Notes under the pieces: model-generated | Database searches by the model: none | Told to the model about the DNA's origin: nothing | The model's input: the letters and a program-made list of their open reading frames with translations, nothing else | Program-made: the position numbers and the translations under genes | Assembly (NCBI RefSeq): GCF_002009175.1 | Contig: NZ_CP018047.1 | Location: 62,001 to 126,000 of the forward strand | Reading direction: 5' to 3' | Length of the DNA: 64,000 bases | Source: Streptomyces niveus | GTDB lineage: Bacteria; Actinomycetota; Actinomycetes; Streptomycetales; Streptomycetaceae | Shown here: positions 1 through 64,000 of the stretch, piece after piece | Layout of the letters: each line of letters starts with the position of its first letter | How positions within the stretch are numbered: the first letter of the stretch is position 1

Positions 1-2
1 GG

Positions 3-2738
3 TGTGCGGCCGTCCTCACCGACGCCGGAGGTATGGATCGCTTCAGCGGACAGGGCCTCTCGGTTCTGGATGTCAGCGCGGTCCGCGGAACGTCTCCGAC
101 ACGCGCGACCGGCGCTCCGGAGACAACAGTCGACGGGACAGATCGCGCGTACATCATCTACACGTCCGGATCGACCGGCGCTCCGAAGGGGGTCGAGATC
201 GACCACGGATCGCTCGGTTACCTCTTCGACGAGGTCAACGAGCGCTACGGCATCGGTCCGGAAGACCGGGTGCTTCAGTTCGCGGCCACTACGTTCGACA
301 CCTCCATCGAGCAGATCCTCGTCACACTGCTGAACGGCGCGGCGCTGATTCTCCCGGATCGCCTCTGGGCACCGAGTGAACTCTCCGGCGAGTTGACCAA
401 GCACCGCGTAACTGTCATGGACCTGACTCCCTCTTATTGGCGCGCCTTCCTGTCCGAGCTCGCCGGCCCGCGGCCCGCCGAGCTCCCGGTCCGGCTGACG
501 ATTGTGGGCGGCAGTGCAGTGCATGCAGTCGATTGCAGAACTGCGCTGCGCCTCATGCCGGACTCGCGGCTGGTGAACGCGTACGGACTGACCGAGACGA
601 CGATCACCTCATCCACGATGGAGATCACACCGCAAGTCCTGCCCGAGCACGGGTCCGCCCCGGTCGGCCGGCCGCTGCCGCACACCGCCGTGCATATCCT
701 CGACAAGGACATGCACCCTGTTGGGCCGGGCCAGATCGGTGAGATCTACATTTCCGGGCGTGGTGTCGCGCGGGGTTACCTGACGGAGAGCGCCACCCAC
801 GCACGGTTCCTGCCTGATCCCCACGCGGAGCGATCCGGAACGCGGATGTACCGCACCGGAGACCTCGGCTGCTGGACATCCGACGGAAACCTCGAGATCA
901 CGGGGCGCGCCGACCGGCAGATCAAGGTGCGCGGTTTCCGCGTCGAGCCGGGCGAGATCGAGGAGGCACTGACTTCGCACGAGCTTGTCGCCGACGCCGC
1001 GGTGAAAACGTACGACCGCCGAGGCGAAGTTGAGATCGCCGCGTACTACGTCTTGACTGCGGCCGATACCCGCGCCCTCAGCTCACGCGACCTGCGTGCC
1101 CATGCCGCCGAACGTCTGCCCAGCTATATGGTCCCGTCGGTGTTCGTCCAACTCGACAAGATGCCGGTGAAGACCAACGGCAAGGTGGACCTGGAGGCCC
1201 TGCCAGAGCCGGACAACGCACTGACGCCGGCATCCGCGGCCTCAGCGAGTGAATCGCAGCAGGCGGGGAGTCTGGTCGAACAAGCCGTGGCCGGGATCTG
1301 GCGCCAAGTGCTCGGCCTGGACGAGGTAAAGCCGGATGGCAACTTCTTCGAACTCGGCGGCAACTCGATCTTGGCAGCCCAGCTTCTTGCGAAGGTGCGG
1401 GCTTCCCTCGGCCTCATGATCACTCAGGTGCGTCCGTTGATCCGGCTCCTGCTCGACGACGCGACGCTCCGCGGTTTCGCGGCTGCGGTGGAGTCGGCGA
1501 GGGCAGGGACGTTCTCCGACGCCGACACGAAGACCGTGAACTTTGACGCCGAAGCCGTTCTGGACGTACCTGTCCAGCGAACGCCGGCAAATCCTGCCCT
1601 GTGGCAGAAGCCGGCCAACATCTTCCTCACCGGCGCCACCGGATTCCTCGGCATCTACCTGCTGCGCGAATTGCTGGCAACCACCGACGCGACCGTGCAC
1701 TGTCTCGTACGGGCCGACGGTCACACCCACGCGATGGATCGCATCCAGGCGAACGCACGGCACTACTTCAAGGACGACCTGTCCGAACACCGAGAGTCCG
1801 GAAGGATCTCCGCCATCCCCGGAGATCTGGCCGAGCCACGCCTCGGTCTATCGGAAGAGAAGTTCGACCAACTGGCCGGCCTCGTCGACGTCATCCACCA
1901 CCCCGGCGGCCTCGTCAACTTCATCTATCCCTACACACACATGCGTGCGGCCAACGTCGAGGGCACACGCGAGATCATTCGTATGGCCGCCCGGTACCGC
2001 AACGCCCCGGTGCACTACACCTCGACCATGGCCGTGATCTCCGGTTTCGGAACCGCGGGAGTCCGGCACGTCACCGAGCACACTCCTGCCGCCCACGTCG
2101 ATCACCTGTCCGTCGGCTATGTCGAAAGCAAGTGGGTCGCCGAGGCGCTGCTGCAGAACGCCGCGGAGCAAGGCCTTCCCGTGGCCATCTACCGGGCCGC
2201 CGACATCTCGGGCGACCGCGAGACCGGAGCCTGGAACACGGCAACGGAGATGTGCGCGATGAAGAGGTTCATCGTGGACACGGGCACCTCACCCATCGCT
2301 GAACTGCCCCTCGACTACACCCCGGTGGACTGCTTCGCGGCCGCGGTGGCCCACATCGCCGCGCGAGCACTACCGGCGGGAGAGGTCTATCACCTCACCA
2401 ACCCGGGCAAGGCGAACGTCGCGGTCCTCACCGAGCGACTACGGGCGCACGGCCACACCATCCGCGACGTGTCCTGGAACGAGTGGCTCGACGAAGTGGT
2501 CAGGATCGCGGTTGAACAGCCCGACCACCCCATGACGCCCTTCGCTCCGCTTTTCATCGACCGGTGCTCCACGGGCGTGATGAGCGTGGCGGAAATGTAC
2601 CTGGAGACGACCTTCCCGGTCTTCACCCGGGACAACGTCGACGCTGCTCTGTGTGACAGCGGCATCGAGATCCCCACAGTGGACCGCGAGATGCTCGATC
2701 GGTATATCCGGTATCTCACCGACATCGAATTCCTGTGA
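3..2738 (+). CDS. NRPS module A-T-R with terminal thioester reductase (5' partial)
   Basis: The frame is open from the window edge, so the N-terminus is missing; 911 residues are visible. An adenylation domain comes first (A3 motif YTSGSTGAPKG near nt 160-192, A10-like TNGKVDLE near nt 1174). A carrier domain follows (GGNSIL, phosphopantetheine serine near nt 1371), then a NAD(P)H-binding thioester reductase domain (TGATGFLG near nt 1630, YVESKW near nt 2120). Such terminal R domains release the tethered peptide as an aldehyde or alcohol. My hand alignment to GrsA gives specificity-pocket residues D-T-E-D-I-G-A-I-T; acidic residues at the E and D positions suggest a basic side chain such as Lys or Orn. 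This is an inference. No C domain is visible here, but the megasynthase at 11321-22129 ends in an unpaired C domain, so the two proteins probably form the final module together. Confidence 0.93.
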   Translation, partial: CAAVLTDAGGMDRFSGQGLSVLDVSAVRGTSPTRATGAPETTVDGTDRAYIIYTSGSTGAPKGVEIDHGSLGYLFDEVNERYGIGPEDRVLQFAATTFDTSIEQILVTLLNGAALILPDRLWAPSELSGELTKHRVTVMDLTPSYWRAFLSELAGPRPAELPVRLTIVGGSAVHAVDCRTALRLMPDSRLVNAYGLTETTITSSTMEITPQVLPEHGSAPVGRPLPHTAVHILDKDMHPVGPGQIGEIYISGRGVARGYLTESATHARFLPDPHAERSGTRMYRTGDLGCWTSDGNLEITGRADRQIKVRGFRVEPGEIEEALTSHELVADAAVKTYDRRGEVEIAAYYVLTAADTRALSSRDLRAHAAERLPSYMVPSVFVQLDKMPVKTNGKVDLEALPEPDNALTPASAASASESQQAGSLVEQAVAGIWRQVLGLDEVKPDGNFFELGGNSILAAQLLAKVRASLGLMITQVRPLIRLLLDDATLRGFAAAVESARAGTFSDADTKTVNFDAEAVLDVPVQRTPANPALWQKPANIFLTGATGFLGIYLLRELLATTDATVHCLVRADGHTHAMDRIQANARHYFKDDLSEHRESGRISAIPGDLAEPRLGLSEEKFDQLAGLVDVIHHPGGLVNFIYPYTHMRAANVEGTREIIRMAARYRNAPVHYTSTMAVISGFGTAGVRHVTEHTPAAHVDHLSVGYVESKWVAEALLQNAAEQGLPVAIYRAADISGDRETGAWNTATEMCAMKRFIVDTGTSPIAELPLDYTPVDCFAAAVAHIAARALPAGEVYHLTNPGKANVAVLTERLRAHGHTIRDVSWNEWLDEVVRIAVEQPDHPMTPFAPLFIDRCSTGVMSVAEMYLETTFPVFTRDNVDAALCDSGIEIPTVDREMLDRYIRYLTDIEFL

Positions 2739-2745
2739 GCCGGAC

Positions 2746-3531
2746 ATGTTGATCACGAGCCTGCCTCGGCCCAAGCCGGCCTGGGAATTCATGGACCTGA
2801 CAGCCGCCCCCGTCAACGGGCCGGTCGCGTTCGGAGACGACCTTCGCCCCCAGAGCTTGCTCAGCGCTTATCGGCAGGGACTGTTTCCGTTCCCCGCCGA
2901 CTCCATCGAGCACCAGTTCCTCAACGAGATGAGCTACGAGCCCGAGGTGGCGGCGGGTCGGGTGAAGCTGCTCGCCGACTCCAAGGAGCCCTATGCGGTC
3001 GCCTGGTGCTCACCGGACCCGCGGCCGCTCATTCTCGTGGACCAGGCTCGGGTCCAGCGCAGCCTGCGCCGCCATCTACGCAGTAAGACAAGCTGGACAA
3101 CCACAGTCGATGTCTGCTTCGAACGAGTCGCCTCCCAGTGCCGGGAGGGCCGCTCCGAGCGATGGCTCACCGACGAGTTGCTTGCCAGCCTGTGCCGTCT
3201 GCACGAGTGCGGATACGCACACAGCGTGGAGGTCTGGGACGACGGCGAGCTCATCGGAGGCACCTTCGGCATGCGGATCGGAGCAGTCTTCAGCGCCGAC
3301 TCGCAGTTCACCCTGCGCAGCGGGGCGGGCAAAGTCGCCGTCGCCGAGCTGACACGACGGTTCGCGGAAGTGGGCGGTGTCGCCATCGACGTCCAGCACG
3401 ACGGCGACCACGCGCGGCTGCTCGGGGCGCGCCCCGTCCCCCGGTCGCGGTACCTCGAATTGCTCCGCACCCCCCACAAGGGCTCCGCCCTCCCCACTGG
3501 CCCGCAGCCCGCCCGTCGACTCGCCGACTGA
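2746..3531 (+). CDS. Leucyl/phenylalanyl-tRNA-protein transferase (Aat)-like enzyme
   Basis: A 261-residue member of the Aat family, which moves an aminoacyl group from charged tRNA to an amine. Family hallmarks include RQGLFPFP near the N-terminus, WCSPDPRPL, LHECGYAHSVEVW and a C-terminal AIDVQ followed by LGARPVPRSRYLELL. The Asp and Gln of the catalytic D-x-Q segment are kept. Several normally conserved positions differ: the GES segment reads ADS, SK reads GK, and the Asn after DCQ is Gly. It starts 7 nt after the NRPS stop and lies inside the biosynthetic operon, so I infer a role in the natural product (tRNA-dependent amide formation) rather than N-end-rule protein turnover. A downstream ATG at 2791 is an alternative start. 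Family call firm; role speculative. Confidence 0.85.
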   Translation: MLITSLPRPKPAWEFMDLTAAPVNGPVAFGDDLRPQSLLSAYRQGLFPFPADSIEHQFLNEMSYEPEVAAGRVKLLADSKEPYAVAWCSPDPRPLILVDQARVQRSLRRHLRSKTSWTTTVDVCFERVASQCREGRSERWLTDELLASLCRLHECGYAHSVEVWDDGELIGGTFGMRIGAVFSADSQFTLRSGAGKVAVAELTRRFAEVGGVAIDVQHDGDHARLLGARPVPRSRYLELLRTPHKGSALPTGPQPARRLAD

Positions 3532-3568
3532 CACCGACGCGGCACGACATCACTTCAGGAGATCTGCC

Positions 3569-4342
3569 ATGCCCATCAGCACTGTCGGCTCCGAACTGCA
3601 CGTCACCAGTCTCGCCGAACGGCCCGACCTGGAATTGGCGATGCTGACGATGGAATCGTCCTGGCCGGCATACATCCGCCCTGATCCGACCCTGATCCAC
3701 TGGGTATTCGAGCGGCACGCCCAACACCAGCTTGTGGTGTTGGACGACGAGAACACGGTCGTCGCCCGCGCGGCCAGCGTGCCACTCGCCTGGGACGGCG
3801 AGCCGGACACCCTGCCCGACACGGGCTGGGACGAGGCGCTTCGCCAGTGCATGGGGGACACCTACTCCGGTCGCGAACTCAACACACTGTGCGCGATGGA
3901 GATCGCCGTGGTCCCCGGCCGCAAAGCACAGAACCTGTCAGGACAGGCCCTGGAGGCCCTCAAGGACCACGGGCGACGCATGGGCTACGGCGAGATGGTT
4001 GCACCGGTGCGGCCAAGCCTCAAACACACTCGGCCGCAGCTGTCGATGGGCGAATACGCCGAGCGTACGCGTCCTGACGGGCTGCCCGAAGACCCCTGGC
4101 TGCGTGTGCATGTACGTGCGGGCGGCCAGGTGCTGAAGGTATGCCCGGTGTCGATGACGATCTCCGGCAGCCTGTCGCAGTGGCGTGACTGGACCGAGTT
4201 GCCTTTCGACACCAGCGGCCCCGTCGATGTACCCGGCGCCCTGAGTCCGGTCGTCGTGGACGTCGAGCACGATCACGCCGTCTATATCGAGCCCAACGTC
4301 TGGGTCCGACACCGGCTTTCCGGCCGAGCCCAGCACGCCTGA
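3569..4342 (+). CDS. GNAT-like acyltransferase in the biosynthetic operon
   Basis: This 257-residue soluble protein begins at an ATG with a fair Shine-Dalgarno (cttcaggag) about 9 nt upstream. The middle section (LNTLCAMEIAVVPGRKAQNLSGQALEALKDHGRRMGYGEMVAPVRPS) has the layout of a GNAT acetyl-CoA-binding core: a strand, V(x)P, a loop in place of the canonical Q/RxxGxG/A, then a helix. The C-terminal third has no family I recognise. It follows the Aat-like gene by 37 nt and precedes the methyltransferase. It could N-acylate the amino starter or product, or act in self-protection. The fold call rests on a weak motif, so an unrelated protein is possible. Confidence 0.55.
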   Translation: MPISTVGSELHVTSLAERPDLELAMLTMESSWPAYIRPDPTLIHWVFERHAQHQLVVLDDENTVVARAASVPLAWDGEPDTLPDTGWDEALRQCMGDTYSGRELNTLCAMEIAVVPGRKAQNLSGQALEALKDHGRRMGYGEMVAPVRPSLKHTRPQLSMGEYAERTRPDGLPEDPWLRVHVRAGGQVLKVCPVSMTISGSLSQWRDWTELPFDTSGPVDVPGALSPVVVDVEHDHAVYIEPNVWVRHRLSGRAQHA

Positions 4343-4429
4343 AAACCCAAGCACCCAGAGCGCTCCGAACGTCTCTGTTCCCGAACCGACCCGGCCCTTT
4401 GACGATCGATCAACGGAGGACAAATCCCG

Positions 4430-5482
4430 ATGACTGCGATGACGAAGAACCCTGCCGAGAAGCTGCGTCTGCGAGCTGCGCTGATCGAGCGGATCGGCGG
4501 ATACATGACCGCCCACTCGATCGGTGTGGCCGCCGAGCTGGGGATAGCCGACCTGATCAAGGACGATGTACGCGGTAGCGAAGAGCTGGCGGCCGAGAGC
4601 GGGACGCACGAGCCGGCTCTGCGGCGTCTGTTGCGCACACTGACGGCTGTCGGGCTCACCACCGAGCCCGAGCCGGGCCGCTTCGCGCTGACCGAGGTCG
4701 GCGCCCAGCTGCGCTCCGACTCTCCCGACTCTCTTCGCGCCTTCTCCCGCATGTTCTGCCACCCCATTCTCATGAACGCGTGGCAGGGCCTCGGCCACGC
4801 CGTCACCACCGGGGAGCGGGCATTCGACCACGTGTACGGCAAGGACTTCTACAGCTACGTCGCCGACCAGGGCGAGGCCAACAGGCTGTTCAACGAGGCG
4901 ATGGGCGAGGAGTCGAGGATCGCGGCCGCGCAGCTCGCGACCGGGTACGACTTCGCGCACACCAAGAAGGTGGTGGACCTCGGCGGCGGCGACGGCACTC
5001 TCCTGGCGGCGATCCTGCCCCTCCAGCCCCACCTCCAGGGAATCGTGTTCGACAGCCCCAGTGGCGTGGCCGAGGCACCCGAGGTCCTCAAGAACGCCGG
5101 CATCTCGGACCGCTGCGAGGCGCGGCCGGGCGACTTCTTCCAGGACATCCCCACCGACGGCGACCTCTACATAATCAAGAGCGTCTTCCAGGACTGGAGC
5201 GATGAGGACTCCCAGGCCCTGCTCCGCTCCTGCCGGGCGCAGATGCCTGATTCCGCCACCCTCCTGATCGTGGGTTCCGTACTCCCCGATACCGCCTCCA
5301 TGGACCAGCCGATCATGTTCTTCACCGATCTGAACATGCTCGTCAACACCGGTGGGCGGGAGCGGACCGAGAGCGAGTTCCGGACCATGCTCAAGGAGAC
5401 GGGCTTCACCGTACGCTCCGTGGGGCTCGGTGCGGCCGGACCACTCTCCATCATCGAGGCCACTCCCATGGCGGCCCAGTGA
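4430..5482 (+). CDS. SAM-dependent O-methyltransferase-family protein with altered catalytic residue
   Basis: A 350-residue class I methyltransferase of the acetylserotonin/DnrK type. An N-terminal winged-helix dimerisation region (IGVAAELGIADLIKD, EPALRRLLRTLTAVG) is followed by the SAM-binding glycine loop VVDLGGGDGTLLAAIL near residue 182 and an acidic GDFF motif. A GGAGG-like Shine-Dalgarno (acggagga) sits upstream of the ATG. In classical members the segment after the SAM site reads VLHDWDD with a general-base His. Here it reads SVFQDWSDE, so the His is Gln. DnrK-type relatives also work without that His, so the enzyme may still methylate, or may have another role such as decarboxylation or hydroxylation support. 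The stop overlaps the next start (GTGA), which indicates translational coupling. Confidence 0.88.
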   Translation: MTAMTKNPAEKLRLRAALIERIGGYMTAHSIGVAAELGIADLIKDDVRGSEELAAESGTHEPALRRLLRTLTAVGLTTEPEPGRFALTEVGAQLRSDSPDSLRAFSRMFCHPILMNAWQGLGHAVTTGERAFDHVYGKDFYSYVADQGEANRLFNEAMGEESRIAAAQLATGYDFAHTKKVVDLGGGDGTLLAAILPLQPHLQGIVFDSPSGVAEAPEVLKNAGISDRCEARPGDFFQDIPTDGDLYIIKSVFQDWSDEDSQALLRSCRAQMPDSATLLIVGSVLPDTASMDQPIMFFTDLNMLVNTGGRERTESEFRTMLKETGFTVRSVGLGAAGPLSIIEATPMAAQ

Positions 5483-7254
5483 CGGCGCCGAGCTTCGGTG
5501 CGGAGCTGTTCCTCGGACGGCTCCGCACCGGCCTCCTCAGCATGCCCACCGGCGACCCGAGGCGTCTTGACCACGAGGACGACCAATTCCTCGCCCGTTT
5601 GAAGGAGTTCTGCGAGAAGAATATCGATGGCCACCTCATCGAAAGGGAAGACCGCATCCCGGACGAGGTGATCGAGGGACTGAAGGACATCGGTGCCTTC
5701 TGCATCAAGATCCCGCGGGAATACGGCGGGCTCGGCCTGTCCGGCCTCTGCTACCTCCGGGCGCTGATGATCGTCACCACCGTCCACTCGGCTCTGGGGG
5801 AACTGCTGGCGGCCCACCAGGCCATCGGACTGCCTCAACCGATCACGTTGTTCGGCACCGACAGACAAAAGCGCGAGTTCCTGCCCCGCTGCGTGCGAGA
5901 GATCTCCGCCTTCGCTCTCACCGAACCGGACATCGGGAATGACCCCTACCGGATGCACACCACCGCCGTCCCGGACAGGGCGTCGGGCACGTACACGCTC
6001 AACGGCGTGAAGTTGTGGACGACCAACGGGGTCATCGCGGACCTGCTCGTGGTGATGGCGATGGTGCCTGCCTCGGACGACGGTCCCGGCGGGATGACCG
6101 TGTTCGTCGTGGAGGCCGACTCCGCCGGCGTGACGGTGGAGCATCGAAACTCCTTCCTCGGTCTTCGCGGCCTTGAGAACGGTGTCATCCGCCTGCACGA
6201 GGTCGTCGTCCCGGCAGGCAACCGGGTCGGTGACGAGGGCGCGGGCCTGGACATAGCCCTTGCGGCACAGGACACCGGTCGGCTCTCGTTGCCGGCTGTC
6301 TGCGCCGCCGCCGCGAAATGGAGCCTGAAAGTCGCTCGCGAATGGGCCGGAGCCCGGGTTCAGTGGGGACGGCCGATCGGTGAGCAGGAGGCAGTCGCCG
6401 GCAAGCTGTCATTCATCGCGGCGACCGCATTCGCCCTGGAGGCGATGGTCGAGGTCTCCGGACGACTCGCTGACCTGGGCGTCAATGACACCCGGCTCGA
6501 CGCCGAGTTGGCGAAGCTCTTCGCTTCCGAACAGGCATGGGTGGTCGCCGACGAGCTGGTGCAGATACGCGGCGGCCGGGGGTACGAGACGGCTCAGTCG
6601 GCGGTGGCCCGGGGCGAGCGTGGTGTCCCGGCCGAGCAGCTTCTGCGCGACCTGAGGATCGGAAGGATCTTCGACGGCTCCACTGAGGCCCTGCGAACCT
6701 TCATCGCCGCGGCGGTGGTTGAGCGCCACCGCACTGAGGACACGACGTCAGCGGCGGTCGAAGGGGATCAGCGGAGTGGCGATGGTGACGACGCGGATCC
6801 GCTGGCGGGACACAAGCGCTTCGTCGACCGGATCGCGCGCCAACTCGTCAGCTTGATAGGCGAGTTCACGGATCAAGGCGACACCGAGCTCGAGAACCGC
6901 CAGCGCTACCTGGGTCGCATCGTCGACATCGGATCCGAGCTGTATGCCATGAGCGCAAGCTGGACCTATGCGGAGGCCCTGACGGACCGGGGCGACGCGC
7001 CGGCCCAACTCGCCGATGCCTTCTGTTTCCAGGCCCGGCGACGTGTCACGGAGTTGTTCGAGCAACTGACGAACAACACTGACGCCGCCGATCGCATCAT
7101 CGCCCACCACGTGCTCGACGCCCGCTACACGTGGCTGGAGGAAGGCATCATCGACGCCTCCATCGACGGCCCCTGGATCGCGGAACCCACACCCGGTCCG
7201 GCAACAGGTCCGAATGTGCGCCGCACCGTCCCGGCCGGCGGGCACGCCGGCTGA
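5479..7254 (+). CDS. VLCAD-like acyl-CoA dehydrogenase family flavoprotein
   Basis: This 591-residue protein starts at a GTG overlapping the methyltransferase stop by 4 nt. Residues about 30-400 are an acyl-CoA dehydrogenase core: KIPREYGGLGLSG, FALTEPDIGNDP (flavin-binding region), LNGVKLWTTNG, and a C-terminal IRGGRGYETAQ plus LLRDLRIGRIFDGSTEALR. The extra ~150 helical residues resemble the tail of VLCAD-type enzymes. The position normally occupied by the catalytic Glu (FEGT) is Asp here (FDGS), so ordinary alpha,beta-dehydrogenation may be changed. In biosynthetic clusters such proteins desaturate carrier-bound acyl or aminoacyl chains, or act as flavin oxidases or decarboxylases. I infer it works on an intermediate held on the ACP or T domains encoded nearby. 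Confidence 0.9.
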   Translation: MTAPSFGAELFLGRLRTGLLSMPTGDPRRLDHEDDQFLARLKEFCEKNIDGHLIEREDRIPDEVIEGLKDIGAFCIKIPREYGGLGLSGLCYLRALMIVTTVHSALGELLAAHQAIGLPQPITLFGTDRQKREFLPRCVREISAFALTEPDIGNDPYRMHTTAVPDRASGTYTLNGVKLWTTNGVIADLLVVMAMVPASDDGPGGMTVFVVEADSAGVTVEHRNSFLGLRGLENGVIRLHEVVVPAGNRVGDEGAGLDIALAAQDTGRLSLPAVCAAAAKWSLKVAREWAGARVQWGRPIGEQEAVAGKLSFIAATAFALEAMVEVSGRLADLGVNDTRLDAELAKLFASEQAWVVADELVQIRGGRGYETAQSAVARGERGVPAEQLLRDLRIGRIFDGSTEALRTFIAAAVVERHRTEDTTSAAVEGDQRSGDGDDADPLAGHKRFVDRIARQLVSLIGEFTDQGDTELENRQRYLGRIVDIGSELYAMSASWTYAEALTDRGDAPAQLADAFCFQARRRVTELFEQLTNNTDAADRIIAHHVLDARYTWLEEGIIDASIDGPWIAEPTPGPATGPNVRRTVPAGGHAG

Positions 7255-7280
7255 GAACCGACCACGGCAAGGAGCGTTCC

Positions 7281-7946
7281 ATGGACGACAACGTCAAACT
7301 CCTGATCGAGTTGGCGCAGAAGGAGACGGCCGAACAGCCATCGGACAACGAATTCCTGGATCTGTTGGAAGCAGGTCAACTGCCCAAGGAGACACTTGGC
7401 ACCCTGGCCGGTGACCTGTACAGACTCGTACTGAGCGACAGGCGCAGTTTCGCGCTTCTGGCCTCCCGCTTCCCGTCCCCGCCGGCCGGTGACCTCTTCC
7501 TCGCGATGGCGGACGGCGAAGGACAGGCCCTTCGCCTGCTCCTGGATTTCGGCGCCGCCCTCGGACTGGATGAGCAGCGGCTGGCCGCCCAGGAGCCGAG
7601 GCCGCTCGCTCAGGCCTATCCGGCCTACCTGACGCAGACCGCGCTCTTCGGCACGCGCAGCGACATGGCCCTCGCGCTACTCGCCAACGTCAAGGATTCC
7701 GGACATCAGTACGCCCGCACTGCCGACGCGCTGCGGTCCCGGTACGGGTTCAGCAAGGAATCGGTCGAGCACTTCCTCTTCTTCGCGGAGACACCACAGG
7801 AGCTCCTCGACCAGGCCGCCGCCACGCTGGCCGAAGGCCTCTCCTCGGGCGACGTACCCGCCGACGCACTCAGGACCGCGCGAATGGTCAAGGCCTACGA
7901 GAGCGTGTTCTGGAGCTCCCTCACCAAGGACGTCATCTCCCACTGA
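7281..7946 (+). CDS. TenA/PqqC (heme-oxygenase fold)-like protein lacking usual metal ligands
   Basis: A 221-residue, all-helical soluble protein that starts at an ATG after a GGAG-type site (caaggagcgttcc). The pattern (GTLAGDLYRLVLSDRRSFALLASRFP, GDLFLAMADGEGQALRLLLDFG, a long central helix pair, then SVEHFLFFAETPQELLDQA) fits the TenA/THI-4/PqqC superfamily, which includes heme-oxygenase-like diiron oxidases. In diiron members the late helix carries an H...D..H triad. By eye, the matching stretch FAETPQELL has F, P and L there, so the metal site appears lost. It may be a cofactor-free enzyme or a scaffold. It lies between the acyl-CoA dehydrogenase and the P450 in the same operon. Superfamily call moderate; the ligand alignment is mine. 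Confidence 0.6.
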   Translation: MDDNVKLLIELAQKETAEQPSDNEFLDLLEAGQLPKETLGTLAGDLYRLVLSDRRSFALLASRFPSPPAGDLFLAMADGEGQALRLLLDFGAALGLDEQRLAAQEPRPLAQAYPAYLTQTALFGTRSDMALALLANVKDSGHQYARTADALRSRYGFSKESVEHFLFFAETPQELLDQAAATLAEGLSSGDVPADALRTARMVKAYESVFWSSLTKDVISH

Positions 7947-8014
7947 CGCCCCTCCACCGGATCCCGCACGTACGGCACCGAACTCCGTGAACCAGCTAGC
8001 GGCAAGGGATACAC

Positions 8015-9244
8015 ATGATTGCTTTCAGCACTCCCTCCACCACGGTCCTCGACAGCTCGGGCGGCCGGTGCATGTATGAACAGGTGGACCGTCTGCGCGA
8101 GATGGGGCCCGCTGTCCCCGTCCAGTTGCCTGAAGGTGTCGGAGCTTGGTCGGTCACCCGAGGGGACGTCGTCAAGCTGCTGCTGACGCACCCGGGCGTC
8201 TCCCGGAACCTCAAGAAGAACGTACCGAGCTACGAGCCTGGGTCTGTGCCCTGGCTGTCCCCGTGGGTGGACGTGGATTCCATGGCCACTGCTGAGGGCA
8301 AGGACCACGCCCGACTCAGAAGGCTGATCACGCCGGCGTTCACCCCCCGGCGCGTCGAGGCGATGCGGTCGCGGATCGAGGTCATCGTCGCCCGGCTTCT
8401 CGACAAAATGGAATCACGGCCGGGTGACGAAGCCGTCGACCTGCACGCGACCTTCTCCTACCCTGTGCCGACCGAGATGATCTGCGAACTGTTCGGCGTG
8501 CCGGCCGATCAGCGAGCCCAGGTCCTGCGACTGTTCGTGGCCGTCGGTGAAACCGACGTCAGCGAGGAGGAGTCGCTCGCCATCAACGACGACCTGTTGT
8601 CAACGATGCGCACTCTCATCGACGCCAAGCGCCAGGATCCGGGAGATGACCTGACCAGTTTCCTCCTCGCATCCCGTGAGGAGGGGAACGAGCCCCTTAC
8701 CGAACACGAGTTGATATCGACGCTGCTCCTGATGCTGGGTGGGGGCAGTACGACGACCATCAACCTCATCGACCACACGGTGCGCGAACTCCTCGCCCAT
8801 CCGGAACAACTGCATGCTCTGCGCGCCCAACCCGACAGGTGGAACGACGCTATCGAGGAGTCACTGCGTGCCCACTGTCCGGTCATGCACCTGCCGATGC
8901 GATGGGCCATCGAAGACATCGACCTCGGCGAAGGGGTCGTCATCCGGGCCGGCGACGCCATTTTGATCTGCTACGGAGCCCACGGCCGCGACCCCGGCGT
9001 CCACAACGAGCCCGGTGCCTTCGACATCGACCGGGCGGACAAGGACCACCTCGCCTTCGGTCTCGGCGCGCACTTCTGCCCGGGCTCACATCTCGCGCGT
9101 CTTGAAGCCCGAGTGGCTCTGCCGGCGCTGTTCGACCGGTTCCCTCAGCTCGAACTCGCCATCAAGCCCGACGAGACCGAGCCTGAGCACACCTTTATCG
9201 GCAACGGCATCACCGCGCTGCCCGTATTCCTTCGCCACACGTAG
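8015..9244 (+). CDS. Cytochrome P450
   Basis: A 409-residue class I bacterial P450. The heme loop FGLGAHFCPGSHLARLE carries the thiolate Cys near residue 355. The ExxR motif is EESLR, and the I-helix reads LMLGGGSTTTINLI, keeping the Thr pair of the oxygen-activation groove. Length is typical for a stand-alone soluble enzyme. No ferredoxin or ferredoxin reductase gene lies next to it, so electrons must come from elsewhere in the cell. Its place in the operon, after the TenA-like gene and before the PPOX-like flavoprotein, points to a tailoring oxidation of the peptide-polyketide or of a precursor amino acid. The preceding 68-nt gap contains no strong terminator. Confidence 0.95.
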   Translation: MIAFSTPSTTVLDSSGGRCMYEQVDRLREMGPAVPVQLPEGVGAWSVTRGDVVKLLLTHPGVSRNLKKNVPSYEPGSVPWLSPWVDVDSMATAEGKDHARLRRLITPAFTPRRVEAMRSRIEVIVARLLDKMESRPGDEAVDLHATFSYPVPTEMICELFGVPADQRAQVLRLFVAVGETDVSEEESLAINDDLLSTMRTLIDAKRQDPGDDLTSFLLASREEGNEPLTEHELISTLLLMLGGGSTTTINLIDHTVRELLAHPEQLHALRAQPDRWNDAIEESLRAHCPVMHLPMRWAIEDIDLGEGVVIRAGDAILICYGAHGRDPGVHNEPGAFDIDRADKDHLAFGLGAHFCPGSHLARLEARVALPALFDRFPQLELAIKPDETEPEHTFIGNGITALPVFLRHT

Positions 9245-9374
9245 CCATGTGCAGATGAACGTCCCCGTACCGGTCTCCCAGCGATGGGCTGACCGGCGCG
9301 GGGCGCCTCGCGGTCCCGAAGCCGGCGCCGCTCGCTCCCCATGGCCGCACCCTCCCGCACCCCTGGAGATTCGG

Positions 9375-9959
9375 ATGCCCGACAGTACCCGCCCCTTGCC
9401 GCCGCACGTCACCGCGGCAGACCTGGAGAGCCTGGCCGACCGGACGCGACGACTACTGGACGGCGCGCGATACCTGAACCTGGCCACGGTGTCCCAGGAA
9501 GGCCGCCCATGGGTGGCGACACTGGAGTACGCCTGGCTCGGCGACCCACCGCGTTTCCTGTTCGGTTCGACGACCAGTTCCCAGCACAGCCGCGACATCG
9601 CGTCCTCACCCCGGGTCGGCGGATCGCTCTTTCTCAGCGGCGGCAGCACGGGGTTGGACATCGCGGCGGTCGACGGCGCCCAGTTCACCGGAACGTGCTC
9701 GGAGATAGACGCTGCGGACCTGGACCGGTATCACTCCTTCTTCTACAAAGCCGTTCTTCCAGACGAGCGGCAGCGTGCGCAGTGGATGCTGCCGCAGTCG
9801 TCACTGCGGCAGCCGGCTGAGCACCGGATCTATCTGATCGAAGTGGACCAGTGGTGGCTGATAGACACCCGAACCTGGGAACAGGACAGGATCGACCGGC
9901 GCATTGAGTTGCCAGTCGCTGATTTCCCCCGCCGCGATGCCGTGTCGTCAAGTGTGTAG
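9375..9959 (+). CDS. Pyridoxamine 5'-phosphate oxidase-like FMN-binding protein
   Basis: A 194-residue split-barrel flavoprotein of the PNPOx-like class. The start of the barrel is clear: LLDGARYLNLATVSQEGRPWVATLEYAWLGDPPRFLFGSTTSSQHSRDI is the usual FMN-site region, with later strands GGSLFLSG and AQFTGTCSEI. The ATG at 9375 is chosen because a GGAG (ctggagattcgg) precedes it; longer in-frame extensions overlap the P450 and look non-coding. Members of this superfamily act as flavin oxidases, F420-dependent reductases or heme-binding proteins, so the exact cofactor is not decided by the sequence. Context implies a redox tailoring step in the cluster. Confidence 0.8.
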   Translation: MPDSTRPLPPHVTAADLESLADRTRRLLDGARYLNLATVSQEGRPWVATLEYAWLGDPPRFLFGSTTSSQHSRDIASSPRVGGSLFLSGGSTGLDIAAVDGAQFTGTCSEIDAADLDRYHSFFYKAVLPDERQRAQWMLPQSSLRQPAEHRIYLIEVDQWWLIDTRTWEQDRIDRRIELPVADFPRRDAVSSSV

Positions 9960-9987
9960 AGCGCCGGACGCGGAGGTCTGAAATTCG

Positions 9988-11301
9988 GTGACGGATCGTC
10001 AAGTACCACGACGGACAGCTGGGATCGTCGAGAGCTCGGAACCCCCGCACAAGGTCTCCCGCCCGGCCTCACTTCCGAGGCAAGCGAGAGCGCTTGTTGC
10101 TGGTTACACAGTGTCTTCCTACGGAAGCTATCTCAACCTCATCGCGCTCAGTCTGTTCACTTATGAGGTAACGGGCAGCGGGCTTGGTCTGGGGCTGCTG
10201 ATGGCTCTGCGGTTGTTCTCCGGCTTCCTGGCCGGACTGGTCGCCGGTGCATTGGCTGCCAGGATCGGCCGCAGGCGGTTGATGCTTGCTGCGGATGTCT
10301 GCCAGGCGGCGGCCATGGTCGTGCTCGCGATCTGTGCCCGATCGGCCGCCGAAGGGTTGCTCGCCGCCGTCGTGATCGTGCTCGGAGCCGGAAACACCTT
10401 CTTCACTGTTGCTCTGCGCAGTGCGATCCCAGCGATAGTTGGTGCCGAGGCACGAGTCCGCGCCAACGGCCAGCTGGCAACGGCTCGTTCTCTGGCTACC
10501 GTGGCCGGTTTCGCCTCCGCGGCACCGCTCATCGCTGTCGCGGGACACGGCGCCGCGTTCGCCGTGAACGCCGCCAGTTTCCTGGTGTCCGCGACAGCGA
10601 TCTTCCTCCTGCGCCTCCCGACCGACGGAGACCGGACCGAGGAAGCCACGTCCCTCGCTCGAGGGTCCGCGCAGCCGCGCCACATGGCCGTCCGGCGGAT
10701 CTGGACCACGGTGCCGCCGTTGATTCTCGGCCTGGTCCTGCTCAGAGGTGTCGACGCTCTGGCGTCGTCCTCTCACAACGTTGCACTACCCGTGGTAGCC
10801 GCTCTTCGCGTGCCACAGGATCCAGCCGTGTTCATGACCCAGTTCTGGGCCTCCTGGGCAGTAGGCACCTTGGTGGCACATCAGCTGTTGAAGGGCCGAC
10901 AGGTCTCCCGTATGGAGGGCCGATGGGGCGTCCGAGCACTGGCGGTCGGCACATGTGCCATGTCGGTGTGCTTCGTACTGGCATTCACAGGCATTAGCAC
11001 TCCCCTTCTGCTCATGGCGATCGTTTTCCTGGCGGGTATCGCGGATGGATTCACAGAGATCGTCTACATCTCACGGCTCCAGGCGGCACCGGACCGGGAA
11101 CGAAGTCATCTGTTCGGCTTGTCTGCCACAACAGAGACCTGCGGATTCGCTCTGGGCATGGTGATCGCCGCCGCCGCGCTCGACTTGTGGACTGCACTCG
11201 CGGTCGTGGGTGTCTTCCACGGACTGGCCTTCTGCGGAGCACTGGCCCTGCTCCTCACATCTCTCGCCGGCCGCCGCAATGCGGGCCGAACACCAGCCTG
11301 A
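9988..11301 (+). CDS. MFS exporter of the biosynthetic cluster
   Basis: A 437-residue, roughly 12-helix major facilitator protein starting at GTG. The loop after helix 2 has the family motif (GALAARIGRRRLML), and helices such as LLMALRLFSGFLAGLVAGALAA and LGMVIAAAALDLWTALAVVG are clearly membrane segments. The overall pattern (YTVSSYGSYLNLIALSLFTYEVTGS) resembles EntS/MFS_3-type small-molecule exporters. It sits 28 nt after the PPOX-like gene and 19 nt before the megasynthase start. Export of the product, and thus self-resistance, is the likely role. Confidence 0.9.
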   Translation: MTDRQVPRRTAGIVESSEPPHKVSRPASLPRQARALVAGYTVSSYGSYLNLIALSLFTYEVTGSGLGLGLLMALRLFSGFLAGLVAGALAARIGRRRLMLAADVCQAAAMVVLAICARSAAEGLLAAVVIVLGAGNTFFTVALRSAIPAIVGAEARVRANGQLATARSLATVAGFASAAPLIAVAGHGAAFAVNAASFLVSATAIFLLRLPTDGDRTEEATSLARGSAQPRHMAVRRIWTTVPPLILGLVLLRGVDALASSSHNVALPVVAALRVPQDPAVFMTQFWASWAVGTLVAHQLLKGRQVSRMEGRWGVRALAVGTCAMSVCFVLAFTGISTPLLLMAIVFLAGIADGFTEIVYISRLQAAPDRERSHLFGLSATTETCGFALGMVIAAAALDLWTALAVVGVFHGLAFCGALALLLTSLAGRRNAGRTPA

Positions 11302-11320
11302 CGAGAAGGAGCGCACACTC

Positions 11321-14300
11321 ATGGACCGCACGCCCAAGGAGGCCTGCTACCGAGGGCCCGAGCTGAAGTTCACCGACGACGATCCGCGGAATGCGGTCAG
11401 CGCTCTCCTGCGTGCGGCTGATCGCTTTCCCCGCGCGGGAGTCATCACCATCGGGGACGACGGCCGTACGAGTACGCTGCTCTATCCCGATCTGTTGCGT
11501 CGGGCTCGTCGGATGCTCACCGGTCTGCGTGAGCAGGGCCTGCGTCCCGGTGCTGATGTCGTGCTCGCCGGTCTGCCGCTCCCTGATTTCTTCCCGGCTT
11601 TCTGGGCTTGTCTGCTCGGTGGCGCCAGGCCGGTGGCCATCGCCGATCGCGTCGAGCCGGGCGCTCCCGTCCTGGAACGACTCCGTCACACCTGCCAGTT
11701 GTTGGGGTCACCCATAGTGGTGACGGACGGCGATGGCGCGGCCACACTGACCGCAGTCGCCCCGAGCCTGCGGCCCGTGACCGCCGAGGAGTGTCTGCGT
11801 CATCCACCAGCCGAGAGCCAGGAGGAGCCCGAGGGATCCGATGTCGCCTTGCTGATGCTGTCCTCAGGCAGCACCGGCGTACCCAAGGCGGCGCAGCTCA
11901 CCCACGAGGGCCTGGCCGAGTTCGCGGCAAGCAGTCGGCGGATCTTGGATGTTCAGCCCGATGACACCACGGTGAACTGGCTTCCGGTGGACCACAGTGG
12001 GGCTTTCCTGCTCTATCACCTCCTTGAGGTGTTCGTCGGCTGCACCAATGTCCACGCATCGCCCGGCCATGTGCTGGCCGCACCGCTCCGCTGGCTGGAT
12101 CTGATCGACGAGCATGCGGCGAAACATAGTTGGGCGCCGGCCTTCGCATATCGGCTGATCACCGAGGCGATCCGCGAGTGCCCGGACCGCACCTGGGACC
12201 TGAGCGGAACAAAGACTCTCGTGTGTGGCGGGGAACAGATCCCGCCCCAGGTTATGGAGGGCTTCCTCGCCGCCGTGGCACCGTTCGGCTTACGAGCCGA
12301 ACATCTGGTTCCCGTATGGGGCATGGCAGAGACGGTCACGGCCATCACTTACGGAAAGTTCGACGGTCCGGCAGCCGTCCAGCGCATACGCAAGGACAGC
12401 TTGGGCGGGCGACTCGTCTACGCCGACGAGGACACACCGGAGCGGGACATCCTGACTTTCGTCTCCGTCGGGGCGCCCGCACACGGTGCGGTGGTACGAG
12501 TCGTCGACGAGCACGGAGGGGCACTTCCCGAAGAGCGGATCGGCAGGCTCCAGGTGCGGTCCGCCGCGCGCGTCACCCGCGGATATGTGCGGAACCCCGA
12601 GGCCGACCATGCCGCTTTCCCCTCCGGGCGGGACTGGCTGGACACTGGTGATCAGGCGTTTCTCGCCGACGGCCAGGTGACGATCACCGGCCGAAGCAAG
12701 GATCTGATCATCGTGAACGGGCACAACGTCTATTGCTATGAAGTAGAGGACGTCGCCACCGCCCTGCCGGAAATCCAGGCAGCCGGAGTCGCCGCCTGCG
12801 GAGTGCCCGATCCGGACACCGGCAGCGAGTCCCTCGTCGTGTTCTTCGTCGGCCTCGGCAGCATCGAGGTCGACGAGCGCGCGGCCAGCCGTATCAAGGC
12901 AGCCGTGTTCGCCAAACTCCGGCTCACTGTCGCGCGTGCCATTTCCGTTGCCGAGACCGAGTTCCCGCGCACCCCCGCAGGGAAGATACGTCGCGCCGAG
13001 CTACGCGATCGCCTGCTGTCGGGCGACTTTGATGACGCCCCGGGCAACGTGAGGAACGTGCTCGCGGCGGTGCAGGAGAGCGTCGCCGCAGTGCTCGGAC
13101 ACACGGCGAACGCGGAAACACCTTTCTACGAGCTGGGGATGAACTCCCTTGCTCTTACCCGCCTTCGTGGCCGACTGGAAGAGCGGCTGGGCCGCGCCAT
13201 ACCGCAAACCGCTCTCTTCGAGCACCCGACGGTCTCCGCGTTGGCGTCTCACCTAGCAGCGCCGCCAGCACTTTCCCCAGCCCCCGAGCTGAGCCTGGGT
13301 TCGACCACGGCACCGGAAGCGCCGTCGCGAGAGCCCGTGGTAGCCGAGGCACCGGACCACCGGATCGCAGTCATCGGCATGTCCGCCCGTTTTCCCGGAG
13401 CGTCTTCGGTCGAGGCGTTCTGGACAAACCTCCGCGAAGGCAAGGACAGCATCAGCGTCTTTCCGAGGCGCGAAACCGTGCCCGGCCATGTCCCTGTGGG
13501 GGGTGTTCTGGAAGACATCGAGGGATTTGACTCCGACTTCTTCGGAATGAGTCCCAGGGAAGCCGAGCTCACCGATCCCGCGCATCGGCTCTTCCTCGAG
13601 TGCTGCCACGAGGCCCTGGAGGAAGCCGGCCACGCGGTCCCCGACCGTGACAGCCGTGTCGCTGTGTTCGCGGGCTCCGGAATGAATCTCTACGATCACC
13701 AGAACGCGCCCGCGGCAGCACCACCTGACACCGACGGCGACCCGGTCACGGACCTTCTGACGGTCATGGGGCGACAACCGGACTTCCTCGCCACCCGGGT
13801 CTCGTACCGCCTCGGGCTCACCGGCCCCGCCATCGGTGTCCAGACAGCGTGCTCGACCTCGCTCGTCGCCGTACACCTAGCTGTCCAGTCGCTGATCACT
13901 GGCGAAGCCGATATGGCCCTCGCGGGCGCAGCGGCTGTGCACACTCCCCAGGATTCGGGCTACCGAAGCCACCCAGGTTCCATCCTGTCACCGACCGGGC
14001 GGTGTCGACCCTTCGACGCGGACGCCGACGGCACCGTGGGCGGAAACGGAGTCGCCGCCGTACTGCTCAAGCGTCTCGATCGCGCCCTCGCTGACGGCGA
14101 CACCATTCAGGCCGTCATCGCTGGCTCGGCGGTCAACAACGACGGGGCGGGCAAGGCAGGGTTCAGTGCGCCCGGGCTGGTCGGCCAGGTCGAGGTCGTG
14201 CGGCAGGCACTGCGGAAGGCTGCGGTTCCGCCGGACACAGTCTCCTACGTCGAGGCTCACGGCACCGGTACACAACTGGGTGACCCGGTGGAGTTCGAGG

Positions 14301-17300
14301 CCCTGTCGCGAGCTTTCGGCGAGGAAACCGAGCTCACGGGCTTCTGCACGCTGGGCTCGGTGAAGTCTGCTGTAGGCCACTTGGACAGTTGTGCCGGCAT
14401 GGCAGGACTGATCAAGACAGTACTGATGCTGAAGCACCGCACCCTCATACCGACGCTGCACCTGCGCCGGGCCAATCCGGATCTGGCTCTCGACAGCGGC
14501 CCTTTCATACTCGGCACGGAACTGAAGCCTTGGACCGCGCGGCCAGGGCTTCCGCTGAGAGCGGGAGTCAGTGCGCTCGGCGTCGGAGGCACCAACGCAC
14601 ACGTGATCCTGGAAGAGGCTCCGCCCCGCCCTGTCCCGCCTTCCGCCCGGTATCCGGTGCTCGTTCCCGTTTCCGCCCGAGACCCGGAGACTCTGGCCGA
14701 ACTCGTTGCTGACCTGCGACAGCGACTGGTGGACCAGCCCCACCTGGCCCCTGCGGACGTGGCCGCCACCCTCGCTCTGGGCAGGCCCCACCGGAAGCAC
14801 CGTGCGGCCGCAGTGGGCCGGACGACGGAAGAGCTCGCCCAGGCCTTGGGGAACGAGGTGGTCAGCGGCAGCCCACTGGCCAAGCAGGCCTTCGCCTACG
14901 CCGGCCAGGGCAGTGCTCGCCCGGGCATGGCGCGTGAGATCTACGAGGCCCATCCTGGTGCCCGACGGGTCCTCGACCTGTGCGACCGCGTCCACACGCA
15001 GCAGTTCGGGGGCACGCTGCTGCCTCTGCTCCTGGACTCGACCATCGAACACTCGGGCGCCGTCTGGCCGACCGGCACCGCCCAGCCGGCTCTCTTCGCC
15101 CATCAGATGGCGCTGACGGAGCTGTGGCGCGCCGTGGGAGTCCGCCCCGCACTTCTGCTGGGCCACAGTGTCGGCGAGTACGCGGCGCTGTGCGCCGCCG
15201 GCGCCTTCTCCATCGAGGACGGCCTGCGGATCACCGGTTGGCGGGGCAGGCTGATGGAGCACCAATGCCGCCCCGGAGGCATGCTGACGCTACAAGCCGA
15301 CGCCGAGACCGCCCAGCGCATAGCGCAAGCCTCAGGAGCTGAACCGGCCGCATTCAACGGGCCGCTCGCACACGTTGTCGCCGGCTCAACGGACGTCCTG
15401 AGAGAGACGCGCCGCCTCCTCGACCAAGAGGGCATTCCGTGGCGTGCCCTCCCGGTGGACCGGGCCTTCCACTCGACGGAACTCGACCCCCTGCTTTCGG
15501 AGCTACGCTCCCACGCCGAGAATCTGGAGCTCCGCCCACTGCGCGTACCTGTGGTGAGCACACTCGACGGCGCTCTACGTCCAGTGGGCTGGAGGGTTGA
15601 CGCCGAGTACGTCGTGAGCCAGGCACGCAAACCAGTGCGCTTCGACTTGGCGACAGCCACTGCAGTACGCGAAGGGTGCTCGGACTTCCTGGAGATCGGC
15701 AGCGGCGATGTGCTCACCCGTCTGGGCAGACACTGCCTGCCCGAAAGCCGCTGGATGCCCGGCCAAGGCACAGGCACTGAACAATGGCGAGGCTTCCTGG
15801 TGTCAGTAGGACAGTCCTACAGGCGGGGAGCCGAGATCAACTGGCAGGCGATATCTCACGAGGGAGGCCGGATACCGCTCCCCGGCCACCCCCTGAAGCG
15901 CCGGCGCTATCCGCTCCTCAATCCCGTGACGGGCGGGCGAAAGTCGTCTGCGAACGCCGAGCTCACGACACGCCTATCGGCCACAGCACCGGCAGCGACG
16001 CCGGCACGGAAGGTCAGCAGCATGGCACTGGACGAGATCACCGCCAGCATCCGACAGCTGACAGCGCGAAAGCTGGCAGTCGATCCGGAGGACGTCGAGC
16101 CCGACCGCTCATTCTTCGCGCTGGGCGCCGACTCTCTGACCTTGATGAGCATGACCACCGAGTTGCAGCGGCTCCACGGAGTGCGCATTCCCATTCGGGA
16201 GCTGTTCGCAGACGCCGACAGTCCGCGCAAGCTGGCTGAACTGGTCGTACGACTCGGAGGCGAACCGCGCCCGGCGCTTCCCCAAACCGCACCTGCCGAG
16301 ACGATAGGCAGAGAATCGCTGAAGGAAGAGCGGCCGCAGGAGGTCCCCGCGTCGGTGCCGCGCGCCACCCCGGAGACAGAACCGGAACACTCAACGGGTC
16401 TGCAAAGTGTCGTAACGCAGCAGCTGCGGGTAGCGGGGCAGCTCGTGGATCAGGTCACGGACCTGATGTCACGTCAACTTGACATGCTTTCCCGGGAGAC
16501 GCCGGTACCGGCCGACGTTGCTCCGACGCCACTCGTTCATTCCATCGTCGAGGACCAGAACACCGGCACGGCCGCCTTGCCACAGGCTCCCACCGCGCCC
16601 GCACCTCTCCCCGTGGCCAATCATGGCCGATTCGACAACAGCGGCTGCGACTTCAGCCTCTACTTCTTCGGTGACTATCCCGAGACCGGCACAGCCGACA
16701 CCTACGGGCTGATCATGAAGGCCGCCGAATTCGCGGACCGTCACGGCTTCCACGCCCTGTGGTTCCCCGAGCGCCACTTCAGCTCTTTCGGGGCGCCTTT
16801 CCCCAACCCCTCCGTGCTTGCAGCCGCACTCGCGGCCCGCACCAACAGGGTTCGTCTGCACGCCGGCTCAGTCGTCCTTCCACTGCACCACCCGGTCCGG
16901 GTCGCGGAGGAATGGTCCGTCGTCGACAATCTCTCCGGCGGCCGGGTCGGTCTCTGCTTCGCGAGCGGGTGGAGTGCCAAGGACTTCGCCCTCGCCCCGG
17001 AAGTCTTCGGCGCACATCGTGAGGCGATGTACGAGCGGATGGAGACGGTGCGCACACTCTGGTCGGGCCAATCAGTCACCATGCCTGGAGGAGATGGCAA
17101 GCCCGTCGAGATCGAGCTCCAGCCACGCCCCGTACAGGACATGCCACCCATGTACGTAGCGGTGGTTGGCAACCCGGACAGCTACCGGCGTGCCGCGGCC
17201 GAGGGACTCGGCATCGTCACCAACCTGATGTCGCAGTCGGTCGAGCAACTGGCCGAGAACATCGCGCTCTACCGCCGCACGCGTACCGAGCACGGTCTCG

Positions 17301-20300
17301 ACCCCGCCGCGGGCCGGGTCGTGGTCCTCGTACACACCTATCTTGGTGCGGACGCGGAGATCGCACGAACCGAGGCTTACCAGCCATTTGTCTCGTACCT
17401 TCGCTCCTCTATGTCTCTCTTCAACCAAGTCACCAACAGCCTGGGGTTCGAAGTCGACCTGGAGAACACGCCCCAGGAAGACGTGGACTTCCTGCTCAAC
17501 CGGGCCTACGAGAGTTACTGCACTTCTCGTGCTCTGATCGGTGATGCCGAGTCAGTGGCCGGAACGCTGCAGAGCCTCACGCGAGCCGGGGCGGATGAGA
17601 TCGCCTGCTTCGTGGACTTCGGTATCCCAGCCGACAAGGTGATCGCCGCGCTTCCCGCGATTGACGGGCTCCGGGCCCGTATACAGCACACGTCTGCGGC
17701 GACCGCCGAGCCCATTCGAAGGCCTCTGTCGCCCGCCCAGCGCCGTATCTGGCTTGTGGAACAGCTGTATCCGGGCACCAACATGTACCACGAGCCGAAG
17801 GCGATCCGGCTGGACGGACCACTGGATGTGCCGAGACTGAGGTCGGCCGTGCGGCGCACCGTCGAGCGTCAACCTGCCCTGCGTACGGTCTTCGCAACAG
17901 TTGACGGTGTCCCGTACAAGGAGACCCGCGAGGACATCGTGATCGACTGTCCAGTGGAGGACCACACGGGATCCGCCGAGGCCGAGGCGTTGCGCTCAGT
18001 TCTGAGGACCGAGGGCACCACGACCTTCGATCTGGCGGAAGGTCCGCTACTCTCCTGCCGACTGTTGCGGCTCTCGGACGAACGGCACGTCCTGTTTCTG
18101 CGGGCCCACCACATGGTCTTCGACTCGTCGTCCACCGTCGTCTTCACTCGTGAACTCGCCACTCACTACCGTCATTCGCGCGACGGCAACCCCGTTCCCG
18201 GGCCGCTTGTCACACATCCGGAGCCCGTTGTACCCCCTGAGCGAAAGGCCGAAGTACTCGCCTTCTGGCGACGCGAACTGGAGGGCGCACCCGATGTGTC
18301 CCTTCCCTCAAGCCGGCCTCGTCCGTCCGTCCGCTCCGGCGCGGGCGGAAGCCACACCCACACGCTGGATGCTCCGATGGTCGCCCAGCTGAGGAAGTTC
18401 GCCGGAGACAGACGTTCGACTCTGTTCATGGTGATGACTGCCGCCATAGGTGCCGTACTCGGCCGGTTCAGCGGCCAGGAGGACATCGTGCTCGGAACGG
18501 CTGTGGCGGCCAGGCCGGAGAGCGCAGAGGACGAGATAGGCCTGTTCCTCGACACCGTCGCGCTCCGTCTCGATCTCACCGGTGACCCGGGATTCACCGA
18601 ACTTCTGCGCCGAGTGAAGGAACGCAGCACGGACGCCTACGAACACCGCGACATCCCCTTCGACGAGATCGTCGCCGAGCTCAATCCCCATCGCGACCCC
18701 AGCCACAACCCGTTCTTCCAGGTGATGGTGGAGTACGAGAACGAAGGAGAGGTGGAGTTCGATCCGCCGGAGCTGACCGCGACGCTTATCGACATGCCCT
18801 CACAACGGGCTCCCTTCGACCTCAGTTTCTACCTGACGCACCACCAGCAGGGCCTGCGGTTCATGATCGAGTACGACACGGATCTCTTCGCGGAGAGTGA
18901 CGTGCGACGGCTCGTGGACTACGTGGAGCAGGTGCTGCGGCGGACCCTTGCGGAGCCCAACGCCCCGGTGTCCGCGCTCACCGCCCTCACCGACACCGAT
19001 CGCACAGACCTGGTCCGACTCGGCCGGCAGCTGGAGCCTCTGCCCGACGTCGAGGAGACTCTGCACGGACTGTTCGAAGCACAGGCGCGCCGGACTCCGG
19101 ATGCCATAGCTCTGCTGACTGATACAGGACAGTTGGCCTACAGCGAGCTTGACCGGCGGGCATCGCATCTTGCGCGACGGCTGCGGTCACAAGGAGCCGC
19201 CCGCGGCGAACGGGTCGCGGTGGTTCTCCCACGCGGTCCCGAGTTGATCACGGCGCTGCTGGCAGTGCTGAAGAGCGGGGCCGCCTACCTGCCTGTCGAT
19301 GTCTCCCTGCCGCCGGCCCGCGTCGAGCAGCTACTCGCCGACGGCCTTCCCGCACTGGTGGTGACGGATAAGGCTACGGCGGGCAGACACGCCGCTCTTC
19401 GGGAGTGGCGCGTGCATACGGTGGATCAGGCCTTCGACGGAAGCCGGCCCGGACATACCCAGGATGGCGAGGTGTATGACGTACGTGCCGAAGATCCCGC
19501 CTACTGCATCTACACTTCGGGCTCCACTGGCCATCCGAAAGGTGTCGTGGTGCCCCACCGGGGCCCCGTCAACCTGGTGTTGCACCACATCGAACAGCAT
19601 CCGGCCCTCCGCACAGTGCAGTGGACATCGCCTGCCTTCGACGTGAGTGTGCAGGAGATCTTCACCACGCTGGCATCCGGTGCGGCCCTCGTGCTCGTCG
19701 ACGATGCGGTGCGGCACGATCCGGTGGTACTCGCCGAGACTCTGCGCCGCCATGAGGTGCAACGGATTTTCATGCCCAGCACCCCGCTGCGATATCTGGT
19801 CGAAACTGGCCCCCGCCTGCCGGCGGTTCGGGAGCTGTTCTCAGCGGGAGAAGCCTTGCAGCTCACCCCGGCGTTTCTCCGGTTCCTCGCCCTGCATCCG
19901 GAGTGTGCTCTGTACAACCAGTACGGCCCGACGGAAACCTCCGTGATCGCCACCTCTCACCGGGTGGACCCCAGCAAGGGCACCCGCCCGCCGATCGGCA
20001 CTCCTCTCCCAGGTGTGCGCATCAAGCTGCTCGATGTCGCCGGCGTCGAAGTGCCACGGGGTGTCGCGGGTGAGATCCACGTGGGCGGCACCGCGGTGTC
20101 GTACGGCTACCATCGCCGTCCGAACGAGACAGCCGCGGTCTTCCGATCCACGGACGCAGGGGAACTCTTCTACCGCACAGGAGATCTAGCCCGGTGGAAC
20201 TCTGACGGATCGCTCGAGTATCTGGGTCGCATCGATGACCAGGTCAAGATCAGGGGCCACCGCGTTGAACCTGATGAGATCCAGCAGGCTCTCATAGGAC

Positions 20301-22129
20301 GGCCGGACATCCGTGACGCAGCCGTCCTGCCCCGCAAGGACCGCCACGGGGAGACGGAACTCGTCGCGTACATCACGCCGACGACTCCGGACCGTCGGGA
20401 CTCCACCGAAGACCTGCGCGCCGAACTGACCGCCGAACTTCCCGGCCACCTGGTGCCCAGGCATCTGGTGTGGCTGGAGAGGCTGCCGGTCAACACTGCC
20501 GGAAAGCTGGACCGTCACCGACTGCCCGCCCCCGAGGCAGGCGTCAGCCCGGTGAACGGGGACGAGAAACCTGGCACCCCGTTGGAAGAGACGCTCCACG
20601 AAATGTGGTGCGCCGAACTGGGAAACAGCAACGTGCCGGTCACTCGCTCGTTCTTCGAACTCGGCGGCCATTCGCTCAGCGCCGTGCGCTTGTTGAACAG
20701 GCTGGCCGTGGAGCAGCGCTTCACCCTGTCCATGGCGGACTTCTTCCGCGCCCCGACGATCCGTTCCGTTGCCCACCGCATGGACCCCGGCGCCAAACCG
20801 CGGGTGGACGCGGTCCCGATGCCCGCGACCCTCCGCAGACTGTGGCTCCGCCATCACAAGCACTCGGACCCCAGCGTCTACAACGTTGCCCACCGGGTCG
20901 ATCTGCGAGGTGCACTGGACCCGGCCGGCCTGGCCCAGGCACTCACGGCACTCGTGGAACGTCACGATGCCCTGCGGAGCAGGCCCCTGCTCCGCAACGG
21001 TGAACTTCTGATTGAGACAATGCCGGATGTTCCGGTCGACGTACCCATCGATGGCCTCACCAAGCTCGACGCTGCGGCCATAGACCGCTGGTGCCAGGCG
21101 GAGGCGACACAGCCGTTCACGATGGACCGAGCGCCTCTCTTCCGCTTCAGGCTCGGCCGACAGGCCGAGAACCGGTGGGTCCTGATGGTCGTTCTTCACC
21201 ACGCGGTCTGCGATGGCTGGTCGATGAACCTTCTCTGGAATGAGCTTCAGGCGCTCTACAACGACGGAGGCGCGAAGCCCATCGACCTGCCTATTGCTCA
21301 GTTCACGGACTACGCGCGCTGGGAGGCGGAACAACTCGAAGGTCCGCGCCGAGCACCGCTCGAGGCCTTCTGGAAAGCTGAGCTTGGCGACGTCCCCCTG
21401 CGCCTGGAACTGCCGTCGGATCGCCCTCGGCCGGTCGAACTCTCCGGCACAGGAGCCCTGCACCAACATCGCATCGACGGCGCCGTAGCAGGGCGCGTCG
21501 CCGAGGTCGCCTCACGTCTGGGCACTACGCCGTACATCGTCCTCGCTGCCACTTTCGCCGTATGGGCTGCTCGGATGCACGACAGGTCCTCCGACGTGGT
21601 GTTCGCCGCCTCAAGTGCCAACCGCGCCGGCCGTCAAGAGCACGAGAACGTGGTGGGTCTGCTGGGAGACGCCGTTCTGCTGCGCGCCCGAATCTCCGAC
21701 GCCGCCACGTTCGCCGATCTCGTCAGCAACCTGGGCGACACGCTCTTCAACGCTCTCGACCATCAGGCGCTGCCGTTGAACGACATCGTGCGTCTTCTGG
21801 CGCCCGACGAGGTGGACAGGCACTATCCCACGGTCCTGTTCACTGTGGTCACCACCCCGCCACCCAACCTCCAGCTGGACGGGTTGACGGCGAAGATTCG
21901 CAGCGAGCCCACCGTCGGTGTCGCCCGAAACGAGCTGTACGTGGTTCTGGCGCCTCAGGAGGGAGGCATCGACGCGATCTTCGAGTACTCCACGGATCTC
22001 TTCGACGCGACGACGATCACCCGCTGGGCTGAGGACTTCACGCAGTTGCTCTCGCTGGCCACGGACCGCTCAAACGTGTCGTTGTCGGAGCTGATGCGTG
22101 CCGGCCTGCCCGGGGCTTCGGAGAGTTGA
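11321..22129 (+). CDS. Hybrid PKS-NRPS megasynthase: AL-ACP-KS-AT-ACP-MOX-C-A-T-C
   Basis: 3602 residues from an ATG preceded by gagaaggag. Domains: AMP ligase (SSGSTGVPK ~181), ACP (GMNSL, Ser ~609), KS (~680-1100; TACSTS Cys ~844, AHGTGT, GHLDSC), AT (GHSVGEY Ser ~1283, AFHS, so malonyl-type), ACP (GADSL, Ser ~1605), luciferase-like monooxygenase (~1770-2120; LWFPERHFSSFG, GLCFASGWS), C (HHMVFDS ~2263), A (YTSGSTGHPKG ~2730), T (GGHSL, Ser ~3118) and C (HHAVCDG ~3293). There is no KR, DH, ER or TE. The layout parallels mycosubtilin-type starter modules, with a monooxygenase in the aminotransferase position. My reading of the A-domain pocket is D-V-Q-F-F-A-Q-V-I, close to Pro-type codes (inference). 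The final C domain needs a partner A domain, supplied by the A-T-R protein at the window start. A TTA Leu codon lies at 12290-12292. Confidence 0.95.
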   Translation: MDRTPKEACYRGPELKFTDDDPRNAVSALLRAADRFPRAGVITIGDDGRTSTLLYPDLLRRARRMLTGLREQGLRPGADVVLAGLPLPDFFPAFWACLLGGARPVAIADRVEPGAPVLERLRHTCQLLGSPIVVTDGDGAATLTAVAPSLRPVTAEECLRHPPAESQEEPEGSDVALLMLSSGSTGVPKAAQLTHEGLAEFAASSRRILDVQPDDTTVNWLPVDHSGAFLLYHLLEVFVGCTNVHASPGHVLAAPLRWLDLIDEHAAKHSWAPAFAYRLITEAIRECPDRTWDLSGTKTLVCGGEQIPPQVMEGFLAAVAPFGLRAEHLVPVWGMAETVTAITYGKFDGPAAVQRIRKDSLGGRLVYADEDTPERDILTFVSVGAPAHGAVVRVVDEHGGALPEERIGRLQVRSAARVTRGYVRNPEADHAAFPSGRDWLDTGDQAFLADGQVTITGRSKDLIIVNGHNVYCYEVEDVATALPEIQAAGVAACGVPDPDTGSESLVVFFVGLGSIEVDERAASRIKAAVFAKLRLTVARAISVAETEFPRTPAGKIRRAELRDRLLSGDFDDAPGNVRNVLAAVQESVAAVLGHTANAETPFYELGMNSLALTRLRGRLEERLGRAIPQTALFEHPTVSALASHLAAPPALSPAPELSLGSTTAPEAPSREPVVAEAPDHRIAVIGMSARFPGASSVEAFWTNLREGKDSISVFPRRETVPGHVPVGGVLEDIEGFDSDFFGMSPREAELTDPAHRLFLECCHEALEEAGHAVPDRDSRVAVFAGSGMNLYDHQNAPAAAPPDTDGDPVTDLLTVMGRQPDFLATRVSYRLGLTGPAIGVQTACSTSLVAVHLAVQSLITGEADMALAGAAAVHTPQDSGYRSHPGSILSPTGRCRPFDADADGTVGGNGVAAVLLKRLDRALADGDTIQAVIAGSAVNNDGAGKAGFSAPGLVGQVEVVRQALRKAAVPPDTVSYVEAHGTGTQLGDPVEFEALSRAFGEETELTGFCTLGSVKSAVGHLDSCAGMAGLIKTVLMLKHRTLIPTLHLRRANPDLALDSGPFILGTELKPWTARPGLPLRAGVSALGVGGTNAHVILEEAPPRPVPPSARYPVLVPVSARDPETLAELVADLRQRLVDQPHLAPADVAATLALGRPHRKHRAAAVGRTTEELAQALGNEVVSGSPLAKQAFAYAGQGSARPGMAREIYEAHPGARRVLDLCDRVHTQQFGGTLLPLLLDSTIEHSGAVWPTGTAQPALFAHQMALTELWRAVGVRPALLLGHSVGEYAALCAAGAFSIEDGLRITGWRGRLMEHQCRPGGMLTLQADAETAQRIAQASGAEPAAFNGPLAHVVAGSTDVLRETRRLLDQEGIPWRALPVDRAFHSTELDPLLSELRSHAENLELRPLRVPVVSTLDGALRPVGWRVDAEYVVSQARKPVRFDLATATAVREGCSDFLEIGSGDVLTRLGRHCLPESRWMPGQGTGTEQWRGFLVSVGQSYRRGAEINWQAISHEGGRIPLPGHPLKRRRYPLLNPVTGGRKSSANAELTTRLSATAPAATPARKVSSMALDEITASIRQLTARKLAVDPEDVEPDRSFFALGADSLTLMSMTTELQRLHGVRIPIRELFADADSPRKLAELVVRLGGEPRPALPQTAPAETIGRESLKEERPQEVPASVPRATPETEPEHSTGLQSVVTQQLRVAGQLVDQVTDLMSRQLDMLSRETPVPADVAPTPLVHSIVEDQNTGTAALPQAPTAPAPLPVANHGRFDNSGCDFSLYFFGDYPETGTADTYGLIMKAAEFADRHGFHALWFPERHFSSFGAPFPNPSVLAAALAARTNRVRLHAGSVVLPLHHPVRVAEEWSVVDNLSGGRVGLCFASGWSAKDFALAPEVFGAHREAMYERMETVRTLWSGQSVTMPGGDGKPVEIELQPRPVQDMPPMYVAVVGNPDSYRRAAAEGLGIVTNLMSQSVEQLAENIALYRRTRTEHGLDPAAGRVVVLVHTYLGADAEIARTEAYQPFVSYLRSSMSLFNQVTNSLGFEVDLENTPQEDVDFLLNRAYESYCTSRALIGDAESVAGTLQSLTRAGADEIACFVDFGIPADKVIAALPAIDGLRARIQHTSAATAEPIRRPLSPAQRRIWLVEQLYPGTNMYHEPKAIRLDGPLDVPRLRSAVRRTVERQPALRTVFATVDGVPYKETREDIVIDCPVEDHTGSAEAEALRSVLRTEGTTTFDLAEGPLLSCRLLRLSDERHVLFLRAHHMVFDSSSTVVFTRELATHYRHSRDGNPVPGPLVTHPEPVVPPERKAEVLAFWRRELEGAPDVSLPSSRPRPSVRSGAGGSHTHTLDAPMVAQLRKFAGDRRSTLFMVMTAAIGAVLGRFSGQEDIVLGTAVAARPESAEDEIGLFLDTVALRLDLTGDPGFTELLRRVKERSTDAYEHRDIPFDEIVAELNPHRDPSHNPFFQVMVEYENEGEVEFDPPELTATLIDMPSQRAPFDLSFYLTHHQQGLRFMIEYDTDLFAESDVRRLVDYVEQVLRRTLAEPNAPVSALTALTDTDRTDLVRLGRQLEPLPDVEETLHGLFEAQARRTPDAIALLTDTGQLAYSELDRRASHLARRLRSQGAARGERVAVVLPRGPELITALLAVLKSGAAYLPVDVSLPPARVEQLLADGLPALVVTDKATAGRHAALREWRVHTVDQAFDGSRPGHTQDGEVYDVRAEDPAYCIYTSGSTGHPKGVVVPHRGPVNLVLHHIEQHPALRTVQWTSPAFDVSVQEIFTTLASGAALVLVDDAVRHDPVVLAETLRRHEVQRIFMPSTPLRYLVETGPRLPAVRELFSAGEALQLTPAFLRFLALHPECALYNQYGPTETSVIATSHRVDPSKGTRPPIGTPLPGVRIKLLDVAGVEVPRGVAGEIHVGGTAVSYGYHRRPNETAAVFRSTDAGELFYRTGDLARWNSDGSLEYLGRIDDQVKIRGHRVEPDEIQQALIGRPDIRDAAVLPRKDRHGETELVAYITPTTPDRRDSTEDLRAELTAELPGHLVPRHLVWLERLPVNTAGKLDRHRLPAPEAGVSPVNGDEKPGTPLEETLHEMWCAELGNSNVPVTRSFFELGGHSLSAVRLLNRLAVEQRFTLSMADFFRAPTIRSVAHRMDPGAKPRVDAVPMPATLRRLWLRHHKHSDPSVYNVAHRVDLRGALDPAGLAQALTALVERHDALRSRPLLRNGELLIETMPDVPVDVPIDGLTKLDAAAIDRWCQAEATQPFTMDRAPLFRFRLGRQAENRWVLMVVLHHAVCDGWSMNLLWNELQALYNDGGAKPIDLPIAQFTDYARWEAEQLEGPRRAPLEAFWKAELGDVPLRLELPSDRPRPVELSGTGALHQHRIDGAVAGRVAEVASRLGTTPYIVLAATFAVWAARMHDRSSDVVFAASSANRAGRQEHENVVGLLGDAVLLRARISDAATFADLVSNLGDTLFNALDHQALPLNDIVRLLAPDEVDRHYPTVLFTVVTTPPPNLQLDGLTAKIRSEPTVGVARNELYVVLAPQEGGIDAIFEYSTDLFDATTITRWAEDFTQLLSLATDRSNVSLSELMRAGLPGASES

Positions 22130-22208
22130 TGGCGCCAGGGGCTGGACGTGAGCACCGTCTGGCCGCCGCCTGAACGGTGAAGAAGGCACCGGGCGTTGGC
22201 AAGCGTCG

Positions 22209-22242
22209 AGGGCCGGTGGAAGTCTTCCTTTCCACCGGCCCT
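22209..22242. terminator. Bidirectional hairpin terminator closing the biosynthetic operon
   Basis: A perfect 13-bp inverted repeat (AGGGCCGGTGGAA / TTCCACCGGCCCT, arms 22209-22221 and 22230-22242) with an 8-nt loop. It lies between the megasynthase stop and the convergent MFS stop, so it can serve both strands. There is no long T tract, as is common for GC-rich actinomycete terminators. Confidence 0.8.
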
Positions 22243-22256
22243 TGCTCAGCACTTGC

Positions 22257-23645
22257 TCACTGGGAGCTTGGCTTGGGAGTGATGAAGAACGCCAGGAGGG
22301 CGGCAGCCGTGGCGACGACCGCCCCTGTTGTGAAGCCACGCGAGAAGCCGGCGGCGTCGGTACCGGCGATGCTTGCCGCAGCCATGCTCGACACGACAGC
22401 GGCGCCGAGCGATGCCCCGAACTCGTGGAATGTGCTGACGATTCCGGATGCCAGGCCGGCTTCGTGCGGCTCGATCTGGCCCAACGCCGTGGCGGATGCG
22501 ACCACGAAAACCACTCCGGTGCCCGCGGCTGCTACTGCGACGCCGATCACCATTGCCGTGGTCCCACCCCAGAGGGCGGGGACCACCATGCCGGCAGCGG
22601 CGAGGAGCAGTCCAAGCACCCCCAGGGTGCGAGGTCCGGTACGGCCGATGATCCGGCCTGCGGCACTCGCTCCGGCCATGGTCGACAGGGCCACAGGAAG
22701 GAAGAGAAGGCCAGTGGTCAGCGCACCGTACTCGCGATAGTCCTGCAGATAGAACGTGCCGAGGAAGAAGACCATGATCATCAGGGCGGTGGCCACAAGG
22801 ATCAACAGAGTTCCCGCCGCTACCGGTCGGCGGATCAGCAGTTTGACATCCATGAGGGGACTCGCGGCCAGACGCTGACGTGCCACGAAGGCCACGTAAA
22901 GGACCGCCGCAACGACAAGGAAGGCTGCGGTCGTCAGGGTCGCCCACCCCTGGTCCCCCGCCCTGATCAGGCCATAGGTCAGGGTGCCGGTGGCTGCCGT
23001 CACCAAAACGGCGCCCGGTATGTCGAGTCGGCCCCTGGCGGCTGGGCGCGGCTGCGGCGGGAGTTGGACACGGAGCGTCAGAAGCACCACCACTCCCACG
23101 GGGATGTTGATGAAGAAGACCCAGGGCCACCCCGGCCCCGCCGTGAGAAGCCCGCCAAGCAGGACTCCCAGAGCCGCGCCAGTGCCACCGAGCGCGGACC
23201 AGATCCCGAGCGCCTTGTTCCGTTCGTCCCCCTCGAAAAGGGTGACGACCAGTGAAAGTGCTGCCGGGGAAAGGATCGCTGCGGCAAGACCCTGTGCGAC
23301 ACGCCCTCCCAGGAGCATGGGCCCGGATGTAGCCAGGCCCGCGACCAGCGATGCCGTGGCGAACAGCAGCAACCCCAAAAGCGCCAGTCGGCGAGCGCCG
23401 AACAGATCGACCGCGCGACCGCCGAGAAGCAGAAGGCCGCCGAAGGTAAGGGTGTAGCCGCTAACCACCCACGTGAGCGTCTCGCGCCCCAGTCCGAGCT
23501 CCGCCCCCATGTGAGGCAAGGCGATCGCTACGACGGTGACATCCAGGATCAGCATGAGTTGCGCGATGCCGACGAGTCCAAGGATCTTCCATCGTCGTGG
23601 ATCCGGTCCGTGGGTCTCTTGAGTGGAGGCTACGGATTCGGTCAT
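22257..23645 (-). CDS. DHA2-type MFS multidrug transporter
   Basis: A 462-residue, about 14-helix transporter of the EmrB/QacA type. Motifs include ILDVTVVAIALPHMGAELG in helix 1, LGGRAVDLFGARRLALLG (motif A) and the motif-C region SALGGTGAALGVLLGGLL. I chose the ATG at 23645, preceded on the minus strand by a GAGGGG site; a TTG three codons upstream is possible. It is convergent with the megasynthase and divergent from a TetR regulator 94 nt away, the classic drug-efflux plus repressor arrangement. It probably exports the cluster product or gives resistance to it, but could be a stand-alone efflux unit. Confidence 0.92.
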   Translation of the reverse strand: MTESVASTQETHGPDPRRWKILGLVGIAQLMLILDVTVVAIALPHMGAELGLGRETLTWVVSGYTLTFGGLLLLGGRAVDLFGARRLALLGLLLFATASLVAGLATSGPMLLGGRVAQGLAAAILSPAALSLVVTLFEGDERNKALGIWSALGGTGAALGVLLGGLLTAGPGWPWVFFINIPVGVVVLLTLRVQLPPQPRPAARGRLDIPGAVLVTAATGTLTYGLIRAGDQGWATLTTAAFLVVAAVLYVAFVARQRLAASPLMDVKLLIRRPVAAGTLLILVATALMIMVFFLGTFYLQDYREYGALTTGLLFLPVALSTMAGASAAGRIIGRTGPRTLGVLGLLLAAAGMVVPALWGGTTAMVIGVAVAAAGTGVVFVVASATALGQIEPHEAGLASGIVSTFHEFGASLGAAVVSSMAAASIAGTDAAGFSRGFTTGAVVATAAALLAFFITPKPSSQ

Positions 23646-23654
23646 GACGTTCAA

Positions 23655-23739
23655 CCCCCTCAGGGTAAGTCAAACAGATATGTTCGAGTTCCGTGGGTTA
23701 CTGTAACTCATACAAGGCCGTTCAACTTGAGGGGTGGAC
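23655..23739. promoter_or_regulatory. Divergent TetR/MFS control region with palindrome
   Basis: The gap between the divergent MFS and TetR genes contains a perfect 11-nt palindrome GTTACTGTAAC at 23697-23707. It is embedded in a wider GAGTT (23686-23690) / AACTC (23705-23709) dyad. Each gene also has a GAGGGG-type ribosome site at its edge of the gap. The likely role is TetR operator overlapping one or both promoters. This is inferred from position and symmetry. Confidence 0.6.
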
Positions 23740-24348
23740 ATGTCGAGCGCAGTGGCCAAGCCGGGGCGTAGAGCCGATGCTCAGCACAACGTGGAGAAGA
23801 TCCTTGCCGCGACCGTCACCTGCCTCAGCCGGAACCCCGACGCGAGCGTGAGCGAGATCGCACAGGCCGCCGGGGTGGGCCGCGTGACTCTCTACGGGCA
23901 CTTCTCATCCCGGGACGTGCTGGTCGAGGCCTCACTGAAACAACTTCTCGCCGAGGGAGACCAAGTCCTGGAAGGGTTGGACCTCACAGGCAATCCTCGG
24001 GAAGCGCTTCGGGCCCTGATTGAGTCGAGCTGGCTACTGATCGCCCAGTCGAGCGCCGTCCTCGCAGCGGCGCAGTCGATCCTGCCGCCCGGACGAGTGC
24101 GCCTGCTGCATGCCAAGCCCGCCCAGCGGGTCGGGGATCTGATCAGTCGAGGCCAGGCCGAGGGGGTCTTCCGCGCGGACCTTCCTGCCAACTGGCTGGC
24201 CAACCTCTTGCACCACGTCATCAAAGGCGCGGCGACAGATGTGGCCGATGGGCGGTTGGACCAGGCAGACGCCCCGCGCTTCATCTCAGAGACTGTCCTT
24301 GCCGCCTGCAGGCCCGTGGGCAAGGAGCGGCATCAGAGCAGTTGTTGA
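23740..24348 (+). CDS. TetR-family repressor
   Basis: About 202 residues with an N-terminal helix-turn-helix (VSEIAQAAGVGRVTLYGHFSSRDVLVEASL) and a variable helical ligand-binding domain (FRADLPANWLANLLHHVIKGAA). The ATG at 23740 has GAGGGG six nt upstream; a GTG two codons earlier is an alternative. It is transcribed away from the DHA2 MFS gene and presumably represses it until a ligand binds, perhaps the cluster's own product. It may also control itself through the shared intergenic region. Confidence 0.93.
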   Translation: MSSAVAKPGRRADAQHNVEKILAATVTCLSRNPDASVSEIAQAAGVGRVTLYGHFSSRDVLVEASLKQLLAEGDQVLEGLDLTGNPREALRALIESSWLLIAQSSAVLAAAQSILPPGRVRLLHAKPAQRVGDLISRGQAEGVFRADLPANWLANLLHHVIKGAATDVADGRLDQADAPRFISETVLAACRPVGKERHQSSC

Positions 24349-25202
24349 TGTCAGCAATCACCCCCTCTGGTGCACTGAGCCTGTTCTCTGTCGAGCTGGT
24401 TACACCGCCGCCGCACCCAGTTCCACCGCACAAAGCGACCGTCCTCGCGGATGTCGGGACGGTCCGCGGGCAATTGGAGCGAGGTCCTGCGCTCACGCCT
24501 GACGGGTGAAGGCAACCAGGGCGGCAGCGCGTTCGAACGGTGCACCCATCAGCTGTCGTGGGCACGCGTCCGAAATCAACGGCGCATCTCCAACTCTCAG
24601 TTTGAGGCCGACAACAGGATCCGGCGAGACGAGGATCTCGCCCAGCTATCGCTGCTGGGGGTGGGCCAGCAGTCGCCAGCGGAGATCTCCGCCGCTCTCA
24701 GCTGTCCATGATGCGAGAACGCCTGCGGCTGCGAGGTCGTCGAGGTCTTGATACAACCGGGGAGGCGGAAGGAACCGCAGAGCCGGAGCAAGTGCTCCGC
24801 ATCCCAATTCCCCTCAGGACCCTGAGATGTGTGGGAAATGATGGCAAGCGCCGCCAGATGCGGACCTGCACCGAGTCGCCGCAGCCGTTGACCGGCGGTC
24901 AGGCACAGGGCCCAGTCGGCGGCGCGAGTACGTTCGTGGAGTGGCGCCACGGTACTGAAGTCATCCATGATCCGCGCCGCGACACTGCGGTACACAGGGC
25001 CCGGGTGGCCGCGCTCGTAGCCAACGGGCGTTTTCGAGGTCCTGCCACAACGTCACATCGTGAGCCGACCGCATACTGCGTAACAGCCCTGCGGGCAGCC
25101 GAACGTACCCTGAGGCGCCCGCGCGCAGAGAGCACTGCAGGGCCAGAAGGCGCCCTTGCGGCCTGGTACTTGCCGGCAGGGGCTGCATCATCGGATGGTG
25201 AA
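24349..25202. other. No recognisable gene (854 bp)
   Basis: Several short frames are open on both strands, but none has a family signature I recognise or a convincing ribosome site. The long plus-strand frame running through here and on into 26744 is antisense to the metal ATPase and has arginine- and serine-rich shadow composition. It may be decayed coding sequence. Nothing supportable was found. Confidence 0.5.
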
Positions 25203-25350
25203 GTGACGATCTTCCCGCCCGACCCAAACCTCGACGCGCTACACCTGGGGCTCGCGCGTTTGCGGGGGCGAACGCGGATGGTCCTACGACGAACTCGCCC
25301 GCCGAAGCATGGCCGGTCCGCGACACCGGCGGACGTCATCTCATCCGCAT
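25203..25350 (+). pseudogene. Frameshifted N-terminal remnant of an XRE-type helix-turn-helix protein
   Basis: From a GTG at 25203 the frame reads MTIFPPDPNLDALHLGLARLRG. A +1 shift near 25268 then gives ERGWSYDELARRS, and a further frame gives GGRHLIRI. Together these match the usual beginning of short actinomycete XRE regulators (LxLARLRxERGWSYDELARRSG...RRTLIxIE). Two frame changes in 150 nt and no downstream continuation indicate a dead fragment. The family call is from motif memory. Confidence 0.45.
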
Positions 25351-25535
25351 CCTCCTGTGACCTCAGCCCTAACGATCAAGGCGTCGCCATCAGCAACCGT
25401 CGCAGCAATCCATCGGACCGGCCCCAGACGAGAATGCGGGACCTTCACCGTGGTGCCGCAGCAGCAGCCGCGGCAGACGGTGACCGTGGGCCGGGACTGC
25501 TGGGCCGGAGTGGTCTTTGGGCTGCGGCGTTTCAT
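25341..25535 (-). CDS. Short Cys-rich CRGCCCGT protein coupled to the metal ATPase, possibly truncated
   Basis: A 64-residue minus-strand ORF whose ATG (25535) overlaps the ATPase TGA by 4 nt, indicating translational coupling. Its centre, VTVCRGCCCGTTVKVPHS, resembles the N-terminal Cys cluster of small (2Fe-2S) ferredoxin-like proteins of actinomycetes. Those usually run about 100-130 residues with a second Cys pair, so the early stop after VTGGCG suggests a truncated copy. Alternatively it is a genuinely short metal-binding partner of the transporter. It overlaps the XRE remnant on the other strand by a few bases. Confidence 0.5.
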   Translation of the reverse strand: MKRRSPKTTPAQQSRPTVTVCRGCCCGTTVKVPHSRLGPVRWIAATVADGDALIVRAEVTGGCG

Positions 25536-27523
25536 CGGCCAGTTTTGGGTGTGGCGGCGCGGTCCCACGCGGCGTCGCGCAGCAGCCGTAGGCCGTTGAG
25601 GCCGACGATGACTGTGGAGCCTTCATGTCCCAGGACACCGAGGGGCAGAGGGAGGTGGCCCGCGAGGTCCCAGATGACGAGGCCGGAGATGAACACTCCG
25701 GCGATGACCAGGTTCTGCGCCACGAGGCGGCGGGCGGCGCGGGACAGGTTCACGATGGTGGGAATCGTGGCGAGTTCGTCGCGGACGATGACCGCGTCGG
25801 CGGTTTCCAGGGCGAGGTCGGAGCCCGCGCGGCCCATCGCGATGCCGGTATGGGCGGCGGCCAGGGCGGGGGCGTCGTTGACGCCGTCACCGACCACCAG
25901 CACCTTGCGCCCGGCCGCCTCCCAGTCGCGTACGGCGGTGACCTTGTCCTGTGGCAGAAGGCCGGCGCGTACGTCGGTGATACCGACCTCTTCGGCCAGG
26001 TGCGCGGCGGCGCGCGGGTTGTCGCCGGTCAGCAGCGCCGGCGCGGCGCCGGTGAGGGCGGTCAGGGAGGCGATGGTGGCGACGGCGTCGGGGCGCAGGC
26101 GGTCGGCGATGCCCAGCACCCCGACGGGGACATCGTCGCGCAGGACGAGGACCGCGGTACGTCCGCCGTCCTCCAACTCGGCCGCCGCCTCGGCGGCACG
26201 CACCGAGACGGTGTCGGCGTTCTCTTCCAGTAGCCGAGCGGGGGTTCCTACCGAGATGGCCACGCCGTCGACGGTGGTGGTGACGCCAATGCCGGGGGTG
26301 GAGGTGAAGTCCTGCGTGTCGGAGATGGCCAGGCGGCGCTCGCGGGCGGCGGCCACAATGGCGCGGGCCAGGGGGTGTTCGCTGGAGTGTTCGGCGGCGG
26401 CTGCCAGCGCCAACAGGCTGTCCTCGCTCTGGCCGCCAGCGGTCAGGGGCCGGATGTCGGTGACGCGGGGGGTGCCCTCGGTCAGGGTGCCGGTCTTGTC
26501 CAGGGCAACCGCGTCGACCTGCCCGAGGCGCTCCATCACGACGGCGGACTTGACCAGCACGCCGTGGCGTCCGGCGTTGGCGATGGCGGACAGCAGTGGC
26601 GGCATGGTGGCCAGTACCACCGCACACGGCGAGGCGACGATCATGAAGGTCATCGCCCGCAGCAGCGAACTGGTGAGGTCTTCGCCGAAGCCCAGCGGGA
26701 TCAGGAAGACCGCGAGGGTGGCGACGACCATGCCAAGGCTGTAGCGCTGTTCGACCTTCTCGATGAACAGCTGGGTCGGCGCCTTGGTCGCAGATGCCTC
26801 CTCGACCATCGCGACGATCCGGGCGATCACCGAATCGGAGGCGTCGCGCTCGACCTTGACTCGCAGCGCTCCGGTGCCGTTGAGGGTGCCGGCGAAGACC
26901 TCGTCGCCGGCCTCCTTGGCCACCGGCAGCGGCTCGCCGGTGATGGTGGCCTGATCGACCTCACTGGCCCCTTCCATGACCCGTCCATCAGCTCCGACCC
27001 GCTCCCCGGGGCGGATGAGAATGGTCTCGCCGACGACGAGTTCGCTGGTGGCGACCGTCTCCTCGCTTCCGTCGTCGGAGACCCGGTTCGCGGTCGCGGG
27101 AGCGAGATCGAGCAGCCCGCGGACCGCGTCCTGGGTACGTGCGGTGGCCAGCGCCTCCAGGGCGCCCGAGGTGGCGAAGATGACGATCAGCAGCGCGCCG
27201 TCCATGACCTGCCCGATCGAGGCCGCGCCGATCGCGGCGACGACCATCAGCAGATCGACGTCAAGGGTCTTCTCCCGCAGTGCCGTGAGCCCGGCCCAGG
27301 CCGGTTCCCAGCCGCCCGTGACGTAGACGACCGCGTACAGCGGACCCCACAACCACATCGGGGCGCCCATGAGTTGGAGCGGCAGAGCGATCAGGAAAAG
27401 CACCAGGGCGGCCCCGGCCCAGCGGGCCTCGGACAGCGCGAGCACGGGTGTACGGCGCCGGGGAGCGACGGCCCTGCGGGCGTCGGCGGGCGGAGCCGGG
27501 CGCCGGAGCGTGGCTGAGGGCAT
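25532..27523 (-). CDS. P1B-type (P1B-4-like) heavy-metal translocating ATPase
   Basis: A 663-residue inner-membrane cation pump. It shows the actuator motif TITGEP, the membrane metal site SPC (IVASPCAVVLA), the phosphorylation site DKTGTLTEG, HP of the N-domain (SSEHPLARAIV), TGDN and GDGVNDAPAL. The C-terminal membrane helix carries HEGST followed by NGLRLL. SPC plus HEG(G/S)T is the signature set described for P1B-4 pumps (Co, Zn, Fe or Ni export); Zn/Cd-type P1B-2 pumps have an Asp in that helix. There is no N-terminal Cys-rich metal domain. It is divergent from an SmtB-type ArsR regulator and coupled downstream to a CRGCCCGT protein. Confidence 0.93.
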   Translation of the reverse strand: MPSATLRRPAPPADARRAVAPRRRTPVLALSEARWAGAALVLFLIALPLQLMGAPMWLWGPLYAVVYVTGGWEPAWAGLTALREKTLDVDLLMVVAAIGAASIGQVMDGALLIVIFATSGALEALATARTQDAVRGLLDLAPATANRVSDDGSEETVATSELVVGETILIRPGERVGADGRVMEGASEVDQATITGEPLPVAKEAGDEVFAGTLNGTGALRVKVERDASDSVIARIVAMVEEASATKAPTQLFIEKVEQRYSLGMVVATLAVFLIPLGFGEDLTSSLLRAMTFMIVASPCAVVLATMPPLLSAIANAGRHGVLVKSAVVMERLGQVDAVALDKTGTLTEGTPRVTDIRPLTAGGQSEDSLLALAAAAEHSSEHPLARAIVAAARERRLAISDTQDFTSTPGIGVTTTVDGVAISVGTPARLLEENADTVSVRAAEAAAELEDGGRTAVLVLRDDVPVGVLGIADRLRPDAVATIASLTALTGAAPALLTGDNPRAAAHLAEEVGITDVRAGLLPQDKVTAVRDWEAAGRKVLVVGDGVNDAPALAAAHTGIAMGRAGSDLALETADAVIVRDELATIPTIVNLSRAARRLVAQNLVIAGVFISGLVIWDLAGHLPLPLGVLGHEGSTVIVGLNGLRLLRDAAWDRAATPKTGR

Positions 27524-27618
27524 GACGGAGGAACCCTTCGCGGGCGGGAGAGGACGACACGTCCACCGTACAGGAACATATGAACAGGTCTTCAGTTGTC
27601 ATCGTTAGGATGTACGAC
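27524..27618. promoter_or_regulatory. Divergent ATPase/ArsR control region with ArsR-box-like dyad
   Basis: The intergenic segment carries an imperfect dyad at 27580-27602 (ATGAACA ... TTGTCAT, 5 of 7 arm bases paired). This resembles SmtB/CadC 12-2-12 operators. It lies just upstream of the ArsR start, where metal-free regulator could block both promoters. Site assignment is by position and weak symmetry. Confidence 0.45.
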
Positions 27619-28005
27619 ATGGGCCATGGAACCGACGACAGGAACTCCGCCACCACCCGCGAACGCCTCGACGCGGTGGGCACCGCGGATGTCGCCGCGA
27701 CCCTCCAGGCGCTCGCCACCCCCTCGCGGCTACGGATCCTGGCCCGGCTCCAGGAAGGCCCGTGCGCGGTCGGCGACCTCGCGGAAGCCGTCGGTATGGA
27801 AGCCTCCGCCTGCTCCCACCAACTGCGCCTGCTGCGCAATCTGGGGCTGGTCACCGGGGAACGCGAAGGCCGCTCGATCGTCTACGCCCTGTACGACCAC
27901 CACGTCGCCGAACTCCTCGACCAGGCCCTCTTCCACATCGAGCACCTCCGCCTCGGCCTCCGCGACACCCCTACTGACGAAGCGGTGCCGAACACGCCCC
28001 GGTGA
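27619..28005 (+). CDS. ArsR/SmtB-family metal-sensing repressor
   Basis: 128 residues from the ATG at 27619 (another ATG at 27610 is possible). The winged helix is clear: LATPSRLRILARLQEGPCAVGDLAEAVGMEASACSHQLRLLRNLGLV. The C-terminal helix reads DHHVAELLDQALFHIEH, which contains the alpha-5 DxH(x10)HxxH metal-site pattern known from SmtB-type zinc, cobalt and nickel sensors. A Cys also occurs in the recognition helix region (ACSHQ). It is divergent from the P1B-4-like ATPase and should derepress it when metal binds. Confidence 0.93.
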   Translation: MGHGTDDRNSATTRERLDAVGTADVAATLQALATPSRLRILARLQEGPCAVGDLAEAVGMEASACSHQLRLLRNLGLVTGEREGRSIVYALYDHHVAELLDQALFHIEHLRLGLRDTPTDEAVPNTPR

Positions 28006-28032
28006 CAGGCTCGCGCGAGCCTCCACCGGGGC
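27996..28032. terminator. Nested hairpin terminator between convergent genes
   Basis: An outer stem GCCCCGGTG / CACCGGGGC (27996-28004 and 28024-28032) encloses an inner palindrome AGGCTCGCGCGAGCCT (28007-28022). It lies at the end of the ArsR gene and before the convergent MFS stop at 28056, which fits a bidirectional terminator. Confidence 0.75.
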
Positions 28033-28055
28033 GCGTTCGGCATGGTGGGCGCCTC

Positions 28056-29342
28056 TCAGGGGCGAGCGGTGGCTGCCGCGACCGCCTTCTCACTCCCCGG
28101 AGCCGGAACTCGTCCGCCCCCGAACAGCCGGTGGACGGCTGCGGCGCAGGCGAGGCCGAGTGCGGTGAGGCAGAGCCAGGGCAGTACGGGGATCCCCGCT
28201 CTGGCGGCGGCGTCGAGAGCGGCACCGGTGAGCAGGTTTCCCGCAGTGATGCCGATGCCGCAGATCGTGTTGTAGAGACCGTAGTGCGTGGCGACGAGGC
28301 GGTTGTGGGCGAGGGTGACGATGGTGTCCATCTCGAAGGGGTAGACGATCATCGTGGCCACGGCCAGCAGCAGCCCGCACACCAGCACCGGTGCGACGGC
28401 GCCGACCGTCCGGCCGACGCCCGCCGCCGGCACGGGGACGAGGAGAGGGACGAAGGCCGCACCCATCAGGACCAGGCCCACGGCGATCGCCCTACCGGAG
28501 GTCCAGCGCCGTTTGCACCAGGCGGTGACGCGCGTCTGGCCGAGGATCGTGGCGAGTCCCGAGACGGCGAAGAGCGCGCTGGTCCCGATCGTGGCGGCCG
28601 TCTCGTTCCCGGCCATGTCCCGCAAGGTCATGGGCAGGGCCAGGTAGACCTGGAAGGACAGCACGTACGAGCCGGTCATCGAGGCCGCGAACAGCAGGAA
28701 CGGCCGGTTCGTCAGGACCTGACGCCACTGCCGGGCCATGCTCTCCCGCCCGTCGTCCGAGGTGCCACGCGCCTGCGGCAGCGCCCGTAGCTGTACGACG
28801 GTCAGCGCCGCGAAGACCGCGGCCGACACCAGGCAGGTGAGCTTGAAGTCGACGCGGGTCAGGGCCAGTCCGAGGAGAGGTCCGGCAAGAATGCCCGCCT
28901 GGTAGAAGACGTTGAACAGCGCGAAGGCTTCGACCCTGCGTTCGCCCGCGTCGCGGGCCAGGTAGGCGCGTACCGCCGGGTTGAACAGGGCTCCCGCGAA
29001 GCCGACGGCGGCAGAGGCGGCGAGCAGTCCCGGTACGGAATCGACCATGCCGAGGGCGACGAAGCCCGCGGTGCGCAAGGCGCAGCCGGCGACGATCAGG
29101 GGTTTGTAGCCGAAACGGTCGGCGAGGGCACCGCCGAGCAGGAACATGCCCTGCTGACTGAAGTTGCGCATGCCCAGGATGAGCCCGACCAGCCAGCCCG
29201 CCAGGGCGAGTTCGCCCGACAGATGCTGGGCCAGGTAGGGCATCAGCATGTAGAAGCCGAGGTTGATCGTGAACTGGTTGAGCAGCAGCAGTTGGACGCT
29301 GCGGTCGTGGGAACGGGCCTGAGCGAGGATGCCGCGGGTCAT
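28056..29342 (-). CDS. MFS transporter coupled to a cysteine-synthase-like gene
   Basis: A 428-residue 12-helix MFS protein. The loop-2 motif is [16 protein letters not shown], and helices such as [20 protein letters not shown] and [19 protein letters not shown] are evident. Its ATG overlaps the stop of the upstream PLP-enzyme gene (ATGA), so the two are translationally coupled and likely handle one compound. Family members of this shape (MdtH-like) export small hydrophilic molecules. Export of an amino-acid-like product made by the partner is the simplest inference; the substrate cannot be read from sequence. Confidence 0.88.
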
Positions 29343-30424
29343 CGGCCCGCCTGCCGCCCGGGCGCCGCGACGCGGCGGCAGCGCGTCCAGCGGACGGCCT
29401 CCCGCTCACCTGGGCACTCGATCTCGTCGGGCTGCTCCGCGGGCCTGCCGTGCAGCAGTCCGTGGTCGCGGCAGTAGTCGTCGTTGTAGACGGTGGAGAG
29501 GTAGCGGTGGGGGCCGTCGGGGAAGACGGCGGCGATGCGGGTGTCCGGGGAGTGCGTACGGGCGGCCCAACTGGCGACGAGTGCGACCGCACCGACGCTC
29601 CAGCCGCCGGAGACGTAGTGGGAGCCGGCGAGTGTGCGGCAGGTCCAGACGGCTTCCGGCGGGGCGACCCAGTGCACCTCGCTGAACTGCTCGTAGGCGA
29701 CGTTGCGGGGGTGGATGCTGCTGCCGAGTCCGCGCATCAGACGGCTGCGTGCGGGCTGGCCGAAGATGGTCGAGCCGGTGGCGTCCACGCAGATGACCTT
29801 CAGGTGGGGGGAGCCCTTCCGCAGGACGCGGCTGATACCGGCGGAGTGGCCGCCCGTTCCGACGCTCACTACGAGGATGTCGATCTCGCCCAGCTGGGCG
29901 GTGAGTTCGTGGGCCAGCGGAGCGTACGCGTCGATGTTGTCGGGATTGGCGTACTGGTCGGGGCACCAGGCGCCAGGTCGCTCCGCCAGTAGTTCGCGAA
30001 CCCGGAGCCGGCGGGCCTCCTGCCAGCCGCCCACGGGGTGCGGGGTGGTGACGAGGTCGACGCGTGCGCCCTGTGCGCAGAGCAGCCGGTGCATGTCGGG
30101 TTCGAGCCCGGGGTCGGTGACGACGGTGACGGGATGCCCGTGGACCTTTCCGGCGAGCGCCAGTCCCAGTCCGAAAGTACCGCTGCTGGACTCCACGATC
30201 TCCGCTCCGGGAAGCAGTTCGCCACGGGCGAGGGCGGTGGCGACCATGTGGAGGGCGGGCCGGTCCTTGAGCCCGCCGGGATTGAATCCTTCGAGTTTGG
30301 CCCAGAAGCCACGTCCGGTCGGGGTGAGGGGATCGGAGACCCAGACGACGGGGGTGTTGCCGACAGCGGCGGCGAGCGAGCGGCCGACGCCGCGCGAGAG
30401 TACATCGGTTGCGGGGTGGTGCAT
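29339..30424 (-). CDS. Cysteine synthase/CBS-family PLP enzyme
   Basis: A 361-residue fold-type II PLP enzyme. The Schiff-base Lys lies in [14 protein letters not shown] (canonical NPxxSxKDR, here Gly-Leu in place of the Ser region). [18 protein letters not shown] is the substrate loop, and [16 protein letters not shown] is the phosphate-binding glycine loop. [16 protein letters not shown] residues occur near the C-terminus. Relatives make cysteine, cystathionine, 2,3-diaminopropionate or other beta-substituted alanines. The coupled MFS exporter suggests a secreted or detoxified amino-acid derivative rather than housekeeping cysteine synthesis. The C-terminal ~40 residues are Arg-rich and probably disordered. 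Confidence 0.85.
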
Positions 30425-30610
30425 GGTGACCGCATTTCTGGTTCGGTGCGAGAAGTACCCATGGCAGAGCGACTCACCCCGCGTGCGCTCGACGTGACGA
30501 CACGTTCGACGCCGAGGCGGGCAGGGGTGAGGGACCGGCAGCCCGGTCCAAGGAGGGTCTTCTAGGCCGTGTATCGAAAGTGGATCTTGGGTTGTGAATG
30601 ATCACGGTTC

Positions 30611-31486
30611 ATGGGTCGGGGAGATCTCACGGACGAGCAGTGGGCGGCGCTGGAGCCGTTGTTGCCGAAGGGTGCCAAGGCGGGGCGACCGCCCGCCTGG
30701 CCTCGGCGGCAGTTGATCGACGGCATACGGTTCCGGGTCCGCACCGGTGTTCCATGGCGAGACGTCCCCGTGGGATACGGACCGTGGAGCCGGGTCTACG
30801 ACCTGTTCCGCCGATGGCAGCGGAACGGCACCTGGCAGCGGATCCTCACCCAGCTCCAGTCGCTGGCCGACGCGAAGGGTGCGATCACGTGGGACCTGAG
30901 CGTCGACTCCACGGTATGCCGCGCCCATCAGAACGCGGCCGGGGCCCGCAAACAAGGCGACCTGCAGAAAGAACCACCGGGCGGCATCTTCACCGAGCCA
31001 CATGATCATGGGCTGGGAAGATCGCGCGGCGGGTTCACCACCAAGCTTCACCTGGCCGTCGAGCATGGCCAGAAGCCCATGTCGATCGTGGTGACGGCAG
31101 GCCAGCGCGGAGACTCACCGCAGTTCGAACCCGTGCTGAACAAGGTCCGAGTGCCCCGCATCGGGCTGGGCAGGCCACGCGCCCGCCCCGATCGGGTGCG
31201 TGCTGACAAGGCGTACGCCTCCCGCAAGAACCGCGCCTACCTGCGCCGCCGTGGGATCCGCTGCACGATCCCGGAAAAGGCTGACCAGGCGCGCAACCGC
31301 CAAAAGCTAGGCTCCCGCGGCGGCCGGCCGCCGCATTTCGACCGGGCCGACTACCGCGAGCGCCATGCGGTCGAGTGCGGGATCAACCGCCTCAAGAGAC
31401 ATCGCGCTGTCGCCACCCGGTACGACAAGCTCGCCGTCCGCTACGAGGCGACCGTGCTGGTAGCAGTCCTTAACGAGTGGCTGTGA
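30611..31486 (+). CDS. IS5-family transposase
   Basis: 291 residues and apparently intact. N-terminal [14 protein letters not shown] and [16 protein letters not shown] are the usual IS5/IS427-group opening. The DDE core is present: DSTVCRAHQ with the first Asp, VRADKAYAS with the second, and [19 protein letters not shown] with the Glu-containing C-terminal motif. The ATG is 46 bp inside the left terminal repeat. It is full length, so the element may be active. Confidence 0.94.
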
Positions 31487-31513
31487 CGGGCGCCCTGCTG
31501 GGACCATGCGCCG

Positions 31514-31795
31514 GTGAACTCAGGACTCCCCGCCGGATGGACGATCGAGCACGTGCGCGCTCTTTCCGGAGACCCAAGCGCCGCCCCGCTCTCCTTCGAT
31601 CGGCTCGTAGTCGTCGAGGTGGCCGGTCAGGACGACTACGAGCCGCTCCGGCCCGATGTGATTCTTGCGTTCCACGAGTTGTGCCTCGTGAGGAACGACG
31701 GTGAGTGGTTCATGGGGCAGCTCGACGATGACGGCTCGGTGATCTGCTGGGCCTCCTACGGATCCAACCTGGCCGAGGCCATCCGCAGTCTCTGA
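31514..31795 (+). CDS. Small passenger protein inside the IS element
   Basis: A 93-residue acidic soluble protein starting at GTG, 27 nt after the transposase stop and ending 37 bp before the right end of the element. It has no family signature I recognise; aromatic-rich DGEWFMGQLDDDGSVICWASYG followed by NLAEAIRSL looks like a folded domain. IS5-type elements normally encode only a transposase, so a second ORF inside the repeats is unusual. It could be cargo, a transposition regulator, or flanking sequence trapped when the right end was reassigned. Confidence 0.65.
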   Translation: MNSGLPAGWTIEHVRALSGDPSAAPLSFDRLVVVEVAGQDDYEPLRPDVILAFHELCLVRNDGEWFMGQLDDDGSVICWASYGSNLAEAIRSL

Positions 31796-31831
31796 ACGAC
31801 CCCGCACCTTCAGCCACTTTCGCAACAGGCC

Positions 31832-32197
31832 CTAGATGCGCCAGACGCAGAGGCGTGACGGTGCCGCTGGAGATGGCGACCGGGGCGGGTCGAAGACCGC
31901 CCGTACGAAACGGTGGGCGCTCGAAGGCCCGTCGGCCTGCCTGTCCATGACCGTCTCGGACAACGGCCGCTCCGAGCCCGTCCAGGAGACGGATCCCTGC
32001 TGCCGGGAACAGTGGTCGCCGGGCTGGTGAGGAGCGGGCTCGCGCGGACCGTGGCCCGAGTCCGCCGCGTGCTCGGCGGGAACGCTCACGTGAGGGACTT
32101 CATGCACGTGGGCGGGCGATCCGGCCGCCGAACAGAAGAACACGGCAAGCAGAGCCACGACGATCACCATGAACGCTCTGCTACCAATAGGACGCAC
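31832..32197 (-). CDS. Secreted or membrane-anchored His-rich small protein (DUF6153-like)
   Basis: 121 residues: an N-terminal hydrophobic segment (FMVIVVALLAVFFCSAAG), a His-rich stretch (HVHEVPHVSVPAEHAADSGHG), and a C-terminus ending CVWRI, which resembles the LxLLRI ending of the DUF6153 family. The His cluster suggests metal binding in the cell envelope, which would fit the surrounding metal genes. The IS5-type element inserted at the TA of its TAG stop codon, and the stop is unchanged. Family assignment is from memory and tentative. Confidence 0.5.
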   Translation of the reverse strand: MRPIGSRAFMVIVVALLAVFFCSAAGSPAHVHEVPHVSVPAEHAADSGHGPREPAPHQPGDHCSRQQGSVSWTGSERPLSETVMDRQADGPSSAHRFVRAVFDPPRSPSPAAPSRLCVWRI

Positions 32198-32351
32198 AGA
32201 GTGAACTTAACTCATCGTCGACGACCCCCGCACCAAGGGGGTGTTCGTTTCGAGAGCGGCCCGGCAACCCGGCCAGCCCCGGAAGTCGTATGTCGGAGTG
32301 CGGTACCGGAGCCGGCTTCTGCTTCCGCGGGCACGGGCGGGTCGGCGGCGA

Positions 32352-32645
32352 CTACTGCGGATCCGCCGGCGGCGCGCCTTCCTTCTCGGTGGGCGGCGCG
32401 GCGTCCTTCTCCGCCTGCGCTTCCTCTCTGTTGAGCCAGGCGGTCGCGGCGAGGAGGACGACGGCGAGCACGGCTATGGCGGTCCAGACGAGTGACTCGG
32501 CGGAGGTCAGAAAGTCGATGATGCCGTTGCCGTCGGTCTGGGTGTTCTCGGGTCGGTAGACCTCGGCGGGTTCGTCTTGCGGATGGGCGAGGATGCGGGG
32601 GCAGGCCGAGCCTGCCCGGCACACCTCGGCGAGGTGCGTGAGCAT
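32352..32645 (-). CDS. Small single-pass membrane protein
   Basis: 97 residues with a CAGGAG-type Shine-Dalgarno on the minus strand. A Cys-containing N-terminal part (VCRAGSACPRIL) precedes one membrane helix (VWTAIAVLAVVLLAATAWL) near residues 53-71. A charged, Pro/Glu-rich tail follows. No family recognised. It is followed by a ~150-bp gap before the His-rich gene on the same strand. Confidence 0.6.
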   Translation of the reverse strand: MLTHLAEVCRAGSACPRILAHPQDEPAEVYRPENTQTDGNGIIDFLTSAESLVWTAIAVLAVVLLAATAWLNREEAQAEKDAAPPTEKEGAPPADPQ

Positions 32646-32726
32646 GTGGAGACTCCTGGGACGTATTCGACGATCGGTGCGTTCACGGCCGTACGGCGCG
32701 TGAGACAGGCGTGTGCACGTGGTCGG

Positions 32727-33380
32727 TTACGGTCCGCAGGGCACCCGCTGGTGCCGGAGTGTGAGGTGCGTCGTCTGGGACGAAAGGGGCCGGGGGGCGA
32801 AGAACGCGGAGTGTGGTTCGGACGGCTCCGCCGGCCGGGGCAGTTGGAGCGACACGGCCTTCGCCAGCCGCATCGCCCATCTCCTGGCTGAGTCCGCGCC
32901 CGCGTGGAAGAGCTGGGAGGGCAGGGCGCACGCACTGTGGAGCAGCCATGCCAGGCCCAGGCCGGCCAGGAGATTGAGCAGGGCCATGGCCGGGCTGCTG
33001 TGATGCCAGACCGGCGGCAGCCGGTGGTGTCCGTCGGTCAGGACGGCGCTCTCGGTGGCGTTGAGCCACGTCGGCAGAGCTGCCTGCACCAGCACGACGA
33101 TGGCCACGGCGGTACGGCGGGTCCCGAAATGGAAGGCGGCGAAGCCGCTGAACAGCATGATCGTGGCGGCGAGCGCCAGACTCGGCCAGGAAACGGGCGA
33201 GTCCGCCGTCGCGTGATGCAGTCCGGCCGCCACCGCACTGCTCAGCACGGAGAAGACCGCCGCGCGAGTGGCGCTGCCGGTCACTGTGCGGGACGTGGTG
33301 GTCGGGATCAGCATGTCCGTCCGAGTATGCCCCACGAGGGACGTCGGCGGGGCGGCCCTCCTGAACGCGGTTACGGCCAC
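32727..33380 (-). CDS. Integral membrane protein (paralogue of the broken gene at 38.7 kb)
   Basis: 217 residues with about four membrane segments (PSLALAATIMLFSGFAAFHFG, AVAIVVLVQAALPTWL, ALLNLLAGLGLAWLLH) and conserved His pairs (GLHHATADSPVSWPS, VWHHSSPAM). The pattern HH-PVSWP-...-Q..L-...-H-..A-..AW is shared with 38748-39389, so the window holds two relatives. Start is uncertain: GTG at 33380 (used) or ATG at 33314. It begins 7 nt after the M56 peptidase stop, so it is probably the third gene of the BlaI operon. The His residues hint at a metal or heme role, unproven. Confidence 0.65.
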   Translation of the reverse strand: MAVTAFRRAAPPTSLVGHTRTDMLIPTTTSRTVTGSATRAAVFSVLSSAVAAGLHHATADSPVSWPSLALAATIMLFSGFAAFHFGTRRTAVAIVVLVQAALPTWLNATESAVLTDGHHRLPPVWHHSSPAMALLNLLAGLGLAWLLHSACALPSQLFHAGADSARRWAMRLAKAVSLQLPRPAEPSEPHSAFFAPRPLSSQTTHLTLRHQRVPCGP

Positions 33381-33387
33381 CGGCCGT

Positions 33388-34374
33388 TCAGTGTTCCGGG
33401 CCCGGGTGGCAGAGCGGCGGGCAGTGGGCGGTGTCGGCGATCATGACCGCGGGAGCCAGCGCGAGGGTCGCGGGTACGGCCACCAGGACCGTGACGGCGC
33501 CCGCCGCCAGTGCGCGCGGTACACGTCCTTTCTGGGAGGGCGCGGGTGCGATCAGCCGGCGGATTCGCTCGGCCGGATCGGCGCCCGTCATCGAGGGCAG
33601 TGCCCCGCCGCCGGTCTCCGGGACGGTGCACATCTCCAGGAGGGCCGAGGCGAGCGTGCGCCGCCCGTGTTCCGTGGCCGCGTGGTCGTCGGCCGCCATC
33701 TCGGCCAGGCGCCGCACCTGCCCCGCGTAGTTGCGCAGCGCACCGCTCCAGCCGACGGCCACGCTCGCCACGTCCGCCAGGACGATCGCCCCGTGGTGCC
33801 GGAAGCGCAGGTGCGCCTGCTCGTGGGCGACGGTGGCGGCGACCTGGTCGGCGGTGAGCAGTGCGAGCGCGCCGCGGGTCAGGACGATCCGGCCCTCGCG
33901 CCGCGACCCCGGGATGCAGAAGGCGGCCGGTGCTGGGTCTTCGAGGATCCGGACACGTCGCAGCGGGCCGGGCCCGTACGCCGCGAGCGCGTCGGTGACC
34001 AGCCGGTGTCTGCCTTGTTCACGGCGCGAGCCGCGGATACGCCGCACGGCGAGCACGGCGGTCGTGACCATGGCGGCGAGCAGCAGTGCGGTCGCCGCGT
34101 CGGCGACCGCGTCGATGTGCCAGGAACCGCTGTACAGGGCGTGGACCTGCGGTTTGTCCGCGTGGAACAGCCAGACCACGGCGTGTTCCCACAGGTCGTG
34201 CGCGGTGAGCACGAGCACGGAGACCGCGGTGAGCAGGAAGGTGAACGCGCAGGTGTGCCACACGGACAGCGCCGTCCGGGGCGAGCGGGCGACCCATCCG
34301 GCGCGGGCGAGCCACCGGTCCCCCGCCACGCCGATGAGGACGGCGTAGAGGAACAGTGCGCCGATGATCAGCAC
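33388..34374 (-). CDS. M56-family (BlaR1/MecR1-like) membrane metalloprotease
   Basis: 328 residues with membrane helices at the N-terminus, around 105-125 and near the C-terminus. A zinc-peptidase site VAHEQAHLRFRHH (HExxH) lies near residue 196, with a downstream EMAADDHA that fits the third ligand. It lacks the C-terminal penicillin-binding sensor domain of true BlaR1, as is typical of the shorter actinomycete M56 proteins. It starts at GTG 3 nt after the BlaI-like stop. The pair is presumably a signal-relay unit in which the protease inactivates the repressor. The inducing signal is unknown. Confidence 0.9.
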   Translation of the reverse strand: MLIIGALFLYAVLIGVAGDRWLARAGWVARSPRTALSVWHTCAFTFLLTAVSVLVLTAHDLWEHAVVWLFHADKPQVHALYSGSWHIDAVADAATALLLAAMVTTAVLAVRRIRGSRREQGRHRLVTDALAAYGPGPLRRVRILEDPAPAAFCIPGSRREGRIVLTRGALALLTADQVAATVAHEQAHLRFRHHGAIVLADVASVAVGWSGALRNYAGQVRRLAEMAADDHAATEHGRRTLASALLEMCTVPETGGGALPSMTGADPAERIRRLIAPAPSQKGRVPRALAAGAVTVLVAVPATLALAPAVMIADTAHCPPLCHPGPEH

Positions 34375-34377
34375 GGC

Positions 34378-34767
34378 TCAGCCCCCGCTCTGCGGCGGGG
34401 TGTCGGCAGGAGGAGCGGCGAGGGCCTCGCGCAGGGCGGCGGCCTCCCGCGGATCGAGCCGGCCCGCGAAGCGCAGAAGCGCGCCGGCCCGGTCGGCCGC
34501 GGCGTCCAGCACCTGCCCCATGAGCTCGGCGGAGTAGTCGTCCGAGCTGCGGGCAGCGCTGTACTGGTAGGACCGGCCGTGCTTCTCCCGCGTCAGCCAG
34601 CCCTTGTCGCGCAGCCGCTCCGTGACGGTCATCACGGTCGTATAAGCCAGGGTGCGCGAACCGTTGAGCGCGTCGGTCAGTGCATGGATGGTGACGGGTC
34701 GGTCCCGCTGCCAGACCACCCGCATGATCTCCGCCTCCAGCTCGCCGAAAGCCCGCATCGCCGCCAT
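34378..34767 (-). CDS. BlaI/MecI/CopY-family repressor
   Basis: 129 residues. The winged-helix pattern is textbook for the family: ELEAEIMRVVWQRDRPVTIHAL, TLAYTTVMTVTERLRDKGWLTREKHGRSYQYSA. The C-terminal helices for dimerisation follow (YSAELMGQVLDAAADRAGALLRF). It is upstream of and nearly touching the M56 protease. Two matching operator boxes lie about 90 bp upstream of its start, so autoregulation, and control of the divergent GNAT gene, are likely. Confidence 0.95.
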   Translation of the reverse strand: MAAMRAFGELEAEIMRVVWQRDRPVTIHALTDALNGSRTLAYTTVMTVTERLRDKGWLTREKHGRSYQYSAARSSDDYSAELMGQVLDAAADRAGALLRFAGRLDPREAAALREALAAPPADTPPQSGG

Positions 34768-34860
34768 CCCCTCCTACGCCGCCCGTTGACTTGCCGGCAC
34801 CAGTCTGCCCCGTCCGGAGAACCGGTCCGGCCACGCCGGGTGTCGGGCTGACACGTGCTT

Positions 34861-34900
34861 CTACACAGCGTAGTAGATTTATTTCTACACGGCGTAGTAG
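34861..34900. promoter_or_regulatory. Two tandem BlaI boxes
   Basis: Two near-identical 16-nt dyads: CTACACAGCGTAGTAG (34861-34876) and CTACACGGCGTAGTAG (34885-34900), starting 24 bp apart. They match the TACTACG-type symmetry of actinobacterial BlaI operators. They lie between the minus-strand BlaI operon and the plus-strand GNAT gene whose GTG is 10 bp away, so both promoters could be controlled. Confidence 0.85.
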
Positions 34901-34909
34901 TTTGCGAGG

Positions 34910-35731
34910 GTGGACGCCGAATCCCGCGCTACCGCGCCATCGAGCCCTGCCCACCCCGCCCCGAGTCCGTACTCGGCCGGACTCCGCCTGCCGGCCATGA
35001 GAACCGCGCACCCCACGGCCCGACCCCCGTACACCGTGCGGTTCATGGACCCTCAACACCTTCCGTACGTGGTCAGGGAGCACAGGAGGCTCTTTCCCGA
35101 CGGCTTCTTCGCCCGTCTCGGCCCCGGATTCCTCAGCTCGTACACGGGGCTGTATCTGACCAGCCCGCACGCCCTGGCCTTCATCGCCGAGTCCGAGGGC
35201 CGTCCCGTCGGATTCCTGGTGGGGGTGACGGACCCCGTACTCCACCGTCGCCATACGCTGCGGCGGCACGGCGGCAAGCTGCTGACGCACGCGATCTGCG
35301 GTCTGGCCGTACGCCCCGGCCTGCTTCTGCACTTCCTGCGCACCCGGCTGCCGCGCTACTACCGCAAACTGACGCGACGCCAACCCCCCTCGTCCCCTCC
35401 CTCACCGACACCTCCCACTCCCGGCCCCGGGGCGGTACTCGCGCACGTCGCCGTCGCCGACGAGGCTTCCTCGCGGGGCATCGGCGCCGACCTCATCGAG
35501 CGCTTCGTGGCCGCCGCCACCATCGCCGGCTGCGGCCGTGTCTCCCTCGTCACAGCCGACAGCCCACAAGGCGCCGGCCCTTACTACGAACGGCGCGGAT
35601 GGCATCTCGTCGGCCGCACAGCCACCCCGGAGGGGCGTCAACTGCTCACCTACGAGCGCCTCCTGGACACACCGTCCTGGCCGCCGGGCTGGACCAGGGC
35701 GAATACCCCCGGCGCACCGACGGTGCGCTGA
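34910..35731 (+). CDS. GNAT-family N-acetyltransferase
   Basis: 273 residues from GTG (an internal ATG at 34998 is an alternative). The GNAT core is split. The N-terminal part includes FIAESEGRPVGFLVGV. After a proline-rich insert (about 30 residues of P/S/T), VLAHVAVADEASSRGIGADLIERFV carries the acetyl-CoA P-loop-like R-G-I-G-A. YYERRGWHLVGRT is the typical end. Its promoter region overlaps the BlaI boxes, making it a candidate member of that regulon. Substrate unknown; such enzymes often modify drugs or small amines. Confidence 0.85.
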   Translation: MDAESRATAPSSPAHPAPSPYSAGLRLPAMRTAHPTARPPYTVRFMDPQHLPYVVREHRRLFPDGFFARLGPGFLSSYTGLYLTSPHALAFIAESEGRPVGFLVGVTDPVLHRRHTLRRHGGKLLTHAICGLAVRPGLLLHFLRTRLPRYYRKLTRRQPPSSPPSPTPPTPGPGAVLAHVAVADEASSRGIGADLIERFVAAATIAGCGRVSLVTADSPQGAGPYYERRGWHLVGRTATPEGRQLLTYERLLDTPSWPPGWTRANTPGAPTVR

Positions 35732-35807
35732 CCGCCGCCCTGTACTCACTCCCCATGCCCCGCGCCAGGCGCTGCCGTGCAGCTCCGTCCGACATCGAAG
35801 GATCCCT

Positions 35808-36698
35808 TTGAACAGCCGCAGCACCGTCCCTGTCCGCGGAGACGGCGAAGACAAGCGCCACAAGACGGAGGCCCTTGCCCCGCCCTCCGTCTCACCGGGT
35901 CGGCGAGTCCCCGCACTCCTCCGCCGTTCGCCGGCATTCGCGATGCTGTGCGTTCTGTCGGCCACGGCCTGCGCGCCGGGCGGGGACACGGCGCAGGACG
36001 GGCCCGGGGCGTCGAGAACCCCTGCGCCCTCGGCCAGTCCCACGCCGTCGGCCAACCCGGTGGTGAGCGACGTTACGCCCGCGCAGTGGCAGCGAATGAT
36101 CGAGACCAGCATGTGGCGCGAGGGCTGCCCGGCCACCCGGGAGAGCCTCCGCCGTCTGGAGATCAACTACATCGACTTCGCCGGTGAGACACAGCGGGGA
36201 GTCCTCGTCGTCAACGCCGATATCGCCGAGAACGTCTCCCGCATCTTCACCCGCCTGTTCCACGAACGGTTCCCCATCTACCGCATGCAGCCGGTCGAAG
36301 CATACGAAGGGGACAACAAAGCGAGCCTGGAGGACAACAACACCGCGGCGTACAACTGCCGCCGGCCCAACCAGATCAACGCCCCCTTGAAGGAGTCTCC
36401 CCACGCGAACGGCCGCGCCATCGACATCAACCCCCTGCAGAATCCCTGGATCGACCTCCGCTGCAAGTGCTGGTCCCCGAGCGACCAGTACGCGGAACGC
36501 ACCCCGGGCCAGGGGGTCATACTCGAAGGCGGTCTCGTCTGGCAGACCTTCATCGACGAGGGCTGGGTCTGGCAGAACATCAAGGTGCCGGACTACATGC
36601 ACTTCGACACCGGATACCCCTCCATCCCCGTCACCGGCAACAAGCCGAGCCCGACGGCGAGCGTGGGCCCACCCCCCAGCCCGAGCCCTTCCACGTAG
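35808..36698 (+). CDS. M15-family D,D-carboxypeptidase-like lipoprotein
   Basis: 296 residues from a TTG preceded by GAAGGA. A hydrophobic stretch ending LSATAC is a plausible lipobox, followed by a Pro/Ser/Thr linker. The catalytic domain has SPHANGRAIDINP (HxxGxAxD, zinc ligands) and DYMHFD (C-terminal His), as in VanY/M15C peptidases. It therefore likely trims peptidoglycan stem peptides outside the membrane. A second Pro-rich low-complexity tail ends the protein. It follows the GNAT gene by about 75 nt on the same strand. Confidence 0.88.
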   Translation: MNSRSTVPVRGDGEDKRHKTEALAPPSVSPGRRVPALLRRSPAFAMLCVLSATACAPGGDTAQDGPGASRTPAPSASPTPSANPVVSDVTPAQWQRMIETSMWREGCPATRESLRRLEINYIDFAGETQRGVLVVNADIAENVSRIFTRLFHERFPIYRMQPVEAYEGDNKASLEDNNTAAYNCRRPNQINAPLKESPHANGRAIDINPLQNPWIDLRCKCWSPSDQYAERTPGQGVILEGGLVWQTFIDEGWVWQNIKVPDYMHFDTGYPSIPVTGNKPSPTASVGPPPSPSPST

Positions 36699-36748
36699 CG
36701 AGCCCAGAACCTGCCGGAGGTTCAGGGAGGCTGTACTCCCGCTTGTTT

Positions 36749-38101
36749 TCAGACCCGCCCCGGAGATGGCCAACGCTGATGCAACGCGTCGATGCGGTAG
36801 TCGTGACCGTGCCGGTACCCCTTAGAGGTCGGGATCGCGTCCAGGAGATGCGGGTGGTCGGCAGGCAGCGCGCTGTGGACGTGGTCGAGGCGGTCGGGGT
36901 CTCGGCGCGGCCAGACGACCACCGCTGTGATGGCAGCGGCCAGCGCGATGACAGACAGCGCAGCGGCCGATACAGACATCCCTGCCTCAGAGGCCAGCCA
37001 CCCCGCAAGTGGGTAGGTGAGCAACCAACAACTGTGGGACAGGGAGAACTGCGCGGCGAAGGCAGCCGGGAGATCACGGCCCGCTGCCGAGCGGCGAAGC
37101 AGACGCCCACACGGTGTGAGTACGACTGAAGAGGCGGTACCCAGCAGGACCCAAGCACCCAGAAGAGCTGGCCATGCCCAGCGCCCGCCGGTGGAAGCCA
37201 CACCCGACGAGAGCACCCCCAGAACACCGGCGAGGGTGAACGCAGCGGGCAGCATCACCGTACGGTCGGCGATCCGGTCAAGCACTCGCGGCAGCAGTAG
37301 GGCGGCGAGCATGGACCCGGCGCCGTACGCGCCCAGGGCCCACGCCACATCGTTCACCGACCGGCCGAGGTCGTCGCGCACCAGTACCACCGTGTTGACG
37401 ATGACCATCGCACCGCCGGCGGCGACGGCCAAGTCCAAAGCCAGCAGGGCCCGCAGCCGGGGGGTCGCGAGGAACAGGCGTGCGCCGAATGCCATCTTGG
37501 TGAAGACGCCATCGGCTTTCTCCACCGGCTCGGGGAAGGGCAGAACGACAGAGACAACCAGAACCCCGGAGGCCAGGAACCCCATTGCCGTTCCGGCGAA
37601 CAGCCAGTTGTAGGAGATGAGAGACAGCAGCGCAGCGGCCAACGCGGGGCTGAACAGGCTCTCCAGGTCGTAGGCGAGGCGCGACAGAGACAGCGCACGC
37701 GTGTACTCGCGCTGCTCAGGCAGCACCTCAGGGATGGTGGCCTGAAAGGTCGGAGTGAAGGCAGCGGAGGCGGCTTGCAGCAGAAAGACCAGTACGTAGA
37801 CCTGCCACACCTCAGTGACAAAGGGCAGTAAGAGCGCGACCGCCGCGCGGGCCAGGTCCATCGAAACCAGGAGTGCGCGTCGGGATATCCGGTCGGCGAA
37901 GGAACTGATGACGGGACTGACGACAACGTAGGCAATCATCTTGATCGCGAGAGCCGTGCCCAGGACGGCGGACGCGTTCCCTCCGGCAATGTCGTACGCC
38001 AGCAGACTCAGTGCGACTGTCGCAAGCCCGGTGCCCGTGAGGGCAATGACCTGGGCCGTGAACAGACGCCGGTAGACGCGATTGCGCAGCACAGCGAGCA
38101 C
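36749..38101 (-). CDS. MFS exporter with His-rich C-terminal tail (metal efflux candidate)
   Basis: 450 residues from GTG at 38101, preceded by GAGGAG; the extra upstream frame reads through the operator and is unlikely to be translated. About 12 membrane helices include VLRNRVYRRLFTAQVIALTGTGLATVALSLLAYDIAGG. The C-terminal tail is rich in His and Asp (DHVHSALPADHPHLLD, then HGHDYRIDALHQRWP), a pattern seen in actinomycete MFS proteins paired with ArsR metal sensors. The ArsR gene lies just upstream on the same strand, with an operator-like palindrome in the gap. Nickel, cobalt or zinc efflux is the inferred role. Confidence 0.88.
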   Translation of the reverse strand: MLAVLRNRVYRRLFTAQVIALTGTGLATVALSLLAYDIAGGNASAVLGTALAIKMIAYVVVSPVISSFADRISRRALLVSMDLARAAVALLLPFVTEVWQVYVLVFLLQAASAAFTPTFQATIPEVLPEQREYTRALSLSRLAYDLESLFSPALAAALLSLISYNWLFAGTAMGFLASGVLVVSVVLPFPEPVEKADGVFTKMAFGARLFLATPRLRALLALDLAVAAGGAMVIVNTVVLVRDDLGRSVNDVAWALGAYGAGSMLAALLLPRVLDRIADRTVMLPAAFTLAGVLGVLSSGVASTGGRWAWPALLGAWVLLGTASSVVLTPCGRLLRRSAAGRDLPAAFAAQFSLSHSCWLLTYPLAGWLASEAGMSVSAAALSVIALAAAITAVVVWPRRDPDRLDHVHSALPADHPHLLDAIPTSKGYRHGHDYRIDALHQRWPSPGRV

Positions 38102-38140
38102 GTGAGGGTCTCCTCGGCCGACAGCAGGGTGCCATCGCCG

Positions 38141-38179
38141 ATGATATGCATACATGCGCAAGCACGCATGCATTGTGAT
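38141..38179. promoter_or_regulatory. Palindromic operator between ArsR and MFS genes
   Basis: CATGCG (38153-38158) and CGCATG (38165-38170) form a dyad around a 6-nt spacer. It is embedded in AT-richer repeats of TGCAT, giving 8 of 12 symmetric positions per arm. It lies directly upstream of the MFS start and downstream of the ArsR stop, which fits an ArsR-controlled promoter for the transporter. Confidence 0.65.
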
Positions 38180-38212
38180 GAGACTACGCGCGGAGACCGT
38201 CGTTCAGATCTC

Positions 38213-38572
38213 TCAGTTGTGCCAGGGCTCCCCGGTGACCTGATGATTCGCGTGGCCGATGGCCTCTACTACCAGGCGCCGCAGATGACCGTCGGTGAGT
38301 GCGTAGACGACATGTCGCCCGTCCTTTCGGGACCGCACCAGCTCTGCCAGGCGCAGTTTCGCCAGATGCTGGCTCACTGCGGGTTGTGCCGCTCCACACG
38401 CTTCAGCAAGAGCGCCCACATCGGACTCACCCTCGGTGAGCAGCCACAGAAGGTGGAGTCGCGTCGGGTCCGCGAGCAGTGCGAAGAGGGACGCCGCCGC
38501 TGCCAGCTCCGGTGCGCCAGGGGCATGCTGATGCGCATCACTTGCTGTTGAAAACTCTGGGCGTCCGTGCAT
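38213..38572 (-). CDS. ArsR-family metal sensor (NmtR/CzrA-like)
   Basis: 119 residues from ATG at 38572; the longer frame upstream is not convincing coding sequence. The winged helix reads LADPTRLHLLWLLTEGESDVGALAEACGAAQPAVSQHLAKLRLAELVRSRKDGRHVVYAL. The last helix has DGHLRRLVVEAIGHANH, again DxH(x10)HxxH, the alpha-5 metal site of Zn/Ni/Co sensors. Two more His follow near the C-terminus (HQ, WH). It precedes the His-tailed MFS gene by 111 nt on the same strand and should regulate it. Confidence 0.93.
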   Translation of the reverse strand: MHGRPEFSTASDAHQHAPGAPELAAAASLFALLADPTRLHLLWLLTEGESDVGALAEACGAAQPAVSQHLAKLRLAELVRSRKDGRHVVYALTDGHLRRLVVEAIGHANHQVTGEPWHN

Positions 38573-38747
38573 GGACACATCGTAGGCGTGTCGTCCGAGG
38601 CCGACTCGTCGCCTGCGCATGCGAAAGGAAGAGGATGCGCGAGGCTTGGCCTGCACTACTCGCAAAGCTGGCGGGACCCCAGGCATGCGGGGACATAGCT
38701 GAACTTCGGTCCAGCGGCGGGCTGCCATGCCCGATGATGGGGCAGCT

Positions 38748-39389
38748 ATGTCGTGGAGGGATGATGCCCGCGCCGCGCACCGGGACAGGTGGGCCCTGTC
38801 GGACGGAGCGCTTCTCGCTGCTGCCCGGTCCCTGGTGTTCGCCACGACGGGCACAGCCCTCGCCGTCACCGGACACCACCTAGCTTCGGGGCGTCCGGTG
38901 TCCTGGCCGACGGCGTGGCTCGCCTGCAGTCTTCTCTTCCTGCTGGCTCTTCCCTTCAGCCGCAGGCCACGGTCGCTGTGCGCGGTGATGTCCGCGACGG
39001 GAGCGGTACAGGCTCTCCTGCACTTCTGACTCGCGCGTACCGCCAAGGGCACGGGCCCCGTCGCACACGACTCGTACAGTCACAACGCCCCGGACGAGGG
39101 GCACGCTGCCTGGCACTTGGGTCACCACGACACGCCGATGACCGCCTCGCACATCGCGGCAGCTCTGCTGGCGGCGTGGTCGCTGCAGCGGGCGGACACC
39201 GCCTGCTCGGCCGCGGCCGAGCGCCTCGGTGAGGCGATCGCCGACTTACTCGTCCAGCTTCACCCGCTCACGCCGCCCGTGGCCACGCCACGGGTCCTGC
39301 GCCCCTCCAGATCCCGGACGCAGTGGCTTCCCCCCGTTACCGTCTTCATCGCTCCGCAATGGGGCTACCGGCCTTCGGGTCCGGCATGA
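38748..39389 (+). pseudogene. Frameshifted membrane-protein gene, paralogue of 32727-33380
   Basis: From an ATG at 38748 the frame encodes a membrane protein (SLVFATTGTALAVTGHHLASGRPVSWPTAWLACSLLFLLALPF) that stops at 39029 after ALLHF. Reading continues in another frame (VAHDSYSHNAPDEGHAAWHLGHHDTPMTASHIAAALLAAWSLQ) to 39389. The two parts together match the layout of the intact relative, including the HH-PVSWP and HH-..M..H-..A..AW motifs. One base shift near 39023 accounts for the break. It is either a real pseudogene or a sequencing error. Confidence 0.7.
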
Positions 39390-39461
39390 CTTCCCCCCCT
39401 TGTTGCGGTTGATGATCCGGGGGGTGGTGTCACCGGGCCCGGAGGCATCGACGGACCGCTG

Positions 39462-39722
39462 ATGAGGGGCTTGAGCACCGGCTTACCCGAGCCGGAAGAG
39501 CTCTCCGTAACGTGGGTGTGGCAGCTCAAACGGGCCTTCTTCCTCTCCGCGTTCGCCGCCCTGGGCGACCCTGCCTCCCGGGCCTACTACGACAAGAAGA
39601 TCGCCCAGGGCAAGCATCACACCCAGGCCCTGCTCTGCCTCGCCAGACGCCGGGCCGACGTCCTCTTCGCGATGCTCCGGGACGGAACCTTCTACGAACC
39701 CCAACCCATCCGAGCGACTTGA
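39462..39722 (+). pseudogene. C-terminal fragment of an IS110-family transposase
   Basis: 86 residues. FFLSAFAALGDPASRAYYDKKIAQGKHHTQALLCLARRRADVLFAMLRDGTFYEP matches the C-terminal end of IS110/IS116/IS902 transposases (DxxSRxYYDRKRAEGKxHxQALxxLARRRxxVLxAMLRDGxxYxP). The catalytic N-terminal RuvC-like DEDD domain is absent, so this is a relic. Confidence 0.85.
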
Positions 39723-39764
39723 GACCTGCTTGCCCTCCGCCCAAGCTCATGGTCGGCTACGTCC

Positions 39765-40058
39765 ATGGGGGACGAGAATTCCGAGCACTTGGCACTCATC
39801 CGTCGCTGGCTCGCGGGCGAAACCGTCAACAACACCGTCGGCATCAAGATCGCCAGCGGCCCCTTCCACGGACGAACCAAAATCGTCGAGCTCGACCAGT
39901 CAGGACTGCCGCCCGCAGGCTTCCGAGGTCACACCGGTCGAACATCAGGACCCTGGAACTCCGCCGCCAAACACATCTACCTGGCGGTTCGAGCCCCCGA
40001 CACCTCTGCGGGCTGGATCTACGAATACGCAGGCATCGACACAGCGGCGGATGGCTGA
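39765..40058 (+). CDS. Hypothetical small protein
   Basis: 97 residues from ATG. It looks like a compact beta-rich domain (VGIKIASGPFHGRTKIVEL, HIYLAVRAPDTSAGWIYEYAGID), without signal or membrane segments. No family recognised. It lies between the IS110 relic and the YcnI-like gene, so it may be cargo of a former element. No strong Shine-Dalgarno is visible. Confidence 0.45.
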   Translation: MGDENSEHLALIRRWLAGETVNNTVGIKIASGPFHGRTKIVELDQSGLPPAGFRGHTGRTSGPWNSAAKHIYLAVRAPDTSAGWIYEYAGIDTAADG

Positions 40059-40246
40059 CGCACGCTCCGCCGCCACCGGGGGCACCCCAACAGCTTGACC
40101 AAAGAGATAGGGGCACCCCCCCCAACTCCCGTGCATTGACACATGCGCTGTGGCGCCGAGGCCCGCCGACAGAGCCCGTTCCCGCTGTCTGACCTCGGAG
40201 CGCGCTTCGGCGTGCCTGTAATCCTTCATCGTCATGGGAGTTACCC

Positions 40247-40975
40247 GTGTTCCGTACTACTGTGCCGCATGCCGCGCGCCTGTCCGCTCTCAGCGTGCTC
40301 ATCCTGGCCGCCAGCGTCGCACTCGCCGCTCCTGCGTCAGCGCACGTCGAAGTCCGAGCGTCAGGCGCCAGCGCCCTCGCCGAGAACGTCACCATCGACT
40401 TCACCGCCGAGACGGAGTCCGACAAGGCAGGAATAACCAAGCTGGAAGTCATCCTTCCCGAGGGCATAGCCCCCGCCGATGTCACCTACAAGAGCGGTCC
40501 CAAGGGCTGGAAGTTCGCGGCCACCGACCGGGGTTACACCGTGGGCGGTCCGGCGGTCGCCGTCGGCGAAGACGCCGCGTACGCAGTCACCGTCCGGCAG
40601 CTGCCGGATGCCGAATCTCTCGCTTTCAAGACGCTCCAGACCTACAGCGACGCCCGCGTCGACCGGTGGATCGAACTGGGCGAGCATGCGGAAGGCGGAC
40701 ACGGCAACAGCGCACCGGTCCTGGAACTTGGGCCCGCCGAGCCCGGCGCAAAACTGGCCAGTCCCAGTCCGACCGCCGAGCCCACCTCAGCCGCACCGTC
40801 CACTCCGGAGGCGGATGAGCCTGCAGAATCTGCGGCCTCAAAGGACGTTGCCACGACGAGTGAAGAGGGCAGCAGCTCGAACACCATCCTCATCGTCGCC
40901 CTCGTGGCGGTTGCTGTCGCCCTTGCCGGCGGGGGCCTCTGGTGGTTCAAACGCCGTGGCCCGAGCACGTCCTGA
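40247..40975 (+). CDS. YcnI-family (DUF1775) copper-binding membrane-anchored protein
   Basis: 242 residues from GTG with a GGGAG site upstream. A signal peptide ends ASA, so the mature protein begins with His (HVEVRASG), the N-terminal Cu(II) ligand described for YcnI proteins. The domain has the family's beta-sandwich pattern, including KLEVILPEGI, PKGWKF and DRGYTVGG. A Ser/Pro/Glu linker leads to one membrane helix (ILIVALVAVAVALAGGGLWWF) and a basic tail. It probably holds copper outside the membrane. CopC/CopD partners are not seen in the window. Confidence 0.92.
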   Translation: MFRTTVPHAARLSALSVLILAASVALAAPASAHVEVRASGASALAENVTIDFTAETESDKAGITKLEVILPEGIAPADVTYKSGPKGWKFAATDRGYTVGGPAVAVGEDAAYAVTVRQLPDAESLAFKTLQTYSDARVDRWIELGEHAEGGHGNSAPVLELGPAEPGAKLASPSPTAEPTSAAPSTPEADEPAESAASKDVATTSEEGSSSNTILIVALVAVAVALAGGGLWWFKRRGPSTS

Positions 40976-40986
40976 CACATCATGCT

Positions 40987-41018
40987 GCCGGCGGGCCCAT
41001 CAGAACGGGCCCGCCGGC
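40987..41018 (+). terminator. GC-rich hairpin terminator after the YcnI-like gene
   Basis: A perfect 12-bp inverted repeat, GCCGGCGGGCCC / GGGCCCGCCGGC (40987-40998 and 41007-41018) with an 8-nt loop, 12 nt downstream of the stop. There is no T tract. Confidence 0.8.
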
Positions 41019-41496
41019 CGGTGCACACCGGTCCAACCCGTCGAGGGGCGTAAATACCTGCAAAATGCATCAATCGCGCTGGGGGAGTCGCCGGATGGTG
41101 TCGACCCTGCCCAAGTCCACTCCTCGACGTCTATGTCGGTGTCAATAGAGAAGTGGGCAAGACGGGCGAGTTCTTCGCATCCACCTGCGACGTGCCGCTT
41201 CGTTGACCGGAGGCAATGCCACCTGAGCCCGACTGGTCTTGAGACGACTCGGGAGCAGTTGACGAGATCCTATAGGCAGCTCACCTGTGCCCTCGGGTGA
41301 GTCGGAGCAGCAAGACCCAGGCCGCATCAACGCCGCTTATGACGGCCGCAGTTGGCGCGGACCGGTGCGGCATGTGTGCGCACTCGTCCGCCGCGCTATG
41401 GCGGTTGGCTCCATCTGTGTGACCGGGCCAACTCGGGTCGCCGCCTGTGCACGACACGCGGTTCAGTTCACTCCGGACAGGCCACGGGAGACGGCA
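41019..41496. other. No recognisable gene (about 480 bp)
   Basis: Short frames are open on the plus strand but are antisense to, or run into, the minus-strand gene at 41497-42366. No motif, ribosome site or repeat worth naming was seen. Confidence 0.5.
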
Positions 41497-42366
41497 TCAC
41501 TCCTGTGTCACACACTGCCGCAGGAGTGGCTCCAAACGCAGCAGACCACTCTCACGGTCGAACACCTGGAGAGCGTCGAGGCACGTGAAGATCCCACGGG
41601 CCTCTTCCTCGTCGCCCGTTCGGTAGGCGATAGCGGTCACCACTGTGTCGGTGTCGACAGGGTCGTCACCGCAATAGGAGTCGACGGACCGGTAGGCCGC
41701 CGCGAGCACGGTATCCGCGACCACCCCCGTGGCGTCGATGAACGCGCGGGTCTCCGCGTGGTCCGTGAACATGTCGGCCAGTCCCTGCAGGACCGCATCA
41801 TGATTGCCCAGTTCGTGGTGTAGTCCGTGCGCGCGATCGACGAGAAGGGGCCAGCTGCCGGTCAGTGCGTAGAGCCGCTCCAGACTCTCGTCCGCGGTGA
41901 ACATCTCGACCCGCTGTGCCCAGCCCCGCAGGCTGCGGCGATCGTGTCGGCGTAGCACCACCGGGACCGCCGAGGTTCTGGTTTCGCCCGTCAGCAGGGA
42001 GCGCCACAGGTCCAGTTGCGCGGCATCGGTGACGAGTACCACGGCGCGGGTGACTCCCGGTGTGCATGGCAGCAATGTGTCGGCCAGTTCAACGGCTTCA
42101 CGACAGGTTTCCGGCTTCGGCACCTTTTCCTTGTAGCTGGCGAAATCGCTGATAATGACACGACGTTCACGGGGCTGCCCGCCCACGAGCTCCTGCTTGA
42201 AGACGCTGAGCTTTCCTACGGGTGGCAACTTCCAGTCGGCGATGCGCCCGGCGACCGCCCGCAGGATGTCACCCACGTCCTTGAATAGTGAACGCAGCCG
42301 TCCGGCGCGAGGAGAGGAGACGCAATGCGCGGCAGCGGGGCCGAGACCAACCCCTCCGAAGGGCAT
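41497..42366 (-). CDS. Unknown protein, possibly the C-terminal part of a larger NTPase
   Basis: 289 residues, soluble. The pattern RVIISDFASYKEKVPKPETCREAVELADTLL, then TRAVVLVTDAAQLDLWRSLLTG, then SLERLYALTGSWPLLVDRAHGLHHEL resembles the second half of a AAA/STAND-like ATPase: a strand ending in a sensor-like residue, LTG-x-W-x-LL, then winged-helix-like helices. No Walker A motif is present, so either the ATPase half was lost or the resemblance is superficial. Its start is 12 bp from the divergent polyprenyl synthase start, in a region full of broken genes. No function is assigned. Confidence 0.5.
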   Translation of the reverse strand: MPFGGVGLGPAAAHCVSSPRAGRLRSLFKDVGDILRAVAGRIADWKLPPVGKLSVFKQELVGGQPRERRVIISDFASYKEKVPKPETCREAVELADTLLPCTPGVTRAVVLVTDAAQLDLWRSLLTGETRTSAVPVVLRRHDRRSLRGWAQRVEMFTADESLERLYALTGSWPLLVDRAHGLHHELGNHDAVLQGLADMFTDHAETRAFIDATGVVADTVLAAAYRSVDSYCGDDPVDTDTVVTAIAYRTGDEEEARGIFTCLDALQVFDRESGLLRLEPLLRQCVTQE

Positions 42367-42377
42367 GAGGGCGCATC

Positions 42378-42935
42378 GTGTCGGACGTCATGACACGAGA
42401 GGCTGTCGACCGCGACGTAGCAGCGGCCGTCGAGCGTGAACTCGCCGACGTACTGCGCGGCAGGCTCCGGGACGCGGCCAGGATCGACGCCGTCTTCGGG
42501 CGCGACGTCGCCGAACGCGTCGCGGACTTCACACTGCGCGGCGGCGGGCGCATCCGGTCGCGGTTCCTGTGGTGGGGCCTGCGCGCCTGCGACGGGCAGG
42601 ACATCGGGACCGGGTCCGTCCTGCGTATCGCCGCCGGGCTCGAACTCATCCAGACCTGCGCACTCGTGCACGACGACCTGATGGACGGATCCCCACTGCG
42701 CCGCGGCCGCCCTGCCGTGCATACCGACTTCACCACACGCTACGGACCGCTCGCGCGGCACGCCGGCGCCGCCGCGCCCTTCGGTACGTCCGCCGCCGTC
42801 CTCGTCGGAGACCTGGCCCTGGCCTGGGCGGACGACACCGTGGCCGACACGGACCTCGCCCCCGAACCGCGGCACCGGGTACGCAAGGTGTGGCAGGCGA
42901 TGCGTACGGAGATGGTGGCAGGTCAGCACCTCAGC
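42378..42935 (+). pseudogene. Truncated polyprenyl diphosphate synthase
   Basis: The N-terminal ~185 residues fit trans-isoprenyl diphosphate synthases (GGPP/FPP type): GGGRIRSRFLWWG and the first aspartate-rich motif with the following Arg pair, LVHDDLMDGSPLRRGRPAVHTDF. After WQAMRTEMVAGQHL the frame enters sequence antisense to the recombinase remnant and ends at 43043. The second DDxxD motif is missing, so the enzyme cannot be functional. The fusion point near 42935 marks a rearrangement junction. Confidence 0.88.
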
Positions 42936-42939
42936 CGGG

Positions 42940-43594
42940 CCCGCCTCGATGACGGGTGTCGACCGCATCGCGTTCTGCAGGACCGTACGACAGCGGCCCC
43001 AGGCGCTCGGCAGCAGATGCCCGTAGATGTCGATCGTGGTTGACCGACCGGTGGCCCAGCCAGCGTGAGACCTCGTGGATCGGGACTCCGTGGGCCAAGG
43101 CGGTCGAGGCGAAGAAGTGCCGCAGGCTGCCAGGTGTGTAGGTCGCCTTGCCGTCCGGGCCGACCAGGCCCGCCGGCTGGCACGCTTTCTTGAAGTGGTA
43201 GCCGTAGGTGGATGCGGTGGGCATCGTGCTCTTGCCGTGGGAACGCGGGGAGAAGAAGGCTTCAAGCCTGCGCCGCTTGCCCCTCTGCCCGATGAAGATC
43301 ACGGGCACCGGCTTCCATGTCGACAGGTGAGCGTCCACTTCCTGATCAACAAAGAGGGCGGTCGGGACGTCGCGATATTCACCCTCCGTCCGATTTTTAA
43401 GCGGCACGAAGACCGTACGGCAGTCCGCACGGTGGGCCATGGTGCTGACCTGCCAACGGATCCTGACGAATCCGGACCGTCGACATTCGGTGGAGAAGGC
43501 GAGGGCCTCGCTTGGACGCTGGCCAGTACCCGCCTGCAGATAGACCGCGAGCCGGTATTGCGGCGATATATGCGCCGCAATGAGGTCGACGATC
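42940..43594 (-). pseudogene. Tyrosine recombinase (phage-type integrase) remnant
   Basis: The minus strand reads ISPQYRLAVYLQAGTGQRPSEALAFS (box I Arg region), then FVRIRWQV, GYHFKKACQ, and SLRHFFASTALAHGVPIHEVSRWLGHRS (box II HxxR and the conserved HxLGH). A frame change near 43045 then gives TTIDIYGHLLPSAWGRC, the catalytic Tyr segment. The N-terminal half is cut off at an in-frame stop next to 43594, where the subtilase fragment begins on the other strand. It is a dead integrase that points to a former integrated element here. Confidence 0.85.
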
Positions 43595-44565
43595 TAGTGA
43601 GCGTGGCGACCACCCACCACGACCCGGCGCGTCAGCTGACCTGGACCAACGCCACGAGCGCTGCCACGGCCCAGGCGGCTGCGCTCGCCGCCACGGCGAT
43701 GAGCGCCTACCCCGGGCTGCGACCCGAGACGGTTCGCGCCCTTCTCGTGCACGAAGCCCGGTGGACCCCGGCCATGGTCGAACAGGGCCTGTTCAAGAAG
43801 ACCGGCGCCCCCAAACTCGCCAAAGGCGACGTGATGCGACAGGTGATCCGCCGGTACGGGTGGGGCATGCCCACCGCCGAACGTATCCGCAGCAGCGCCT
43901 CGAACGCCATCACAATGATCATCCAGAACACCCTGGTGCCGTACAAGGTCAAGGGCGGGCAGGCTCGCCTGGCCGAACTCAAGCTGCACGAGCTGCCGTG
44001 GCCCCTGGAACAACTGCGCGACCTGGCCGAGACCACCGTCGACCTGCGCGTGACTCTCGCCTACATGATCGAGCCCAATCCCGGCCGACGCGGCATGTTC
44101 GGCCGCTACAGCTACGCCTCGCACGGCCTTCGCTTCGCCATCAAGGGCTCCGCCGAATCCAGCGACTCCTTCGAGAGGCGACTGGCCGAACAGGCCGAAC
44201 ATGAAGGCGACGGCCTTGGCAACCCCAGGGCATTCGAGTCCAACAGCAGGTGGCTGGTCGGCCGGCGGGCCCGCAACCTCGGCTCGCTGCACGCCGACAT
44301 CTGGCGCGGATCCGCGGCCGAACTCGCCGACTGCGGCACGCTCGCCGTCCACCCCGTCGGAGGCTGGTGGAAGGCGAACAGACGCAACGACCGCATGAGC
44401 CTGCCAGTCAGCTACGCCCTCCTGATCTCCCTGCACACACCGGAAGTCTCCACCGACCTGTATACGCCCATCGCCACTCAGCTCGGCGTGTCGATCGGAG
44501 TGACTCCACACGCCCAGACCGAAATCGTGGACGGCATCCCCATTCAGATGGAATTCGGCTGGTAG
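43595..44565 (+). pseudogene. C-terminal half of an S8 subtilase, IetS-like anti-phage peptidase
   Basis: About 323 residues of subtilase. TWTNATSAATAQAAALAA contains the catalytic-Ser motif (usual GTSxA), followed by YPGLRPETVRALLVHEARWTPAM, typical of the S8 peptidase of the two-gene IetAS defence system. The long C-terminal domain (LRVTLAYMIEPNPGRRGMF, GSLHADIWRGSAAELADCGTLAVHPVGGWWK) also fits that group. The Asp and His of the triad are missing, because upstream sequence is the antisense of the recombinase remnant. The open frame back to 43075 is therefore artefactual. No IetA ATPase is seen. Family naming is from memory of the sequence pattern. Confidence 0.75.
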
Positions 44566-44721
44566 CTTCCCTGGCGAGTTCGGTCGAGGCCGAGCTTGAT
44601 CCGACCGTGCCCATGTGGGGCTCCCCTGTCGGCAGCCAAGCGCGCGCCCAGGTCGTCCAAGCTCTTGGCCCGGGTGAGATCCGCAGCGCAGGAAGCCCAC
44701 GAACGTTGCTGAGCCGCGTCT

Positions 44722-45555
44722 CTACCGTCGCGCGAGCCTCGTAAGGAATGTGTCTACGAACTTCTCGACTTCAGCTTTCGAGTGCACATCACGAACGTCG
44801 AGGCGGCTGACCCACTCAACCCCAGCGTTGATCATTAGGCTGTCCCGGCTGCTATCACTTGACGCTCTGCCTGGCTTTCCGTGATGGGGGCCATCCACCT
44901 CGATGACCCCCGCACGCCCTCTGTAAGTGACCAAGAAGTCTGGCTCTCGTGTAGACCCAAGCAGCCGCATCCTGCCCAGGGGCATGATGCCGATCGTCTC
45001 GCTGTCCGACAGAGTGGCTTGCCGTTCCTTCAGCACTTGGTAGACCCTGCGCTCCCACTCGTTGGTGAAGTGCAGGTCATCCTCGATCGGGTGCTGATCC
45101 TCGGGCTCAAGGCGGACCTTCCGAGCCTGGTTCGTCGGCATGGGCCCGTTAGCCGTGCGGAGTTGCTTCCGCCAGTCCGCGCTAGGAACCGGGACAACCG
45201 GACTGACCTCGATCGAATCGATGCGCATGCTGGCCCGCCTGGGCACGACGGCGTGCATGCCACCTTCGATGCGGCTCAGCACCCCTTCTGTGAACTGATC
45301 AACCAGGTTCGGTTCCACCGTGAAGTAGACCATGTACTCGTCCAGTTCGTACTCGTTCGAGTTCCAGAGAGTCAGATCGACCGCAAGCACGTCAGTGGCG
45401 GCAATCGCAGCCTCGGTATCGCCCTGCTGATAGAGCAGAGTGGCAGCTGCGGCCAACCACTGCTCCCCCACTTGGTCGATGGGGTTCTTCTCCATGATGT
45501 CGGCCAGCGACAGCGCTTCACCCATACAGAGCATTCTGACAGCCAGCACCGACAA
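44722..45555 (-). CDS. Protein with C-terminal PD-(D/E)XK nuclease-like (DUF559/Vsr-like) domain
   Basis: 277 residues. The N-terminal ~130 residues (helical, WLAAAATLLYQQGDTEAAIAA) have no known family. The C-terminal part, EWERRVYQVLKERQATL, then REPDFLVTYRGRAGVIEVDGPHHG, then DSLMINAGVEWVSRLDVRDV, has the E...PD(x)nExD layout of DUF559/Vsr-like restriction-endonuclease folds. The usual Lys is Asp (EVD), as in several of these groups. It may be a defence or repair nuclease. A 98-bp gap separates it from the divergent coiled-coil gene. Confidence 0.65.
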   Translation of the reverse strand: MSVLAVRMLCMGEALSLADIMEKNPIDQVGEQWLAAAATLLYQQGDTEAAIAATDVLAVDLTLWNSNEYELDEYMVYFTVEPNLVDQFTEGVLSRIEGGMHAVVPRRASMRIDSIEVSPVVPVPSADWRKQLRTANGPMPTNQARKVRLEPEDQHPIEDDLHFTNEWERRVYQVLKERQATLSDSETIGIMPLGRMRLLGSTREPDFLVTYRGRAGVIEVDGPHHGKPGRASSDSSRDSLMINAGVEWVSRLDVRDVHSKAEVEKFVDTFLTRLARR

Positions 45556-45653
45556 CGCCGTTGTTCGCCGGACGCGTTGGAACGGTCGACCGGATCAGGC
45601 CGGAAGTGCCAGCTACACTCTGTCGCGACATAAACACGGGGATGGGGGCCACA

Positions 45654-46214
45654 ATGCTGGTCGAGCTGCTGGCAGGAGCTGCGTTCGGGTTTCTCGGCGG
45701 ACTGATGACAGCCTGGCGCATCGCTGCCAAGGGGGCTGTACTGGCATGGCTGGAAGATCTCCGCGACGTCGTCCAGGTGCGCAAGACTGACCGTCGCAAG
45801 AAGCAGGCGATCCGCCACGCGAAGCTTGACCAGCAGGTAGCGGCAGACGTTACGGCCAAGGAGGCGGAACGCAAAAGGGTCCGCCGCGCACACGCCGAGC
45901 TCAAAATGGCGCTACCAGTCGCAAATGAGGCCCTACGGAGCCACACGAGCCAGAGCTTCCTCGACACATTGGCATACGCAAGCCGGACATTCCCTACCCT
46001 GACAGACCGATCCGAAGTCGACACCGAGCGTGCGAAACTCGTCCGCTACCTAGCAGCCATCGACCAGCTAAGCAGCCAGGTCGAAACGCTCTCCGGGTTG
46101 GGAGTCGATATCACGCGACGCTTCAGCGACTGGAGCGAAGTGAGTTATCTCGACCTTAAAGTGCTAACTGCCAAGATCGACAAGGCCACCAAGGAGTACG
46201 CCCTCAAACTGTGA
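45654..46214 (+). CDS. Membrane-anchored coiled-coil protein of unknown function
   Basis: 186 residues from ATG (an ATG at 45642 is an alternative). An N-terminal membrane segment with a Gly zipper (LLAGAAFGFLGGLMTAW) is followed by a long charged helix rich in Lys/Arg/Glu (RKTDRRKKQAIRHAKLDQQVAADVTAKEAERKRVRRAHAEL). A second helical region ends at the C-terminus. No enzyme motif. It is divergent from the nuclease-like gene, so the two could form an accessory pair. Confidence 0.6.
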   Translation: MLVELLAGAAFGFLGGLMTAWRIAAKGAVLAWLEDLRDVVQVRKTDRRKKQAIRHAKLDQQVAADVTAKEAERKRVRRAHAELKMALPVANEALRSHTSQSFLDTLAYASRTFPTLTDRSEVDTERAKLVRYLAAIDQLSSQVETLSGLGVDITRRFSDWSEVSYLDLKVLTAKIDKATKEYALKL

Positions 46215-46299
46215 TTACCTCCCACCCAGGTTGCTCCCATCGATGAGGGCCGCCCCCAGGGCCCCATCCCCCTGTTCCGCCGCGCGGCGGCCGGTCAGC

Positions 46300-46906
46300 G
46301 CCGGGCGTCCGGTGCGGGTCGGCGGCCTCCGTCACGCTCGCCGGACTCGGCGGCGGCTCGAAGGCGCACAACGACGCCGCCGACTTCGGCCGCAACCCGC
46401 ACGGCGCCGAGTTCGGCGAGTGCGGCCGCTGCCAGGTCCGGTTCGGCAAGGCCAAGAAGGGCTCGCCGCCCAAACGCCGTGGGGTGCTGACCGTCTTCGA
46501 CTGGACCCACGAGAACCCCGAGCACGCCCGCACCCGCCTGAGAGGCTTCCTCAACTGGGCCATGCAGGGCCGCCACTGCCCACGTTCCCTGGCCGTCCAC
46601 ACGATGAAGATCTCCCACCGGCCCGCACTGAGGGAGGACGAACGCCTCGCCGCCCTTGGGCGCCTGCTGACTGACACGGAGATACCGATGCGACTCCGCG
46701 TCGCCGGAGTCATCGCTCTTCTCTACGCGCAGCCTCTGAGCCGCGTCGTCCGGCTCACCGTGGACGACATCGTCCACGACGGCGACGCCGTGCTGCTACG
46801 ACTCGGCGAGCCGGCGTCGCCCGTTCTCGCGCCGGTCGCCGCCCTGCTGCTGGAGCACCTCGCTACCCGCAGCAACGGTAGCCGGACGGGTAGTTGCGTC
46901 GGATAA
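46300..46906 (+). pseudogene. Truncated recombinase/integrase-like gene
   Basis: An open frame reads AHNDAADFGRNPHGAEFGECGRCQVRF (zinc-knuckle-like), then RRGVLTVFDWTHENPEHARTRLRGFLNWAMQGRHCP, then ERLAALGRLLTDTEIPMRLRVAGVIALLYAQPLSRVVRLTVDDI. The last part matches the box-I region of a group of actinomycete tyrosine-recombinase-like proteins. The catalytic HxxR and Tyr segments are absent because the frame ends at 46906 after ATRSNGSRTG. The 5' end is also unclear. It is probably a relic of another mobile element. Confidence 0.65.
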
Positions 46907-46976
46907 CCTCTCCATTTATCAACGCGGCAACAGGGGTGAAAAGGGCGTCGGTTGACCGGGAGGGGAACCCACACTG

Positions 46977-48212
46977 ATGAGCGGATCCGAGGGGACGGCC
47001 ACGGCGGCCACAACCACATCCGGCGACACCGCCACCACGGCGCCGGGAGGGGCCGGCATCGAGCAGGACTCCCGCCCGGCGCGCCGGATGCGACGGCTGC
47101 CGCCCTCCGCCCCGCCCCGGCCGCCGGGTCCCCCGCAGCTCGACTTCCCCCCGGTGAAAAACGGGCTCGACTACCTCACCAGCGTCGTAAAGCACCTGGA
47201 CGAGACCGAGTCCGAGGTGACGCCCAGCGACGTGAAGTACGCAGTCCTCCACCTCCAGGCCGCGGTCGAGGTGCTGTTCAAGGCGCGACTGCTCGCCGAG
47301 CACTGGACCCTCGTCTTCACTCACCCTGGCGAGGCCAACCGGAAGGCCCTGGAGGAGGCCACGCTCAACAGTGTGTCCACCGACAAGGCCATTGCGCGGT
47401 TGCGGAACATCGTTGGCGTTCCCATTACCGACAAGGAGCAGAAGGCGCTCACCAGGCTCACAGAGGACCGCAACAAGCTCCAGCACTTCGGCCTGACCCA
47501 CAACGCTCGCGCCGTCGAGGCCCGCGCTGGCGCCGTCCTCGACTTCTTGATCCACTTCATTGAGGACCAGCTCCTGCCTTATCTCGACGAACCAGAGATG
47601 GCGGAAACGGAGCGGGAGCTTGATGGTCTGCGCGAAGGGCTGAACAACATCAACTCCTACGTGCGTGAGCGGATGAACCGGATCGGTGGAGAACTGAAGG
47701 CGGAGGGGGTCGAAGCTCGCACCATCGAGTGCGTTTCCTGTCAGGAGACCGCCCTTGTGCTGCAGCCGCGTACAACCTCAGGGCTTCCGGACGGCTGGGG
47801 CGACCGTGCGACATGTCGTTTCTGTTCGACGTCCTGGCCCCCGCAGGGGCTCCACATCCACTTTCGGGGAAGACCGGTGTGGGAGGAGGCAGACATCTGC
47901 CCGATGTGCGGTGAGGCGGCGCTCGGCATCGACGTCCGGGTCCGCAGCGAGCCCGAACCTGTCTACTTCTGTTTTGCCTGCTCCCGCATCGCCAAGGAGA
48001 TCGCACCCTGCGACGGGTGCGGCAAGCCGATGGACGTCTCGGACGAAGGTTCCGCGCCGCTGTGCCGCCCGTGCGAAGACGCATGGGAGCCCAGCCCCGT
48101 AGCCGAATACAGGCCGCCTTACGAGGACCCGGCGGACTACGGCTTCGACGAGGACGCAGAACCGCCCGCCTACGAAGACAGCTGGTTCCCCAGGAAAGGA
48201 GACGGAGCATGA
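46977..48212 (+). CDS. HEPN-like domain protein with three C-terminal zinc ribbons
   Basis: 411 residues. A disordered Pro/Thr-rich start (~55 residues) leads to an all-helical domain (~60-240: DYLTSVVKHLDETES, LHLQAAVEVLFKARLL) containing RNKLQH near residue 164, the RNxxxH motif typical of HEPN ribonucleases. Then come six CxxC pairs (CVSC, CRFC, CPMC, CFAC, CDGC, CRPC), which make about three zinc ribbons. An acidic Tyr/Glu/Asp-rich tail follows. A GGGAGGGG site precedes the ATG. HEPN proteins are often RNA-cutting toxins or defence effectors; this fusion is not one I can name. The stop overlaps the next ORF (ATGA). Confidence 0.7.
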   Translation: MSGSEGTATAATTTSGDTATTAPGGAGIEQDSRPARRMRRLPPSAPPRPPGPPQLDFPPVKNGLDYLTSVVKHLDETESEVTPSDVKYAVLHLQAAVEVLFKARLLAEHWTLVFTHPGEANRKALEEATLNSVSTDKAIARLRNIVGVPITDKEQKALTRLTEDRNKLQHFGLTHNARAVEARAGAVLDFLIHFIEDQLLPYLDEPEMAETERELDGLREGLNNINSYVRERMNRIGGELKAEGVEARTIECVSCQETALVLQPRTTSGLPDGWGDRATCRFCSTSWPPQGLHIHFRGRPVWEEADICPMCGEAALGIDVRVRSEPEPVYFCFACSRIAKEIAPCDGCGKPMDVSDEGSAPLCRPCEDAWEPSPVAEYRPPYEDPADYGFDEDAEPPAYEDSWFPRKGDGA

Positions 48213-48460
48213 GCCGAGCCCGCCAGGCGTTGCTCCTCGGGCGGCACCTGACGGAGGTCACCTGTGTCGAGGCGACCCTGGAGTACGTCCGCGGCGCCAA
48301 GTGGAGCATGCGAACTGGCCCGACGGCCGCTCTACGAGATGCGCACACACCTGGACGAGGCCTCGCCGGCCACCGCCTCACCGAGATGCGACCTGCGGTC
48401 CCGGCCCAGCGCAAGGCCCGTCGCGAGTACACGAATCGCGTCAGCACGCTCACGCTCTGA
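48209..48460 (+). CDS. Small basic ORF coupled to the HEPN/zinc-ribbon gene
   Basis: 83 residues, Arg-rich, starting at an ATG that overlaps the previous TGA by 4 nt, with GGAAAGGAG just upstream. No family recognised. The middle (REAL frame SMRTGPTAALRDAH) may hide a frameshift, because another frame (ELARRPLYEMRTHLDE) looks more protein-like from about 48305. It could be an antitoxin-like partner or a damaged gene. Confidence 0.4.
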   Translation: MSRARQALLLGRHLTEVTCVEATLEYVRGAKWSMRTGPTAALRDAHTPGRGLAGHRLTEMRPAVPAQRKARREYTNRVSTLTL

Positions 48461-48571
48461 CCATGATCGTTCTCAGTTTCGGCAGTGGGCCGGCCCAAGA
48501 GAACCTTACGGAGCCAGTCCTACGGAGAGACCACGCACAGTTACTGGAAGGCTGGGCTCGACGGGGAACTG

Positions 48572-49191
48572 GCGACAGTTGAATACGCGAGCCCACCAGC
48601 ACGCTGGGTAGCTGTTCGCTCACCGCAGGAGTCGGACCGTACGAGAGCTATCAGCAGGTTGCCCGCTCCGGGTGTTGCCAGCGGCTGGAGTTTCCGTTGT
48701 AGCGTCAGACGCCGTTTCGGCAGCGGCAGCGGTGCGGCGTTTGCTCCACTTGTCGTAGGCGACGGTCCCCGCGATGGAGGCGCTGGTGATAGCGCCGCCG
48801 ATGATGATGCCCCGCCCGGTGTAGAAGGCGCGCAGCGCGGTGGGACCGCCGCGCTTGGCTGCTTCCTTGGCCAGTTCCGCGTAGGCCCACGCCATGGTGC
48901 TCCTCAATTCGTTTCACTCACTCAAAGATGGATCAATGATCGCAGGGCGACACGTCGTGGGTGGGGCGTTCACGGACGTACGTCATCGGGTGCGGGAGCC
49001 TCCGCCGCCGATGGCGCGGCCGTATGGAGGCGCTGCTGGCACCCTGTCCGCTGCTCGACGGTCCTGGCAGTGGTCGGTGAAGGAGACCAACCGGCCCTGA
49101 AACCGTACGCCGTTCGCGATCACGGATCGTCACGGGCCGGATGGAGTACCCGGCGAACCCGCGACAGTTGATTACGAGAGCCCACCAGCAC
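48572..49191. repeat. 31-bp direct repeat pair bracketing a small membrane gene
   Basis: The segments at 48572-48602 and 49161-49191 begin GCGACAGTTGA and end GAGCCCACCAGCAC, and match at 29 of 31 positions. They lie 589 bp apart, on either side of the minus-strand gene at 48620-48895. They may be scars of a duplication or attachment-like sites. There are no coding features in the repeats themselves. Confidence 0.7.
48620..48895 (-). CDS. Small membrane protein
   Basis: 91 residues from ATG at 48895 with a GAGGAG site 5 nt upstream on the minus strand. An amphipathic N-terminus (WAYAELAKEAAKRGGPTALRAFYTG) precedes one Gly/Ala-rich membrane helix (IIIGGAITSASIAGTVAYDKW). A charged Ala/Thr tail follows. 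No family recognised. The strong ribosome site and clean start support expression. Confidence 0.65.
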   Translation of the reverse strand: MAWAYAELAKEAAKRGGPTALRAFYTGRGIIIGGAITSASIAGTVAYDKWSKRRTAAAAETASDATTETPAAGNTRSGQPADSSRTVRLLR

Positions 49192-49281
49192 AAGGATGTA
49201 AAAGAATGGGACGGCTGAGGCAGGGGGAAGGGAGATCTTCACCCTCGCATTCGAGGCCCTCGTCAAGGACCGCGGGGACAC

Positions 49282-49371
49282 CTGATGGGGCCGGGACGAA
49301 CTCGTCCCGGCCCCATCAGTCACTTGTACCTTCGCATTGAATTCCCTCACGTCGGCGACGTGGGGGAATTC
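49282..49371. terminator. Two adjacent long hairpins
   Basis: The first is an 18-bp perfect stem, CTGATGGGGCCGGGACGA and its complement, at 49282-49299 and 49302-49319 with a 2-nt loop. The second is a 16-bp stem, GAATTCCCTCACGTCG / CGACGTGGGGGAATTC, at 49339-49354 and 49356-49371 with one G-T pair. They lie in a gene-poor stretch (48896-49515) where the flanking genes read away from each other. A tandem terminator or a structured RNA/DNA element is possible. Confidence 0.6.
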
Positions 49372-49515
49372 ATAGACTGAAGCGGAACTCCACCACAGCG
49401 CCTGCAGAACCTGCGGCAGCACGGCCGGTCGGAACCTACGGCAGGAGGAGGCCAGCGAGTGCCCGGAGCAGCTCGGCGACGTCCGCCCGGCGCGGCTATG
49501 CTCCCGAGACGCTGG

Positions 49516-49659
49516 CTATCGGCTCTGCAGCCAGTACACGATCCACGTCACGGTCGCGGAACCCACGGCTCCGGAAGCGCCGATCCCGGCTTGCAGGAGG
49601 AGGCGGCGCCAGACCGGCGTCTTGGTCTGCTCGCTCGTGGTGTCGCCGGTGTCGGTCAT
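49516..49659 (-). CDS. 47-residue single-pass membrane protein
   Basis: MTDTGDTTSEQTKTPVW precedes a basic turn and one Gly/Ala-rich membrane helix (LLLQAGIGASGAVGSATVTW), ending WLQSR. On the minus strand an AGGAGG sits about 10 nt before the ATG at 49659, one of the best ribosome sites in this area. Layout and composition resemble the 91-residue membrane protein at 48620-48895, so both may belong to the same accessory element. No family known. Confidence 0.6.
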   Translation of the reverse strand: MTDTGDTTSEQTKTPVWRRLLLQAGIGASGAVGSATVTWIVYWLQSR

Positions 49660-49800
49660 GGGTGGTGGTCCTCCTGGATCCGCCAGGACCACCGTCTATC
49701 GGCGCCCCTGGCCTCTTGCTCGTCACGACCATGCCTACCGGTGCGCGGGCGCGAGCAGTGGACTTTGGTGTTGCCAGGTGCAGACGGCACCGGCAGGCCC

Positions 49801-49857
49801 GGTTGTTGCCACTCATCTGGCAACAACCGGGCGTGTTGCCGGGTCAGTTGGCAACAC
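49801..49857. promoter_or_regulatory. Two TTGCC/GGCAA inverted repeats upstream of the HTH gene
   Basis: GGTTGTTGCCA / TGGCAACAACC is perfect over 11 bp (49801-49828, 6-nt spacer). GTGTTGCC / GGCAACAC is perfect over 8 bp (49833-49857). Both lie 45-100 bp before the ATG of the large HTH protein, so they look like operators, perhaps autoregulatory. A related TTGGCC palindrome sits just after the gene. Confidence 0.6.
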
Positions 49858-49900
49858 CGTCAGCCGGTGGTTGCCCGACTCACAGCGGATACTGGTCGGC

Positions 49901-52237
49901 ATGCCTGACAGTGCCTTCGAGACATCGACGCGACCCCCCGGCAGCCGGAGACAGTCAGCGTGCCTTTCTCCTCTCAAGGAAGGTCTGCCTGCGGACAAGC
50001 GGGCGTTGGCCGAGAATCTTCGAGCGCTGTTCGGCGCCCTGAGCATCACCGTGACGCGGTACGCCCTGCGCCGTCATCTCGACAAGAGCTCGGTGACGCG
50101 CTACCTCAGCGGTGACCGGGTCCCTCCCTGGGACTTTGTGGCCGGTCTGATCGGTGACGTCAGAGAAGTGTCGGCACCGCTGACGCCCCAGGCCGAGGCG
50201 GCATTGCGCGAGACGCACCGGGCGGCGCTGAAGGCGAACCGTCGCAGCAGCGCCATGCAGGAATTGCAGGACGAACTGGCCAGTGCGGACGAGGAGACTC
50301 GCCGGATCAGGACACGGGAACGGGTCCTGGAGCAGGCCCTGCATGACCGCGAGCGGAGCCTCTCCGAGTCGATCAGTCGGTCCCAGCGTCTGGAAATGGA
50401 ACTCGATAACCAACAGTTGGCGCACCGGGCCGATGTGGCGCTGTGGGAGGGAGAGTACGAGCAGTTGGGGAGGGACTGCGACGATCTCCGTGAGGAGATG
50501 CTCCACCTGCAAGAGGCTCTTGCCGTCACGAGGGCTGAACTGATCGCCGCTGAGGTGCAGTGCGATCGGCTGGAAGCCGAGCTCGATGCGATGGCAAGGC
50601 TGGAAGGCCGGGCCGAGGGGGCGTCGTCCTTGATGGCAGCGTTGGAGGCCGCGAACCAGACCTCCTCTGTCGCTGAGCTGGTGGAGGTGGTAGGTGATCT
50701 GGAGGCACGTACGCAGCAGGCGATGGCGCGTGAGCTGGTCTCTGCGGCCAGCCGTTCTCGCCGGGTCGAGGATGTGGCGGCGTTGCTGTCAGGGTTGGAA
50801 CGGGCCGGACTTCATGCCCACGCGGTGTCCGCTGTAGCCCCGTTGGTTATGACACGGCCAGTGGCCGAGACCGCTGCGCTCGCTGGAGAACTGCACCGTG
50901 CTGGCTTTGAAGACGGAGTGGCCGCCGTGCTCCGGTCGTCGGTCGAGTTGAAGTCCCCGTGCGACATCATCGGTGTGTGTCTGGGCTTGCACAGAAATGG
51001 GCAAGGTGAGCTGGCTGAGAGTCTTCTTACGGCCGCCTTCGTTGTGCGGACGGTGACCGATGTGGTCGCCGTCGCGGTGTGGGCTGCCGGCACCGAGGTC
51101 GAAGCGGCCAGTCTGACAGCGCTGGGCCCCGCTGTGGACCGGCGCAGTGCTCAGGAGCTGGTCGAACTGACCATCGCTCTGCGTGCCGCGGGTCGGCACG
51201 AGCATGCCGACTCGCTGCCGGTCGCGGTCGCTGAGCGGTGCGAGGCCAGGGACGTTGTCAATGTGATCGAGTGTTTCACCGCCAAGGGAATGATTGGGGA
51301 AGCCGACCTGATCCTCTCCGTGACCCAGGACGGGGGTGTGTCCCATTTGCTGGCGTTGGTACGTGCGCTGGTACAGGGAAAACAGAACGATGCCGCCGCC
51401 TCGGTGGTGGATCGTGCGGTGAGACATCGACCGCCGGACAACATCGCCACCATGATCGCGGATCTGTACAACACGAACCATCTCCCGCAGGCCGCCCAGG
51501 CGTTGATGGGCTCCTTGCGGCGCCCCGACGTTTCTTCACGGTTCCTCCTGCACCATCTGGACGAGACTTACCCCGGCGCCGAAGCCGTGGTGGAGATGGT
51601 CGCCGCCACAGGTAGTCCGGAACGGGCCGCCCATCTGCTCAAATGCCTGGAGGGTGCTGAGCTGCCACCGCTGGCCGAGGTGGTCTTCCAGCAGACGCTG
51701 CGAGAGAAGCCCACAGGCCACGCCGGAATGTTCTTGGACGTGCTTGCACGATCCGGTGCCGCTGTCATGCAAGAAGCCGACCTGTATGGAAGGGCTTGTA
51801 CGGCACAGGGAGCGGATATGGCACCTCTTCTGCTTGCACTTGCCGCTGCCGGCCGGCTTCCCGCGCAGGACGCTGTGGTGCGGGGCTGTATCAGCAACCA
51901 TGACATCGCCGAACTCGTCCTTTTGCTGAGGCAGTTGCACAACCTGGATCACCCGATACGGCCACGCGCTACGTTCATTGTCGACCGGATCATCGCGACC
52001 GTGACACAGAGCTGGCCCATGGTCCAGCAGGCGGCTCTGGTGATCTCACTCGCGGGCGCGGATCTGACTGACGATGCCGATCGGCTGGCTTGCCGGGCCG
52101 CCGGCCAGCCGAAGTTCAAAGGCATCCTGAAGAACGAACAGACTAAACACCAGCAGAAAGTGCTCTCCCGAGCGTTCTGGGGGAAAAGCTCGCACGGCAA
52201 GGACGCGGAGCGCACCGTCCCTTGGCCACCTCGATAG
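49901..52237 (+). CDS. Large HTH / coiled-coil / helical-repeat regulatory protein
   Basis: 778 residues from ATG at 49901. After a disordered lead, residues ~30-90 hold an HTH with actinomycete flavour (LAENLRALFGALSITVTRYALRRHLDKSSVTRYLSGDRVPPWDFVAGLIG). Residues ~120-240 are a charged coiled coil. From ~250 to ~700 come roughly 33-36-residue helical repeats (EDVAALLSGLERAGLHAHAVSAV, DVVNVIECFTAKGMIGEADLIL), resembling PPR/TPR-like arrays. The tail is basic. It probably binds DNA or a partner complex and scaffolds proteins; no enzyme motif is visible. Inverted repeats before and after the gene suggest autoregulation. Confidence 0.75.
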   Translation: MPDSAFETSTRPPGSRRQSACLSPLKEGLPADKRALAENLRALFGALSITVTRYALRRHLDKSSVTRYLSGDRVPPWDFVAGLIGDVREVSAPLTPQAEAALRETHRAALKANRRSSAMQELQDELASADEETRRIRTRERVLEQALHDRERSLSESISRSQRLEMELDNQQLAHRADVALWEGEYEQLGRDCDDLREEMLHLQEALAVTRAELIAAEVQCDRLEAELDAMARLEGRAEGASSLMAALEAANQTSSVAELVEVVGDLEARTQQAMARELVSAASRSRRVEDVAALLSGLERAGLHAHAVSAVAPLVMTRPVAETAALAGELHRAGFEDGVAAVLRSSVELKSPCDIIGVCLGLHRNGQGELAESLLTAAFVVRTVTDVVAVAVWAAGTEVEAASLTALGPAVDRRSAQELVELTIALRAAGRHEHADSLPVAVAERCEARDVVNVIECFTAKGMIGEADLILSVTQDGGVSHLLALVRALVQGKQNDAAASVVDRAVRHRPPDNIATMIADLYNTNHLPQAAQALMGSLRRPDVSSRFLLHHLDETYPGAEAVVEMVAATGSPERAAHLLKCLEGAELPPLAEVVFQQTLREKPTGHAGMFLDVLARSGAAVMQEADLYGRACTAQGADMAPLLLALAAAGRLPAQDAVVRGCISNHDIAELVLLLRQLHNLDHPIRPRATFIVDRIIATVTQSWPMVQQAALVISLAGADLTDDADRLACRAAGQPKFKGILKNEQTKHQQKVLSRAFWGKSSHGKDAERTVPWPPR

Positions 52238-52254
52238 TTGGCCACGTGGCCAAC
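52237..52254. promoter_or_regulatory. Perfect 18-bp palindrome
   Basis: GTTGGCCACGTGGCCAAC, directly at the end of the HTH gene, with a third half-site CGTGGCCAAC following. The core TTGG/CCAA resembles the TTGCC/GGCAA dyads upstream of the same gene. It could be a regulator site or a replication/partition iteron-like element. Confidence 0.6.
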
Positions 52255-52455
52255 ACGTGGCCAACAGCGGCCAGGAACAGGCAGAAACACCCAGGTGGAG
52301 TCCGAGCTCGGCGCTAAACGAGAACTGTCAATCAGACCGCAAACTGCCTGCTCAGAGACCCCTCGCGTCTCAGTCAGGCCAGGGGTGGCGGCCTCGGCCG
52401 CGTTCCAGGCGCGCGTCTGCACGGGATGCTGCCGGGGGGCATATCGCGACGGTCT

Positions 52456-53061
52456 TCATCGCGGAGAACGGAGCAGGGGGTACGGCCAGGCAGGTGGTCC
52501 TCCAGACGATGCGCGGAGACCTATCACTGGGCGACTACCGGGCAGTCGTGCGACGCACACGAGCCCCACTGGCCGGGCGTAGCAGGAAGGCCATCGGCCG
52601 GCATCCGCCTTCACCCGCGAGTGGATCTTGGAGGTCAGACCGCCCCGGGATCGTCCGAGTCCTTCGTGGGGGCGGGTGGTGCCGGGGCATTGTCCTTTTT
52701 TCGGGACGCGCGGCTTCTTCTTGCGGGCCCCGGCCGCGTGCTGATGGGCACGGCAGGAGGTCGAGTCGACGCTGACCATGCTCCAGTTGATCCGGCCCGC
52801 GAGGTCGGCGTCGGCCTGGACCGCACGCAGGATCCGGTCCACACGTACCGTCCGCCGACCAGCGCCGGTGCCGTTCATAGACGGTCTTCCACCTGCCGAA
52901 CGCTGGGGAAGGTCACGCCACGGTATGCCCGTCCGGACCCGGAACAAGATCCCGTTGATCACCTTGCGGTGATCGGTCCACCGTCCACCACGCTGTCCCG
53001 ACGCCGGCAAGTGCGACGCCAGCCGGGCCCACTCCGTATTCGTCAGATCACCCCGCCCCAT
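52456..53061 (-). pseudogene. Decayed IS5-family transposase
   Basis: The minus strand begins MGRGDLTNTEWARLASHLP and continues with NGILFRVRTGIPWRDLP. A frameshift follows, then SVDSTSCRAHQHAAGARK (first catalytic Asp) and [14 protein letters not shown]. Homology fades after that, so the second Asp and the Glu region are missing. It differs in sequence from the copies at 30.6 and 53.5 kb. Its 5' end abuts the left repeat of the next IS. Confidence 0.8.
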
Positions 53062-53204
53062 GCCGAGTACAACGAGCGGGCAACCCGACAGTCACATGAT
53101 CCGTCGGACACTGCCTAGTCCGGACGGACGCTGCCTAAGGGCCGTCCCGTAATTGATGACTAGGCGTTACGGGGTAGTCCGCGGGCTCGTATGCAAGTAG
53201 AGGT

Positions 53205-53429
53205 TCACCTGCCGCCCGACTTGATCCATGGCCATTTCACGATGCAGACCACGACAGGGGCGACGAGCATGGTCAGCAGCCACAGGCCCACGCTCGCTGG
53301 AGAGTAGATGTGGTACCGCCAGTGCTCTGGCAGGGGCGACGGCGCGAGTAGAAGCAAGATCAGCGTGGCCCATGTGGCCAGCACGGCGGCTGCCATGCGT
53401 GCTGCGGTCATCTCTATCGGCCCCCTCAA
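53205..53429 (-). CDS. Small two-helix membrane protein carried by the IS
   Basis: 74 residues (68 from the inner ATG). Two membrane segments (AAAVLATWATLILLLLA and LWLLTMLVAPVVVCIVKW) flank a short SPLPEHWRYHIYSP linker. It is divergent from the transposase and lies wholly inside the terminal repeats. The copy at 63281-63487 keeps the same length with about 11 substitutions. Most differences are non-synonymous, so strong purifying selection is not shown. Cargo, a regulator, or a fortuitous ORF are all possible. Confidence 0.6.
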   Translation of the reverse strand: MRGPIEMTAARMAAAVLATWATLILLLLAPSPLPEHWRYHIYSPASVGLWLLTMLVAPVVVCIVKWPWIKSGGR

Positions 53430-53480
53430 CGATGGTCATCTCTATGGATCGGATGATAGGGCTGCTGGGATGATCTTGGT

Positions 53481-54248
53481 GTGGCTGGTGTGATCACGGC
53501 GTCGGAGCCGTCCTGGATAGCCCCGTTCTCCGGGCTGAGCCCGCGGCAGTTCGGGAAACTGGTGACGGTACTGCGCCGCGCAGGTGCTGACGCGGTCCGG
53601 CGGGGCCGGCCGTGGAGTCTTCCGCTGGAGGAACGGACGCTGCTGGTCGCCGCATACTGGCGCACCAACCTGACGATGCGGCAGCTGGCCCCGCTGTTCG
53701 GGGTCTCGAAGTCGGCGGCGGACCGGATCATCGATCACCTCGGGCCGATGCTCGCTCTCCAGCCCCGTAAGCGGCTCGCGAAGGACACGGTGCTGATCGT
53801 GGACGGCACCCTGGTGCCCACCCGGGATCATGGCGTCGCCGAGCAGTCGAAGAACTACCGGTACTCCACCAACCACCAGGTCGTCATCGACGCCGACACC
53901 CGCCTTGTCGTCGTGGTTGGCCGCCCCCTGCTCGGGAACCGCAACGACTGCAAGGCATGGGAGGAATCCGGTGCGAAGGCCGCCGTCGGCACGACCATGA
54001 CCATCGCCGACGGTGGCTACCCGGGCACCGGACTCGTGATGCCTCACCGCCGTCGGAAGGGCGAGGAACTGCCCGGCTGGAAGCAGGCCCACAACAAGTC
54101 CCACAAACAGATCCGCGCCCGTGTCGAGCACGTTTTCGCCCGCATGAAGACCTGGAAGATCCTCCGCGACTGCCGTCTCAAAGGCGACGGCGTCCACTAC
54201 GCCATGCTCGGCATCGCGCGGCTGCACAACCTCGCCCTCACTGGATAG
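53481..54248 (+). CDS. IS5-family (DDE superfamily) transposase
   Basis: 255 residues from GTG. SGLSPRQFGKLVTVLRR is followed by an HTH (LTMRQLAPLFGVSKSAADRIIDHLGP). The DDE domain is present: VLIVDGTLVPTRDH (first Asp), MTIADGGYPGTGLVMPHR (second Asp) and ARVEHVFARMKTWKILRDCR (Glu). It appears complete, and with good terminal repeats the element is probably active or recently so. Confidence 0.93.
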   Translation: MAGVITASEPSWIAPFSGLSPRQFGKLVTVLRRAGADAVRRGRPWSLPLEERTLLVAAYWRTNLTMRQLAPLFGVSKSAADRIIDHLGPMLALQPRKRLAKDTVLIVDGTLVPTRDHGVAEQSKNYRYSTNHQVVIDADTRLVVVVGRPLLGNRNDCKAWEESGAKAAVGTTMTIADGGYPGTGLVMPHRRRKGEELPGWKQAHNKSHKQIRARVEHVFARMKTWKILRDCRLKGDGVHYAMLGIARLHNLALTG

Positions 54249-54526
54249 ACCACCCTCAGCAGAGCAGCCCGCCATACCCGAAGCCGCTCATAGATCATTT
54301 ACGGGACAGCCCTTAGCTGGTCTCTTCCGCGACATTTGACCAGCAGGACTCAATGGGTCTGCGCCCAGCGTGACCTGCCTGCGGCACCCCATCGATATAC
54401 GCCCCCACTGGGCTTGACCTGCCCAACAGATGGCCGGACATACCATCTGAACGAGCGTCAAATGAGCGTCAAGATATCGCCCGTACCACCCACACCGCAC
54501 ATAATGCGCACTCACAAAACCTCAGG

Positions 54527-54610
54527 TCAGGCACCCTTGCCCACCGGCTCAAGAATCGCCACGCACTCCACGTGGTGCGTCATCGGAAAGAGATCGAAGC
54601 GAAACTCCAT
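54527..54610 (-). pseudogene. 3' stub of a TRAM/RumA-type RNA methyltransferase gene
   Basis: The minus strand ends FDLFPMTHHVECVAILEP followed by VGKGA and a stop. This is the typical C-terminus of class I RNA (uracil-C5) methyltransferases. Upstream, the frame turns into unrelated sequence immediately before FDLF, so only about 25 codons remain. Conserved 3' ends like this are often left behind by element integration. Confidence 0.7.
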
Positions 54611-54842
54611 CAGATGTCCTTGCCCTCCACGGCGCACTCCCGCTCCCAGGAGCGAGCGACCCACTTCTGGCTCGACGGCCCTCGGTCGGCGCGACGGTTG
54701 ACCGCGTGACCAACGAGCAACCAACAGCGGCCAGAAGCAAGCAGAAACACCCACGTCGCCTTGTGACCGCTCCTCCCGGAACTGGTCCCGCCCACCGCGA
54801 CTTCCTGTCGCAGGAGGGCGGGGCGGCCCCGAACGGGTCCGG

Positions 54843-55484
54843 TCAGCAGGTGTTGAGGACGGAAGACAGAGCGCTCTTCTCCCTGGAGTCGACGCTGAGG
54901 CCGTAGTAGTGCTTCACCTGGACCCAGGCGCGGGCGTAGGTGCACTTGTAGGCGGTGCGCGAAGGCCACCAGGTGCCGGGGTCCTGGTCGCTCTTGGACT
55001 GGTTGACGTTGTCGGTGACCGCCAGGAGCTGCGGGCGGGTGCGGTCGTTGGCGAACTGCTCGCGCTTCGACGCAGACCAGTTGTAGGCGCCCGAGTCCCA
55101 GGCTTCGGCGAGCGGGACGAGGTGGTCGATGTCCACGTCGGAGGCGGCGGACCACGTCGCGCCGTCGTACGGCGAGTACCAGCTGCCGGACGTCGCCGAA
55201 CAGGACGAGTTCGTCACCACGCCCGTGCCGTCGCGCTTGAGGATCGTCTCTCTGGTGTCACACGCACCGCTGATCGTGATCCAGTGCCGGAACAGATCAC
55301 GGTTGTACCCGGTGCGCGAGTGCTCCGTCGTCACCGTCAGAGAAGACAGGTAGGAACGGCCTGTCGAAGCGGCGATCGGGGTGGGAAGAGCGGCCTGGGC
55401 GGGGGTGGTGCTCAGGAGCGTCGCGACCGTGGTGAGGGCGGCGATACCGGTGGCGAGGACACCACGGCGGGCGGTGATGCGCAT
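54843..55484 (-). CDS. Secreted HNH-type nuclease (DUF1524-like), copy A
   Basis: 213 residues. A signal peptide (VLATGIAALTTVATLLSTTPAQA) precedes a domain with the DUF1524/HNH pattern: SDVDIDHLVPLAEAWDSGAYNW (DxDHxVP with the metal-binding His), KREQFAND, LLAVTDNVNQSKSDQDP (N...K) and WWPSRTAYKC. A GGGAGA site precedes the ATG at 55484. It should act outside the cell on DNA. A paralogue on the same strand lies about 0.5 kb away. Confidence 0.9.
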   Translation of the reverse strand: MRITARRGVLATGIAALTTVATLLSTTPAQAALPTPIAASTGRSYLSSLTVTTEHSRTGYNRDLFRHWITISGACDTRETILKRDGTGVVTNSSCSATSGSWYSPYDGATWSAASDVDIDHLVPLAEAWDSGAYNWSASKREQFANDRTRPQLLAVTDNVNQSKSDQDPGTWWPSRTAYKCTYARAWVQVKHYYGLSVDSREKSALSSVLNTC

Positions 55485-55744
55485 GAGGGTTCTCCCGGGC
55501 TCGGGGACGGACATCATGAGGAGCGCCCCCATCGTGACGGCCCCAGCTCTATGCGGGTAGACCGCGTGCGTGAAATCCGGGTGACGACACATCAACCGGC
55601 GGGCGCCCGGCCCAGTACCACCGCAGACGCAGGCGAGTGGGCGAACGCCGAGAGATGGAGGGGGCAGTGGTACCGCACTACTCGTACGGGTGGTCGAGGC
55701 ACTGGGAGCGAACCGCCAGGATCGCGGGGTGCGTTGAGCAGGCC

Positions 55745-55990
55745 ATGGACCGTATCGACGCAACACAGATTCCCGAGCCCGGCCTGGTCGTCCTGGACCT
55801 CACCGCCCCTGACGAGGCGACCGCACACGCCGTGATGGAAGTACTGGAACGCCTATGGGCAACCTCCGGCGTCACTCCCATACGAAGGGAGCCCGGGGTG
55901 CCGGGAGTCCGCGCCCGCGTACATGCAGACATCCGGCGCCCCGGCACCCCACCTGCGTCCCCCGGCTCGCCTTACGGGGCGGGGGTGTAG
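55745..55990 (+). CDS. DUF6207-like small protein
   Basis: 81 residues from ATG at 55745 (a longer frame from 55655 is possible). ATQIPEPGLVVLDLTAPDEATAHAVMEVLERLWATSGVTP, then EPGVPGVRARVHADIRR, resembles the DUF6207 pattern of Streptomyces (H/Q-x-x-EPGLVV...T-x-REPGxPGVRxRxYxDLRR). Function of the family is unknown. Its 3' end overlaps the convergent nuclease gene by 19 nt. Confidence 0.6.
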   Translation: MDRIDATQIPEPGLVVLDLTAPDEATAHAVMEVLERLWATSGVTPIRREPGVPGVRARVHADIRRPGTPPASPGSPYGAGV

Positions 55991-56628
55991 ACGACAGCCG
56001 TGTTCTCACACGGCCCATCCGCGAAGACCTTCAACGCCTCCAGCTCGCGCTTATCGACCGTCAGTTCCCAGCGGAGCTTGGTGGCTACCCACTCCCCCAC
56101 GTAGCGGCACTGCTGCCCGGTGGCCGGCGGCAGCCAGTCAGTCACGTCCTTGTCCGCCTTCTGCCGGTTGGTACGCGCCGTCACCGCAACCAGCGAACCC
56201 TCCGCGCCCTGATCGTTCGCGTACGCCTCACGCCGCTGCGCGGACCATGCGGAGGCGCCGGAATCCCAAGCCTCCGCGAGCGGGACCATGTGGTCGATGT
56301 CCAGCTTGCTGGGGTCGGTGACCGTCTGCTCGTCGTAGTACGAGAACCAGCGCCCGCCCGACAACGCGCAACTCCCCGACACCTGGGGGGACTCCAGAGC
56401 CTCGGCGAGAAGGACCTCGTTGCGGGTGTTGCACCCGTCGGCCGGATCCAGGCCAACGTTCCAGTGCCGGAAGGACGTGCGCTGATAGCCGTCCCGGCTC
56501 TCCACGGCTTCGGGCAACTGCCCGACAGCGTCCGAGAGCACAAGCACCTCGGCGTGGGCCGGGGTGGCGGACAGAAGGGGAACGAGGACGGCGGAGAGCG
56601 CGAGGCCGCGCAGCAGGTTCTTGATCAC
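55972..56628 (-). CDS. Secreted HNH-type nuclease (DUF1524-like), copy B
   Basis: 218 residues with signal peptide (LLRGLALSAVLVPLLSATPAHA). The nuclease signature is LDIDHMVPLAEAWDSGASAWSAQRREAYAND, then LVAVTARTNRQKADKD and DWLPPATGQQCRYV. It is clearly paralogous to copy A, sharing DIDH-VPLAEAWDSGA, but diverged elsewhere. The two probably arose by an old duplication or independent transfer. Likely an extracellular DNase. Confidence 0.9.
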   Translation of the reverse strand: MIKNLLRGLALSAVLVPLLSATPAHAEVLVLSDAVGQLPEAVESRDGYQRTSFRHWNVGLDPADGCNTRNEVLLAEALESPQVSGSCALSGGRWFSYYDEQTVTDPSKLDIDHMVPLAEAWDSGASAWSAQRREAYANDQGAEGSLVAVTARTNRQKADKDVTDWLPPATGQQCRYVGEWVATKLRWELTVDKRELEALKVFADGPCENTAVVYTPAP

Positions 56629-56800
56629 AACCGCAGTGATACCGGCCCCTGATCGGTCGTCGGGCCGATCGGCGTGCCCGCTCCCCCGTACGGACGCAGA
56701 CTTTCACCGCAGAAACGATCAACTCAGGTCCAGCCAAGATCGCTAGGCGTTGCCGTAAAGCGAATGGTCGGCTCACGGATACGTCCGACACGACTGCCCG

Positions 56801-57037
56801 TCATTCGCCGTCAATCCTCGTATCCCAGCAGTACTCACTCGGTGTCGGAAAGTCCGTTGCGAGCGTCAACGAGAGCGACAACCCGTCCGGCGCGATCACC
56901 GCTTCGGTGATAACCGCAATTCTTTGAGTGCCGTTCACCTTCACCGGGTACGGCTCTCCGACAAGAGCAGCCACCCCCTCCGGTGCGAACACAACGTCAA
57001 GAGACGGAACAGGAAGGTGAGCCTTCAAGGTACCCAT
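56801..57037 (-). CDS. Hypothetical small protein
   Basis: 78 residues from ATG at 57037 (a GTG at 57100 gives 99). Beta-rich sequence: LPVPSLDVVFAPEGVAALV, YPVKVNGTQRIAVITEAVIAPDGLSLSLTLA. No membrane segment and no family recognised. A GAAGG site lies near the ATG on the minus strand. It sits between intact nucleases and a series of gene stubs. Confidence 0.45.
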   Translation of the reverse strand: MGTLKAHLPVPSLDVVFAPEGVAALVGEPYPVKVNGTQRIAVITEAVIAPDGLSLSLTLATDFPTPSEYCWDTRIDGE

Positions 57038-57172
57038 GAGCGCGAAGCGTAGACAAAATGGCCGCACACTGCTCGCCGCCTCACTGTGGCCACGGTTCAC
57101 CTCGCCGATTCACGGAGCTGGGGGTGTATCCCTTTGACGAATTGGTCGGCTAATAGGATCTTCGCGGTCGCG

Positions 57173-57345
57173 TCAGTTGCCACCACCCTTGTCCGGGGAC
57201 GGCCAGGTGCCCGTGGCCCGTTCGATGGCCTTGGCGCCCGAGCGGTCCACCGCGCTGCGTACCACGGCGAAGATCACCCCCTGCACGGCCGCCGCGAACA
57301 GCACCTCGCCCCAGCCGCGGTCGCGGTCCAGAGCATCTCCGTACG
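57173..57345 (-). pseudogene. C-terminal stub of a DUF4235 membrane protein
   Basis: The minus strand reads DRGWGEVLFAAAVQGVIFAVVRSAVDRSG and ends ATGTWPSPDKGGGN with a stop at 57173. This matches the C-terminal half of actinomycete DUF4235 proteins (one membrane helix, AAVDRxGAxGxRRxTGxWP). The N-terminal half is absent. Confidence 0.7.
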
Positions 57346-57432
57346 GCAATTACCCGATCATCATCTCGATGACAGAATCAGATTACTCGTCAGTAAGGTC
57401 AGCAAAGGGTCAGCAAGTGTTTGATTAGACCT

Positions 57433-57458
57433 GGTCACAGGTGCCAACACCTGCGACC
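57433..57458. repeat. Imperfect palindrome CAGGTG/CACCTG
   Basis: GGTC-x-CAGGTG and CACCTG-x-GACC face each other around CCAA. It lies next to a short tandem of GGTCAGCAA (about 57397 and 57407). The combination resembles attachment-site or terminator architecture, but no integrase gene is adjacent. Confidence 0.5.
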
Positions 57459-57574
57459 GTCGGCCACTCCGAGGGAGCACCCACCAGCAGGCACAGCCGA
57501 GTCCCCTCGCCGGTCCGGTGAGGGGGCTCAGCAAAGGCCACGCGGCATCCTGTCACAGGATCAATCAGGCCAGG

Positions 57575-57745
57575 TCAGCACACTCGGCCCCGTGGCTTCA
57601 GGGCCACCGGCGGGAGTTCCGGGGCGGGGAGGCGGGTGCCGTCGTAGCCCGTCACCTCTCCGAAGCGGGGGCCCTCCATCCAGTCCTTGCGGGCCGTCTC
57701 GATCTCGTCGTGGGAGCGGCCGATGAAGTTCCACCACATCTCACA
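57575..57745 (-). pseudogene. C-terminal stub of a pirin-family gene
   Basis: The minus strand reads MWWNFIGRSHDEIETARKDWMEGPRFGEV, then GYDGTRLPAPELPPVALKPRGRV. This is the standard C-terminus of pirin proteins (WWNFVxRxHxEI...RFGxVxGxDGxRLPAPxLP). The upstream cupin domain is missing; the junction near 57750 abuts the truncated transposase. Confidence 0.85.
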
Positions 57746-57766
57746 CTGTGTTGACATATCCGCAGG

Positions 57767-58432
57767 TCAAGAACGGCTAAGGCGCTCCACGCGGGCGCGG
57801 ACTTGTTTGTGCGAGCGGTTATGCTCCTGCTTCCACTGGGGCAACTCCTCACCCGAGGTGCGGCGGTGGGGCATGAGGAGTCCGGTGCCCGGATAGCCGC
57901 CGTCTGCCATCGTCAGTGTCTTACCGACTGCGGCCTTGGCGCCGGATTCCGCCCACGCCTTGCAGTCGTTTCTGTTGCCCGGCAGGGGCTCGCCGACCAC
58001 GACGATCAGGCGGGTGTCGTCGTCGATGACGACCTGATGGTTCGTGGAGTAGCGGTGGTTCTTGGACTGCTCGCTGATGCTGTGGTCACGGGTGGGGACC
58101 AGGGTGCCGTCCACGATCAGTACGGTGCCCTTTGCGAACCGGTGCCGGGGCTGGAGCGCGAGTAGCGGCCCGAGCTGGTCGATGATCCGGTCGGCTGTCG
58201 ACTTCGAGACGCCGAACGGCGGGGCGAGCTGACGCATCGTCAAGTTTGTCCGCCAATACGCGGTAACCAGCAGCACTCGGTCTGGGAGAGGCAGGCCCCA
58301 CGGCCGGCCCCGCCGTGCGGCGTCCGCACCCTCACGGCGCAGCGCGGTTACCAGCTTCCCGAAACGGCGGGTGCTCAGCCCGGTGAACGGGGCTGTCCAG
58401 GACGGCTCCGACGCCGTGATCACACCAGTCAC
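57767..58432 (-). pseudogene. 3'-truncated IS5-family transposase
   Basis: 221 residues from GTG at 58432. It is closely similar to the intact transposase at 53481-54248 (VITASEPSW, LTMRQLAP, VLIVDGTLVPTRDH, MADGGYPGTGLLMPHR) but ends in RARVERLSRS, losing the Glu-containing C-terminal helix region (~35 residues). No terminal repeat is found at either side. It is non-functional and sits between pirin and LysE stubs. Confidence 0.88.
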
Positions 58433-58488
58433 GCGTAGATCATCTACCCGTGACCGACGCCTCCGGGACAACCAAAGGGTGCAGGGGC

Positions 58489-58690
58489 TCACCTCACTGT
58501 TGCGGTTCGAATCCCCAAGCTGACCAGTACAACTCCCGCCAGACGACTCATTCCACGCCGGAACCGGGGCGTGTCGATTGCCGAACGCGTGGCGGCCACC
58601 ACCGACGTCCAGAACAGCAGCCAGACGAGGCCGACGATCACGTGCGCGACCGCAAGCGTGGCGATCTGCGGCGCGATGGGACGGCTGGAC
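58489..58690 (-). pseudogene. C-terminal stub of a LysE-family translocator
   Basis: The minus strand reads APQIATLAVAHVIVGLVWLLFWTSVVAATRSAIDTPRFRRGMSRLAGVVLVSLGIRTATVR and stops. The last membrane helices plus L-G-x-R-x-A near the end are typical of LysE/RhtB exporters. The remaining two thirds are absent; upstream is unrelated Ala-rich sequence. Confidence 0.65.
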
Positions 58691-59353
58691 GTGATGTTGC
58701 GTTCGGCCCGCGCGTCGGCCAGGGCGGCCCGGGACCGGGCTCCGCTGGCGGTGTCGGTTCGGGCCGGGAGGCGACCCGTTCGACCTCCTGCCGGGCGACC
58801 GCGACGACTTGCTCCGTCCGCGCGAGCCGCTCCTCGGCCGTCGTGACCGCCGCCGCGTATTCCGCGGCCCTCGCCTCGGCGTCACCGAGCCGGTCCGCGA
58901 GGGAATCACGGGCTGCCCTGGCGGTGGCGTGCGCTGCGGCGGCGTCCCACGCCTCGGTCGCGACGGTCAGCTCCCGCCGCGAGTCCGCCAGTCGGAACTC
59001 GGCCTCCGCCTCCCTCGGCGTCAGCCCCGTCTCCCGAGTCGCCTGTTCCGCCTCGGCGTCGGTGGCGCCGACCGGTCGTCGCCGCTACATTTCACCGGAC
59101 GACTGCTGCTGGGTCGTTGGAGCACCGGCAGTGCGGTGGCGGCCTGCTTCACCCCGGGGACAGGGTCACCCGCGCGGACAGCGAACCGATGTCCTCATTC
59201 GTGTGGGACTGGCGCCGTGTGCCGTACGCCCGCTGGACGGAGGAACTGAGCACCCGGCTGCTGGCGGACGACAACACCAGGCCCGCACCAGCCACTACAA
59301 CGCGGACACCGCCCCTGACCTGGCCACCAGTCACCACAAGCACCGTTGCAGTA
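58691..59353. other. Ala/Glu-rich coding remnant of unknown origin
   Basis: A minus-strand frame reads REAEAEFRLADSRRELTVATEAWDAAAAHATARAARDSLADRLGDAEARAAEYAAAVTTAEERLARTEQ. This looks like a real coiled-coil segment of a larger protein (composition as in actinomycete plasmid or transfer proteins). It has no proper start and runs into low-quality sequence. The plus-strand frames here are shadows. From 59100 on nothing is recognisable. Confidence 0.4.
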
Positions 59354-60373
59354 TTAAGGCAAAGACGTTGTCGCGCGCGATGGCTCGTCCAGGGAGTTCA
59401 CAGCGATGGCGATCTTGCCGCGCGGGCGTCGGCGGCCCTCGCCGGTGGAGCCGCCTTCCAGCAGTGTGTGCGCCTGTGCGACGTCGGCCAGTGGTAGCAC
59501 GGTGCCGATCACCGGCCGGAGTTTGCCCTGGTCGACCAGCCGGCCGAGGGCCGCGAGCTTCGCCCGGCCGGGGCTGGCGAAGAGGAAGTGGTAGGTCGCG
59601 TTCACGCCCCACGCGGCGAGCAGGTTCTGAGGTTCGGGGATGTCCACGACGGACACCACGCGGCCTCGGTCGGCGAGGACCTCCGGGCTGCGGGAGAGGG
59701 TGTCCCCGCCCACCGTGTCCAGGACGACGTCCACCCCGCCCAGCGCGCGGACCCGCGGCACGTAGTCACCGGCCGAGAAGTCGATCGCGTGGTCGGCTCC
59801 CAGTCCGGTGACGAACTCGTGATCCTTTGCCCGCGCGGTGGTGACCACCTCGGCTCCCAGCGCGCCGGCGAGCTGGACGGCGGCCGAGCCGACCCCGCCC
59901 GCGCCGCCGTGCACCAAGACCCGTTCCCCGACCTTCACCCCGGCGCGTTCGACCAGCGCCTCCCACACCGTCACGCCCACGAGCGCGAGGCCGGCGGCCT
60001 CGACGTGCGTCAACCGTGCGGGCTTGCGGGCGACCAGGGCCTGGTCGACCACGTGGAACTCGGCGTAGGTTCCCTGCCCGTCGAAGATCGGCGCCAGGTA
60101 CCAGACCTCGTCGCCCGGCTGGAAGTCGCTCGCCCCGGGGCCGGTCTCGGCCACCACGCCGGACACGTCGTTGCCGATCACGGCGGGCAGCGCCACCTGG
60201 TCGCGGTAGTCGCCGCGCCGGGTCTGCAGGTCGAGAGGGTTCACGGACGTGGCCTCCACGCGCACCAGCAACTGGCCGGGTCCGGGAGTGGGTCTTGGCA
60301 GCTCTCGGGTGGCGAACGCGGTGTCCGCGTCACCGAAGCGGACGAGTTCCATCACGCGCATCGAAGTCGACAT
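59354..60373 (-). CDS. Zinc-independent quinone oxidoreductase (MDR superfamily)
   Basis: 339 residues. The GroES-like N-terminus (VRVEATSVNPLDLQTRRGDY, IGNDVSGVVAETGPG) and the nucleotide-binding loop VLVHGGAGGVGSAAVQLAGALGAEVV place it in the NADPH:quinone reductase/enoyl reductase-like group. The Cys and His zinc ligands of alcohol dehydrogenases are absent. KPARLTHVEAAGLALVGVTVWEAL is the usual hinge. It is divergent from an ArsR-type regulator and probably responds to electrophiles or quinones. The C-terminal ~20 residues after GKIAI are likely unstructured. Confidence 0.92.
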   Translation of the reverse strand: MSTSMRVMELVRFGDADTAFATRELPRPTPGPGQLLVRVEATSVNPLDLQTRRGDYRDQVALPAVIGNDVSGVVAETGPGASDFQPGDEVWYLAPIFDGQGTYAEFHVVDQALVARKPARLTHVEAAGLALVGVTVWEALVERAGVKVGERVLVHGGAGGVGSAAVQLAGALGAEVVTTARAKDHEFVTGLGADHAIDFSAGDYVPRVRALGGVDVVLDTVGGDTLSRSPEVLADRGRVVSVVDIPEPQNLLAAWGVNATYHFLFASPGRAKLAALGRLVDQGKLRPVIGTVLPLADVAQAHTLLEGGSTGEGRRRPRGKIAIAVNSLDEPSRATTSLP

Positions 60374-60434
60374 GCCACGACCTTAGATCGAGATATCGCG
60401 AATCGTCAATATGTCCTTGCGTTACGATCACCGC
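60374..60434. promoter_or_regulatory. Short divergent control region
   Basis: AT-rich for this DNA, with ATAT repeats about 12 bp apart (ATATCGCGAATCGTCAATAT near 60392). It must carry both promoters of the oxidoreductase/ArsR pair; the repeated ATAT is a candidate regulator site. Confidence 0.4.
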
Positions 60435-60743
60435 ATGTTCTCGGAAGCGGAGTTGCTGGCTGTGTTCCGGGCCCTGTCCAACCCGGCCCGCCGTCAGATG
60501 CTGGTGTGGCTCAAAGACCCGATGAGCTTCCCCGGCCAGGAGCCCGCCGACGTCGAGATCGGCGTCTGCGTGACCGACATCCAGCAGCGAACAGGTCTGG
60601 GGCAGTCAACCACCTCGCAGTACCTCACGATGCTGCGGCAAGCGGGGCTGGTGGTCGCCACCCGGCGGGGCAAGTGGACCTACTACCGCCGCGACGAGGC
60701 GAACATCGCCCGCCTCCTGGAGACCCTGCGCGACGTGTTCTAG
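60435..60743 (+). CDS. ArsR-type winged-helix regulator
   Basis: 102 residues from ATG at 60435 (or ATG at 60411, giving 110). VFRALSNPARRQMLVWLKDP, then VCVTDIQQRTGLGQSTTSQYLTMLRQAGLVVATRRGKWTYYRR is a clean ArsR-like winged helix. It lacks the metal-site patterns seen in the other two ArsR proteins, so it likely senses an organic or redox signal. One Cys (IGVCVTD) is present. It probably controls the divergent quinone oxidoreductase. Confidence 0.9.
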   Translation: MFSEAELLAVFRALSNPARRQMLVWLKDPMSFPGQEPADVEIGVCVTDIQQRTGLGQSTTSQYLTMLRQAGLVVATRRGKWTYYRRDEANIARLLETLRDVF

Positions 60744-61310
60744 TCAAGGCCACGGCTATCCCGGCCACCTTGCTCACCGGAGTGTTCCCTTGCAAGTCGT
60801 AGCGGATGGTGATCACGCCGGGCCGGCTGTACGCCCTCCTGCGCGTCGGTCGCCGATACCTCCGACGGCGTGACAGCGAGAAGTCCTCAAGACCGCCCCC
60901 GCTCGGTCGCGGTAGTCGGGGCCAATCGCTACGACAAGCGTCGTTACGTCTACCTCGGCACCGAGATTGCCCGCAGCCTCACCAGCCGGCTCCGACATGA
61001 CTCTCCCTGTGGGTCAGGAGTTTCCTCTTCCAGTCCTGCGCGACAGCAGCAGGCGCATCCAGGGCGTCCGGTCCGTACGGACGGCAGCCGGCGAGAGTTT
61101 CCCACACTCATGGCCGGCAATCATCCACTCGGTGGCTCCACGGCCGCCGACGACCACGAAGAACAGACCTTCGGCGAAGTCCTCACCGTCGTCACGCCCA
61201 TCATCGCCACTGCAACGGCGATATCACCTCAGTGATTTGAAGTAACGAGAGGTGTCACGACCGGGTTCGTAGCTCTGCCTTGAAGCGGGCGGGGATATGA
61301 GGGGCTGCGG
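60744..61310. other. No recognisable gene (567 bp)
   Basis: Short frames on both strands have no motif I recognise. A minus-strand stretch near 61020-61190 (EDFAEGLFFVVVGGRGATEWMI) looks protein-like but has no start or family. It is probably a decayed gene. Confidence 0.4.
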
Positions 61311-62045
61311 TCAGACCTGGGCCTGGCCTCCATCGACGAACCAGTCGGCGCCGTTGACGAAGCTGGAGGCATCCGAGGCCAGGAACGTCGCCACGGCGGC
61401 GATTTCGTCCGGGCGGCCTATCCTGCCGAGCGGCACCTGGGCGGTGAGCTGGCTGAGGTCGGGCCCTACGGCGCCGACCAGGCCCGGGGTCTGGGTCGGG
61501 CCGGGGCTGAGCATGTTCACCCGGAACTTCCGTGCCTGCGCGCTGAGAGCCCAGCTGCGCACCAGGTTGCGCAGTGCTGCCTTCGACGCGCCGTAGATTT
61601 CCAGGCCCGGTCCGGCACGGAGCGTGTTGGTCGATCCGGTCACTACGATTGAGGCGCCGTCCGACAGCAGGGGAAGTGCCTTCTGCACGGTGAAGATCGT
61701 GCCCTTCACGTTCGTGCCGAAAGTGGCGTCGATGGCTTCCTCGCTGATCTCGCCGAGGCGCTGAGGGACAGCGCTGCCGGCGTTGGCGACGAGCACGTCG
61801 GTGCGGCCCGCCTTCTCGCGCACGACCGAGTAGAGGTGATCGAGGTCCGCTTGCGCCGACACGTCGGCCTGCACCGCAGTGGCCGCCGGCCCGATCTCGG
61901 CGGCAGCCGCGTCGAGCGGCTCCTGGCGGCGGCCGGTCAGGAAAACCCGCGCCCCTTCCTCGGCGAACCGCCTGGCGATGGCGAGCCCGATGCCGCTGTT
62001 GGCCCCGGTGACCACGGCCACCTTGCCTGCGAGTACGTCCGTCAT
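61311..62045 (-). CDS. Short-chain dehydrogenase/reductase
   Basis: A 244-residue classical SDR. TGANSGIGLAIARRF is the NAD(P) loop, NAG (VLVANAGSA) and the catalytic YGASK with the upstream Ser (VTGSTN) are present, and the C-terminus ends with the usual VNGADWFVDGG. An Arg after the second strand (TGRRQEP) favours NADPH. It is divergent from a TetR regulator, with a perfect long palindrome in between. Substrate unknown. Confidence 0.95.
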   Translation of the reverse strand: MTDVLAGKVAVVTGANSGIGLAIARRFAEEGARVFLTGRRQEPLDAAAAEIGPAATAVQADVSAQADLDHLYSVVREKAGRTDVLVANAGSAVPQRLGEISEEAIDATFGTNVKGTIFTVQKALPLLSDGASIVVTGSTNTLRAGPGLEIYGASKAALRNLVRSWALSAQARKFRVNMLSPGPTQTPGLVGAVGPDLSQLTAQVPLGRIGRPDEIAAVATFLASDASSFVNGADWFVDGGQAQV

Positions 62046-62063
62046 GTCGCGCCCACTCCTCAG

Positions 62064-62116
62064 TTCTTGACTCGTTCGTCCATAAAGCTAACCGTTATGG
62101 ACGAACGAGTCAAGAA
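62064..62116. promoter_or_regulatory. Perfect 22-bp inverted repeat between SDR and TetR genes
   Basis: The arms at 62064-62085 and 62095-62116 are exact complements (outer end TTCTTGACTCG, inner end GTCCATAA) around a 9-nt spacer. Size and position fit a TetR-family operator that represses both genes. On RNA or single-stranded DNA the same sequence could form a stable hairpin. Confidence 0.88.
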
Positions 62117-62133
62117 AGCGTAGACTTCTCCCC

Positions 62134-62730
62134 ATGGCGCGACCTCGGAAGTTCGACGAGCAGCAGGTCCTGGACGCCGCGCGGGAGCGGTTCTGGGCGG
62201 GCGGGTACGCCGCGACGCGCATGGAGGACATCGCCGCGGCGACGGGCCTCGGCAAGGGCAGCCTGTACGGCGCGTTCGGCGGAAAGCAGGAGCTGTTCCA
62301 CCGCGTGTTCGACGAGTACTGCGGCTCAGTCGTCGAGGCCACAGCCCAGCAGCTGCGCGGCGACGACGTGAACGCGTACGCGCGGCTGTCCGCGCACGTC
62401 CACGCGGTAGCGGCGGCTACCGCCGCAGACACCGCCCAGCGCGGATGCCTCCTGGCCAAGGCCGCCGCCGAGCTGGCCGAACACGACGAGACCGTCGCCA
62501 AGCGGGCGCGCGCGGCCATCGAGGCGCTGCGCGCGCTGCTGGAGGACGACATCGCCGCCTGCCAGCGCAACGGCGACCTCGACGCGAACGCGGACCCCGG
62601 GAAGCTGGCCGCGCTGGTGCTCGCCGTACTGCGGGGCATCGAGGCACTGGGCAAGGCCGGAGCGAACGAGGAGACACTGGCGGACATAGCCCGCACAGCC
62701 CTCGCCGTACTGCCCCGCCCCACGGACTGA
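62134..62730 (+). CDS. TetR-family regulator
   Basis: 198 residues. The HTH reads ARPRKFDEQQVLDAARERFWAGGYAATRMEDIAAATGLGKGSLYGAFGGKQELFHRVFDEY, a very common form in regulators of divergent oxidoreductase genes. The C-terminal domain includes RGCLLAKAAAELAEHDETVAKRA. It lies 88 bp from the SDR gene and very likely binds the palindrome in that gap. Confidence 0.95.
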   Translation: MARPRKFDEQQVLDAARERFWAGGYAATRMEDIAAATGLGKGSLYGAFGGKQELFHRVFDEYCGSVVEATAQQLRGDDVNAYARLSAHVHAVAAATAADTAQRGCLLAKAAAELAEHDETVAKRARAAIEALRALLEDDIAACQRNGDLDANADPGKLAALVLAVLRGIEALGKAGANEETLADIARTALAVLPRPTD

Positions 62731-63213
62731 CGGCCCCACCACGCCACGCCGTCAGGACTGCAGTCAGGGCCTGACGTGCGAGAAGTCCGGGACTGTGTGA
62801 AGCAGCGTCGTGGTAACGGCCCGAATCCCTTCGGGGCCGACTCCTCCACCAGGGATGTCCAGAGACTGCAGTTCTTCGGGCTCGGACGCCAGTGTTCCGG
62901 ACGGTGGGTGCGGACCCTTTGCGGGGGCTCGACTGAGTATCTGGCCTGACCGGCGTGACTCGTGCGCCGCCGATGCACCTGCCGAACGTGCCGGGGTGAC
63001 CAGGTTGGTGGCGCCCGGCCCGATGTTGCGATGCGCACCCCGACCTTGCCGCTTGCCTGCGCGTAGCCCGTTGCGGCATGACCCGCGCCCAGCTCCTGGC
63101 GGACCAGGATGTGTTGCAGACGCTAAGGGCCCGCAGAAGAACAACATGAGGGTGACGCGCTGGCCTGCGATGTCAAGTCTCAGAACCAGCAGCTTAATCC
63201 TCTGCAAGCCCTA
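62731..63213. other. No recognisable gene (483 bp)
   Basis: A minus-strand frame ending GGGVGPEGIRAVTTTLLHTVPDFSHVRP (stop near 62764) looks like the end of a protein, but its upstream sequence is not coherent. Nothing else was supportable before the IS repeat. Confidence 0.4.
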
Positions 63214-63772
63214 AGGGCTGTCCCGCAATCGATGACCAGGTGCTATGGGGTAGTCCGCGGGCTCGTATGCAAGTCGGGGCTCACCTGCCGCCCGACGTGA
63301 TCCATGGCCATTTGACGGTACAGACCACGACAGGGGCGACGAGCATGGCCAGCAGCCACAGGCCCACGCTCGCTGGAGAGTAGATGTAGTGGCTCCACTG
63401 CTCTGGCAGGGGCGACGGCGCGAGTAGGAGCGCGATCAGTGCGGCCCATGTGACCAGCACTGCTGCTGCCATGCGTGCTGCGGCCACCTCTGTCGGCCCC
63501 CTCGGTCCGCAGGGGCCGACCGTGGAGCCTTCCGCTGGAGGACCGAACTCTGCTGGTCGCGGCGTACTGGCACACGAACCTGACGATGCGGCAGCTCGCC
63601 CCGCTGTTCGGGGTGTCCAAGTCGGCGGCCGACCGGATCATCGACCACCTCGGGCCACTGTCCGCTCTTCAGCCCCGCAAACGGTTCGCCAAGGACACCG
63701 TGCTCATCGTGGAGACGGCACCCTGGTCCCCACCCGCGACCACACAATCGCCGAGCGCTCGAAGAACTAGGC
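63214..63772 (+). mobile_element. Broken second copy of the passenger-carrying IS5 element
   Basis: The left repeat AGGGCTGTCCCGCAA is followed by the same passenger ORF as in 53138-54313, then by a deletion that removes the transposase start. The remaining transposase (63505-63770) reads RRGRPWSLPLEDRTLLVAAYWHTNLTMRQLAP in one frame, then shifts after TVLIV to GTLVPTRDHTIAERSKN. It is cut at AACTA by the next IS. The transposase cannot be functional. Confidence 0.85.
63281..63487 (-). CDS. Small two-helix membrane protein, second copy
   Basis: 68 residues, same layout as 53205-53429: AAAVLVTWAALIALLLAPSPLPEQW, then LWLLAMLVAPVVVCTVKW. The frame is intact and equal in length despite roughly 10% nucleotide divergence, although most changes alter the protein. 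It remains although its transposase neighbour is broken. Confidence 0.6.
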   Translation of the reverse strand: MAAARMAAAVLVTWAALIALLLAPSPLPEQWSHYIYSPASVGLWLLAMLVAPVVVCTVKWPWITSGGR

Positions 63773-64000
63773 CGTCTCGTTCGGATCATCTGATCGTTGG
63801 TCCGGGTGTGCCGTTGACCGACGCGCAGTGGGCGCGGATTGAGCCGTTGCTGCCGGACCGGACAGCCCCGACGGGGCGGCCGGTGGCGGGATCACCGAGA
63901 GGTGATCGACGCGATCGCGTGGAAGTTCTAAACCGGATCGCAGTGGGTGCACCGGCCGGAGAAGTACGGCAACTGGCGGGTGGTCTACAACCGGTTGAGG
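63773..64000 (+). mobile_element. 5' part of another IS5-family element, cut by the window end
   Basis: The left end GGCCGTCTCGTTCGG begins right after a TA in the previous transposase remnant. A transposase starts at GTG near 63809 (PLTDAQWARIEPLLPDRT). The frame then shifts in the GGRWRDHREVIDAIAWKF region (read across frames), with a TAA in one frame, before HRPEKYGNWRVVYNRL. It is probably a defective copy; the rest lies outside the window. Confidence 0.7.

What the first reader, a model, noticed from the sequence alone, without database searches (positions are those of the whole stretch)
1..24348. Cluster layout predicts a reductively released acyl-dipeptide with unusual tailoring set
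Seen directly: AL-ACP-KS-AT-ACP-MOX-C-A-T-C plus a separate A-T-R protein, with Aat-like, GNAT-like, OMT-like, ACAD, TenA-like, P450 and PPOX-like genes in one operon. Knowledge: MOX-containing starter modules and R-domain release are each known. I cannot match this combination to a described cluster. Inference: the product is an acyl/beta-keto-Pro-like-basic-like aldehyde or cyclic imine, further oxidised.
Basis: partly seen in the sequence, partly recalled or inferred. Interest (0 to 1): 0.85.

Follow-up and report, generated by a model that had tools for sequence, protein, structure and literature searches.

The report
Livipeptin-type cluster interrupted by another
The region looks like two separate natural-product gene sets lying side by side, one of a known tRNA-using type and one a compact fatty-acid/amino-acid assembly line, so the single new hybrid pathway that was suggested is unlikely.

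Summary
The genes are there, but the one-pathway reading is not supported. The host is very probably Streptomyces niveus SCSIO 3406 (same length, 7,990,492 bp); its genome paper lists region 16,717-104,129 as most similar to livipeptin. A-T-R, Aat, GNAT-like, OMT and ACAD have the gene content of livipeptin, where a condensation-less A-PCP-R protein works with a tRNA-using leucyl/phenylalanyl transferase. Upstream DNA gives A-T-R no C domain. These five plus TenA-like, P450 and PPOX-like genes occur together in 6 of 6 relatives, with no megasynthase in view. Against strain SCUT-3 the DNA aligns to base 9922 and resumes at 22257, so MFS plus megasynthase is a 12.3-kb block missing there. The megasynthase has orthologues in 14 other sampled genomes, none with an Aat hit; in 10 examined plus the window, domain order and terminal C are kept (11 of 11), with an MFS gene just upstream in 8 of 11. 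Best reading: a livipeptin-type aldehyde pathway beside an autonomous 2-hydroxy-3-oxoacyl-(Pro-like) assembly line. New details: the GNAT-like protein has the CurA/SxtA/GphF loading fold; the conserved gene set is wider.

The parts
1..2738 (+). A-T-R 'C-minus' NRPS (starts at about -309, outside the window; 1015 aa); A code DTEDIGAIT; R-domain motifs present
2746..3531 (+). Leucyl/phenylalanyl-tRNA transferase-like protein (Aat, tRNA-utilising)
   Evidence: PF03588 E 3.6e-42
3569..4342 (+). GNAT-like acyltransferase of the CurA/SxtA/GphF loading (GNATL) fold; candidate N-acyl capping enzyme
4430..5482 (+). O-methyltransferase (Methyltransf_2)
5479..7254 (+). Acyl-CoA dehydrogenase-like flavoprotein
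7281..7946 (+). TenA/heme-oxygenase-like fold protein; activity unassigned
8015..9244 (+). Cytochrome P450
9348..9959 (+). PPOX-like (PNPOx_N) protein; exact start not fixed
9923..22256 (.). 12.3-kb block absent from the matching place in strain SCUT-3 (which has 183 bp instead)
9988..11301 (+). MFS transporter, partner gene of the megasynthase
11321..22129 (+). FAAL-ACP-KS-AT-ACP-MOX-C-A-T-C megasynthase (open frame from 11210)
22257..23654 (-). MFS transporter that follows the PPOX-like gene directly in SCUT-3; belongs with the livipeptin-type block
23734..24348 (+). TetR-family regulator, same

Best explanation
Two autonomous biosynthetic units lie next to each other. (1) Window -309 to 9959 plus 22257-24348 is a livipeptin-type, tRNA-using pathway. 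A-T-R loads a basic amino acid (probably Arg), the L/F transferase adds Leu or Phe from aminoacyl-tRNA in place of a C domain, the GNATL-fold protein caps the N terminus, the R domain releases an aldehyde, and OMT, ACAD, TenA-like, P450 and PPOX-like proteins tailor it. (2) 9988-22129 is a two-gene unit, MFS exporter plus one megasynthase. FAAL activates a fatty acid, KS-AT adds one malonyl unit without reduction, the MOX domain hydroxylates the alpha carbon of the beta-ketoacyl-ACP, C-A-T adds a Pro-like residue, and the terminal C domain releases the chain by transfer to a free nucleophile or by ring closure. Shown here: gene content, domain order, motifs, synteny, and the block missing from SCUT-3. 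Inferred: all chemistry.
For: Livipeptin precedent: Sli0883 A-PCP-R, Sli0884 L/F transferase and Sli0885 N-acyltransferase were needed together, activity was lost with RNase; Sli0886 OMT and Sli0887 butyryl-CoA dehydrogenase are conserved next to them. Genome paper: region 16,717-104,129 'Livipeptin 100'. Eight genes together in 6 of 6 relatives, megasynthase in view in 0 of 6. DNA homology to SCUT-3 runs -362..9922, then 22257..24330. Megasynthase orthologues: same domain order and terminal C motif HHA[IV]CDG in 11 of 11; MFS directly upstream in 8 of 11, no other neighbour group shared by more than 4 of 11. Of 14 other genomes with the MOX region at 65-75% identity, none is among the 69 genomes with an Aat hit. 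MOX is closest to PuwE (6ket, E 8e-118) and of the MupA type (TIGR04020); MupA hydroxylated only the beta-ketoacyl-ACP substrate.
Against: The two units lie in the same direction with a 28-bp gap between the PPOX-like and MFS genes, so they may be co-transcribed in this strain. The terminal C domain has no following carrier in its own protein, and a C-less A-T-R protein is near. Ten Aat genomes do have a MOX region at 58-64% identity, on another contig or at least 1.7 Mb away. No direct sequence comparison with Sli0883-0887 was made. Livipeptin has no solved structure.
Confidence: 0.8

Rival explanations
1. One hybrid assembly line: the megasynthase passes its acyl-(Pro-like) chain through its terminal C domain to the amino acid on A-T-R, and the R domain releases a lipodipeptide aldehyde or imine.
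For: Terminal C domain with intact HHAVCDG and no following carrier, and a nearby A-T-R without C; all on one strand with short gaps.
Against: The terminal C is equally intact in 10 orthologues with no A-T-R among their fetched neighbours. A-T-R orthologues in 6 of 6 relatives have no megasynthase in view. The A-T-R/Aat pair has its own tested logic in S. lividans. The boundary of the block missing from SCUT-3 coincides with the MFS-megasynthase unit.
Confidence: 0.1
2. A sub-case of the best explanation: the two units make separate products that are co-expressed (a gene-cluster merger without chemical coupling).
For: The extra block lies between the PPOX-like gene and the MFS/TetR genes of the livipeptin-type block, in the same direction.
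Against: No expression data; only the window shows this arrangement (0 of 6 relatives).
Confidence: 0.35
3. A sub-case of the best explanation: the megasynthase product is released by ring closure (attack by the alpha carbon or by the 2-hydroxyl) rather than by transfer to an external amine or alcohol.
For: Two-gene unit with no other widely conserved gene to supply a nucleophile; a 2-hydroxy-3-oxoacyl chain offers internal nucleophiles (inference).
Against: By sequence the terminal C is closest to peptide-synthetase C domains in the PDB (Txo2, Txo1).
Confidence: 0.3

Closest known systems
Livipeptin system of Streptomyces lividans 66 (Sli0883-0887; PMC10548850: outline, introduction, results and discussion, and word passages seen)
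   Same: C-less A-PCP-R protein, L/F-transferase-type tRNA enzyme, N-acyltransferase, O-methyltransferase and acyl-CoA-dehydrogenase-type protein.
   Different: The paper's main text has 0 occurrences of thiaminase, TenA, P450 or pyridoxamine; here TenA-like, P450 and PPOX-like genes are linked in 7 of 7 loci (window plus 6). The N-acyltransferase-like protein is predicted here to have the CurA/SxtA/GphF fold.
Puwainaphycin PuwC-PuwE starter logic (PMC4219810: passages seen)
   Same: FAAL start, an extension module without reduction, a monooxygenase domain of the same kind next to an NRPS module.
   Different: No aminotransferase here; everything in one protein; Pro-like residue instead of Val; terminal C domain.
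MupA alpha-hydroxylation module of mupirocin (PMC10952193: passages seen)
   Same: Luciferase-like monooxygenase of the MupA family (TIGR04020) that acts on beta-ketoacyl-ACP.
   Different: MupA acts in trans; here the domain is built in.
CurA GNATL / SxtA / GphF loading GNAT domains
   Different: Stand-alone protein beside a tRNA-using peptide system rather than a PKS loading domain.

Membership tests
Livipeptin-type tRNA-using peptide aldehyde system | A-PCP-R protein without C domain | tested here: met
   AMP-binding, PP-binding and NAD_binding_4 matches, no Condensation match (part within the window); 1015 aa, no HHxxxD
Livipeptin-type tRNA-using peptide aldehyde system | Adjacent L/F transferase homologue | tested here: met
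   7 bp after A-T-R; PF03588 E 3.6e-42
Livipeptin-type tRNA-using peptide aldehyde system | N-acyltransferase, O-methyltransferase and butyryl-CoA-dehydrogenase-like genes next to it | tested here: met
   the acyltransferase by predicted fold only
Livipeptin-type tRNA-using peptide aldehyde system | A domain specific for arginine | tested here: inconclusive
   Code DTED[IV]GA[IV]T in 36 of 36 A-T-R loci other than the window, one of them partly covered; the livipeptin authors predict Arg; no activity test
Livipeptin-type tRNA-using peptide aldehyde system | tRNA dependence and protease inhibition | not testable with these tools
   needs an in vitro assay
Livipeptin-type tRNA-using peptide aldehyde system | Sequence similarity to Sli0883-0887 themselves | not tested
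   S. lividans 66 proteins were not fetched; the genome paper's antiSMASH row says Livipeptin 100
MupA/PuwE-type alpha-hydroxylating luciferase-like monooxygenase domain | TIGR04020 over cut-off | tested here: met
   462 bits, cut-off 244; PuwE 6ket E 8e-118
MupA/PuwE-type alpha-hydroxylating luciferase-like monooxygenase domain | Acts on a beta-ketoacyl-ACP | not testable with these tools
   No KR, DH or ER domain among the Pfam matches of the protein, so the expected substrate would be present
GNATL (CurA/SxtA/GphF) decarboxylase/loading family | GNATL fold | tested here: met
GNATL (CurA/SxtA/GphF) decarboxylase/loading family | Catalytic His and Thr/Ser of the decarboxylases (recalled) | tested here: inconclusive
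   His181 invariant 53 of 53 and aligned with a CurA His; by my own reading of that alignment the place of the recalled Thr holds Val (50 of 53), so decarboxylation is doubtful
Single hybrid lipodipeptide aldehyde cluster | Megasynthase and A-T-R inherited together | tested here: not met
   0 of 6 A-T-R relatives show the megasynthase in the fetched flanks; 0 of 14 other megasynthase genomes have an Aat hit

The most novel reading that the evidence does not exclude
In this strain the inserted megasynthase has been captured by the tRNA-using system: its terminal C domain acylates the residue or the Leu-Arg dipeptide held on A-T-R, giving a lipopeptide aldehyde made jointly by PKS, NRPS and aminoacyl-tRNA logic, transcribed as one operon.
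Probability: 0.08. Interest if true: 0.8.

Novelty: new member of a known kind. Interest (0 to 1): 0.35.

Why it matters
It corrects a tempting misreading in which neighbouring units are merged into one pathway. The livipeptin product has not been solved, and the wider conserved gene set (TenA-like, P450, PPOX-like) and the GNATL fold of the presumed capping enzyme give new handles on it. The two-gene megasynthase family, seen in a number of Streptomyces-family genomes with an orphan terminal C domain, is a compact target for heterologous expression.

Tried and rejected
Rejected: A-T-R with its own upstream C domain (none). Rejected: the upstream genes as part of this pathway. ScoE, FcoT, KS-AT-DH, saccharopine-dehydrogenase-like, ADH and Mtn genes have no match at E 1e-8 in the 55 kb fetched around the SCUT-3 block (L068-L070), and the isonitrile and methionine-salvage genes recur apart from each other elsewhere. 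Rejected: the frame 9341-9820 as a gene (no Pfam or NCBIfam family, no PDB match). Led nowhere: PDB sequence search with the GNAT-like protein alone (best E 0.34, to an endonuclease; CurA third at 0.85); plasmid search for a copy of the S. lividans SLP3 type (38 records, each under 60% identity; the ten rows shown are not Streptomyces); paper searches for a cluster or product of this make-up showed none in their listings (20, 4, 0, 3 and 0 papers listed). The library lacks most subscription journals and MIBiG is not held, so absence in print is not shown. The TenA-like protein as a canonical di-iron heme-oxygenase-like oxygenase: the fold fits, but only one His is invariant (H164), so this was left open. 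Specificity codes were read by anchor motifs, not by a predictor.

Full report
Where it is. The window is bases 62,001-126,000 of a single 7,990,492-bp contig. Streptomyces niveus SCSIO 3406 has the same length, and all 33 condensation-domain hits fall inside regions 1, 3, 6, 22, 24 or 25 of its genome paper's cluster table (PMC7987185, passages). That table's row for 16,717-104,129 reads NRPS-T1pks, most similar known cluster livipeptin, similarity 100.

Observation. The megasynthase is FAAL-ACP-KS-AT-ACP-MOX-C-A-T-C with the active-site motifs that I looked for, and the A-T-R protein, read through the left edge of the window, is 1015 aa without a C domain. An MFS gene stands just before the megasynthase.

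A-T-R and its partners. Livipeptin in S. lividans 66 is made by an A-PCP-R protein without a C domain, a leucyl/phenylalanyl-transferase-type tRNA enzyme and an N-acyltransferase. [quoted passage not shown] The window has these five kinds of gene in a row. An Aat homologue occurs in 69 of 297 sampled genomes of the family, the window's own included. In 32 of 32 loci that I fetched of the more distant type (L071-L102; Aat 46-54% identical) A-T-R lies beside Aat, but none shows the GNAT, OMT, ACAD or TenA genes at E 1e-8, with roughly 13 kb downstream of Aat in view. The A-T-R code is DTED[IV]GA[IV]T in 36 of 36 loci (these 32 and the four named ones, one of them partly covered).

The conserved block. 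I took all loci found with the GNAT-like protein at 68% identity or more: four named ones and G543, G458 and G600 (3 of 372 sampled genomes of the genus, the window's own not counted among the 3). G458 is the S. eurythermus contig by its length and was counted once, so six relatives: SCUT-3, A3M-1-3, S. eurythermus, S. achromogenes, G543, G600. All 6 carry A-T-R, Aat, GNAT-like, OMT, ACAD, TenA-like, P450 and PPOX-like genes together; the last two are reversed in G543, and an MFS gene stands before P450 in A3M-1-3, S. eurythermus and S. achromogenes. The MOX and FAAL parts of the megasynthase have no match at E 1e-12 in any of the six. The view after the PPOX-like gene is about 2-2.5 kb in A3M-1-3 and S. 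achromogenes and some 20 kb or more in the others; before A-T-R it is under 1 kb in G543 and G600, about 6 kb in A3M-1-3, S. eurythermus and S. achromogenes and over 20 kb in SCUT-3. A whole-genome search with the MOX region found nothing better than 43% identity in SCUT-3, A3M-1-3 and S. eurythermus (S. achromogenes was not held). In the protein lists for Aat, GNAT and TenA (best 120 of each) I count by eye 22 contig lengths that occur in all three, a proxy for linkage that reaches into Actinophytocola, Micromonospora and Kibdelosporangium. Against cluster-specificity: TenA-like relatives occur in 110 of 297 genomes and GNAT-like ones in 204 of 372, most of them at lower identity.

The inserted unit. 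Against SCUT-3 the DNA aligns from -362 to 9922 at 82%, then from 22257 to 24330 at 81%; SCUT-3 has 183 bp between. So MFS plus megasynthase is extra here (or lost there). The megasynthase recurs: 14 other genomes of the 297 have the MOX region at 65-75% identity, and none of these handles is in the Aat list. Ten Aat genomes have a MOX region at 58-64%, on another contig or at least 1.7 Mb away. I fetched flanks for 10 of the 14. In these 10 plus the window the domain order is the same and the terminal C motif is intact (11 of 11); an MFS gene of one group is directly upstream in 8 of 11, and no other neighbour group is shared by more than 4 of 11. The A code is DVQFFAQVI in 9 of 11, with one and two changes in the other two; reading it as Pro-like is recall.

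Against my reading. The genes are close and co-directional, and an orphan C domain next to a C-less A-T-R invites coupling. I keep this at about 0.1. Direct comparison with the S. lividans proteins was not made.

Verdict. Interest is moderate.

Noticed in passing
window -21039 to -5449 (L001 1-14551 and end of L002): Isonitrile-type genes upstream: a TauD protein very close to ScoE (PDB 6dch, E 3e-124), FcoT thioesterase, KS-AT-DH-ACP and AMP ligase, next to an A-T-TE NRPS that begins with a C domain, a PLP enzyme and a class II aldolase/HAD pair. ScoE, FcoT, KS-AT-DH and AMP ligase recur together in G234 and G100 (2 of 4 FcoT loci examined).
   Followed up: partly
window -5376 to -1024 (L001 14624-18976): A second methionine-salvage set with an MtnA-adenine phosphoribosyltransferase fusion, MtnB, an ARD-family MtnD-like protein and MtnP; the set recurs in 6 of 6 fetched fusion loci, without the ScoE/FcoT genes. 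The genome also has another MtnA at C1:5043547.
   Followed up: partly
G000:C1:6697424-6698149 (L106): A second Aat homologue (37% identity) within another NRPS region of this genome.
   Followed up: no
G000:C1:4890183-4890926 and many Streptomyces: A paralogue of the GNATL-fold protein (51% identity here): matches to the query occur in 204 of 372 genomes of the genus, nearly all listed ones at 45-57%; function unknown to me.
   Followed up: no
window 28056-30424: MFS and PLP-dependent (PALP) genes on the minus strand; homologues follow the PPOX-like gene in S. eurythermus and S. achromogenes, so they may once have belonged to the livipeptin-type block.
   Followed up: partly
window 30611-31486: IS4/5-type transposase gene.
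   Followed up: no
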